DNA of 64,000 nt from Nannobrachium achirus (Eukaryota; Chordata; Actinopteri; Myctophiformes; Myctophidae): positions 6,071,604-6,135,603 of the forward strand of contig OY997653.1 of the NCBI GenBank assembly GCA_963921795.1. Direction: 5' to 3'. Numbering within the stretch: the first letter of the stretch is position 1; each line of letters begins with the position of its first letter. The translations under genes and the position numbers were made by a program. Shown here in pieces: positions 1 to 64,000 of this stretch. The notes beneath the pieces are model-generated. The model made no database searches. It was not told where the DNA came from and saw nothing but the letters and a program-made list of their open reading frames with translations.

Positions 1-150
1 CGACCGACGCCGTCTGATCTTAAAATGGTCTCTTCATAAATTATAACACCGGGAGCCGGGAGGCAGTGAAGTTTGTCTCGGAATAGGACTGCACCATGCT
101 AAAAAGTAAAAAATATCTCTCTCTCCCTGTCTCTCTCTGTCGATGTCAAG

Positions 151-201
<51 letters not shown>

Positions 202-221
202 TGCGCGTGCGCGCGTGCGCA
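151..221. repeat. (TG)n microsatellite with alternating GC/GT end
   Basis: About 45 bases of pure TG repeat run into a GC/GT-alternating stretch. Alternating purine-pyrimidine DNA of this kind can adopt left-handed helix. The open frame across it (His-Thr repeats) is a by-product and not a gene. Confidence 0.95.
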
Positions 222-734
222 CGTACTGGGCTGTTACACCGCAAATGTTGACCTATAGAATCTGGTGACAATGATTGCGTTCACTGCATATAATGTAAAC
301 AGATGTTAATAAAGTATTGGTGAGGCGATGACGTGGTGTAGGCCTATACTGTTTGATTTGCGTTGTAGATGACAACTATTTGAGGGGACTATTAACGCGA
401 GTGGGCGGCCAATAGTGAAATACGGACGTCAGGGCTGCCAACTTTCAGGAAAACCTAAGAGTGAGATTTTTCTTTTTTTGCAAAAAATGATATAGGCCTA
501 TATGTTCAACAAATATTACAATAATTTAGGTTATTATTATAATTTTATTGACCCTTGGAGTCACTATTACACCAACCAGGTACAGTATGTCGCACTGGGT
601 GGGTGTTATTTAATTCTCCAAATCTAACCCTCAATAATGAATATGTAATTTTGAGGCAGAAACGTAGTTAATAGCCTATACTCATACTGTGGATCATTTT
701 GGTGGGGGGTCTGGGGGTCCTCCCCCAGATTTGT
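222..734. other. Intergenic, no gene seen
   Basis: AT-rich sequence with no convincing frame, splice-bounded exon or RNA gene. The phrase around 425-450 about 'ggctgccaactttc' resembles the block at 1265-1320 ('gggttggcagctctgacgg'), read on the other strand, so this may be the two ends of an old insertion. I cannot define its edges. Confidence 0.5.
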
Positions 735-989
735 TTTTTAAAAGAGTAGATGTTATTTCCTGTATTCTGTTGCATTTTACAGGGAGTTTGATACTTTTAT
801 CTGGCTTTACTAGGATGAGAAAATTATGGATAAATGTTTACATTAAGCTGCAAGTAACACGTCTTTTGCTTGAAGATCTGTTCTTTTTGCACACGCATCC
901 ATCCAAAAGTCCCTCCTCATTTAAACTGCCTGCTAGTAAGCACCATTTTGGACGTGTTGAATTCATGTTGTAGATCCTCATCATCCTCC
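735..989 (+). repeat. Direct duplication, copy 1
   Basis: About 255 bases here recur almost unchanged at 5201-5453; for example both carry 'gtagatgttatttcctgta' and end at a run of 'catcatcctcc'. In copy 2 the run continues straight into 'acattctctccccatc', which in copy 1 is found only at 1665. So either copy 1 received about 675 bases (990-1664) or copy 2 lost them. The block precedes a polypyrimidine tract and a candidate membrane-protein exon in both places. It has no convincing reading frame of its own. Confidence 0.85.
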
Positions 990-1664
990 TGTCGCCTGTC
1001 GATCTTACTGTAGAGAATGATGTGCGCAGGAACGTGCACGCAGCGCCAGCGTTCCTCACATCAGACGCTCACGCACAAACAGCGACGCATCTAATCATTA
1101 GGGCTACTTCAGAATCAGATACAGTATTTTAAGCCCTTTGTTGCTCAAATCGCGGCCGAAGTGGATGTCTCAGTGACACTTGAGTTGACACAGTTTTCCA
1201 CTTTGTGACGGCTGGTGATATGATGGCGTGAGAAATACGATGTGTGGTGTGAGAGCGTGAGAAGAGGGTCATTTGCGTGAGTCTCACGCTCATTGCGTGA
1301 GGGTTGGCAGCTCTGACGGACGTTACCGAGATTGAGATGAAAGAGAAGTAGTAGAAAGTTGTGAGCTAACTATTAGCTATTTGGCTAACTGTTTCCTTTC
1401 CGGGTCGACTTGAGGCTATTTTATACAGAGGCAAAAGATGACGGTAATAACGAATACAACTGTATACAGAGGTTTGTAAACTACATCTTGCAAAATTGGC
1501 ATGGATGTTTGAATTTGTAAGCTATATTTAGTAGATATGTAGTACGTCTTGGCCAAGTGGTTTGGTTTTAAATTCGCGGTGATTGACCCGGTAGTAGATG
1601 ATTTACCCTTTTGTATTATAAAGATACACTAGGAAGCACATGCTTCACAATCACAGACTGCATC
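990..1664. other. Segment unique to duplication copy 1
   Basis: This stretch lies between two parts that are contiguous in the second copy near 5453, so it is probably an insertion. It ends in a low-complexity region with several 'gcgtgag' words (1225-1305). No open frame, terminal inverted repeat or target duplication that I can defend. Confidence 0.45.
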
Positions 1665-1700
1665 ACATTCTCTCCCCATCTCTCTCGTTTGCCTGGACAG

Positions 1701-1980
1701 GATGCCTTGGGAACCCATAGCTATTGCCATTAGTGTTCTTGGTGGCCTTTTTTTTGTTTTTTTTGGCCCTCTTTGCAATGAACACCAACAGTTGGATTCA
1801 TTTGGACTTCTTGAGCACTGGATTCTACATTTCCCTTGTCTTACTTTTAATTTGTGTTACATTAACATTAATAAAAACATGCCGCATTATGCGGGGGTTC
1901 CCAAGGCATCCAGTCCAGGCACCCCCCCCCCCCCCCTGGGGCCCCAGAGAGCAGCAGCCCCGAAGAGGAGCCTCTCACGT
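1701..1980 (+). pseudogene. Candidate exon for a two-membrane-span, proline-tailed protein (copy A)
   Basis: A pyrimidine-rich tract ends in 'cctggacag' at 1700 and is followed by a frame starting Met-Pro-Trp-Glu-Pro. About 18 hydrophobic residues follow, then a loop (Asn-Thr-Asn-Ser-Trp), then a second hydrophobic run ending in Leu-Ile-Lys-Thr, then a proline-rich tail with a run of Cs at 1921-1936. The two membrane segments lie in two different frames, switching in the T-run near 1755, so this copy is broken or the T-run length is wrong. The same plan (hydrophobic, loop, hydrophobic, proline-rich tail) is seen near 5484 and 6257. I do not recognise the family; CD225/dispanin-like proteins have the same topology but no signature residue match is visible. 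Confidence 0.35.
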
Positions 1981-2208
1981 GTGTGCGTGTGTGCGCGCGC
2001 GTGCGAGAGATCGTTTTCTTGGTCTGGTGGGCAGCTCAAAGGAGAAAAAGAGGAATTTAATGTGGAGATGTTGTAGTCCTATTTCTGGACTGAATAAATA
2101 GGCCTACATTATATTAAAAAGAGTGAATATCCGTATCAATCAAGTGATTGTACAGTTGTCTCTTTGGATTAGTTAACCATCTCTTTTTCAGTTGTTTCTT
2201 TTGGAAAC
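1981..2208. other. Intergenic, short GT/GC tract
   Basis: Contains a short alternating GT/GC tract (1980-2005) and AT-rich sequence leading to the target duplication of the next element. No gene is visible. Confidence 0.5.
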
Positions 2209-2736
2209 CAGTGGTGAAAAGTAACTAGAGAATTTTATACATTTTATAGATATGAAAACGTGTGAAACAGTACATTCTGCATAATGAATACTTTCTACTT
2301 TTGGTACTTTAAGTACATTTTGATACCAATACTTTTGTACCTTAACTCACTTAAATTTGGAATTCCATACATTTACTTGTATTGATACTTTTACTTAGGC
2401 CTACTTTACTTTTAAAGTAAGTAAAAGTTACTCTGAGTAGTTCACCCCAAAATTACTTTTTTCTATTGATTACTCATGCCATAGAGACTTGAGTTCAATA
2501 ATAATCTTTTAAATGCATGGCCCTGGATGGGGACCCGAATGCATGGCCCTGGATGGGGACCCAAATGCATGGCCCTGGATGGGGAAACCATCAGGGTACT
2601 TTGATTATAAAGTTACTATAATCACATTTTTGTCTTAGGAATGCGAGAAAAAAATATATATATTATTGAACTAAAGTCTCAATGGGGGGTGAACTTCTCC
2701 TTTAAGTAAGACGTTTGAGTACTTTTTCCACCACTG
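2209..2736. mobile_element. Non-autonomous hAT-type element
   Basis: The ends are inverted: 'cagtggtg' at 2209 and its complement 'caccactg' ending at 2736. An 8-base flank is repeated with one mismatch (ttggaaac at 2201-2208, gtggaaac at 2737-2744). That duplication length and the CAGTGG end fit hAT elements. The interior carries the 'acttttacttaagta'-type words common to a fish repeat family also seen at 62863-63320. No transposase is encoded. Confidence 0.8.
2512..2589 (+). repeat. 26-bp minisatellite, three units
   Basis: Three head-to-tail units that begin 'aatgcatggccctggatggg' and differ at only a few positions. They sit inside the hAT-type element at 2209-2736, so they expanded after or during its spread. 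Confidence 0.95.
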
Positions 2737-2960
2737 GTGGAAACTGAGAACTGTAGCCTCGCTGTCACTATGGGACATAGCAGTATGTTGCAGAGCTGTC
2801 GTCCTGTTTTTGAAATAAGGTTTTAATAAATGTTTTGAACTCATGGCATCATGTATACGTCGACACACAAATAATAAAAATATATAAATGAAGACGATAT
2901 CTAATAATCAAATCAAATAGGTTAAACCGTTTTGTTTGCCACAATATGATGACTCTACAT

Positions 2961-3375
2961 CAGGGGTGCCCACACCTTTTTGACGTGAGATCTACTTTTA
3001 AAATGCTTTTTAAAGCTCAACATGATCTACCCATCCAAAATGTTTTAGCTGAGGTCCTGAGGGAGGCTTTGGAATAGCAGCACTGGCGTTACATTTTAGG
3101 GGGAAATAAATGGGAAATACTGGGGGAAATGTCTTCATCCCATTCTGTATGGAAGTGCCGGTACAGTAGGTTTTGGGGTTCTTATGCTACTGACTCTTGA
3201 ACAAAGTATTGCATTAGAGGTTTGCCATGAAGGGAGCTGACATGACCTTCTTGATGTCATATTGACATATATTTTATATTTTAATTATATATTTTTAGAG
3301 GCATGTCATGTGATCTACCTGCACACCCTTGGTGATCTACTGGTAGATCACGATCTACCTTTTGGGTACGCAAAC
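2961..3375. mobile_element. Probable non-autonomous hAT (Charlie-like) copy
   Basis: Begins with 'caggggtgcccacaccttt', a typical end of Charlie-like hAT elements, and is full of 'gatctac' words on both strands, ending with 'gatctaccttttgggta'. A matching right terminal repeat and a target duplication are not visible, so the right edge is a guess and the copy is probably truncated. Confidence 0.5.
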
Positions 3376-3934
3376 ACAGCGAAACACAATCATTCATTAT
3401 GGATTACAACACTGGAACAATTCAGAAGCACTTTAATTAGAAAATGTAACCTGTAGCCTACACTTGTGTATGTTAATTTGACTTTAGAAGATTGTTTACT
3501 TCGTGGACGTGCGTTTGTGCTGTGGCAGGTTATATTTAATATGGGATTCTGACAGCGTGCTTCCTCCTCTTAACGGAACACTGTCCCGGCTCCGAATGTT
3601 TTAACGAAGCGGCGGTTCTGAACCGTTCTGGCCGTTCCGTCTCACTTTCAACCCGACGCTGGTGCGAGACAATAAATAACTGTTCGCCAATTGCTACTTC
3701 TCATTGGAAGTACATGACACCAGTCCAGCAGTGCACCGCAGTAGGCTAACTGGTGATATAAAAAAAATATATTTTCGCTTCGACTCAAACAATTGGCGTC
3801 GATTCCCGGGGCTTAAAACGACGCGTCGATTCGTCGATTTTTAGAGGACAGGCCTAATTGTGTTTCAAACTTTGTTTTGCGGTTCAACTGGCAACTGTCA
3901 TACAGATCTGGCAACCCTGACGTCAATTCTCTCG
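3376..3934. other. Intergenic with hAT-like remnants
   Basis: Contains a CpG-bearing stretch (3560-3670) and the words 'gacgcgtcgattcgtcg' near 3820-3840, which look like the inside of a degenerate DNA transposon. I cannot find paired ends or a coding exon. Confidence 0.4.
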
Positions 3935-4956
3935 GAGCATCGCAGCGGAAGTGGATTCCTGGGGTCACTTAACACGTTGCAGTCCGAAATAGAATGGTGG
4001 TTGGTGGATTAGCCATGAAATTTCTATTATTGTATTGTGATCTGAGACATAATATTATGTTTATAAACACGAGCCCGCCGCCCCTCCATCTTGGACAGCG
4101 GCGTTGTTTTTCTTTTTTTTTTTTTTCCCAGGGCAGTAACTCACCATGTTTTTCTCGATCTCCGTTGGGATAGAATGGGCGTTTTGGCCGATCAACGATG
4201 TCTCCGTGCGGTTCGCGTGCGCGATCCATTCACGTAAATGTCCCCGCAAATAATCCATGTGTGATTGAAGAACAACACTGAGAAGTTTCGCCTGCATAGC
4301 TGCAACTATGGCTGCAGTAGAAGCTAGAGTCTGCAAACAGCAAACAAATGGCTGGGAGAGCTGCTTGGACAAGGATAGGACCATGACGTCACCTCTGCTT
4401 CATGTACGGCCTGGGTGAGCTATGAATGCTCGAGTGAGGGCCAGGGAAGGCTAGACGATCGCCGATTTTCGGATCAAAATCTTTTATAACGGTTTTAAAG
4501 ACAAAGTCCGATTAAGTACGACGTGGCTGAGGGGACCTGGGGGGAAGTGCGATATGGTACGGTTTTAACATTAAGGGGCTCCCCTTGGCTTGGAAGGTGT
4601 TAATATATTCATTTTCGCCATAGACTTTTACAAAAATATTTATAACAATTATGTTAAGCCTCGAACCAAGCCATCCAGGATGGAGGTGAATCATGATCAT
4701 ATAACCTTTTTTTCTATGAAAAGAACATTTTGAAAATCGCTAAACAAAGGGTAGTTATTAAATGTAGTATATCAAATAATGTAATATTAAAATATGTTTT
4801 CACATAGGATCAAAGGTTATATGATCATGATTCACCTCCATCCTGGATGGCTTGGTTCGAGGCTTAACATAATTGTTATAAATATTTTTGTAAAAGTCTA
4901 ATGGCGAAAATTAATATATTAAGTGACCCCAGGCATCCACTTCCGCTGCGACGCTC
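3935..4956. mobile_element. Inverted-repeat element with a second inverted repeat nested in its right end
   Basis: Outer arms of 36 bases (3935-3970 and 4921-4956) are reverse complements with two mismatches; each holds the core 'cgcagcggaagtgga'. Directly inside the right arm lies a second inverted repeat of about 109 bases per arm (4601-4709 and 4812-4920) around a 102-base AT-rich spacer. The inner right arm touches the outer right arm. No transposase frame is present in 3971-4600, which holds only short open frames. A foldback or MITE-like DNA element is the best reading; no clear target duplication is visible. Confidence 0.75.
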
Positions 4957-5135
4957 TACGGAACGCACTCGACCACTCACCACTCGAACGCACGCTGGTA
5001 AGAAGGCTTACGTTATTGTATATAAACTATAGATAATTAAGCAAGCATTTGCGATGCTAGAAACATTGCAGGTGTTTATTGTGTTATCTCACACCAGGTT
5101 TAGTTAACTAGCGATTTGTGTGTGTGTGTGTGTTT

Positions 5136-5182
5136 CAGAGAATTAAGATGCCGCAGCCACCGCGACCACCACTGCGTCTGCC
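5136..5182 (+). CDS. Candidate short first coding exon, proline-rich
   Basis: A TG run ends in 'gtttcag' (acceptor at 5135) and is followed by AGAATTAAG, then ATG at 5148-5150, reading Met-Pro-Gln-Pro-Pro-Arg-Pro-Pro-Leu-Arg-Leu-Pro, and closes with a donor 'gccag|gtgagg' at 5183. A possible upstream non-coding exon ends at a donor 'cgctg|gtaagaa' near 4998. It would splice to the membrane-span exon near 5484. In that join the phase gives Ala-Pro-Trp-His and not the two-span frame, so either the exon pair or my boundaries are wrong. Confidence 0.35.
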
Positions 5183-5200
5183 AGGTGAGGCCCGCAATGT

Positions 5201-5453
5201 TTTTAAAGAGTAGATGTTATTTCCTGTATTCTGTTGCATTTTACAGGGAGTTTGATACTTTTATCTGGCTTTACTAGGATGAGAAAACTATGGATAAATG
5301 TTTACATTAAGCTGCAAGTAACACGTCTTTTGCTTGAAGATCTGTTCTTTTTGCACACGCATCCATCCAAAAGTCCCTCCTCATTTAAACTGCCTGCTAG
5401 TAAGCACCATTTTGGACGTGTTGAATTAATGTTGTAGATCCTCATCATCCTCC
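5201..5453 (+). repeat. Direct duplication, copy 2
   Basis: Near-identical to 735-989. Here the block runs without a break into the pyrimidine tract that ends in 'catcag' at 5483, ahead of the second candidate membrane exon. This shows the unit that was duplicated was probably block plus exon. Confidence 0.85.
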
Positions 5454-5483
5454 ACATTCTCTCCCCATCTCTCTCTCTCATCA

Positions 5484-5800
5484 GCCCCCTGGCATTACGT
5501 GGAATATCTGCCTTGGGTATTGCCACCTCCATCATTCTCGCTGTTTTGGCTATTTGTATTGCTCTTTATTTTGTCATGGACCCATACCAAATGATTTTTT
5601 GGAAATGGGGATGGCTTTTTTTTTTTTTTTGCTCTTATTTTTACTAGTGTATTGGCACTTCTGAAATGCGGTATACAACTCTGGCGCAGCCAGGAAAGCC
5701 TGCCTCTCCACCCCCCCACCCCCCCACCTGGGGACCCAGAGAGAAGCAGCCAGGAAAGCCAGCCTCTCCGCCCCCCGGGGGGGCAACAAGGCCCCGGTAG
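5484..5800 (+). pseudogene. Candidate two-span exon (copy B) with proline-rich tail
   Basis: After an acceptor-like 'ctctctctcatcag' a frame reads Leu-Gly-Ile-Ala-Thr-Ser-Ile-Ile-Leu-Ala-Val-Leu-Ala as a first membrane span, then Met-Asp-Pro-Tyr-Gln-Met, then a second aromatic span encoded partly by a run of Ts. The following 5700-5800 holds C-rich repeats and the words 'ctggggacccagagaga', matching 'ctggggccccagagagc' after copy A. The T-run and C-runs make the frame unreliable. Confidence 0.35.
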
Positions 5801-6256
5801 GTTCCGTATACTCTGCATACAATAGCTGGGAGGGAATCAAAAAAAGAGTAAAAAAACATCAACTTTGGGCACTCGGTGACAAGTTTGAGATTTTTGGTAT
5901 GGTATGGTTATAAGGTTTACAAAAACCATCGCAAACAAGTTGGGCTCGCCCCCTAGTGGTCTGTTTGCGATGAATCAAATATTCGATACGTATATGGTTG
6001 AAACCTCAAATAATTGATAAAAGAGAATTTTCAATGGATTCTGTTACTATTGGGTATGATAAACAACATACTAAAACATCTGGAACCACCAGATTCACCA
6101 GTGTGTGTCTCTGTAGTTTACATGTTTTAAAACCTCCACTGGCTGTCTGTCTGACCCCCGGAGCTCCAGGGACCCCCAGGTCCCTGGAGGACCCCCAGGT
6201 GTAAAAAATGACCAAATGTGCTAAAATGACCATCTCTCTCTCTCATCAGAACGCTG
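5801..6256. other. Non-coding spacer with proline-tail remnant
   Basis: AT-rich sequence, then 6150-6205 with a palindromic 'ccccaggtccctggagg' word set, similar in composition to the proline-rich tails of the neighbouring copies. No intact exon seen. Confidence 0.4.
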
Positions 6257-6450
6257 CTGCGCTGCGGTGCCTTGGCAACCCCTCAGTATTCTCACAGGTG
6301 TAATTGCAACTATTTATGCTGGTTTATTGACCACCATTTTGGCAACTCAAAAAAGCATCAAAGATGATATTACCTTATTCACTGTATTTTATTTGTGCAG
6401 TGCGTTACTGGTAATAGCATGTTCAATTGTACTTTTAAAAACATTACCAG
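6257..6450 (+). CDS. Candidate two-span exon (copy C)
   Basis: After 'ctctctctctcatcag' the frame gives Pro-Trp-Gln-Pro, then [12 protein letters not shown] as a first membrane span, a charged loop (Gln-Lys-Ser-Ile-Lys-Asp-Asp), and a second span ending Leu-Leu-Lys-Thr. This copy is open throughout, unlike copies A and B, and shares their Pro-Trp start and Lys-Thr end. It reads directly into the Ca-ATPase-like exon at 6451, which looks like an accidental join. Function unknown. Confidence 0.4.
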
Positions 6451-6573
6451 GTGACCTCCTACCTACCGACGGCATCCTCATCCAAGGGTCCAATTTAAAG
6501 ATAGACGAGAGCTCTTTCACGGGGGAGTCGGACCACATGAAGAAGACCGGGAAGAACTCCTTGCTGTATTCAG
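6451..6573 (+). CDS. Exon similar to plasma-membrane Ca-transporting ATPase (ATP2B type), isolated
   Basis: The frame reads [13 protein letters not shown], then [14 protein letters not shown]. This is the actuator-domain stretch of P2B-type ATPases; Thr-Gly-Glu-Ser is the dephosphorylation loop that P-type pumps need. It is bounded by 'ccag' and by a good donor 'cag|gtgagt'; at 123 bases both junctions have the same phase. Family members usually have Ser-Leu-Thr-Gly-Glu where this has Ser-Phe-Thr-Gly-Glu, and the segment after His is divergent. I find no neighbouring pump exon within several kb, so it is either a lone captured exon or part of a gene with long introns. Confidence 0.65.
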
Positions 6574-6815
6574 GTGAGTCACCGCAGTTCACAGTATCGC
6601 TGTTACCACGGATAACTTTGTGTGTGTGTGTGGGGAGCGTTCCTGCTTGTTTTGTCTCCAATCCTGTTTTTTATTAAAGCCAATTGATCTTTTGATCAAA
6701 CGGATTTCCTCTTCTCCACTGCTCCCCCCTCAGAGGGGAGAGGAGAGAGGAGCTTTGTTTGTTTCACCTCCCGGCTTTATGCTGGCACACCTCCAACAGG
6801 GAGACATCACTCTCT

Positions 6816-6818
<3 letters not shown>

Positions 6819-6882
<64 letters not shown>
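6819..6882. repeat. (TG)n microsatellite
   Basis: About 62 bases of uninterrupted TG following a short CT tract. Confidence 0.97.
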
Positions 6883-7466
6883 ATGGCAGCAGTATTGCTG
6901 TATCATCTCCCTGAGCTCCCATCATCCTTTCCTCCCTGAAGGATGGAGGGAGGAAAGAACAGCATCCTCTCATTAAGGCCGACACAGGAGTCTCCTGACC
7001 TCCCTGTATCTTCCTTCAGTCTCTCACCTCCTCCTCTGCCAGCTGTCTGTTCCACGGCTCCTCCCCCAACGGGGATGTTTGGCACAGATCCCATGTAGGG
7101 ATCAGGAGACGATATGAACATTTCATATCACGATTATTGTGCCCTAAAGATTTGCGATATTATCGCAATAACTTCCATTATCCTGCGGCGGAACAGTTGC
7201 CATGCAACCCACACAGACATAACCACTTTCCCTTGCTCGCAAATACTGTTCCTGTGTGGGCTTGCATGTAACACAACTAGAGGTTCTGGTGCTCCAGAAC
7301 GGATGTAAAAGTGGTGACGCCCCCAGTGGAGGACCCCCTCCACTGCAGCTCACATAAAATGCCGTAACTCGGGCTAGGAGCGTCCGGGAGAGCCGGGGCC
7401 GGTACCTATTCGTCCGCCAAGGCGGCGCGGAGACCCCACCCCTCATTTCTCACATGGCCCTCTTCT
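6883..7466. other. Spacer, possible MITE remnants
   Basis: Contains a near-palindrome 'cctccctgaaggatggaggg' (6931-6950) and the words 'atcacgattattgtg' near 7128. There is no coding exon I can support. 7310-7440 is GC-rich and leads into the minisatellite. Confidence 0.4.
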
Positions 7467-8235
7467 AGCGCCACCTTCAGGCCGATTTTTTAAACACATT
7501 TTTGGCGTGCTCCTACACGTTTTGCCCTAAAATCACGCAAATCGCTACACAGTATGTCTACACTCATCTCATCAACATGAATCTGTCCCATATAGCGCCA
7601 CCTTCAGGCCGATTTTTACAAACACATTTTTGGACACTTCTCCTACACATTTTGGCCTAAAATCACACTGACCTGACGGTCGCTTATCTCCCGATTTGGG
7701 AGTCTTACTGGTATATTTAGTGGATCAAGGTAAATGCAGGGGGTTCTTTAAGTAGCATGTGAGGGGTCTAACTAGGGTTTTTTTCATGATCCTGAATCCA
7801 TTGCAAGCATTTGTTTTGCACAAAAAACATTCGTCGGGTTAAAAACGGACACCACAAAACGGAGCTGACCCCAGAAAAGTGATAACTCATCACTAATCCA
7901 TAGTTTTTTTGGTGTCCGTTTTTAGCCCAAGAAAAGTTTTTTTGTGCAAAACAAATGCTTGCAATGGATTCAGAACATGGATCGGTCTCATATAGCGCCA
8001 CCATCAAGCCGATTTTTTCAAACATTTTTGGACACTGCTCCTACACATTTTACCCTAAAATCATGCAAATCGATGTATGTCTACACTCATCTCATCAATA
8101 TGGATCTGTCCCATATAGCGCTACCAACAGGCCAATTTCTTCAAACACATTTTTGGACACTGCTCCTACACATTTTGCCCTAAAATCACGCTGCGACCTG
8201 ACGGTTGCTTATCTCCCTATTAGGAAGTCTTACTG
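7467..8235. repeat. Minisatellite of about 120-130 bp units split by an inverted repeat
   Basis: Units starting 'tagcgccacc' or close variants occur at about 7467, 7595, 7993 and 8115. Each is followed by 'ttttggacac' or a variant, 'ctcctacac' and 'cctaaaatca'. Units 2 and 4 both end with 'cttatctccc' and 'gtcttactggtat', which also occurs inverted at 10943-10975. The series is interrupted at 7792-7973 by a separate inverted repeat. Confidence 0.85.
7792..7973. mobile_element. 182-bp inverted-repeat (foldback) insertion
   Basis: Arms of about 63 bases (7792-7854 and 7910-7973) pair almost perfectly; the outer end is 'ctgaatccattgcaagcat' and its complement. A spacer of 55 bases lies between. 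The element interrupts the minisatellite array. No target duplication is clear. Confidence 0.8.
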
Positions 8236-8249
8236 GTATGTATTTGCCC

Positions 8250-8850
8250 CCCACCCTCTTTATCTTGTTATTGTTAAGCACTTTGTAACCCTGTTTTTTA
8301 ATTAATCCTCCATGATCTAACCTTGATCTCTTTATTCTTCTTTAATCAATTTCCTCTTTTTCCCAGTGCATGACAACCTTGAGGTGAAAAGAAATGGGGT
8401 GGCATGGTGGGTGCGTACAAGCAGCAGGTATGTAAGTGAGGTTAGACATAAGTTGCAAAAAAACGCACAGTGCCACTTGAAATTTTAGATTATGTTTGTC
8501 TTAAATGATCAATCTGCTGTGTTCCAGATGGGGTGCTGACGCCTGATCCTCCAAACAACCGGCTCACCCACGACAGCAAGAAGAATGTAAAAAGTTCCTC
8601 ACCTAGTTAATGGTGAGGAACTTTATCTTTATCTTGTTATTAAGCACTTTGTAACCCTGTTTTGATTTGTATTTTTAATTGCTCATCCATGACCTTGATC
8701 ACTACGCTTTATTCTTCTTTAATTTAAATGTCCTCTTTTTCCCAGCGCATGAACACCTTGGAGGTGAGAGCTTGGTGTGGCATGGAGGATCCGGACGAAC
8801 CGGAGGAACCCATAGTAGCATGTACAGTACATGAAGTTAGACATAAGGTG
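8250..8850 (+). repeat. Tandem duplication of about 375 bp
   Basis: The stretch from 'ctttatcttgttatt' at about 8258 to 'gttagacataag' at 8452 recurs from 8626 to 8848 with small indels. Both copies include a pyrimidine tract ending 'tttttcccag' followed by a short stretch ending in a possible donor, so each could be a small exon, but no protein is recognisable. A 13-base-arm hairpin (aaagttcctcacc, 8591-8624) lies at the junction. Confidence 0.75.
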
Positions 8851-8854
8851 GGTT

Positions 8855-8962
8855 AGGGTTAGGGTTATCCTATCCCATCCTACTCCTTTTCGGACATTGT
8901 CAATGTTTTTTTTTTTTTTTAATGTTTTAATGTTTGAAATAAACTTTCATTCATTCATTCAT
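8855..8962 (+). mobile_element. LINE 3-prime tail with (ATTC)n
   Basis: The stretch 'ctccttttcggacattgtc', a T-run, then 'gaaataaac' and four ATTC units looks like the 3-prime end of a heavily truncated LINE copy. The family cannot be fixed from so short a piece. The two-and-a-half GGTTAG units just before are too few for an interstitial telomere. Confidence 0.5.
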
Positions 8963-10162
8963 TGGTTTGATTCTGATGTTCTATTGCAAACATTCCAGCG
9001 AGTTGGGTATGAAAGTTCTGTATGTGCCTTCTTGTTCTATGCAAGTGTTTTAAGTCGGCTATATTTCATTTGCCAAGCATGTTGACTTTTTCTGTGATGA
9101 TAAACGCCATTCTTGTTATACTATATGTCAGTCTTTCTCAGATAAATCTATACATATATTCTTCAAACTAATCATCTAGATGTGTAGATCTGTCTTTTTC
9201 AAGGAGGAAAAAATCTCAACACACAATTAGTGTTAAGCCTGTTCAGTTGTGGTAGATCAGCTCAATTGATGTCCAGCACACCTGAAACTCTGATCAGTTT
9301 GGTTGAGTGTCTCAAAAGTGTACAGATCTCTGCCCTTTTCCTCCTCACATGTTTTGAAGAACCTTTGCTTGCAAGTTTACATGCAATTATGCTCGCCAGT
9401 ATATATTTTGATTGATCATAGTGAATAGTCACGTTGTTTTTGACTCATTGCCAAAATAAATGGGAAAATGTCTTGTGTGTTACAGTAGGTCCATGGCCTG
9501 GGTTGCTCATGCCACCTTTATTAGGCAGATTAATCTGGTCTTTGTCATCCTTGCCCTAATAGAAAATAAATTAATAAAAAGGCCATCGATCGGTAACCTT
9601 TCCTCATAATAACACACATCTACACACTGCCACAGTTAGGTTCACACTGACCAACAGTATGATAGGTAAGGGGAGAATATAAACCACTGTAACCAAGAGG
9701 GGGGTGTAAAGACAAGGACTCCTACTTAAACATGCTACAAGTAACCCCATCTTCCCCCCCATGATGCAGAGAGAGTGGCGCAGTCCAATTGGCCCCATCA
9801 TAGTTGCCATATATGGAGCAGCTGTTCCCACTCTCTGGCCAGCCCATCATCCTCATTCTCCTCCCACAGAACTGGTGACTCAAAGAAAACGTAGTCAAAT
9901 CAAAGGTAAAATAAATAACTCACCAATATAACAACTTAAAAATAATCTGTTCAACTAAGTGTGTGGTTTTTTCATCACATACAATAAATGATAATGAAAT
10001 GAAGACAAATAATAAAGTCACCATACAGTATAGGCTGTCTGCCTGTCTCATGCATGCATGAATTACTGTATATTTTTCACAATTAATTTTTAGAACCTTT
10101 AGGACCCAACTCTTGTTTCAGAGAATTTGAAACCAAAGCTGTATTGATGTGGTACCATAGGA
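8963..10162. other. Spacer, no gene seen
   Basis: AT-rich unique sequence. Short open frames here (for example near 9230 and 9604) have no recognisable domain, no splice context, and no repeat partner in the window. Confidence 0.5.
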
Positions 10163-10486
10163 CAGGGGTTCCCAAACCTTTTGGGCTTGGGGCACCCCTA
10201 TAAATATTTTTTTCATCCAAGGCACCCCTACATTATTACATTCCTAATTTTCACTACCAGCACCTTATATTTATAGCATATTTTAGTGATTATGTTGCGA
10301 GGAAAGCGAGATAATAGCCATTTTGGTTAGAACTGAAAATAACTTTGTACTTCAAGTTTAAAATGATACTAAATATATTTTTAAATGTCCAAATAAATTT
10401 CAAATATTATCAAATTATCTCGCGGCACACCTGGACTGCCGTCGCGGCACCCCAAGGTGCCCTGTCACCCACTTTGAAAACCCCTG
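10163..10486. mobile_element. Non-autonomous hAT-type element, complete
   Basis: Left end 'caggggttcccaaacc' pairs with the right end 'gaaaacccctg' and the flanks are an 8-base duplication with one mismatch (ccatagga at 10155-10162, ccatagta at 10487-10494). It is 324 bases long and has no transposase. The end sequence is that of Charlie-like hAT MITEs. Confidence 0.85.
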
Positions 10487-10942
10487 CCATAGTAGATGAC
10501 AGGCAACGTTGATCAAAATAACAATTATTTAAATATAGCTTCAAGCAGAAATACAGTGGCCAAGCGGGGAAAAGCAAAGAAAGCAGAAAAAAAGAAAAAC
10601 AAAGGGCTGCTTCATTCCCATCAAAACTACTTTGTCCTGAATGAGAGTTTGAGAAAGTTCCACAATACGCTGTATTGAGATGCTGTTATCGTTCAGTTTT
10701 GTTTCCACCCCATGGGCACTACATAAACTTGGCTTCAGACAACAGAGTACTTCATATTGTAGTAGGCTACTTTCCGTAAAACTGAAGTGAAGAATGCACC
10801 GTCCGTGCTGCACAACAGTCCTTGTGTGGAGTCAGATGTGGTTAATTGTTTATGGGAAAATGTTGCTTTACATTCTCATGCCAACCAGTGGTTTTCAAAC
10901 GTTTTGAAAGTCCAAAATCTCGAAAGCACACCTGTGTTAAAT
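10487..10942. other. Spacer, no gene seen
   Basis: Holds a lysine-rich short open frame (10496-10678) with no domain. No support for a gene. Confidence 0.45.
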
Positions 10943-11109
10943 ATACCAGTAAGACTCCCTAATCGGGAGATAAGCGACCGTTGGTCGCTTATCTCCTGTC
11001 ACACTGCTGACATCAGTATGACATCACACCGTACACAAATGACCCTTATATAAGACCGGCATTATCTACCGACAGATTAGTAACAAGATGTCAAAATCAT
11101 TGAAGGTTT

Positions 11110-11340
11110 ACCCTACTAACCAACTGTTTACCATGCATAGCAACCATGTTTTTTACCTTAGCAACCAACTGTTTACCCTAGCAACCAACTGTTTACCACA
11201 GCAACCATGTTTTTTTTACCCTAGCAACCAACTGTTTACCCTAGCAACCAATTGTTTACCATAGCAACCATGTTTTCTTACCCTAGCAACCAACTGTTTA
11301 CCCTAGCAACCAACTGTTTACCATAGCAACCATGTTTTTT
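11110..11340 (+). repeat. Short minisatellite, 'tagcaaccaactgtttaccc' units
   Basis: About ten units of 20-24 bases alternate between 'ctagcaaccaactgtttacc' and 'catagcaaccatgtttttta'. The complement of the same unit appears at 12630-12690. Confidence 0.92.
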
Positions 11341-11359
11341 ACAGGGCCTGGGATTGATG

Positions 11360-12315
11360 ACATCAGAAATCTCCATATATGGGCATGAAAGGGATTTTGT
11401 TTCTGGAAATATGTCTGTGGGGTGCCACATTTGGAATAAAACACTTACATCACACATCTGGATATCCATAGTGTGTGCCAGCGGCCACGTCATTGTAGTC
11501 CTTAGCGGCCATTTCTTGTGACAAAACACAGGTGTTTCAATTGTTTGATTGCATAGAACTAATGCTATAGTCTAATCAGAACACCTGTGTAAGGCTGTGT
11601 TGTCACAAGAAATGGCCGCTCTTAGAACTACATTTGGCACACCCTATACAGCCCATCTAGTTTGCCTGTGTCCATTTATGCCCATATATCTGATGACATT
11701 GGGACAATGATCTCCATATATGGGCATAAAACTTATGTTAATTAGTAAAGCCTGGGGATCTCCATATATGGGCATGAGGGGTACCCTAAAAGGGCATCAT
11801 CTGGGAATAGCAAATATAGTTATCCTAGAAAGTGAAAATCTTACATCAAAGGCCATAACTACCTACCTACCACCATACTGCATTCCTCATTAAACTACCT
11901 ACCAGTAAGATGCCTAAGGGAGAAAAGCAAAGGGCGAGGTTGCACCATTTCTTGGTCTTCTGGCCAGTGATGTATATCGGACCATTTAACCATATATGGA
12001 GACATCTGGTACCCATAGATATTCACAGATATGGGCTTAATATTGATGACAAAAGGGATCTCCATATATGGGCGTAAAGGGGATTTGGTTCCCCTGGCAT
12101 CACAGGGATCTCCATATATGGGCATAAAATGGATTTGGTTACCCTGGCAACACGGGGATCTCCATATCTCCATATATGGGCATAAAAGGGATTTGGTTCC
12201 CCTGGCATCACAGGGATCTCCATATATGGGCATAAAAGGGATTTGGTTCCCCTGACATTACAGTGATGTCAGTGGCTGGTTCTACAGAGGGGATCTCCAT
12301 TTATGGGCATAAAGG
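11360..12315 (+). repeat. Minisatellite with 'gatctccatatatgggcat' core
   Basis: Four adjacent units of about 50 bases lie at 12056-12262, each with 'ggatctccatatatgggc' then 'ggatttggtt' and 'cctggca'. Scattered single cores occur at about 11368, 11710, 11757 and 12290. The 'ccatatatgg' core is itself palindromic and matches a CArG-like word, but this is probably coincidence in a repeat. Confidence 0.9.
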
Positions 12316-12876
12316 GGATTGTATGTATGATGATGTCAGATATCATAGACGTCATAGGACTTTCACATAACGAATAACTGAGTAAGCATGTAAACCCGTA
12401 AAATCTATATTTGGGCATGGCTGATTTATGACCTCATCATGATGACACGAGCAACCACAGCTGAATTGTATAAATGATCAGTGCAGAAACCAACAGAAGT
12501 ATTTGACCAAGACTCTTGATCTTCAAGAACCCTGAGAACCTGTATTGTTTGGTATTTTACCATTTTTGGTGTTTGAAATGTTGAACTGGACTTTACATCG
12601 TGAAAGTGGATTCAATATATTGAGACTAGGGTAAACAGTTGGTTGCTAGGGTAAAACCATGGTTGCTAAGGTGGTTGCTAACGTACACTAACAGACCAGC
12701 AACAACAGACTGTTGCCACAGCAACGTACACAAAGGTTTGTGTACACACGTGGTGTGATGTCATACTGATGCGGAGATATGAGCAGGGCAAAGGTGTGAC
12801 GTGTGTGACCGACCGACGGACGGACGGACGGCCGGTGGAGGTTTTGATACTAAACTGCGACCTACGGTCGCAATAA

Positions 12877-12945
12877 ATAGCTGGTCGGCAAGCTCACAAT
12901 GCGTTGCACTTAGATTGCCACCCATTGTGAGCTTGTCATGGGACC
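12877..12945. repeat. Hairpin-family copy, diverged
   Basis: Contains 'caagctcacaatg' and, 30 bases later, 'cattgtgagcttg', flanked by 'aatagct' on the left. It matches the hairpin family described at 15789-15968 in core and spacing, but the outer right arm is lost. Confidence 0.7.
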
Positions 12946-12994
12946 GTCTCCCATGAGCCCTTATGGTACAGTGGTTAAAATGTATATTTTATGA

Positions 12995-13461
12995 CAGGGG
13001 TCTTCAACAGGGGGTCTGGGACCCATAGGGGGTCCTGAGAGTCCCGTAGGAGAGGCCTCTGAATCTTTGTGTGATAGGATACTTTTACATGAACCCTAGC
13101 ATCCCTATTCTGTGGAGAATTTAAGCCAAAAATAGCAGATGTACAAACTCACAACGCCTCACAGTGCGAGGCATTGTGAGCTTGTAGAATGGCTATTTTT
13201 GGCAAAGAGGTTTGGTGTAGAGGGGGAAAAGAGCAGACTGTACAGAGCCAAAGGTCAAGTATTGAGGGTTTAAATGCTTGAATGTTTGAAAATATACATT
13301 AAGATGAATCCAACACTGATGATAGTGGAATCAAACAAGCCTACGAAGTTAACTATGACATTTATGAAAAGTTTTAATCGCAATAAAATGTTATACAATA
13401 TGACTTCTTCATCTCTCTCTCTCAGCTAAGGATCTTGGCCTGAAAACGTTGAAGACCTCTG
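12995..13461. mobile_element. Non-autonomous hAT-type element carrying a hairpin copy
   Basis: Ends 'caggggtcttcaac' at 12995 and the complement of 'cagaggtcttcaac' at 13461 pair with one mismatch. The flanks ttttatga and ttttagtg agree at six of eight positions, consistent with an old 8-base duplication. The hairpin at 13125-13203 sits inside. Confidence 0.7.
13125..13203. repeat. Hairpin-family copy inside a hAT-type element
   Basis: Left arm 13125-13154 (gccaaaaatagcagatgtac...) pairs with right arm 13173-13203 (...ggctatttttggc) with a few mismatches. The outermost gcc/ggc pair lies outside the shared AAAATAGC edge of the family, so the flank is palindromic too. Confidence 0.88.
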
Positions 13462-15766
13462 TTTTAGTGTATTTAACTTCCCTCTGTATTATATGTACAA
13501 CACATAAACCAATATAGTACATATTAACAAAACAGTTATTTTTATATTGCAATAATAATGTGTGTGGTTGAAATTCAATCCCAAAGGCTTCAACCTGATT
13601 TGTGCAACTGGAGGTCCAGTCAAAACATTCTAGTGTCCTTCTGCCAACTAAACTTGACATTGTCTTGGAATGCCCATTATAAGGACAGTTGTTCTATCTA
13701 TGTGCTCTGATAGCCTTTGCATCTCAGTGATATGTTGTTCCATAAGTCAACTAAAAAAACAAAGGAACTGTCCATTTTCAATGATATTTAATATCATTGA
13801 ACCTGATAGTCATTGTTGTGCACAACTTAGAGCATAAATGTATTAATAGTGTGGTTTAAAAAACCTGCTTTTATAAGTTAAAAAGCGATCCAAGCTAATT
13901 ACAACTGTTAAATTAAATAGATTTAAAATTACTCAAAAGCCCTCCTCTCAACACAGACCACCGAGGGTACTGATACACTTACATTGCAAACAAAAGTCCT
14001 CTGTCCTCATAGACAGGTCAACCCTGTAAAAGTCAAATATTTAGATGAAAAACATCTGAAGTTAGGTGTCACCTTTCAGATGTTTTTGCAGGAGGCTAAA
14101 TGTTTTCCAGTAGATAACAATATGAATGCAAAATAATTCCAATCCTTCCACATCATTCACACAATACTGTTGGGGGCTTTACGCACTACTTATCATGCTA
14201 AAAGGAATACATGTGTTGCCGGCTAGGTGTGAACTAGTGGGGCCACCGTAGTGCTACCGCCATGTTTCACTTCCGCATTCCCTTCAATAATGTTCACTAT
14301 TTAAAGTGCAGTCGGCAACCCAAACAGAAGCGTTTGGTGTCGGCTGCAGGGTTTTCGCGACCGTGGTCTTTTTGTGTTCACTGTTTCCTGATCTAGAGTT
14401 GAGTGCAGGGCTGTCTGAGGTGCCATGTCTCCTGTTGCACTGAGGGGACTTTGATTGAACGTCCATGCTTCCCATTTGGGAATGATTCAGAACGGAGTGA
14501 CCACCACACTGCTGTTTTGTTTAGATTAAGTTTATGATTTTGTTTCTTTTGTATTGAGCCATTTCTTATGTTAAATATTTGTTTATTTCCTTTGTTTCCC
14601 CCAAATATTATTTACTATCTAACTTACTACTGGGCGCTGAGGGGAACAGCCAGGTCCGCTGCAGGGGGTCACCATAGGACACTATTATAGCCCACTATAG
14701 TAAGACTTTGAGTGGAAGCGAGCACCTCTTTTCACGGTGTCGCCTGTTTTCATTGCATGCTGTGTGCTTGTGTGTTTTTTAACTTGTTTTATTACTTCGT
14801 CTTCTGGGTAATAGTTCCTTTTAGCGTAACTTTCCCCCCCTGTAAAGCAGTCCCACTGTTACTCTGCCCGTTGATATTTAAATCCTATGATTTTAGTATT
14901 GATATTTTATACAGTGCCTTGTATTATTGTTTTAACTATTGATATAATAAATTCATACTAATGTTTGCCTGCAGAACTTAATAAACCCTATTTGTGTTTG
15001 GGGAAACTTCTAAGTCTCAAAACCTTGTTTCTTACTTGTTTGTGGGGATCCCAAGTTAAACTGGCTGTACTGAGTATTTCATTCCTCGATTTTCCTCGAG
15101 GTGGCGTCGTCTGGTAATTTGAGTAAATGCTAAGCCGCACCTGGTCACACATGCCAGGCATGCAAACGTGTAGCTTTTCGGCGAAAATCGCCGTTTTCAA
15201 TCCAAATTGGGCACTTGTGTGATTCGTGCAGAAAAGGTATAAAAATGTTTGGGGGGGGTGGGGGGGTCGTATATCGAGGGCGAGGCCAGGAGCGATCTTT
15301 TTGACGGACCATATACTGGCACTCAGTCTGAGAACCAGAGGAAAAACAGCGCCCTCTCTGTTCACTTGATGATGCCATGCTGGACGCCGTGCGAGCCTCA
15401 ACAAAAATCAAGCCACAGCTGTGAGTGTGTTGACTGCAAGCGGCTGGACTGACTGTCGTGTTTGGGGTTTCGCTTCAATGGTAAATGGACATACAGTAAC
15501 CTAACGTTGGTGAAGACGGAAGAAACGAAAGGTAAGAGATACAACTGTTTAGAAATGCATCATTTGGAACTATCAAAACAAAGAGCAGTGGTTTTGTGAT
15601 GGTATATTTTTGTCGGAGGACAGCTGGTGCTGTCACATGCACGTACGCTATTATCTAGTAAACCTGCTATGAAAAATACTGTGGGAACGCTGTGGTTTGC
15701 CCGTGTGTCGGCGACTAAAATGCCCCTGCTAAAGTAATAATGTTTTATAAACTGCAAATTGACTAC
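13462..15766. other. Spacer, possible 5-prime region of the downstream gene
   Basis: Mostly unique sequence. 13787-13810 holds a small AT palindrome (tcaatgatatttaatatcatt). 15040-15530 is richer in CpG and ends in two donor-like sites, 'caatg|gtaaat' near 15479 and 'cgaaag|gtaaga' near 15530, so it could hold promoter and non-coding first exon(s) for the gene starting at 16606. G-runs at 15250-15268 are low complexity. No protein exon is recognisable. Confidence 0.4.
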
Positions 15767-15968
15767 GCCGTTCACCGGGTCGCACGAAATGGCAGATGTA
15801 CAAGCTCACAACGCGACGCGTTGTGAGCTTGTATATCTGCTATTCAGCTTGACGTTAATGCGTATACTTCGCCGTTCACCGGGTCGCACGTCGAAAATGG
15901 CAGATCTACAAGCTCAACGCGCCGCGTCCGCGACGCGTTGTGAGCTTGTTGATCTGCTATTTTCGACG
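15767..15968. repeat. Two hairpin-family copies in a 103-bp tandem duplication
   Basis: Two palindromes lie side by side: 15789-15844 and 15889-15968. The first has the core 'caagctcacaacgcg' facing its complement around one base. The second has arms from 'cgtcgaaaatggcagatc' to 'gatctgctattttcgacg'. Each is preceded by the same 'cgccgttcaccgggtcgcac' (15767 and 15870), so a unit of about 103 bases was duplicated, yet the loops differ (gcgacgc against a longer GC-rich loop). This pair shows best the family consensus: AAAATAGC, AGATCTACAAGCTCACAAC, CpG-rich loop, then the complement. Confidence 0.92.
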
Positions 15969-16605
15969 CTCGAGCCGTCGTACGACGAACAATACATTTT
16001 GGACCATAAACACGTTCACTGGTGTAAACTAGTAGGCAAATATTGTACTTTTAATCCATTAAATGTATTTGAAAACGTTTATAAATACTTGTGAAAACTT
16101 GAAATGGGATAGGCCTATTCTGCATAATGAGTTATTTTACTTTTGGTACTTTGACTTTGAGTAGCCTACATTTTGAAATCAGGATTATTATTTAATAAAA
16201 ATAAAATAACTAAATAAAAAATAAAAGAACTAGGCTATCTATGTTGCAGTATTGGTACTTTTAGTTAGGGCAGGCTATTACAACTTGCAACAAAACAATG
16301 CATGGGTGTTAGTAGGCATACAATGGTTCTTTAAGTGGATCCTAAAGGGGGGTCTAAATTGACACATACAGGTCTGTAACCCTGACAGTGTACAAATAGA
16401 ACTAAATAGACTGAGTTAAGGGAAGACCTTGACATTTGAGCTAATGTAGTAGACTAGATAAAATAAGCTTGCACTCACTGTCAGGTTTATTTTTGTTTCC
16501 TTGACATTAATGTCCACCTTTTTTGACAGGTATAACATGTATATTCTTAAATCCTGTGTGTAATCTAACTAAACCTAAAACAAATCTGTTTCCTTACTTT
16601 TCAGA
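15969..16605. other. Spacer ahead of the hAT-like gene
   Basis: Includes at 16100-16270 a fragment of the 'acttttggtacttt' repeat family also found at 2209 and 62863. A pyrimidine-rich 'ccttacttttcag' acceptor ends at 16604, so exon 16605 onward is likely not the first exon of the transcript. Confidence 0.5.
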
Positions 16606-25560
<8,955 letters not shown>

Positions 25561-25572
<12 letters not shown>

Positions 25573-25799
25573 ACTGTCCACTTAACTGTTTTGTTTTATT
25601 TTGCTATAATTTATATTTTCAGTTTTGTTATTTATTTTGATTTTTGCACAAATGTTGGAAGTACACTGCCTCCTCACTGACAGAACTGTCCAGTTTAACG
25701 GTTTTGTTTTATTTTGCTATAATTTATATTTTCAGTTTTGTTATTTATTTTGATTTTGATATTTGCACAAATGTTGGAAGTACACTGCCTCCTCACTGA
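25561..25799 (+). repeat. Tandem duplication spanning the stop codon and 3-prime UTR
   Basis: Units of about 109 and 118 bases both start with 'cctcctcactga', which in the first unit encodes the last residues and the stop of the hAT-like protein. A third, cut-off unit starts at 25788. The duplication does not change the protein. Confidence 0.85.
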
Positions 25800-26690
25800 C
25801 AGTTTAACTGTGTATATGTTGCTACTTCACACAAAGGTGTTGTGTGCTGATATTTGCACACTTGTTGGGAGTACAAGTGTTTAAAAGGTACTCAAGTTTG
25901 CCCCTACGTTTTCAAAATGGGGTTGGTTGATAAAATGTTTTGTAATATTCACTCTACAAAGTTTTCAAATGTTGTGGAGTAAAAGTACAAGATCTGGATC
26001 TGAGCTGTAGTGGAGTAAAGGTTTTGTAAATGAAGTACAAATACCTCAATTGCACTTTTTTTGAGAGTTGCTTTCAGAACCTCTGAGCCTCAAAATAAAA
26101 CTGAGACAAGTCTGGAATAATGGCATTTGTCTTCATTTCTTTCTATGTCATCAGATCAGGGATTGGGAATGTTAATATCTTGCTCAATACTGATTGGGAA
26201 TGTTAATATCTTGCTCAATACTGATTGTATAATGTGTACTGATTGACTCAGGTGTAGTATAACCTTGTAGTACACTGGTACCAATGAAAGCTGTTTAAGT
26301 GAGTTAGAATCATGCGCATCGATCCGAAAAACCTCAATTTTTTTTCCAAGCGCGCGAGCGAAGCACCCCGCCTGCGCAGACGTTGTCACCTTTTTCACCT
26401 TGTGTCTGTTTGCATGTCTGACATGCAAATGAGTTGTCCCTCCATTCAGCAATAGGGTTACACCCTAACCAATTCTCACCTGTCCTTTAACAATGGGACA
26501 AGCATCCTCCTTCTACATTACAGCATGAATAAACGTGTGTCTTCTAACTGATTAGATACATACCGTATAGAGTTTCAAACCATGAGAAAACAACAGAAAA
26601 TAATTGGTAACTGAGAGAATTGATCAAATTGATGGTGATTAATTTAATTAAATTGTGTAACCACCTGGAACACACACACACACACACACA
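25800..26690. other. 3-prime flank of the hAT-like gene
   Basis: A possible polyadenylation signal AATAAA lies at about 26094. 25890-26060 contains diverged pieces of the 'gagtaaaagtac' hAT-type repeat. 26157-26218 is a 31-base unit twice in tandem (gattgggaatgttaatatct...). No other gene is visible. Confidence 0.5.
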
Positions 26691-26694
26691 CACA

Positions 26695-26697
<3 letters not shown>
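26670..26697. repeat. Short (AC)n tract
   Basis: About 26 bases of AC next to a repeated block that also occurs, inverted, at 58080-58210. Confidence 0.9.
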
Positions 26698-27860
<1,163 letters not shown>

Positions 27861-27897
27861 CATACTTAAATCTGGTAAAATGTGACTTTTCTGGGTA

Positions 27898-29410
27898 CAG
27901 CGTAGACGCGGAATCAAGGAGATCGTCCTGAACGTCGGGTGTGAGCATTGTAGCATCTATGCCAGCTTTTAGCTCTGGATCGTTTTCGCACAGGGCATCA
28001 AATATCTCATCGAATTTACCCCTGGTGCTCACCTTCTCACCTGACTCCAGAGTCTCTATGTGTCCGCGGAGTGGCAGTTCCTGCTTTGCAAGGAAGAGAG
28101 CCGTGTCCATCACAGCTTTGATATGGTGGTGTTTTCTTGCCATCAATTCAGCATCTGCCTGAATGTCTTTGTAGACACAGTACTTTTGTAATGCTGCTTG
28201 ATGTGCATGGCTCTTCTCGTGTGTGCGACAAGCCTTTCCCATATTCTTCCAGCCTTTATATCCGTGTCTGAATTGGTCCTTCCCGTTTGCTGCAAAACAC
28301 GTCACGACACGTGTTGCAAAACACAGCGTCGTGACTGACGCTGTACTCGATGAACTCAAACCTGCTGTACCAAGCTGGAGAGAAGCTCCTGGAGGTCTGG
28401 CCAAATAGTGTAGTCGGGAAGCTCCTCAGGACGGGCTGGGCTGCCGGCTCATCTAAAGAGGACAGGTCTGATGGAGCAGCAGCCGCCACAGCGGTGTCGG
28501 TATCTGCCCCCTTCAGTGCCTTGCCAATGGGCACCGGCCGTGAAGCACAGGACGAGGTGGCTTGGGTAAAGGAGGCCCCGGTATCATCAGGAGAAATGGT
28601 TCCTTGTGGTGGAACTTTTCCAGAGCTCTGAGGCACAGAGGAAGTGGCAGTGATCTGAGGGTTGGAGGACACGGTTAATATATAACTGATATAAACTTAA
28701 AATGGATCATTAAAAAAAAGAAAGAAAAAGAATAACTCGTTCTGATTACAAAACTAAGAAAAATTAACTAGAATCATACACTACTTGTACTTGGTCTTTG
28801 CTAATATTTCACCATTCGAATATTTGAATTTGATGTGAAATATTCCAATGTGTTAACTATGCTATATATATGCATGTTGTCAAGTATCTCCAAAAATAAT
28901 AAATAAAAACAAATAAAGCCCAGTAGGCCTGAAAGATAAACTAAGCTAAGTCTGTGTATACCTTTCTATTTGCATTTACCATTTTATTTTTATAGTTTTC
29001 TTATTTTCTCTGCATAGTACCGTCATTCAATGTTATATGAGGTAAAACATTATCTACATTTAAATAAGTCTAGTGCTTACTTGAGCTTATCCGTTTAGTT
29101 GAACTTGTACCAGTAACTGTCATGAAAGTGTTTGTTCTACTTCTAAACTATTCTTTCAATCAATACTAATCTATCAAACCCACTTTAAAAACTAGTCGAA
29201 ATTAAACTGAGATTGATTGTAAACAAAAAAGTAACTAAGGAAAACATGCAAAACTCTACTAACCTTAGTGGAGGTCCTGGTATCATCAGAATAAGTGTCC
29301 TGTGTAGAAGCTGCAGAGGTCAGCAGTGCAGATGAAGGAGGTCCAACAGCAGCAGAGGTGAAGGTCAACATGCTCTGGATGAGGCTCTTTCTCTGTGGTT
29401 GACTCGTCAT
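27898..29410 (-). pseudogene. hAT/ZMYM1-like transposase gene, 5-prime two exons only, broken
   Basis: Exon 1 is 29410-29264, 49 codons, Met-Thr-Ser-Gln-Pro-Gln-Arg-Lys-Ser, Ser/Thr-rich. Exon 2 starts at 28654 after 'caaccctcag' with Ile-Thr-Ala-Thr-Ser-Ser. It holds a TTF-type zinc-finger start (Trp-Tyr-Ser-Arg-Phe, Val-Phe-Cys-Asn-Thr-Cys), then Trp-Lys-Asn-Met-Gly-Lys-Ala with His-Glu-Lys-Ser-His, then Leu-Pro-Leu-Arg-Gly-His, the hallmark of DUF4371 proteins. A small duplication near 28316 (acgtgtcgtgacgtg) shifts the frame inside the finger. The reading stops being hAT-like at 27898, where the CA-tract block begins, so the catalytic core is absent here. A matching carboxy-terminal exon of the same broad class is at 54798-55640. 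Confidence 0.75.
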
Positions 29411-30559
29411 GGTTAGCTGTAGTAATGACACAACCACTGTTCTGTGCTGTTTATATACTGTGGGAGAGGATGTTGTTGAAGACCTTATGCAAAACAGGTG
29501 GGTGTCGTCTTGTCTATTATTATCATCAAGTATCTGTCCTACACATTGAATTGATTGGTGTGTCGGGGGGGTCAATTAACCATTGGGGGACAAAGTAATC
29601 AACCCCTATAGGCCTACTTGAGTCAAAGTATAGATAGGCCTACTGTACTACTGGTCAACTTTCAAGTAAAGGATGCCTAATAAACTTTCCTTGAGTATAG
29701 AGAAATTGCTTTAAAAAGAATCATTCAAAAGTGAATGCTTTTAAATACACAATCATATAAAAAATAAAACATTCAGAAGAATATACTTATGCTCGGCTTC
29801 TGTGTTTCCAGTATAGTATCGCTCCAAATTATTTCAGAACCACGTAGAAACAGCTTTGGTGAATGACAGCTGTTCTTTATTCAGTGTTTATAGTATATGT
29901 GACTGTTCATAACAGCAATTATCTTAATTTATCTTGTAAAAGTGGCATATCCTCCTACATTACAAGGTGTTATTGCCTTTTTCATGTGATTGACTGAAAT
30001 TACTACACACAAACCACAGCTCAAACCTCTTGATATTGAATGTTTATTTTAAAAAAGAGTAAAGTACAAGTCCAACGAAATTTCAATGAGTTACATTGCT
30101 GTTGTCCAAGACACAAAATGCACCCATTCTATGTGATTTTTTTATAAATAAGGGGAGCAAAAAATATTACACCATTTAACACAATGGTGTCAGTGATTAT
30201 ATGCACACTGTGATCATTTGGTTTCATAAACTAACATACTAAGCTTTCAAAGCTATTCACATTGAGCATGTACTTAAAAAAAAACTAAAATCAACTATAT
30301 ACAATATAAAAAAGTATAAATAAAACTGGTAAAGCACCTTTGTCCAAGACACACTAAGAGTGGAGACAATAGAACAATATCATCCACGTTTGCTGTTTGT
30401 TGAACAACAGCTGTGACATTCTAAGAGAGAGCATGCAATGTCTATCTTTGTTGTGAAATACTGACATTTCAGCAAGTCAATGGGTATATGAATGAATATG
30501 TATGTTTAACAACAATGAATATACAGACTATCAATATGGAATTCCTTAATGCATACATG
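29411..30559. other. Spacer between hAT fragment and zinc-finger gene 1
   Basis: 29411-29830 is the upstream flank of the hAT exon and is shared, inverted, with 58770-59268. 30000-30560 may be the 3-prime UTR of the zinc-finger copy at 30.6 kb. No other exon is visible. Confidence 0.5.
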
Positions 30560-33190
30560 TACAGTCCTACATTATTTTTAAGGCTGGGAATGCAAGTGAA
30601 GGGACATCCACACTGACTTGGGTATCACCCCACTGTGTATTTATATAAGTGCTGTCCACAGTGTTCACATCCATAGGGTTGCTCCCTAGTATGGCTTTTC
30701 TGGTGTTTTTTAAGGTTGAACATTTGAGAGAAGTGTTGTCCACACTGATCACACCCATAAGGTTTCTCTCATGTGTGAATTCTCTGGTGGGTTTTAAGGT
30801 TGGACAATTTAGAGAAGTGTTGTCCACACTGGTCACAGCCATACAGTTTCTCTCCAGTGCGAATTCTCTGGTGGCTTTCAAGGTCTCTCATTTCAGAAAA
30901 GTGTTGTCCACACTGATCACATCCATAGGGTTTCTCTTCTGTGTGAATTCTCTGGTGGGTTTTAAGGTTGGACATTCGAGAGAAGTGTTGTCCACACTGA
31001 TCACACCCATAAGGTTTCTCTCCTGTGTGAATTCTCTGGTGGGTTTTAAGGTTGGACAATGTAGAGAAGTGTTGTCCACACTGGTCACAGCCATAAGGTT
31101 TCTCTCCTGTGTGAATTCTCTGGTGGCTTTCAAGGTCTCTCTTTTTAGAAAAGTGTTGTCCACACTGATCACATCCATAGGGTTTCTCTCCTGTGTGAAT
31201 TCTCTGGTGGGTTTTAAGGTTGGACAATTTAGAGAAGCGTTGTCCACACTGGTCACAGCCATAAGGTTTCTCTCCAGTGTGAATTCTCTGGTGGCTTTCA
31301 AGGTCTCTCTTTTTAGAAAAGTGTTGTCCACACTGATCACATCCATAGGGTTTCTCTCCTGTGTGAATTCTCTGGTGGGTTTTAAGGTTGGACAATTTAG
31401 AGAAGCGTTGTCCACACTGGTCACAGCCATAAGGTTTCTCTCCAGTGTGAATTCTCTGGTGGCTTTCAAGGTCTCTCTTTTTAGAAAAGTGTTGTCCACA
31501 CTGATCACATCCATAGGGTTTCTCTCCTGTGTGAATTCTCTGGTGGGTTTTAAGGTTGGACAATTTAGAGAAGCGTTGTCCACACTGGTCACAGCCATAA
31601 GGTTTCTCTCCAGTGTGAATTCTCTGGTGGCTTTCAAGGTCTCTCTTTTTAGAAAAGTGTTGTCCACACTGATCACATCCATAGGGTTTCTCTCCTGTGT
31701 GAATTCTCTGGTGGGTTTTAAGGTTGGACAATTTAGAGAAGCGTTGTCCACACTGGTCACAGCCATAAGGTTTCTCTCCAGTGTGAATTCTCTGGTGGCT
31801 TTCAAGGTCTCTCTTTTTAGAAAAGTGTTGTCCACACTGATCACATCCATAGGGTTTCTCTCCTGTGTGAATTCTCTGGTGGGTTTTAAGGTTGGACAAT
31901 TTAGAGAAGCGTTGTCCACACTGGTCACAGCCATAAGGTTTCTCTCCAGTGTGAATTCTCTGGTGGCTTTCAAGGTCTCTCTTTTTAGAAAAGTGTTGTC
32001 CACACTGATCACATCCATAGGGTTTCTCTCCTGTGTGAATTCTCTGGTGGGTTTTAAGGTTGGACAATTTAGAGAAGCGTTGTCCACACTGGTCACAGCC
32101 ATAAGGTTTCTCTCCAGTGTGAATTCTCTGGTGGCTTTCAAGGTCTCTCTTTTTAGAAAAGTGTTGTCCACACTGATCACATCCATAGGGTTTCTCTCCT
32201 GTGTGAATTCTCTGGTGGGTTTTAAGGTTGGACAATTTAGAGAAGCGTTGTCCACACTGGTCACAGCCATAAGGTTTCTCTCCAGTGTGAATTCTCTGGT
32301 GGCTTTCAAGGTCTCTCTTTTCAGAAAAGTGTTGTCCACACTGATCACATCCATAGGGTTTCTCCCCAGTATGGATTTTCTGGTGTTTCTTAAGGTTGGA
32401 CAACTCAGAGAAGCGTTGTCCACACTGATCACATTCATATGGTTTCTCTCCTGTGTGAATTCTCTGGTGGATTTTAAGGGTGGACAACACAGAGAAGCGT
32501 TGTCCACAATGATCACATTCATATGGTTTCTCTCCTGTGTGAATCTTCAGGTGGCTTTTAAGGACGAACAATGTAGAGAAGTGTTGTCCACACTGATCAC
32601 ACCCATACGGTTTCTCTCCTGTGTGAATTCTCTGGTGGATTTTAAGGTTGGACATTTGAGAGAAGTGTTGTCCACACTGATCACACCCATAAGGTTTCTC
32701 TCCTGTGTGAATTCTCTGGTGGGTTTTAAGGTTTCTCTTTTCAGAAAAGTGTTGTCCACACTGGTCACAGCCATAAGGTTTCTCTCCAGTGTGAATTCTT
32801 TGGTGGCTTTCAAGGTTTCTCTTTTCAGAAAAGTGTTGTCCACACTGATCACATCCATAGGATTTCTCTCCTGTGTGAATTCTCTGGTGGGTTTTAAGGT
32901 TGGACATTTGAGAGAATTGCTGTCCACACTGATCACACCCATACGGTTTCTCTCCTGTGTGAATTCTCTGGTGGGTTTTAAAGCCGAACAATGTAGAGAA
33001 GCGTTGTCCACACTGATCACACCCATATGGTTTCTCTCCTGTGTGAATTCTCTGGTGGGTTTTAAGGGTGGACAACACAGAGAAGCGTTTTCCACACTGA
33101 TCACATTCATATGGTTTCTCTGCTGTGTGAATTCTCTGATGGATTTTAAGTTTGGAGATGCTAAGGAAGTGTTTTCCACACTGGTCACAG
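30560..33190 (-). pseudogene. C2H2 zinc-finger gene copy 1, 5-prime truncated, 29 fingers
   Basis: On the minus strand an open frame from 33190 to 30769 encodes 29 consecutive C2H2 fingers with Thr-Gly-Glu-Lys-Pro linkers, no KRAB or other amino-terminal domain. Such proteins bind DNA in the nucleus. Seven two-finger modules in the middle (31100-32270) are nearly identical 168-base repeats. Helices alternate Lys-Leu-Ser-Asn-Leu-Lys-Thr and Lys-Lys-Arg-Asp-Leu-Glu-Ser. At the 3-prime end Gly has become a TGA stop (30769-30771); two more finger-like units remain beyond it, to about 30610. At 33191 homology to copies 2 and 3 stops abruptly, with a TAA just upstream, so the first exon and start are missing. 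Transcribed rescue by another 5-prime exon is possible. Confidence 0.8.
31137..32312 (-). repeat. Seven 168-bp repeats (two-finger modules)
   Basis: The word 'ctctctttttagaaaagtg' recurs at 31137, 31305, 31473, 31641, 31809, 31977 and 32145, exactly 168 bases apart, and the DNA between is almost base-identical. Each unit is two 28-residue fingers. Copies 2 and 3 have only one to three such pairs. Confidence 0.95.
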
Positions 33191-34122
33191 CAAGATTAAA
33201 ACATTTCATTCCTCATTTCTTCAGAATTTTCAACCAAACATGGCAAAACTGGTGTGACTGTCCTGACCTTGTTTCTCAAAGTGGGAACTTGAATAAAACT
33301 AAGAAAAAGAATTGCTAAAAATCATTTGAAAATGAATTTAGGCTAAAAATATGTCTATTTGTCAGCCTATATCTTTTCAAAGTCAAAGCATAATGTTTTC
33401 AGTCATTTCTGATCAAAAACATTTTGTCCCCCAAACCAAAATCATTTGGTGTGACACTAGTTTGGACAAATTAAACAGGCAATTATTTGGACACCTATTG
33501 GCTAGAGAGGTCCTTCTTCTGTAAGGCTATTCAGCACTCCCAGCACAACTGCAAGACAGGTGTCTGAGGTGAGTTATGATTTTAACATTTTCATGAAATG
33601 CCATCTTGTTGAAACTTTGACAAACTCACCACTTTGGATGTCTGTTGGTGTGACACCTTTTCATTAAAAAAAGCTTAAGTTATTTGAAGTTTTGGTCATA
33701 TTTCCATGTTGATCTAGGTTGCTTTGTTATAGCTAGCATGCTGTTAGCATGCTAGTGTGTACATAGTAGCCTCAAGGTAAACCTAAATGCAGAAAACGTA
33801 ATATGGTGTGACACTTAATCATCATGGTGTGACATGTCTGCTTGTCACGCCATATGATTTGATTGTCACACCATATGATTTATACTGTATTTAACTACAG
33901 ATATAACAATACATAACAAAGTTCCATGTTTCTTTTGTACATTTAAACATTTGTTTTAAACATTTTTACATAAAATGTAATTTAGCTTCATTCAGTGATA
34001 CTTCAAATTCATCAGACAGAGCAGAAACCCCTTCACAGAAACCTTAACATATTGTTTCAATCTAAACAATATTTTCTCTTTGTCTTAAACTATACATTCC
34101 ATTTTCTTTTGTCAGCTGGAAA

Positions 34123-34317
34123 ATGACAAGTGCTGAGAGAACGAGAAAGTACAGGGAGAAACTAAACAATGACCCAGCAAGGAGAGAGGAGCCAAAGGGG
34201 CGAGACTGCATTTTCGACGAAGAGCAGGAGGTTGTCTGTGGCATAGCAGAACCGCAACAAGGCAGCCGGTTTGCTACCCTCACCAAATACGACTGGCTGA
34301 TGTACAATACAGTCTAA
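34123..34317 (+). CDS. Short candidate exon, basic 'Arg-Lys-Tyr-Arg-Glu-Lys' motif
   Basis: Begins Met-Thr-Ser-Ala-Glu-Arg-Thr-Arg-Lys-Tyr-Arg-Glu-Lys-Leu, after an acceptor-like 'ttttgtcag' at 34115. Similar Ser-Ala-Glu-Arg-x-Arg-x-Tyr-Arg-Glu-Lys starts are known from fish repeat-encoded proteins, from memory and not checked. The remainder has no recognisable domain and no good donor follows. Confidence 0.3.
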   Translation: MTSAERTRKYREKLNNDPARREEPKGRDCIFDEEQEVVCGIAEPQQGSRFATLTKYDWLMYNTV

Positions 34318-34404
34318 ATGTATAATCTAATCTAATACTTTTGTACTTTCACTCACTGGACTGGACAGTGGACAGTGTTAAGGTAGGACCCGAGACAAAA
34401 CTAG

Positions 34405-34471
34405 CGAAAATAGCTGATCTACAAGCTCTCAACACGTTGTGCTGCGAGAGCTTGTAGATCAGCTATTTTCG
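34405..34471. repeat. Hairpin-family copy with perfect 26-bp arms
   Basis: Left arm 34405-34430 (cgaaaatagctgatctacaa...) and right arm 34446-34471 are exact complements around a 15-base loop. The position normally A in 'agatc' is T on the left and A on the right, that is, the change is matched on both arms. Confidence 0.95.
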
Positions 34472-36088
34472 GAGTTGCGCAACCCAGCACTCTTTAGCTA
34501 GTGGAGATGTGGTGTAATGTCATGATTCCTAATTACATTTGTTCAACACAAAATGCTGTGTTCAAGTTCAGGAGACTTCGGAAAAAAGCAATTTACCTGA
34601 ATGCCGAGTTCTGTTTCCACTAATTGGTGTTAATAAAATGTTGCCTTGGCTCCAAGTGTGGCTATGCGCCTTATTGTCTCTTTAGGATCCTTCTGCCGTG
34701 GGCCGGCAGAAGACTTAGGTGTGCGTAGCATTCCTGTGCACATCCTCATCATCCATCTACTACTACAATTCTTTCTTATCCCATGTTAAAGCCCTACAAT
34801 AATATCCTGTTCAGAAATATTAAGGCCATGTTATCCTGGGTAATTGTTTAATCAATCAGTAAAGTTCAGTACTCACTAATAGGTAGGTTAAAACACAGTT
34901 TGCTTTGACACATGAAGATATGATCATACGGTGTGACACTAAATCATTTGGTGTGACATTCCAAATAGTGAAAAATCATACCTTTATTAATGATTAAACC
35001 AAAAAAAATTTTATGGATTACATAGAGAATATTATCAGGAAGAGTCACAAATATTTGTGTAATTTTAGAGAAAGTTTTGACAGAATACATTTAAAATATG
35101 TTGTAAGATCATGAACATGGGCCTCACACAGAGTGTCGATTATGAAAGAAATATACAGATATAATTAATTTTCAAAAAACTATAGTGGATCACTGGTTAG
35201 TTATGATAAAGGACTTTGATAAAGTGAGTAACTTAAGAAAGATGTACTCCATTTTCATTTTATGAACAATTATTTTCATGTCACACCATATGACGATTTT
35301 AGGCACAAGTACAACAAACTGCTGAATAAAGTCTGATTCCAATAACATATCTAAAAACAAAAAGTATTTCCATAAGGTTGAGAGTGAGTAGAACAAAAGT
35401 AAATAACTTTTATGCCTGCAATTTAAAGTTTTTTTAAAAACACATTTTTTGGGGCGTCACGTCACTGACCCATATATCATTGAATAGGCATGAATATAAA
35501 CTATGGGACAAGCACAATCAATAACATGGATATATTTACAGTGTCAACAGGATTCAACAATCTGAGCATTGTAGAAGCACACAAGCAGGAGTCAATAGAA
35601 CAGACTCAAAGCAGCAATCTCTAATTCTATAGAGAAGGGATGTAAATGTTCTCATTATTAATGTTGAGATAAATGATCTAAATTGTACATGAACTCTTAT
35701 TGTGAAGTGCTTAACCCGGAAGTGTTTGTTATTTACCCCGGAAGTACTTGCTATGACTATTTAAGGCTGACTTAGGGTGCGTTCGGAAATGTGCACTCAA
35801 TGCACTGGTGTGCCATGTTGTCGTTCGTTTATTCGGTGCGCTTGGTGCATTGTCGTTCGGAAATCCAGTGTGCGGCATTTAGCTGGGGACCACCTGGAAC
35901 CCCCCTCAGGGACCTGCCTTAACGTATAGATTGATAAAACAATGAGAATAAAAACTATTAACGACATGAACCCAATTGATTGAGCCAGCAGTAGTCTCCA
36001 TGTCTCTATGTCTAGGTCCCTCTTGATTTTGCTCTACTATCATTGCCAAATTGTTAATTGGAGTGTATTGCAATGCAACTTGCTGCAA

Positions 36089-38227
36089 TGTGTGAATTCT
36101 CTGGTGGCTTTCAAGGTCTCTCTTTTTAGAAAAGTGTTGTCCACACTGATCACACCCATAAGGTTTCTCTCATGTGTGAATTCTCTGGTGGGTTTTAAGG
36201 TTGGACAATTTAGAGAAGTGTTGTCCACACTGGTCACAGCCATACAGTTTCTCACCAGTGTGAATTCTCTGGTGGCTTTCAAGGTCTCTCATTTCAGAAA
36301 AGTGTTGTCCACACTGATCACATCCATAGGGTTTCTCTTCTGTGTGAATTCTCTGGTGGGTTTTAAGGTTGGACATTCGAGAGAAGTGTTGTCCACACTG
36401 ATCACACCCATAAGGTTTCTCTCCTGTGTGAATTCTCTGGTGGGTTTTAAGGTTGGACAATTTAGAGAAGTGTTGTCCACACTGGTCACAGCCATAAGGT
36501 TTCTCTCCTGTGTGAATTCTCTGGTGGCTTTCAAGGTCTCTCTTTTTAGAAAAGTGTTGTCCACACTGATCACATCCATAGGGTTTCTCTCCTGTGTGAA
36601 TTCTCTGGTGGGTTTTAAGGTTGGACAATTTAGAGAAGCGTTGTCCACACTGGTCACAGCCATAAGGTTTCTCTCCAGTGTGAATTCTCTGGTGGCTTTC
36701 AAGGTCTCTCTTTTTAGAAAAGTGTTGTCCACACTGATCACATCCATAGGGTTTCTCTCCTGTGTGAATTCTCAGGTGGGTTTTAAGGTTGGACAATTTA
36801 GAGAAGCGTTGTCCACACTGGTCACAGCCATAAGGTTTCTCTCCAGTGTGAATTCTCTGGTGGCTTTCAAGGTCTCTCTTTTCAGAAAAGTGTTGTCCAC
36901 ACTGATCACATCCATAGGGTTTCTCCCCAGTATGGATTTTCTGGTGTTTCTTAAGGTTGGACAACACAGAGAAGCGTTGTCCACACTGATCACATTCATA
37001 TGGTTTCTCTCCTGTGTGAATTCTCTGGTGGATTTTAAGGGTGGACAACACAGAGAAGCGTTGTCCACACTGATCACATTCATATGGTTTCTCTCCTGTG
37101 TGAATCTTCAGGTGGCTTTTAAGGACGAACAATGTAGAGAAGTGTTGTCCACACTGATCACACCCATACGGTTTCTCTCCTGTGTGAATTCTCTGGTGGA
37201 TTTTAAGGTTGGACATTTGAGAGAAGTGTTGTCCACACTGATCACACCCATAAGGTTTCTCTCCTGTGTGAATTCTCTGGTGGGTTTTAAGGTTTCTCTT
37301 TTCAGAAAAGTGTTGTCCACACTGGTCACAGCCATAAGGTTTCTCTCCAGGTTTCTCTTTTCAGAAAAGTGTTGTCCACACTGATCACATCCATAGGATT
37401 TCTCTCCTGTGTGAATTCTCTGGTGGGTTTTAAGGTTGGACATTTGAGAGAATTGTTGTCCACACTGATCACACCCATACGGTTTCTCTCCTGTGTGAAT
37501 TCTCTGGTGGGTTTTAAAGCCGAACAATGTAGAGAAGCGTTGTCCACACTGATCACACCCATATGGTTTCTCTCCTGTGTGAATTCTCTGGTGGGTTTTA
37601 AGGGTGGACAACACAGAGAAGCGTTTTCCACACTGATCACATTCATATTGTTTCTCTGCTGTGTGAATTCTCTGATGGATTTTAAGTTTGGAGATGCTAA
37701 GGAAGTGTTTTCCACACTGGTCACAGCAGTGTTGTTTTTGCTTAGCCAACCTCCTCTTTTCCTTCACCTCTGGTAGGACAGGGAAGCCAGATTGATGATG
37801 TAACACTGGATTGGAAACAAAGACAAAAGAAAGTTTTTTGAGACTTGGACTTTAAAGTTGTTAAAGGACAACTTTGACACTTTCGACACTCACATAATTG
37901 TGACTCACTAATGTTCATCATAAACAATATATATTACAATGTTTAATATTGCAATGGCTTCCATTATAGCACATATTGTGCATCGTATAAATATATACAT
38001 CACATACTAAATACATACTATAATCATGTAAAATGTTGTCAAAGATACAGGTCAAATTACAAATAAACAAAATTTAAGATTAAGAATAAAATGTATATTG
38101 AGGAAACCCAACAGGGTGAAGGGAGGCAGAGTAAGTAACATACCAAGGTCTTTGTTTTCCTCCTGTTCATCAGAGTTGAGTTTGAGCGAGTTCATCTTAT
38201 CCTGAAGTCTGGAGTCCACAGTCAGAT
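36089..38227 (-). pseudogene. C2H2 zinc-finger gene copy 2, frameshifted, 3-prime end lost
   Basis: Exon 38227-38144 includes [11 protein letters not shown] (ATG at 38195-38193) and splices to 37805 onward, where Val-Leu-His-His-Gln-Ser-Gly leads into the finger array. An acceptor-like 'tgatcag' before 38227 suggests earlier exons. Five fingers in, a 25-base deletion at about 37350 shifts the frame; a second open stretch (37216-36170) holds the later fingers, again closed by the TGA seen in copy 1. At 36088 the gene is cut and joined to an unrelated repeat block, so the 3-prime UTR is missing. Product would be a truncated DNA-binding protein; more likely a pseudogene. Confidence 0.75.
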
Positions 38228-38573
38228 CTGATCAGAAATGATAGACTTGTGGAAAAATGACACAGACCAACTCTTCTTATACTAGAGAGTCTGGGGTGAA
38301 AACACTAACTGCTCTGAATGATTGGCCAAAGACAACAATAGAACCATCTCTCCACCAATCACAATCTAACATACTGTGCTCCACCCCTCCCAGACATGCT
38401 CTATGCAACCTTCTACAAAAGTGGTAACAACATTATCTATTTATGACTAAAATATCATCATATTAAACACTGCTTAATTTGCCAAATAACAGTATCAGTT
38501 GTTAAGATTGACAATATAAGTTGCCAATGAAACACAGAAGTTATAAGTGTTGTCAAATGTTGTCATTTTATCA
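37810..38573. repeat. Shared upstream flank of zinc-finger copies 2 and 3
   Basis: Nearly identical to 42530-43306, and the match continues past the inserted element at 38574-39032 to about 40335 (partner 44640). It includes the intron and the exon with the ATG. This dates the duplication of copies 2 and 3 as recent. Confidence 0.9.
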
Positions 38574-39032
38574 CATACATGGGCAACTGGCGGCCCGGGG
38601 GCCACATGCGGCCCCCACCTTCACTTAATGCGGCCCTCAGGTTAATACCAGAATACTGATATATTGTTGACTAGTATAGTAGTATTCAAATGGCTTATTT
38701 TATGTCCAATGTATTTGTATTTAGGTTCATAAAGTTAACATGAGTATATAACTAAATGCCTTTGAAATTAAATCAAAATGTTACATGTCAGGATTCCAAT
38801 TAAAAAATAATTCAGGATTCCAATTCAAAAGAAGCAAAAATAGCAGATATACAAGCTCAAAACAAATCGCAGCGCGATGCGTTTTGAGCTTGTAGATCTG
38901 CAATTTTTGCTTCTTTTGTATAAGATACTAGAATGACCAAGTAGGACGTACTGTAGCAATATGCAATGCGGCCCTCTGGAGTGAAGGTGGAAATATTGTG
39001 GCCCTCACCATCATCAAAGTTGCCCACCCCTG
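38574..39032. mobile_element. Non-autonomous hAT-type insertion with empty-site partner
   Basis: The 8-base word ttttatca is present on both sides (38566-38573 and 39033-39040). In the paralogous block at 43300 the same position reads once, without the insert, which is an empty site. The right end 'gttgcccacccctg' is a typical hAT end; the left end is slightly decayed (catacatgggcaac). It holds 'gcggccc' words and a hairpin copy. Confidence 0.95.
38826..38918. repeat. Hairpin-family copy with long palindromic flanks
   Basis: Arms of 38 bases (38826-38863, 38881-38918) pair with two mismatches around a GC-rich 17-base loop. Ten outer bases, 'caaaagaagc' and 'gcttcttttg', lie outside the family core and still pair. 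Confidence 0.93.
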
Positions 39033-39040
39033 TTTTATCA

Positions 39041-39869
39041 AATGGCCCCTTGCCTTTTTTCTAGTGTTTCCCTATATTTTTCTAGTGTCTCCCATATATT
39101 CCCTATAATAGGGAGACATAAAGGAAGTCTGATCTATCTAATCCATTTGTTTTGTTTTCATGTTATTACTAAAAGTTGAATAAACAGAATAACTTCTGTG
39201 GACTATATCAATAGCACAAGTGACTGTGTAGAATTTCTTTGGCACAAGGACATTTCACTTTTTGGACTCAAGACTATTAAGACAAAATAAAAATTATCCA
39301 TGTGTAATCAACAGCAAAGCTATGGAGGAAATAATATTGAGAAGGAAAAATATGTTGAGATGAGTATATTGCAATATGCAGCAATTGGTATAAAATAATC
39401 TGCAATGGTGATTCTGTCCCACTGGGATTAAACAAATTAAAACATATATTTTCGGGGAAACCCCCTGTTTTGCAATGTAACTATTGTACCTTTGTCTTCC
39501 CTTTTTATTAATATCACCTAGATGTTTTTCCTTTGGTACTTTAAATTGCAATAATGAGGCAATGAAAATACCCTCTCCCCCCATTCACTGCCACTATAAA
39601 AACAATCTGCCCAGGGTCAAATGTACCACCATAGTAACAGGGCAGAATGGGGCGGGATTTGCAAAAGACAGAATTCATCAGAGCTATAAGTCATCCTTTG
39701 TGCTTTACAGTCTTGCATTAACGTACTGGAGGATAATGTTAATCACCAATCTGCTCCATTGTGGACAAAATGTATGCATCTTTATAGCTATGCATTTGAA
39801 TGTGTCAGTGAATCAAAGCAGTATATGGTCCATTGATGAGTGAATGGTTTCTCTCATGCAAGCGCGCAC

Positions 39870-39960
<91 letters not shown>

Positions 39961-40335
39961 AACAGTAGGCTACATTTGTTTTGGGCAATTGTATGATTAC
40001 ACACTTAAATCTGGTAAAAAGTGACTTTTCTGGAATGTAGAATAGTAAGCTAAAATGGCCCAACACAGGAGAACAGTGGTTTATCAACTTCATCATCAAT
40101 ACAAATAGACTTGCCAGAGGAAGTAATACAAATCTCAGGGTGATATGACTTCCACCACAACACTGAGTTAAATGTATGTGAAATATTCTATGTGAGATCA
40201 CAGAGTAGAATGCTTAGATTTAGATATATTAACTAGAGAGGATTCTAGATTCTACATTAGTCATGGTCACCTTCACCTTCAAGCACCCCCATAAAATCAC
40301 CAAATCATTCAATGGAGAGAAAAATGTACAGGATG
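39041..40335. repeat. Continuation of the duplicated flank, with CA tract
   Basis: Matches 43307-44640 closely. It includes a (CA)n tract at 39866-39956 within the block also present at 27.5-27.9 kb and, inverted, at 57.2-57.5 kb. The open frames in it are not supported as genes: they are short, and contain indel differences between the two copies. Confidence 0.85.
39866..39956. repeat. (CA)n microsatellite
   Basis: About 80 bases of CA, at the same point in the repeated block as those at 27.7, 44.2 and 57.3 kb. Confidence 0.97.
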
Positions 40336-41264
40336 CAGGGTCTCATGAGGTTGAAATTCATACATTAGGTTCTAATGTATGAAGGTTCTGGGCTGTTTTT
40401 GAAATGTGTCAGTGTAATTTGTAAGAGTTCCTAACTGGATGTTTCATTGACTTGCTTTTGATGACAATGAGCCACCATCAACCATCATTATGCACTACTT
40501 TACCGACTGAATTATACATGAATGGTAAAGCCATCAATGACCCAACATTTCTCTTGAATTCCCATACATTGTTGAGAAATACATTATCATACAACGACAC
40601 ATAGGCAGTCATTCTCACATGCCCTGGTTGGTTCTCACCGATCAGGTGTGGCATATTAGCATATTCATCATGAGGGGTTGTTCCTACAGGCGTGGCATAG
40701 TGGGTACGGGTACATCCTGGCATTCTAAATGAGGGTACAGATATAGGGCAAAGTTTGAGATCCCATCAACTTCATCCCACCAAGAAGTATTACTGGTCCT
40801 TTTATTAATCAGATTCCTGACTGCGTTCTCTATGCTGATTGGATAATCATGATCTGTTTAATAATACATACAAAAAGGAGGGACAAAAAATCAATCACAG
40901 AGGGTTTATTTGTCACTCACATAGTACAATACGTAACATGTTGATGGGAAATGTTCTGCAAATTGATAACACAACGCACAATGCAATATAACAACATTGA
41001 ATTATGGCTACTACAACGGCAATCATGAATATACAAGAAATCCAAATGCGTTTTTGTTTAGCAGACTTAAAAACAACATTGGGTCATCATGTTACGTCTC
41101 TGATACTGTCTAATTAAACACTGTTCACAATATTTTATTTTCAAAGTGTGTGTGTTTCATTTAGACAAATTAAAACATTTATTTTGAATTGACCACAATA
41201 AGTCCTGGGTGAATTATATGGTGTGTAGTTAAGGGATGTTTGTCTAAATGTACTCTGACACTGG
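40336..41264. other. Spacer and probable 3-prime UTR of zinc-finger copy 3
   Basis: Unique in the window. 40900-41264 probably belongs to the 3-prime end of the zinc-finger gene that starts at 42938 on the minus strand. I see no other gene. Confidence 0.45.
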
Positions 41265-42938
41265 TCACAGTTGTATGTTTGTGTCTCCGGTGTGAATTCT
41301 TCTGTGTCGTTTAAGGCTGGCCATTTGAGAGAAGTGCTGTCCACAATGGTCACATCCATATGGTTTCTCTCCAGTGTGAATTCTCTGGTGTCTTTTAAGG
41401 TTGGGCATTTGAGAGAAGTGTTGTCCACACTGGTCACAGCCATAAGGTTTCTCTCCAGTGTGAATTCTCTGGTGGCTTTCAAGGTCTCTCTTTTCAGAAA
41501 AGTGTTGTCCACACTGATCACATCCATAGGGTTTCTCCCCAGTGTGGATCTTCTGGTGTTTTTTAAGGTTGGACAACACAGAGAAGCGTTGTCCACACTG
41601 ATCACATTCATATGGTTTCTCTCCTGTGTGAATTCTCTGGTGGGTTTTAAGGTATGACAATTTAGAGAAGCGTTGTCCACACTGGTCACAGCCATAAGGT
41701 TTCTCTCCAGTGTGAATTCTCTGGTGGCTTTCAAGGTCTCTCTTTTCAGAAAAGTGTTGTCCACACTGATCACATCCATAGGGTTTCTCCCCAGTATGGA
41801 TTTTCTGGTGTTTCTTAAGGTTGGACAACACAGAGAAGCGTTGTCCACACTGGTCACATTCATATGGTTTCTCTCCTGTGTGAATTCTCTCGTGGATTTT
41901 AAGGTGGGACATTTGAGAGAAGTGTTGTCCACACTGATCACACCCATAAGGTTTCTCTCCTGTGTGAATTCTATGGTGGGTTTTAAGGTTTCTCTTGTCA
42001 GAAAAGTGTTGTCCACACTGGTCACAGCCATAAGGTTTCTCTCCAGTGTGAATTCTCTGGTGGCTTTCAAGGTTTCTCTTTTCAGAAAAGTGTTGTCCAC
42101 ACTGATCACATCCATAGGATTTCTCTCCTGTGTGAATTCTCTGGTGGGTTTTAAGGTTGGACATTTGAGAGAATTGTTGTCCACACTGATCACACCCATA
42201 CGGTTTCTCTCCTGTGTGAATTCTCTGGTGGGTTTTAAGGCCGAACAATGTAGAGAAGCGTTGTCCACACTGATCACAACCATATGGTTTCTCTCCTGTG
42301 TGAATTCTCTGGTGGGTTTTAAGGGTGGACAACACAGAGAAGCGTTGTCCACACTGATCACATTCATATGGTTTCTCTGCTGTGTGAATTCTCTGATGGA
42401 TTTTAAGTTTGGAGATGCTAAGGAAGTGTTTTCCACACTGGTCACAGCAGTGTTGTTTTTGCTTAGCCAACCTCCTCTTTTCATTCACCTCTGGTAGGAC
42501 AGGGAAGCCAGATTGATGATGCAACACTGGATTGGAAACAAAGACAAAAGAAGGTTTTTTGAGACTTGGACTTTAAAGTTGTTAAAGGACAACTTTGACA
42601 CTTTCGACACTCACATAATTGTTCCTCACTAATGTTCATCATAAACAGTATATATTACAATGTTTAATGTTGCAATGGCTTCCATTATAGCACATATTGT
42701 GCATCGTATAAATATATACATCACATACTAAATACATACTATAATCATGTAAAATGTTGTCAAAGATACAGGTCAAATTACAAATGAACAAAATGTAAGA
42801 ATACATTTACAAATACAAAATGTTAAGAATAAAATGTATATTGAGGAAACCCAACAGGGTGAAGGGAGGCAGAGTAAGTAACATACCAAGGTCTTTGTTT
42901 TCCTCCTGTTCATCAGAGTTGAGTTTGAGCGAGTTCAT
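41265..42938 (-). CDS. C2H2 zinc-finger protein gene copy 3, 14 fingers, open
   Basis: Exon with ATG at 42938-42936 (Met-Asn-Ser-Leu-Lys-Leu-Asn-Ser-Asp) ends at 42887; the main exon runs 42526-41265 and joins in phase to give Val-Leu-His-His-Gln-Ser-Gly, then 14 C2H2 fingers with Thr-Gly-Glu-Lys-Pro linkers, about 437 residues. It would act as a sequence-specific DNA-binding protein in the nucleus. There is no KRAB, SCAN or BTB domain. The last finger ends His-Thr-Gly-Asp-Thr-Asn-Ile-Gln-Leu-stop; in another frame a further finger-like piece (Tyr-Asn-Cys-Asp-Gln-Cys) follows, so the carboxy end may have been shortened by a frameshift. This is the only one of the three copies with an unbroken frame. 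Upstream exons may exist, since the ATG exon has an acceptor-like 'tgatcag' in front. Confidence 0.85.
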
Positions 42939-44172
42939 CTTATCCTGAAGTCTGGAGTCCACAGTCAGATCTGATCAGAAATGATAGACTTGTGGAAAAA
43001 TGACACAGACCAACTCTTCTTATACTAGAGAGTCTGGGGTGAAAACACTAACTGCTCTGAATGATTGGCCAAAGACAACAATAGAACCATCTCTCCACCA
43101 ATCACAATCTAACATACTCCACCCCTCCCAGACATGCTCTATGCAACCTTCTACAAAAATGGTAACAACATTATCTATTTATGACTAAAATATCATCATA
43201 TTAAACACTGCTTCATTTGCCAAATAACAGTATCAGTTGTTAAGATTGACAATATAAGTTGAAGTAATAACAGAAGTAATAAGTGTTGTCAAATGTTGTC
43301 ATTTTATCAAATGGCCCCTTGCCTTTTTTCTAGTGTTTCCCTATATTTTTCTAGTGTCTCCCATATATTCCCTATAATAGGGAGACATAAAGGAAGTCTG
43401 ATCTATCTAATCCATTTGTTTTGTTTTCATGTTATTACTAAAAGTTGAATAAACAGAATAACTTCTGTGGACTATATCAATAGCACAAGTGACTGTGTAG
43501 AATTTCTTTGGCACAAGGACATTTCACTTTTTGGACTCAAGACTATTTAGACAAAATAAAAATGATCCATGTGTAATCAACAGCAAAGCTATGGAGGAAA
43601 TAATATTGAGAAGGAAAAATATGTTGAGATGAGTATATTGCAATATGCAGCAATTGGTAGTGGGGCTGTAATGAGGATATGAAAAAAAAAATCCCATCCA
43701 CTTCCACTATAAAAGAATATGCAATGGTGATTCTGTCCCACTGGGATTAAACAAATTAAAACATATATTTTCGGGGAAACCCCCTGTTTTGCAATGTAAC
43801 TACTGTACCTTTGTCTTCCTTTTTTATTAATATCACCTAGATGTTTTTCCTTTGGTACTTTAAATTGCAATAATGAGGCAATGAAAATACCCTCTCCCCC
43901 CATTCACTGCCACTATAAAAACAATCTGCCCAGGGTCAAATGTAACAGGGCAGAATGGGGCGGGATTTGCAAAAGACAGAATTCATCAGAGCTATAAGTC
44001 ATCCTTTGTGCTTTACAGTCTTGCATTAACGTACTGGAGGATAATGTTAATCACCAATCTGCTCCATTGTGGACAAAATGTATGCATCTTTATAGCTATG
44101 CATTTGGATGTGTCAGTGAATCAAAGCAGTATATGGTCCATTGATGAGTGAATGGTTTCTCTCATGCAAGCG

Positions 44173-44268
<96 letters not shown>

Positions 44269-44640
44269 AACAGTAGGCTACATTTGTTTTGGGCAATTGT
44301 ATGATTACACACTTAAATCTGGTAAAAAGTGACTTTTCTGGAATGTAGAATAGTAGGCTAAGCTAAAATGGCCCAACACAGGAGAACAGTGGTTTATCAA
44401 CTTCATCATCAATAAAAATAGACTTGCCAGAGGAAGTAATACAAATCTCAGGGTGATATGACTTCCACCACAACACTGAGTTAAATGTATGTGAAATATT
44501 CTATGTGAGATCACAGAGTAGAATGCTTAGATTTAGATATATTAACTAGAGAGGATTCTAGATTCTACATTAGTCATGGTCACCTTCACCTTCAAGCACC
44601 CCCATAAAATCACCAAATCATTCAATGGAGAGGAAAAAGG
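42939..44640. repeat. Upstream flank of copy 3 (duplicate of 38228-40335)
   Basis: Lacks the 459-base hAT insertion of its partner; has a small extra segment at about 43660-43712. Contains the (CA)n tract at 44175-44265. No gene apart from possible 5-prime exons of copy 3. Confidence 0.88.
44175..44265. repeat. (CA)n microsatellite
   Basis: About 90 bases of CA in the same context as the tract at 39866. Confidence 0.97.
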
Positions 44641-45212
44641 TACATTTGCCTCTGAGATGTTATAAAGTGGACATAAAGTATTCAAACATATAAAACTCAA
44701 GTAAAAGTAGGCAGAATTGTACTTAGCTGTGGCTTTCCACAGCTGAATTGAGTTATATCCATAACTAAATAAAGACTATGCCTATGTGTCTATTGTTGAG
44801 AGAGCCGCACACTGATCTGATCCACTATAGTATACCGGTATGTTAAATTCAGTAGTGAACATTCACTGGAGTATTGTAAAGCAACTTTGCATATTTCGAT
44901 CCCAGATCCAACATGATGTTGAAGTGTGTTTTGATAATTTAGTAGTGGACATTCACTGGAGTACGTATTGTGGGCCAACTTTGCAGATTTTGTCGTTGTC
45001 AGATATAGTCGGCCCTTGGGTGTTTTAATACTTTCTAATGTAGGCTAAATGAAAAAAGTGTGGACACCCCTGGTGTAGGGAAAACAACGTAAAAAGTAGA
45101 CTGGAATCAGGGTAGAAAATGGACAAGCCCCTAAAGCAGAGGTTTTCAAACCTTTTGTCCAGGTCTATACTGGTCTATACTGTTAAATAATATGTTTACA
45201 GTCGGCACTTTT
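44641..45212. repeat. Block with inverted relatives at 56510-56890 and 58500-58690
   Basis: Words such as 'attcactggagtattgtaa' and 'tgtctattgttgagagagcc' recur inverted around 56640-56740, and 'gtgtggacacccctgg' recurs inverted at 58601-58616. This extends the inverted relationship across the L2 element beyond the main palindrome, but in shuffled order. Confidence 0.75.
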
Positions 45213-45870
45213 CACCCAAAAGCAAAAAGAAGACAGAGAGGGATTTCCACAAATATGTTTTTATTGAAAAGGAAAACAAAACACCAAGTCTTCAAAGTAA
45301 GAACATTATATATATACTAAATATGTACATCTTTCTCAATGTAGAGATTACCAAGAGCAGACAACCTGTCCTGTGACATGGTTGTTCTAAGGTAAGTTTT
45401 AATGAGCTTATGAGGCCCCCAGTAAACCCTGTGAAAGTATTTCTTCTTTTATATTGATCTCATCATGGGCCCCAAACTGAAATACAATTGATACACATAT
45501 ATGTATCAATTTGGGGGCCCTCAAAACTTTAAAAATATAACTATATACACACACCTTAGAAAAAATATATCCATTCCAGGCTGCACCCTTCTTTAGCTTA
45601 AAGTTGTGACATCACAGATTGTTCAGCTTGAGAGAGAGAATCTTTAATGAGCTATGAGCTAATGTGTGCTGACTTCAGGTTTTCATAGCTACAAGATTGC
45701 ATGATTGGAATGAGGGTTATTACTTAATTTACAGTGTTTTGAACACTACATAACTAACTTAATCATAATAAGAACAATAATGACTTGTATGTGCATGTTT
45801 TGAAGTGGTTCTCAATATATGTCTCAAATGTAAATGGACGTGTGTCCACAGACAGCCTGTTAATTATATT

Positions 45871-47463
45871 TCAATTCATAGCTACTTTACTTATTGCCAT
45901 CTTAGGAAGATGGCGACTGCGTTCTCGGTTCAGCATGGTTCTCAAATAACTGTACTCCCTGATGATTTCACCTTCACCAACACTAGCATTGGACACCGCT
46001 TCTGTATAGACTCGATTGAGGGATTTCGTTGGGTTAGTCGCGACCGAAGCCAAAACTCTCCTTGTGAATGCTGATGTTTGCACTAGATCTGTTTCTTCTG
46101 CGTGGCGATGTTGTGGTTCTTGTGAGAGGATCCTGATCTCCTGGGGCTCGTCTGAGTCCACAGTGAAGACGTTAGTGTGCAGATTAGCCCGGCAGTCTAG
46201 CTTTCTTGCACATCGCCAGTAGATTCTACCAGTAGCGATTTTGCTTCTCACATATCTGTAGTTGTGATAGATCAGAACTCTCCCTCCGCGGTTGCCATTG
46301 GTTATGAGAATTCCCGAATCGTTGTCCTGGTGGGACAGGAAGTCCTTTCCCTCGTGTTTGCTTCGCGACACCAGGAATCACGACCTCTCCTATTGCGCTA
46401 GGGATCTTAGGAAGATGGCGACTGCGTTCTCGGTTCAGCATGGTTCTCAAAGAACTGTACTCCCTGATGATTTCACCTAGCCTGACACTTCAGTCCGCAC
46501 ATCACCACCACCTGCTGGTGGGTGGTGTGTAGTGTGGACTGAACCTGGAGATATTTTAATCTATTTCGAAAGCGCCCGAAGAGCGGGCGCATTGAATGGG
46601 CCAATCAGGGTTGTATGCTTGGGGCACGTGTGTGGCTGCTCCTGTCCCAGCCCCCTCCAAACAGAGCTCTTGAGCTCACGTGAGACTCGCTCGTGGACTC
46701 TGATTGGTGTCCTCTGCCCACGTGAGAGTCTAGTGGACTCTGATTGGTCTGTGAAAACTGTCATGGCGGAGTCAGACTCGACTCGTATTATTTTAATAAA
46801 CTATGAAATAGTGCCGTTTCTTCACGTTTTAATAGCATTTTGCACTAACGTAAACATGCAGACATATCATATGTTATGAGAAATAACGTATTTTTGCTAT
46901 GTCACGCCACGTCGCCGTCGCGTGTGTGTGTGTGTGTGTATGTGTGTGTGACGTCAATAGGCTTTAGCCCCCCCCCGCCGAAATAGAATGTCTGCCCGGA
47001 ATCTCAGACTCTCCCCCCACGTAGTGGTGTGAGATGTCTGGCGCTCGCAGTCAGGCAAGATTTCACCTTCACCAACACTAGCATTGGACACCGCTTCTGT
47101 ATAGACTCGATTGAGGGATTTCATTGGGTTAGTCGCAACTGAAGCCAAAACTCTCCTTGTGAATGCTGATGTTTGCACTAGATCTGTTTCTTCTGCGTGG
47201 CGATGTTGTGGTTTTTGTGAGAGGATCCTGATCTCCTGGGGCTCGTCTGAGTCCACGGTGAAGACGTTAGTGTGCAGACAAGCCCGACAGTCTAGCTTTC
47301 TTGCACATCGCCAGTAAATTCTACCAGTAGCGATTTTGCCTCTCACATATCTGTAGTTGTGATAGATCAGAACTCTCCCTCCGCGGTTGCCATTGGTTAC
47401 GTAAGCCATCGTGACCTCCTGAGGAACTTCTCCAGAGCTCTGATGCACAGAGGAAGAGGCTGT
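45871..47463 (-). pseudogene. FLYWCH zinc-finger gene, left arm, two units, interrupted
   Basis: Exon starts at about 47463 after 'caaccctcag' with Ile-Thr-Ala-Ser-Ser-Ser-Val, then unit 1: Asn-Gly-Asn-Arg-Gly-Gly-Arg-Val-Leu-Ile-Tyr-His-Asn-Tyr-Arg-Tyr, Tyr-Trp-Arg-Cys-x5-Cys, His-Arg-His. This Cys-x5-Cys and His-x-His pattern after a Trp is the FLYWCH finger. Unit 1 is interrupted by a 580-base insertion at 46479-47058. Unit 2 (46371-45874) reads open to a stop after Ala-Ile-Ser-Lys-Val-Ala-Met-Asn. FLYWCH fingers bind DNA or proteins and often accompany MULE transposases; no MULE core is visible here. The leading Ile-Thr-Ala-Ser-Ser-Ser piece is shared with the hAT gene at 28654. Confidence 0.8.
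46479..47058. mobile_element. 580-bp insertion with 10-bp target duplication
   Basis: The word gatttcacct stands at 46469-46478 and again at 47059-47068; the right arm of the palindrome and the other FLYWCH units have it once. The ends are weak inverted repeats (agcctgac / gtcaggca). The interior is CpG-rich with CCAAT on both strands (46601 forward, about 46703 and 46742 reverse) and a TG tract at 46922-46948, so it could carry promoter activity. A 9-10 base duplication fits Mutator-like elements better than hAT. Confidence 0.85.
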
Positions 47464-47758
47464 GATCTGAGGGTTGTAGGACAGGGTTAATATTAGTTAA
47501 TTAATGAAATACTGAAATAATTGAAATAAACTTAAAATGGATCATTACAAAAAAGAAAGAAAAAGAATGACTCGTTCTGATTACAAAACTAACTAGAAAA
47601 ACTAAATAGAATCATACACCACTCACACTTGTTTTAAGACTTTGCTAATATTGCACCATTCGAATATTTGAATTGGATGTGAAATATTCCAATGTGTTAG
47701 CTATGCTATATATATGCATGTCATTGTCAAGTAACAAATAAAGCACAATAGTCTTAAA

Positions 47759-48181
47759 TGCATCCCCGGGGCCAGAGCGGGCGACATCGAATCAAACCTG
47801 AAAATAATTGCTAAAAGTAAAACATTTGAACGCTATGATAAGATTATAATCCACTGCGGTGGCAATGACACACAACGCAAAAGATCGGAGATCACTAAGA
47901 TAAATGTTGAGTCAGTGTGCACATATGCAAAGACAATGTCGGACTCCGTAATTTTCTCTGGTCCCCTGCCAGATATGACTAATGATGAAATGTACAGTCG
48001 TATGGCTTCATTCAACCGCTGGTTGTCAGGTTGGTGCCCAGATAATAACGTGGGCTTTATTGATCACTCGCAAACTTTCCAGGGGAAATCTGGTCTGATG
48101 GGGAGAGACGGCATACATCCAACTTGGGGTGGTGCGCAGACTATCTCCAAAAACATGGATGACTTTATCGAGAATCTATGA
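47759..48181 (+). pseudogene. L2 ORF1 fragment, SGNH-esterase domain
   Basis: The open frame starts Cys-Ile-Pro-Gly-Ala-Arg-Ala-Gly-Asp and has His-Cys-Gly-Gly-Asn-Asp (the Asn block) and Asp-Gly-Ile-His-Pro-Thr (the Asp-x-x-His catalytic block) of SGNH hydrolases. The Gly-Asp-Ser nucleophile block lies upstream and is missing through 5-prime truncation. ORF1 esterases in L2/CR1 elements are thought to bind lipid or RNA and support retrotransposition. Confidence 0.85.
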
Positions 48182-48232
48182 CAAACAAGAGTTGAGACCA
48201 GAAAGCAGAGTTGCAGTCTTACACACTTCTCT

Positions 48233-51229
48233 GTGCTTCCACCAGAGCCGCCACCTACCCAAATTAAAACAATTATAACTATTCGACCAGTTAGGTGTAC
48301 TATACCAGCTGGACAAGGATCTGTGCATACAAACTTAGTACAGATCAAAACCAATGCAGTAATGCCAGTACATATAAATATTAAGTGTGGGCTCCTGAAC
48401 ATTAGATCTTTAAGCAAAAAAGGTGTAACAGTAAATGAAATAATATCGGACAACCACCTTGATATTTGCTGCCTTACAGAGACATGGCTAAGTGAGCTCG
48501 ATTATGTCAGTCTAAATACAGCCACCCCACCAAGTCACACGAATACACATATTCCTCGTGACACAGGACGGACAGGAGGTGGAGTTGCAGCCATCTTCAG
48601 CTCCAGTTTGGCTATTAGTCCAGGAGCCAAACCTACTTTTAAGTCATTTGAAAGCCTAGTTCTTAATCTTTCACATCCAAGCTGGAAATCATCACAGCCA
48701 ATATTATTTGTCACAGTGTACCGCCCACCTGGCGCTTACACTCTATTTTTATCTGAATTCTCTGAATTCTTGTCAAGTCTGGTCCTCGCCTCTAATAAGA
48801 TTATTTTAAATGGGGATCTAGGCATTCAGTTCATTAATTGACTCTATCGGTTTCTCCCAGTGTGTAGATAAACCTACACACATTGCCAACCATACCCTTG
48901 ACCTTGTTTTGGTGTATGGCATTGAAATCGAACATCTCGTGGTCTTCCCACATGATAAGGAACTCTCCGATCACTATTTGATCACCTTTGAGTTCACACT
49001 ATTGGACTACCCACCATTGGACACACATGTCCTTGGTAGAAGTCTATCCGATAAAGCTATAAATAAATTCAAGGAAAAATTGCCATTAGCCATTAGTCCA
49101 ATATACTTCAACCAAGTTGAAGATTTGTATACTTATAGTCCCTCTCAGACTGATCACCTTGTCGACAATGTCACAAGCTCGCTTCTTACGACACTTGATT
49201 CTGTTGCTCCTCTTAAAAAGAAGGTAATAAAGCAACAGAGGTTAGCCCCATGGTATAACAATGAAACCAGAAGCCTTAAGCGAGCCTCACGCAAACTGGA
49301 AAAATATGGCGTTCAGCCAAACGGGACGAATCCTGTATAGCATGGCAGAATAGCCTTAAGCTATATAGAAGGGCCCTTTGCAATGCCCGAACTGCCTACT
49401 ATTCAACCCTAATAGAGGAAAATAAAAATAATCCCAAGTTCCTTTTTGACACCATAGCCGGGCTGACAAAAGGCCATGACTCTGTGAAACAGCGTATCCC
49501 TCTAACTCTCAGTTGTAATGACTTCATGGGATTTTTTTATGATAAAATCAAGAAAATCAGAGATCAAATTGATGATCTCCTGCTTTTGTCTCCTACTGGT
49601 CCACATTTGGACCTTACAGCCTCGGGAGTGGCTTTGCAGCCTAGTGTGTATCTGGACGGTCTCTCCCCAATCGAGTTCTCTGAATTCACCTCGATTATCG
49701 CGTCCTCAAAGTCAACGACCTGTCTCCTCGATCCAGTCCCCACTAGATTACTTAAGGAGGTCCTGACCCAGATTGGTCCTTCCTTACTTAATATGATAAA
49801 TATCTCTCTTGTGACAGGCTATGTGCCACAGTCCTTTAAGGTAGCAGTAATCAAACCTCTTCTCAAAAAGCCTACCCTCGATCCAGGTCTTTTAGCTAAC
49901 TATAGACCTATATCGAATCTCCCATTCCTCTCTAAGGTCCTTGAGAAGGCAGTTGCCAAGCAGTTGTGTGACTTTTTACACAACAACAATTTATTTGAGA
50001 CTTTCCAGTCTGGTTTCAGAGCACACCACAGCACTGAGACAGCACTTGTGAAAGTAACAAATGATATCCTGATCGCGCTGGATAACGGACTCCTCTCCGT
50101 GTTAGTTTTGCTGGATCTTAGTGCCGCTTTTGACACTATCGACCACCATATTTTGTTACAACGACTAGAGCACCTGGTTGGTATTAGGGGTGCCACACTG
50201 GGATGGTTCAAGTCCTATCTGTCGGACAGATCTCAGTTTGTAAATGTTAATGATACATCCTCACTATGTGAAAAGGTCAGATACGGAGTCCCACAAGGCT
50301 CTGTGCTTGGACCAATACTATTCACCCTATATATGCTTCCTCTGGGTGAAATCATTAGAAAACATTCTATACACTTCCATTGCTATGCAGATGACACTCA
50401 ATTATATCTGTCAATGAAGCCAGATGTAACAGATCAACTGGCTAATCTGCAAGCATGTCTCAAAGACATAAAGAGCTGGATGACCAGTAACTACCTACTC
50501 CTCAACTCTGACAAAACAGAAGTTATCGTCCTGGGCCCTAAGCACCTAAGGGACAAACTGGCAGATAGGAACTTTGCTCTGGATGGCATTACTGTGGCCT
50601 CTAAGGCCGCTGTGAAGAATCTGGGGGTTGTGTTTGATCAAGATATGTCTTTTCATTCTCACATCAAGCAAACCTCAAAGATTGCCTTCTTCCATCTGCA
50701 TAACATTGCTAAAGTGAGGCGCATCCTGTCTCAAAGTGATGCAGAAAAACTAGTCCATGCATTTGTTACCTCTAGGCTGGACTACTGCAACTCAGTACTA
50801 TCAGGCTGCCCAAGTAAATCTCTGAACAGCCTACAGCTAGTTCAGAATGCTGCCGCCAGTGTATTGACAGGAGCCAGAAGAAGTGATCATATCACTCCTT
50901 CTCTGGCATCTCTACACTGGCTCCCGGTTAAATACAGAATTGAATTTAAAATTCTCCTCCTCACATACAAAGCATATCGCGGTCTGGCACCGCAGTACCT
51001 CGAAGAGCTCATTGAGCCTTGCAGTACTGCTAGACCAGTGCGTCCGCAATATGAAAACATGCTTGTCGTTCCTAAAAAAATACCCAAGGCCAGAACAGGA
51101 GCCAGAGCATTTAAGTATCAGGCACCTCAGTTGTGGAACCTCCTCCCCGTCTCTGTCCGCACGGCAGACACACTGTGTGTTTTTAAGAGTAGATTAAAAA
51201 CCTTTCTCTATGATAAAGCCTATAATTAG
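48233..51229 (+). pseudogene. L2 ORF2: endonuclease and reverse transcriptase, two or three breaks
   Basis: 48233-48840 holds the start of the apurinic-type endonuclease (Leu-Asn-Ile-Arg-Ser-Leu, Thr-Glu-Thr-Trp-Leu, Tyr-Arg-Pro-Pro-Gly). The Gly-Asp-Phe-Asn block is damaged (Asn-Gly-Asp-Leu-Gly-Ile) and the frame shifts at about 48835. The next part (48842-49340) has Ser-Asp-His-Tyr and shifts again at about 49305. From about 49308 to 51229 the frame is open: Asn-Tyr-Arg-Pro-Ile-Ser, Asp-Leu-Ser-Ala-Ala-Phe-Asp, Gly-Val-Pro-Gln-Gly-Ser, and Tyr-Ala-Asp-Asp, the catalytic pair of reverse transcriptase. The carboxy part has Leu-His-Trp-Leu-Pro-Val, usual in this clade. So the enzyme core is intact but the protein as a whole is not. 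Confidence 0.9.
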
Positions 51230-51231
51230 GT

Positions 51232-52304
51232 TTGTTCGTTCGCTCGTTCGTTCGTTGCCTCGTCCGTCCGTCCGTCCGTCCGTCCGTCCGTCCGTCCGTC
51301 CGTCCGTCCGTCCGTCCGTCCGTCCGTCGGTTCGTTCGATGGGCTAGATTACTGTCCGGGTGCATTTTGGGCTGTACAGTCACTCCTAATCCCAACCTAC
51401 AAAGTTACTGGGTTGGGCTGAAAAATGGGTCAGAGGGGAGGGGGAACCCTCCTTCCTCTCTTCCCCTTTTGGTTGTGTGGGTTTGTGTCACATCGGTGCA
51501 ATTGTAACTAGCACTGTGCCTGCCACTATAAGGCCTGCCACTAATTCGAACTCCGGGGATCATCCCCAGAGTTTCTTCTCTGTCTCCCACTCCACAGTTC
51601 CAGTTCCTGGAAACTCGACAACCTAAAAACCTAAAACTCGACAACTCAGCTGCTGGGATTCCTACTAAAACTCGACTACTCAGCTGCAGACCAAGAGTGT
51701 GACTCCGGACCAGGCCTCCATGAAGCACGCCTGTGGACCTGCCTGGATCTCCCTGTGTCTATCTCTTGCTCTCTCTTTGTTCCTTACTGTCCCCCCGACT
51801 CGGTCGAGGCAGCACGGCTGTTCACCCCAGAGTCAGGATCTGCCTGACGTTTCCTCCTCCTTAAGAGGGGGTTTTTCGTTACCATTGTCGCAAATTGCTT
51901 GCTCAGGGTGGGGGCCTTAGACCTGTGAGGTATCCGCTCGGGATCTCTCGAGGGGTACCTCACAGGTACAGGTTCTGCTCGGGTTCTCTCTCTCCTCCCC
52001 CCCACCCCCCTACCCTTACCTCCCCTTCCCCTCCCCCTACACACGCATTCGCATGCAGCGCCTGTGTGTGTGTGTGTGTGCGTTCGTTCGTTGCTTCGTT
52101 CGTTCTTGTACATACGCATGCAGGACCTGTGTATGTGTGTGCGTGTGCCCCTTGTTTGTCTTGCCCTTGTCTCTCCCTTGTTTCTCCCTCTCTCCTCTCT
52201 CTCTCTCATGGCTCTTTAGCCTTTGTAAAGTGTCTTGAGATAACTTGTTATGATTTGACACTTTAATAAAATTGAATTGAATTGAATTGAATTGAATTGA
52301 ATTG
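51232..52304 (+). other. L2 3-prime untranslated region
   Basis: Holds a (CGTC)n tract at about 51259-51328, CT-rich sequence, GT tracts near 52065 and 52133, and the (TTGAA)n end. The tetranucleotide array is inside the LINE, not flanking it. Confidence 0.85.
51259..51328. repeat. (CGTC)n microsatellite
   Basis: About 17 CGTC units with CGTT variants on both sides. Confidence 0.97.
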
Positions 52305-54758
52305 AAGACTATTGTGCTTTATTTGTACTTGACAATGACATGCATATATATAGCATAGCTAACACATTGGAATATTTCACATCCAATTCAAATATTCGAA
52401 TGGTGCAATATTAGCAAAGTCTTAAAACAAGTGTGAGTAGTGTATGATTCTATTTAGTTTTTCTAGTTAGTTTTGTAATCAGAACGAGTAATTATTTTTC
52501 TTTCTTTTTTGTAATGATCCATTTTAAGTTTATTTCAATTATTTCAGTATTTCATTAATTAACTAATATTAACCCTGTCCCACAACCCTCAGATCACGGC
52601 CTCTTCCTCTGTGCATCAGAGCTCTGGAGAAGTTCCTCAGGAGGAACCGCGGAGGGAGAGTTCTGATCTATCACAACTACAGATATGTGAGAGGCAAAAT
52701 CGCTACTGGTAGAATTTACTGGCGATGTGCAAGAAAGCTAGACTGCCGGGCTTGTCTGCACACTAACGTCTTCACCGTGGACTCAGACGAGCCCCAGGAG
52801 ATCAGGATCCTCTCACAAAAACCACAACATCGCCACGCAGAAGAAACAGATCTAGTGCAAACATCAGCATTCACAAGGAGAGTTTTGGTTTCGGTTGCGA
52901 CTAACCCAACAAAATCCCTCAATCGAGTCTATACAGAAGCTGTGTCCAATGCAAGTGTTGGTGAAGGTGAAATCATCAGGGAGTACAGTTCTTTGAGAAC
53001 CATGCTGAACCGAGAACGCAGTCGCCATCTTCCTAAGATCCCTAGCGCAATAGGAGAGGTCGTGATCCCTGGTGTTGCGAAGCAAACACACAAGGGAAAG
53101 GACTTCCTGTCCCACCAGGACAACGATTCGAGAGTTCTCATAACCAATGGCAACCGCGGAGGGAGAGTTCTGATCTATCACAACTACAGATATGTGAGAG
53201 GCAAAATCACTACTGGTAGAATTTACTGGCGATGTGCAAGAAAGCTAGACTGCCGGGCTAATCTGCAAACTAACGTCTTCACCGTGGACTCAGACGAGCC
53301 CCAGGAGATCAGGATCCTCTCACAAGAACCACAACATCGCCACGCAGAAGAAACAGATCTAGTGCAAACATCAGCATTCACAAGGAGAGTTTTGGCTTCG
53401 GTTGCGACTAACCCAACGAAATCCCTCAATCGAGTCTATACAGAAGCTGTGTCCAATGCTAGTGTTGGTGAAGGTGAAATAATCAGGGAGTACAGTTCTT
53501 TGAGAACCATGCTGAACCGAGAACGCAGTCGCCATCTTCCTAAGATCCCTAGCGCAATAGGAGAGGTCGTGGAAAGGACTTCCTGTCCCACCAGGACAAC
53601 GATTCGAGAGTTCTCATAACCAATGGCAACCGCGGAGGGAGAGTTCTGATCTATCACAACTACAGATATGTGAGAGGCAAAATCACTACTGGTAGAATTT
53701 ACTGGCGATGTGCAAGAAAGCTAGACTGCCGGGCTAATCTGCAAACTAACGTCTTCACCGTGGACTCAGACGAGCCCCAGGAGATCAGGATCCTCTCACA
53801 AGAACCACAACATCGCCACGCAGAAGAAACAGATCTAGTGCAAACATCAGCATTCACAAGGAGAGTTTTGGCTTCGGTTGCGACTAACCCAACAAAATCC
53901 CTCAATCGAGTCTATACAGAAGCTGTGTCCAATGCTAGTGTTGGTGAAGGTGAAATCATCAGGGAGTACAGTTCTTTGAGGACCATGCTGAACCGAGAAC
54001 GCAGTCGCCATCTTCCTAAGATGGCAATCAGTAAAGTAGCTATGAATTGAAATATAATTAACAGGCTGTCAGTGGACACACACACATCCATTTACATTTG
54101 AGAAAAATATTGAGAACCACTGCAAAACATGCACCTAAAAGTTATTATTGTTCTTATTATGATTACGTTAGTTATGTGGTGTTCAAAACACTGTCAATTA
54201 AGTAATAACACTCATTCCAATCATGCAATCTTGTAGCTATGAAAACCTGAAGTCAGCACACATTAGCTCATAGCTCATTAAAGATTCTCTCTCTCAAGGT
54301 GAACAATGGCCGTGATTACCCAAGCGATCTGTGATGTCACAACTTTAAGCTAAAGAAGGGTGCAGCCTGGAATGAATATATTTCTTCTAAGGTGTGTATA
54401 TAGTTATATTTTTTTAAGTTTTGAGGGCTGCAAATTGATACATATATGTGTATCAATTGTATTTCAGTTTGGGGGGCTCTGGGCTGTTTGAAGTGGGGCC
54501 CATGATGAGATCAATATAAAAGAAGAAATACTTTCACAGGGTTTACTGGGGGGCCTCATAAGCTCATTAAAACTTACCTTGTCAACCATGTCACAGGACA
54601 GGTTGTCTGCTCTTGGTATGCTCTACATTGAGAAAGATGTACATATTTTGTATTTAGTATATATATAATGTTCTTACTTTGAAGACTTGGTGTTTTGTTT
54701 TCCTTTTCAATAAAAAATATTTGTGGAAATCACTCTCTGTCTTCTTTTTGCTTTTGGA
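52305..54758. repeat. Right arm of the large palindrome
   Basis: Reverse complement of 45213-47755. It starts 'aagactattgtgctttattt' directly after the LINE tail, and both arms begin at the same ancestral base, as judged from the third copy near 59710, where the preceding sequence is 'ttatttttaagac'. Confidence 0.92.
52591..54050 (+). pseudogene. FLYWCH zinc-finger gene, right arm, three tandem units
   Basis: Three units start with 'aaccgcggagggagagtt' at about 52646, 53153 and 53629 (spacing 507 and 476). Each codes for a FLYWCH finger: Leu-Ile-Tyr-His-Asn-Tyr-Arg-Tyr, Ile-Tyr-Trp-Arg-Cys-Ala-Arg-Lys-Leu-Asp-Cys, and His-Arg-His, followed by a shared linker (Arg-Glu-Tyr-Ser-Ser-Leu-Arg-Thr-Met). 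A small deletion before unit 1 takes the exon start (Ile-Thr-Ala-Ser-Ser-Ser) out of frame, and another between units 2 and 3 breaks the frame. Units 1 and 2 read together for 310 residues. The 3-prime UTR has AATAAA at about 54709, so it looks like a full transcription unit. Role unknown. Confidence 0.8.
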
Positions 54759-54797
54759 CATTTGTTTTCCTTCTTGTCCTCTTTGCAAACCTGTTCA

Positions 54798-55640
54798 GTA
54801 TTTCTGACAGTGCGAACAGCAGTCTGCAGTCTAACAACAAAAAGGTGTCAGACACTGTAGTTTTAATTGGAGCTCTCAATAAATCCCTGTCAAATATGAG
54901 GTCAAAGGATAGCTGCCGCCACGGATATCTGAGCATCCTGGCAAAAACAAATGAGATATTGAAGTTTAATGACTTTGACAATTGGGACGTAGCTGTGCGA
55001 ACTCGTATATATCAGATGCCCTCTTCCTGGGTTTGCGACGTGTCTAGTTCAGTGGGATATCGAACAATAGTCAAGTGCGATGATGATTTGCGCACCTTGT
55101 TAAACCAGATAGTGGACTACCAACTGAACGAGTTGAACGCCATGTTCCAAAATGACACGCATGGTTTCATGAGATCAGCTGAACTTTTCCTGACAACACC
55201 CCGTGGCGATGATATAAAGGAAATGACAAATAGTCTAAATCTCTCTGGAAAGCTTTTGGGCCTAAGTGTCACAGAAGAAGAGCTTTCCCAATTTGTGCAT
55301 AGAGGAAAGCAAGCCTTTGGGAGCCTAATCAGGGTTTTGGACACATGTAAACAGGATGTTTTCCCAGGCGTCAATTCTTTCCTAAAGGCGTTAGTTACGC
55401 TACCGATGACAAGATGCAACGTTCAACGCCTATGTTCTAGCGTCAAAAGAATACAAACGGCAAGCAGAAATATAGTGCTCAACATCTAGTGTAAAAAGAA
55501 TACAAACGGCAAGGAGATATATAGTGCTCAACAACATGTGTCTCCTGGAGTTTGAGAGAGACCTGACGGAAGGTTTGGACCACGATGCAATTATCGAGAT
55601 TTTCAAGAGCAAACCCGTCGTCTCTGTATTTTACAGGCCT
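54798..55640 (+). pseudogene. hAT transposase carboxy-terminal exon (ZMYM1/P52rIPK-like)
   Basis: After 'aacctgttcag' the frame reads Ile-Ser-Asp-Ser-Ala-Asn, then Gln-Ser-Asn-Asn-Lys-Lys-Val, ending with Arg-Cys-Asn-Val-Gln-Arg-Leu-Cys-Ser-Ser-Val-Lys-Arg-Ile-Gln-Thr, which corresponds to the hAT dimerisation block (usually Ser-Phe-Ser-x-Leu-Lys-Arg-Ile-Lys-Thr). A 48-base tandem duplication (about 55438-55530) follows and brings a stop; beyond it the other frame continues with Met-Cys-Leu-Leu-Glu-Phe-Glu-Arg-Asp-Leu-Thr. It matches the missing end of the class of gene at 27.9-29.4 kb. It lies just past the FLYWCH unit, in the same orientation. Confidence 0.65.
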
Positions 55641-56019
55641 AATGTGTGGAGCATGCAGGCTTGTAGTTGCACTGTATGGTACATAGTATGACCTGTAGTT
55701 AAACAAACATAATTATTGCATTGCTTTTTTTTTTATGAGTAAGTGCCTTTTCAGCCTTCATTTGTTTAGAAAGTGTGTAATTGAAGACATGGACCTCAGG
55801 AAGTAGAAACCGTGCTGTTTTGTTTTTGGCACACCTGCATTCTATTCTTCCTTTATCATTATTTCTTTGCTACTTTTGTATTATTGTGCTATCAAGTGTA
55901 AGGAACCAAAACACTATGTTTACTATACTTGTATGCAAGATGAAACAATAAAACTCTTAAAACTTTAATCATGTGTTTCACTGCCAAGTTTATTCTATAC
56001 TGGATGGGGGCCATATTTA

Positions 56020-56020
<1 letters not shown>
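55641..56020. other. 3-prime flank of the hAT exon
   Basis: Includes AATAAA at about 55948, a likely polyadenylation signal for the hAT-like gene. No other gene seen. Confidence 0.5.
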
Positions 56021-56116
<96 letters not shown>

Positions 56117-56122
56117 ATATAT
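56021..56122. repeat. (AT)n microsatellite with T-run
   Basis: About 80 bases of AT followed by a T-run. It forms a perfect self-palindrome. Confidence 0.97.
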
Positions 56123-57224
56123 ATAATTATGTGTTTACCTCCCATTTTGGTCTCCTGATTTCCAGCCCTGTTTTAGCTGTACTTGTGCTGGTTTTAAGGG
56201 ATGGTGTAATAAAGATATATTTTGTCAGTTCTTCCTGGACAGTTTCAGTCAGACTGGGACCTCAACCATGACACTCCCATATCTTTCAGAAGCGATGCAC
56301 TGTGTAAACACCACCTATATTACATTAATGTTTGACATCATAAAGCAGGTTAAAACAAACTAAAGAATGAAAGAAATTCAAAAATAAAAAATAAATAAAC
56401 AAACCACACTCTGTACAACCTGACCAGCCTGGTATCAGCTGGAGCCTGGAGGGGCCAGTCTGACTGAAACTACAGGAAACATAGTAGTTTGTTAACTGGG
56501 CATTCTGTACCATGATGTCTGGGTGCAAAATCTGCAAAGTGTCCCCACAAAACCTACTCCAGTGAATGTCCACTACTGAATTATCAAAACACGCTTCAAA
56601 GTCATGTTGGATCTGGGATCAAAATATGCAAAGTTGCCTTACAATACTCCAGTGAATATCCACTACTGAATTTAACATACTGTAGTGGATCATATCAGTG
56701 TGTGGCTCTCTCAACAATAGACACATAAGCATAGTCTTTATTTAGTTATGGATAGAACTCAATTCAGCTGTGGAGAGTCACCGTTTCTTAAATAAGTACA
56801 ATTCTGAGCTTGCCTGCTTTTACTTTACTTGAGTTTTACATGTTTGAATACTTTATGTCTACTTTATAACATCCCAGAGGCAAATGTATGTTTCTTTCTC
56901 TCCATTGAATGATTTGATTTTTCTGGAGGTGCTAATGTGTATGTCTGTCAGGGTATCACTGTACTGTAGCCCACTAGAATCCTCTCTAGTTGTTAATAGA
57001 ACTAATCATTCTACTCTGGGATCTCACATAGAATATTTCACATACATTTAACTCAGTGTTGTGGTGGAAGTCATATCACCCTCATGTATCTGAGATTAGT
57101 ATTACTTCCTCTGGCAAGTCTAGTTTTATTGATGATGAAGATGATAAACAACTGTTCTCCTGTGTTGGGCCATTTTAGCTTACTGTTCTACATTCCAGAA
57201 AAGTCATATTTTACCTGATTTAAA
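56123..57224. repeat. Repeat blocks, inverted relatives of 44.6-45.0 kb
   Basis: 56500-56890 is related, in reverse, to 44650-45000. 57000-57224 is related, in reverse, to 40020-40240 and 44330-44560 (same 'gtgttgtggtggaagtcat' and 'ggaagtcatatcaccct' words). No gene recognised. Confidence 0.7.
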
Positions 57225-58210
<986 letters not shown>

Positions 58211-58236
58211 GTAACATGAAACCCACATGGACCCTT

Positions 58237-58329
<93 letters not shown>
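58237..58329. repeat. (TG)n microsatellite
   Basis: About 92 bases of pure TG inserted in the 'gggtccatttggtt' repeat context. Confidence 0.97.
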
Positions 58330-58331
<2 letters not shown>

Positions 58332-59023
58332 GGGGTCCATTTGGTTTCATTTGAAGCTATCAATAGTTCAATTATTGTTACCAACATGCCAACATCAATA
58401 CAGCATGGAATTGTGGACAAAATCTTTGTCCAACCGGTAACAAATTATTCTACGTTCTGGGTCTGAGAGGCGGGTGGTCCCTGGCTCAAATGGACAATAA
58501 ATATAGACCTGGACAAAAGGTTTGAAAACCTTTGCTTTAGTGGCTTGTCCATTTTCTAACCTGATTCCAGTCTACTTTTTAAATTGTTTTCCCTACTCCA
58601 GGGGTGTCCACACTTTTTTCATTTAGAAAGACACATTAGAAAGTATTAAAACACCCAAGGGCCGACTATATCTCATGACACAACTTTGAGTCGGACCATA
58701 ACAAAGTCACATACCGGTATATGCATGGTAATTACAATATTTTATTTAACCATCATCATCAATATCCCTGGCCTAAACTATGCTGGAAACACAGAAGCCG
58801 ACCATGATTACATTCTTCTGAATGTTTTATTTTTTATACAATTATGTATATAAAAGCATTCACTTTTGAATAATTCTTTTTAAAGCAATTTCTCTATACT
58901 CAAGGAAAGGTTTGATTAGGCATCCTTTACTTGAAAGTTGACCAGTCGTACAGTAGGCCTATCTATACTTTGACTCAAGTAGGCCTATAAGGGTTGAGTA
59001 CTTTGTCCCCCGATGGTTAATTG

Positions 59024-59026
59024 ACC

Positions 59027-59114
<88 letters not shown>
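59024..59114. repeat. C-run followed by (CA)n
   Basis: About 18 Cs and then some 70 bases of CA. It corresponds to the position of the short C/G run at 29565-29572 in the related hAT gene flank, so the tract expanded after the copies separated. Confidence 0.95.
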
Positions 59115-59119
<5 letters not shown>

Positions 59120-59269
59120 ACCAATCAATTCAATGTGTAGGACAGATACTTGATGATAAAAATAGACAAGACCACACCCACCTGTTTTGCATAAGGTCTT
59201 CAACAAGGTCCTCTCACACAGTATATAAACAGCACAGAACAGTGGTTGTGTCATTACTACAGCTAACCA

Positions 59270-60276
<1,007 letters not shown>

Positions 60277-60439
60277 GTCCGTGTATACGTCGGCCACTGA
60301 CTAATTTGATTTAAATTTAACTTTTAAATCAGAATACTGTCCAAAACAGTCCCAAACGGCCCGTTTCTGAATCCTGTTTGGAAGTGGCAAAACAAAACTT
60401 AGAATTAAGTATTGTAAGAACAAAATGAGACCCGGTTCG

Positions 60440-60716
60440 AGCTTCTCGTTGCTGTGGTTCAAAACAGAATGAAGGACTTGGAATCTGGTCCAGCTGTTAC
60501 TCGAGAACAAGCAATCGGTTTTGATACACGCTGCTCCTACTCCGCCCCTCCCTCCCTCCCTCCCTCGCTCCCTCGCTCGCTCGCTCGCTCCTCCCTCCTC
60601 CCTCCTCCCTCCTCCCGCTCCCCCTCCTTCGCCCCGGAAGCAGTCTCCAACTTTGGTCTCACTCTCGGCGCGAAAGCTGCAGTTCTTCACAACTTCGGTT
60701 CATTATCATTGTTAAC
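60440..60716 (+). promoter_or_regulatory. CpG-rich promoter region
   Basis: CT-rich 'cctccct' repeats and 'gctcgctc' at 60543-60600 lead to a CpG-dense stretch with 'cgccccggaagc' (60630), an ETS-type CCGGAAG word, about 85 bases before the ATG at 60717. No TATA box. This is the normal look of a vertebrate CpG promoter. Confidence 0.6.
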
Positions 60717-63700
60717 ATGGAGGAGTTAGAGTACGTGTTATACCGAGGAAACCTGCGCCAAACCTTTTCGGACCCCGATATGACCACCGAGAAGATATCT
60801 CTGGTGTTCCAGGTACTGTAACTGTATGTTTTTTATGCGCCACGTTGTTTGCTTATCGTGATAAAATTAATCCATGGATTGTACCTACCGGCTAAAAGCA
60901 GTGTTTTACGGCAAACGCCATAACCACGTTATGCATCATACCCCTTAAAACAAATACGATGACTACGCTGTGTTTTGATCAGAAGTGTCACTGATTTTGA
61001 ATAAATAATGTACTGGGCCGAACCCTTTGTTTTAAGTTAAGAGGTGAGACGGCGATGCCTGTTGCTTGCATGCATGCAACAGCTCATGCATGCATAGCCT
61101 GGTCCAACCTATGTTACCCAGGTTCTATGTTCCCCACCGGGCGCACCCGGTTCAAACACACATTTCTACAGTGATTACAGTGCTGTCAAGTCTATGAAGC
61201 CATCTATGACATTTTAGAGAAAGTTTGATCTGCGGCACAATTGTATGTGTAGTGTAGGACCGTACCTATGTTCCCCAGGTTCTATGTTCCCCACTTTCTT
61301 ACCACCTAAACCTACCCCTAACCCTAACCATAACCTCACTAAACTAATGCTGTGAGGTGGGGAAGGGTGCGTACCTTTTGCGCGAAGCCCGAAAGCGCGA
61401 AGTGGGGAAATGTCTCCTACCGCACCGTTAGCGCGAACGCATAGGAATGCATGCAAATGCAGGCTATTAGCCGACTATTAGCACCCTTCGGCTATCGGCT
61501 TCACTTTGCGGGGGGAGGGGAGGCGTGAGGACATTTTAAGCCCTAAGAAACTACACAACCACACAATATATTTGACTAAATGAAAAAGGGTGCCCCCTGT
61601 CGAAACTATTGTACTACCACACAATATATCTTCCTGGACCCTTATTGTGAAGGGCTGAAGGCAGAGAAATGATCTACAAGCTCACGTTGTCTCGTGGATG
61701 AGACGTGTTGTGAGCTTGCAGATCAGCTATTTTGCGAGACAAGCTGAGTGCAGACAGCACTGCATATTATCAACGTTCACAAGGAGCTGCGTGCTCAGTG
61801 CGTGCACAGTGGAGCATGTGAATGAAAAGAGAGACATTGTACTACCATACATTATCGAGCACTGCATATTATCAGCGTTCACAAGGAGCTGAGCATGTGA
61901 ATGAAAAGAGAGACATTGTACTACCATACAATATCGAGCACTGCATATTATCAACGTTCACAAGGAGCTGTACTACCATACAATATCGGTGCGGTAGGAG
62001 AATCGAGCACTGCATATTATCAACATTCACAAGGAGCTGAGCATGTGAATGAAAAGAGAGACATTGTACTACCATACAATATCGAGCACTGCATATTATC
62101 AACGTTCACAAGGAGCTGTACTACCATACAATATCGGTGCGGTAGGAGACATTTCCCCACTTCGCGCTAACGGTGCGGTAGGAGACATTTCCCCACTTCG
62201 CGCTTTCGGGCTTCGCGCTTTCGGGACTTTCCCGTTTGAACCATCTCAATATATATATATTAAGACTGTAACCACGTATAAACACAGAAATTGACATCAC
62301 TGCCCCCCATTACCGAATAAGAGTTGATCATTGACTCTGTTTGCTCCTTTTCCCTTCAAATCTCTTGCCCAAAATATATCTAGATATGCTATTTTTGGTA
62401 AAATCACACAAACATTTGGTGGGTCCCCCTGTAACTATGTGGATCCCATCCCAGAACTGTACCGTCATGAAACTGTAGGTCTACCTTTCCTATGCAAACT
62501 CCTAATAAAAGTCTTTAATCAATCAATCAATCAACTCCCTGACCTGTTAGTCATCACAGTAACAAAAATCTCTTTCTCCAGATATTTTCCCATTCAAAGT
62601 GGATGGTAGATACAGATTATCTGTATCTACCATCCACTTTGAATGGGAAAATATCTGGAGAAAGAGATTTTTTTTATCTGTTATCTGGCCCAGTGGGAAT
62701 GGGCCTTTAGCCTGTGTACCCCCACTTGCAGGCTACACCAGGGACCCCCATCACAGGGCTGTTACTGCTCTAGCAGTGATTTACTGCTCTAGCAGTGATT
62801 CTCAACCATTTAATTTCAAGGACCCCCAGTTTCACATGCCATAGTCTACACAAGAGTGTTGCCAGTGGTGTAAAGTAACTAAGTACATTTACTTAAGTAC
62901 AGTTGAGGTATTTATACTTTACTGGAGTATTTCCAGTTTTCAGTACTTTTACTTCTACTCCACTACATCTCGGATCCAAATATTGTACTTTTACTCCACT
63001 ACATTTATTTGAAAACTTTAGTGACTATTTACTTTGCAGATATACATTATAATATTATAAAACATACATGAACCACATTAGCCCTATTTTATACCATGGC
63101 TATTTGAAAAATATCCAAGTGTGAGCTTGTAGATCTGCTATTTTCAAACATGTTGTACTTTTACTTTTGGTACTCTAAGTACATTTTGATGCCAGCACTT
63201 TCATACTTTTACTCAAGTACATTTTGAATTCCATACATTTACTTGTGTACAGAGTATTTCTATAGTGCAGTATTGTTACTTTTACTTAAGTATAGAATGT
63301 GAGTACTTTTTCCAACACTGAGTGTTGCCAAATGAAACCATTTGGTTCTATTTGTACATTCTCAGAGTTACAGACACCATAAGGGTCCATTTGGTTCCTA
63401 GCTAGCCATCTAGCTGGGGACCCCCTGCAAAGTACCGCTTGGGGTCCCCAGACTTTGATAACTAATGCTGTAAGCATTAATGGGAATTTTCATTCTTTCT
63501 AAACAGGTCATTCCGAGTACCGTATACATTACGGATCACACGAACACAGCCATATTTGCAGACCGGGAAACAAAAAGTTTTCCTGGCTATAAACTGGACC
63601 ATCTGGGGCACTATGAGGTAGGCTACATTCAGTATTTGTTTGTTACCAGACACCTTTACAAACACATTGACTAAGAAATACAGGGTTAGGGTTAGGTGCA

Positions 63701-63972
63701 CATGGGGTGATCACTGCCTGCCTCCTGTGAATTGTTTTATTTTTGTTTATTTTTTGTTCTCTTTTCTTTATCCCCGACTAGGTTCATGGTAACGCGGACC
63801 CGGCGCTAAGCCAACAACTCCCTCCACCCACGCGTGCTGTTGGGTTGCCATTTTCTTTTCAGCGAGGCAGGCCCTCTTCTGCTGCTACTTCAGCAGCACC
63901 CACTGAAGCAGCAGTGGCACACACATCTACTCCACGAGCCAGGGCCAACCAACCAACCAGATCATTCTTTAG
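60717..63972 (+). CDS. First three coding exons of an unidentified gene, continues past the window
   Basis: Exons 60717-60812, 63507-63617 and 63782-63972 have good GT/AG borders and join in phase. The protein starts Met-Glu-Glu-Leu-Glu-Tyr-Val-Leu-Tyr-Arg-Gly-Asn-Leu-Arg, continues with Val-Tyr-Ile-Thr-Asp-His-Thr-Asn-Thr-Ala-Ile-Phe, and turns into a Pro/Ser/Ala-rich low-complexity stretch; 132 codons are visible. The start is preceded by a CpG-rich promoter and the ATG context (aacATGg) is good. I do not recognise a domain. The start resembles, from memory, the amino end of a multicopy fish family that carries a HECT-like ligase domain further on, but nothing here proves that. Intron 1 is full of repeats. 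Confidence 0.65.
61100..61320. mobile_element. Fragments of the 'ctatgttcccc' inverted-repeat family
   Basis: Two ends, 'cctatgttacccaggttcta' at 61109 and 'cctatgttccccaggttcta' at 61265, in direct orientation, followed by 'cctaaccctaacc'-like words. The same family forms the perfect inverted repeat in intron 1 of the hAT-like gene (17068-17173). Confidence 0.6.
61665..61736. repeat. Hairpin-family copy, left arm shortened
   Basis: Left 'gatctacaagctcac' and right 'gtgagcttgcagatcagcta' pair; the left outer AAAATAGC is missing. Loop contains 'gtctcgtggatgagac', itself palindromic. Confidence 0.85.
61755..62130 (+). repeat. Irregular minisatellite of about 80-bp units
   Basis: The word 'gcatattatcaacgttcaca' or a one-base variant occurs five times (about 61761, 61863, 61945, 62013, 62091), linked by 'catgtgaatgaaaagagaga' and 'ctaccatacaatatcg'. 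Unit length varies by internal deletion. Confidence 0.9.
62440..62540 (+). mobile_element. Retroposon 3-prime tail with (AATC)n
   Basis: Reads 'ctgtaccgtcatgaaactgt' then 'ctttcctatgcaaactccta' and ends in four AATC units; plus-strand relative of the minus-strand tails at 19356 and 19651. Confidence 0.7.
62564..62672. repeat. Perfect 53-bp-arm palindrome with 3-base loop
   Basis: 62564-62616 and 62620-62672 are exact reverse complements around TTA. Arms contain 'cattcaaagtggatggtaga'. It is not related to the CAAGCTC hairpins and has no partner in the window. Confidence 0.97.
62863..63320. mobile_element. Non-autonomous hAT-type element with exact target duplication
   Basis: Ends 'cagtggtgtaaagtaact' and 'tactttttccaacactg' pair imperfectly, and agtgttgc flanks both sides exactly (62855-62862, 63321-63328). 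Same family as 2209-2736. At 63121-63148 it holds a right half of the hairpin family (tgtgagcttgtagatctgct), with 'tatttgaaaaata' just left of it as the remains of the other side. Confidence 0.93.
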
Positions 63973-64000
63973 GTTAGTTATATGTACTGATATAGGCCAG

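Follow-up and report, generated by a model that had tools for sequence, protein, structure and literature searches.

Transposons of the hAT type are recognized by ends of the CAGnG type and by 8-bp duplications. Short inverted-repeat elements of fish, Angel among them, form hairpins, are abundant and non-coding, and have had fold-back amplification proposed for them. Angel is one family with its own ends, whereas the palindrome that we describe here, from Nannobrachium achirus, is carried as an internal module by many families. Teleost hAT-type MITEs, for example those of Atlantic cod (PMC12368964), are short, non-autonomous and high in copy number, and the elements reported here resemble them in these respects; unlike them, the present elements fall into several families that have different ends yet share one internal palindrome. 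The V conserved domain carried in the MER6 MITE (PMC6887750) is SINE-derived and was described in one MITE (MER6/MER6A); there too a conserved module has been amplified inside a DNA transposon, but our module is a palindrome and its carriers are many families. Template-switch correction has been proposed for the hairpins of RNA genes (PMC8794818). Such switches predict matched arm changes in single events, with extension of the arms into the flanks being our own step; the published case concerns RNA genes, whereas here it would be the source lineages of transposons that reach very many copies. Among the papers that our literature searches listed, judged by their titles and the openings of their abstracts, we found no description of one palindrome across many MITE families at 68,285 intact copies. 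Transposon-carried modules are already known; the unusual part is the presence of one palindrome in so many families.

The palindrome unit is about 72 bp and has the form (G)AAAATAGC[A]GATCTACAAGCTCACAACGCSTCGC-loop-complement. A first-pass annotation of the window (the whole stretch of 64,000 nucleotides that was analysed) had listed complete palindromes, one diverged copy and several halves, all of which are present in the sequence, and had put their density at about one per 6 kb. Our count for the window and neighbouring sequence is 45 hairpin copies in 264 kb, or one per 5.9 kb: 19 full and 26 half, at a threshold of up to 5 mismatches in 21 bases by which the damaged palindromes at 61665 and 12877 are counted as halves. 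The assembly-wide search for the 19-base core that the annotation had proposed yields 41,677 exact cores in the 1.66-Gb genome (20,659 + 21,018), and 68,285 hairpins genome-wide have both 11-base arms perfect, two such arms being required within 42–72 bases. Genome-wide controls with reversed patterns gave zero matches, both for the 19-base core and for the both-arm hairpins. Within the window, the 14-base arm AGATCTACAAGCTC occurs 15 times at up to 2 mismatches, as compared to 0.48 expected (100 shuffles, largest 2), and seven window copies folded as DNA have z-scores between −4.5 and −14.1. The hairpins are genuine and occur far more often than chance would give; the reading that they are a product of chance or of an assembly artefact, which has both the excess of arm matches and the empty reversed-pattern controls against it, can be given practically no credence. 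The G+C content of the window is about 0.41, and a Pfam search of three of its open frames gave no match. The hairpin core matches one bacterial MAG record, of the order of the chance expectation in 257 billion bases, and has no match in viral contigs.

All six complete palindromes of the window sit in multi-copy DNA, and we therefore reject for these six the idea of a free-standing repeat without a host. Larger elements with 8-bp duplications at their borders hold three of the window copies. The family A MITE-like element (12995..13461) has hAT-type ends CAGGGGTCTTCAAC...GTTGAAGACCTCTG, is flanked by TTTTATGA and TTTTAGTG, which are alike at 5/8 bases, and encloses a complete hairpin at 13125..13203 (DNA fold z −7.7). 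The family B MITE-like element (38574..39032), with a hAT-type right end and a diverged left end, lies between exact copies of the 8-bp duplication TTTTATCA at 38566–38573 and 39033–39040; its complete hairpin at 38826..38918 carries the outer arm extension CAAAAGAAG/CTTCTTTTG and has the z-score of −14.1. The complete family C MITE-like element (62863..63320), with hAT-type ends CAGTGGTGTAAAGTAACT...CAACACTG (the left end also given as CAGTGGTGTAAAG), has the exact 8-bp duplication AGTGTTGC on both sides and contains a half hairpin at 63118..63148 on the minus strand. Elsewhere, 7/8-base target duplications are found at L035 and L019. The first-pass annotation had seen no terminal target duplication. 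This holds at the ends of the hairpins themselves, where inspection of the AAAATAGC/GCTATTTT flanks showed none and where flanks that are alike resemble each other in the inverted sense, but it does not hold for the larger hosts of these three copies.

Movement of a host can be seen directly in family B. At 43172..43579 (plus strand) there is an empty site in which the flanks are joined, with a single TTTTATCA at 43302 and no hairpin arm, and 400 of 410 aligned bases are identical to the joined flanks of the occupied site; the whole family B element therefore transposed with the hairpin inside it. The spread, for which the annotation had considered an unusual mode, is explained at least in large part by carriage inside DNA transposons, which it had missed.

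The remaining window copies vary in state. The diverged copy at 12877..12940 has inner arms that pair and has lost its outer arms (DNA fold z −4.5). Two complete hairpins form a tandem pair, the first (15786..15846) with a loop shorter than in two paralogues and the second (15889..15968) with arms that reach CGTCG/CGACG; the segment that holds this 15.8-kb pair is present at five places. One-armed halves include 19605..19640 (plus strand) and, within a duplicated segment, 27095..27120 (minus strand) and its duplicate 57907..57932 (plus strand). The complete family T hairpin at 34405..34471 has CTCTCAAC..GAGAG arms, is perfect over 26 bp, and lies inside a nearly identical repeat, with 10 of 13 fetched stretches collinear over ∼225 bp on each side. 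Among the same 13 stretches, L087 has the T arm type with one flank diverging, and two copies of family A, L085 and L086, bear CTCTC arms. The mismatched family M hairpin at 61665..61736 (z −5.5) is within a high-copy repeat, with flanks 91–100% identical at dozens of places among the matches listed.

Alignment of flanks separates several families that differ outside the palindrome. Ends of the CAG..G type with short terminal inverted repeats, which we assign to hAT by their end motif and the 8-bp duplications, occur at both ends of families A, C, H, and I and at one clear end of B and D, so that six host families have hAT-type ends; those of D, H, and I are of the CAGnG type. One further family, E, has inverted ends of another type, ATCCACAAGTTTCC. 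A comparison among hairpin-masked representatives of A, K, B, C, D, H, I, E, F, T, and M (E 0.01) showed similarity for A–K, D–K (78% over 86 bp), A–I (42 bp), and F–I (53 bp), and for no other pair among them. With A and K counted as one, the named families number ten and fall into at least seven flank groups that are not linked to one another: A/K/D/I/F, B, C, E, H, T, and M. The first-pass annotation had allowed that the core might be merely part of one larger family with fixed flanks; the single-family reading is rejected on these figures, and since the core stands in many flank groups, the hairpin is a module common to many otherwise different elements. As to coverage of the 19 full hairpins in the 264 kb, seven matched a library representative from elsewhere; for eight the sole library match was the representative cut from the same place (T and B are confirmed elsewhere); two, at 15.8 kb, match via the neighbouring C-like element; and two (L010:5715 and L023:4846) have no match in our small family library.

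Could the hosts nonetheless descend from one ancestral hairpin-bearing MITE, their flanks having diverged or been exchanged while the core stayed similar? The common interior of A and K, the end sequence shared by K and D, and the short A–I and F–I stretches fit such descent, and imply that some hosts are linked and that ends do get swapped. Yet at E 0.01 the flanks of B, C, E, H, T, and M resemble neither one another nor those of A/K/D/I/F, the core is nearly identical despite dissimilar flanks, and hairpin-less relatives of family C are present at 2209..2381 (plus strand; ACATTCTGCATAATGAATAC at family C's hairpin position) and, as a partial copy adjoining the 15.8-kb hairpins, at 16017..16200 (plus strand). 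We judge a single ancestor for all hosts to be decidedly improbable.

The same family C relatives bear on a further alternative, that the hairpin is its own mobile palindromic mini-element of ∼72 bp, inserted independently into transposons that then amplified it. This we hold to be possible, if on the unlikely side. The common sequence stops at about (G)AAAATAGC across many different contexts, which favours a discrete unit, and that unit is found in family E, with its other ends, as well as in hAT-type elements; the contexts at L006, L046, and L064, however, have the shared sequence cut short of the full unit at one side or at both. The hairpin-less family C relatives would fit insertion into a previously empty host; they have a different interior and are too diverged for a junction to be mapped. 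L024 had been a candidate for the ancestral C junction and is better explained by deletion between neighbouring hairpin-bearing and hairpin-less copies, as in L013. Two other leads were set aside as well: the flank match that ends at the hairpin edge in L009 is merely a run of N, and L029, taken at first for a long inverted duplication, has a right side of the family K kind and so may be recombinant. A hairpin-less relative of family D (10163..10392) has its middle part missing.

Families H and I also speak against an independently mobile hairpin. Searches with joined flanks returned 46 matches for H and 45 for I, from which we fetched 9 and 12 places, respectively, chosen as spanning the joint, so that the counts that follow are not frequencies. 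For family H, 8 of 9 keep one arm or a remnant and 1 of 9 is without hairpin; some of the breaks lie near short repeats common to flank and loop (GCTG or CAGC). All 12 family I places have lost most or all of the hairpin, with scars that differ and that in some cases are AAAATA/TATTTT stubs. Because the scars are varied, the sequences suggest that the hairpin is ancestral in H and I and was repeatedly lost, and the fetched halves look like deletion derivatives rather than the empty sites expected of a mini-element. No enzyme is linked to the hairpin, and the absence of direct repeats at its ends and, among the H and I copies fetched, of clean empty sites lacking only the hairpin argues against its ordinary transposition. 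We prefer the reading in which the palindrome was multiplied mainly as an internal module of non-autonomous DNA transposon families whose source copies had perfect arms, which we consider probable.

The first-pass annotation had also noticed that arm changes tend to be matched on both sides. Between subfamilies this is so: at the base after GATCTACAAGC, 22,709 hairpins genome-wide are A-type in both arms, 22,839 are T-type in both, and 448 are mixed. Within copies it does not hold for most changes: across 52 full hairpins, with 29 positions scored in each arm, matched changes account for 36 cells (2,000 shuffles: mean 13.2, maximum 29), as compared to 231 cells changed on one side and 24 in which both arms had changed, but to different bases. 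The matched cells include subfamily features, namely AGCACACA/TGTGTGCT and AAAACAGC in D, CAAAAC in B, CTCTC in T, and CAGCG in F. In a set of 61 hairpins of 53 bp, drawn from the first 100 both-arm hairpins listed and hence with perfect outer arms required, 706 of 793 inner-stem cells are matched (1,000 shuffles: mean 596, maximum 630). All of these arm-matching figures count copies, i.e. descent, not events; we estimate that perhaps ∼8 to 10 independent arm changes underlie the thousands of copies. At the 15.8-kb locus, the other four places differ one-sidedly and show no matched change. Arm matching is real, and is a property of subfamily founders and not the upkeep of each copy; pairing-dependent maintenance in place, one of the explanations that the annotation had offered, is not supported, since single copies, the 15.8-kb paralogues among them, mostly change on one side. 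The CTCTC/GAGAG arms, present in 2,067 hairpins, are carried by family T and, in L085 and L086, by family A as well, so that arm variants are not strictly host-bound; this is the outcome either of two independent double changes or of hairpin exchange between families.

Matched subfamily arms could also be the work of selection for pairing, if the hairpin is of use to the transposons, in replication, transposition or the processing of transcripts, and variants with mismatches are not amplified. Recurrence of the module in many families agrees with such a role, as does the ratio of about nine to one between exact right-flank words of the hairpin-bearing C type (1,979) and of the hairpin-less type (216), although these two words differ in length, perhaps in age, and the counts are of words, not of copies inspected singly. 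The hairpin-deleted copies in H and I stand against it, and Rfam models at gathering score had no match in the window. We think selection for pairing an unlikely explanation. Arm-to-arm conversion, the annotation's other suggestion, is, for source lineages, compatible with the near-absence of mixed arms between subfamilies and with the outer extensions seen in some families, but selection for pairing may be at work instead.

The outer extensions are a further property of the arms. Of 34 hairpins keeping both ends, seven have a complementary outer run of 5 to 10 bases beyond the unit: 10 in L011 (family B), 9 in L061 (D), 6 and 7 in L047 and L063 (both C), 6 in L055 (H), 6 in L034 (I), and 5 in L045. 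The other 27 have runs shorter than 5 bases (0–3 in A, 0–2 in T, 0–1 in L031 and L052). Runs of at least 5 bases thus occur in 21% of hairpins, versus 5% of cross pairs made from the flanks of different elements; some of these cross pairs join members of one family, and T-type hairpins make up 12 of the 34. Such runs could reflect fold-back copying past the arm into the flank or insertion into a palindrome, which look alike.

For the preferred reading, carriage as an internal module, we propose a route by which source copies may have come to have perfect arms. In a source lineage, the nascent strand would fold back at the loop and copy the opposite arm, together with some flank, as template; this hairpin-primed template switching would perfect and lengthen the palindrome ahead of each burst. 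Matched variants and outer extensions would then arise in the source lineages, and, judging from the sequences compared, both perhaps did so by template switching. Matched changes are seen at the subfamily level, and no single-step template-switching event was caught between the close copies of the paralogous 15.8-kb locus. For entry of the palindrome into each family, nested insertion and filler capture in gap repair are candidates.

A more far-reaching version would make the 72-bp palindrome a second-order mobile module: it would hop from one family of DNA transposons to another, leave no target duplication, use hairpin-primed template switching to perfect and lengthen its arms wherever it lands, and persist because it raises the amplification of its carrier. 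We offer this as a speculation that is unlikely to hold in full. With so many natural copies, the hairpins are suited to the question of how perfect pairing is kept up, since matched changes can be located on subfamily trees and linked to bursts. This non-coding structural module is also a candidate target of selection among transposons.

Two copies of an inverted duplication lie in opposite orientation at window positions 26690-27524 and 57501-58250, are in parts up to 97% identical, and share the same half hairpin. The segment occurs a third time at 35913-36079, as a partial copy that lacks the half hairpin and directly abuts zinc-finger coding sequence. By eye, long tandem arrays of C2H2-like zinc-finger repeats can be recognized on the minus strand at 30769-33195 and 36170-37851, and these two clusters resemble each other.

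About 90 bases upstream of the complete hairpin at 34405 there is a short open frame (34066-34317; MTSAERTRKYREKLNNDP...), the downstream portion of which falls within the repeat that holds this hairpin; a Pfam search of the frame returned no match. Two other strong inverted repeats lie in the window, at 4621-4900 (117-nt arms, 90% complementary) and 62560-62676 (58-nt arms, 98% complementary).

In two other hairpin-bearing stretches of the genome, hairpin arms occur in tandem arrangements: L006 (54-623) is a tandem array with units of ∼31 and ∼52 bp that incorporates one hairpin arm (GATATACAAGCTCACAG), and L030 (227-396) contains four tandem hairpins with arms in common, GATCTACAAGC...GCTTGTAGATCTACAAGC.

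The MITE-like family B element is carried by only one copy of a duplicated segment, the copy at window 38434-38573 and 39041-39310. The other copy (43172-43579) is the empty site of this element.
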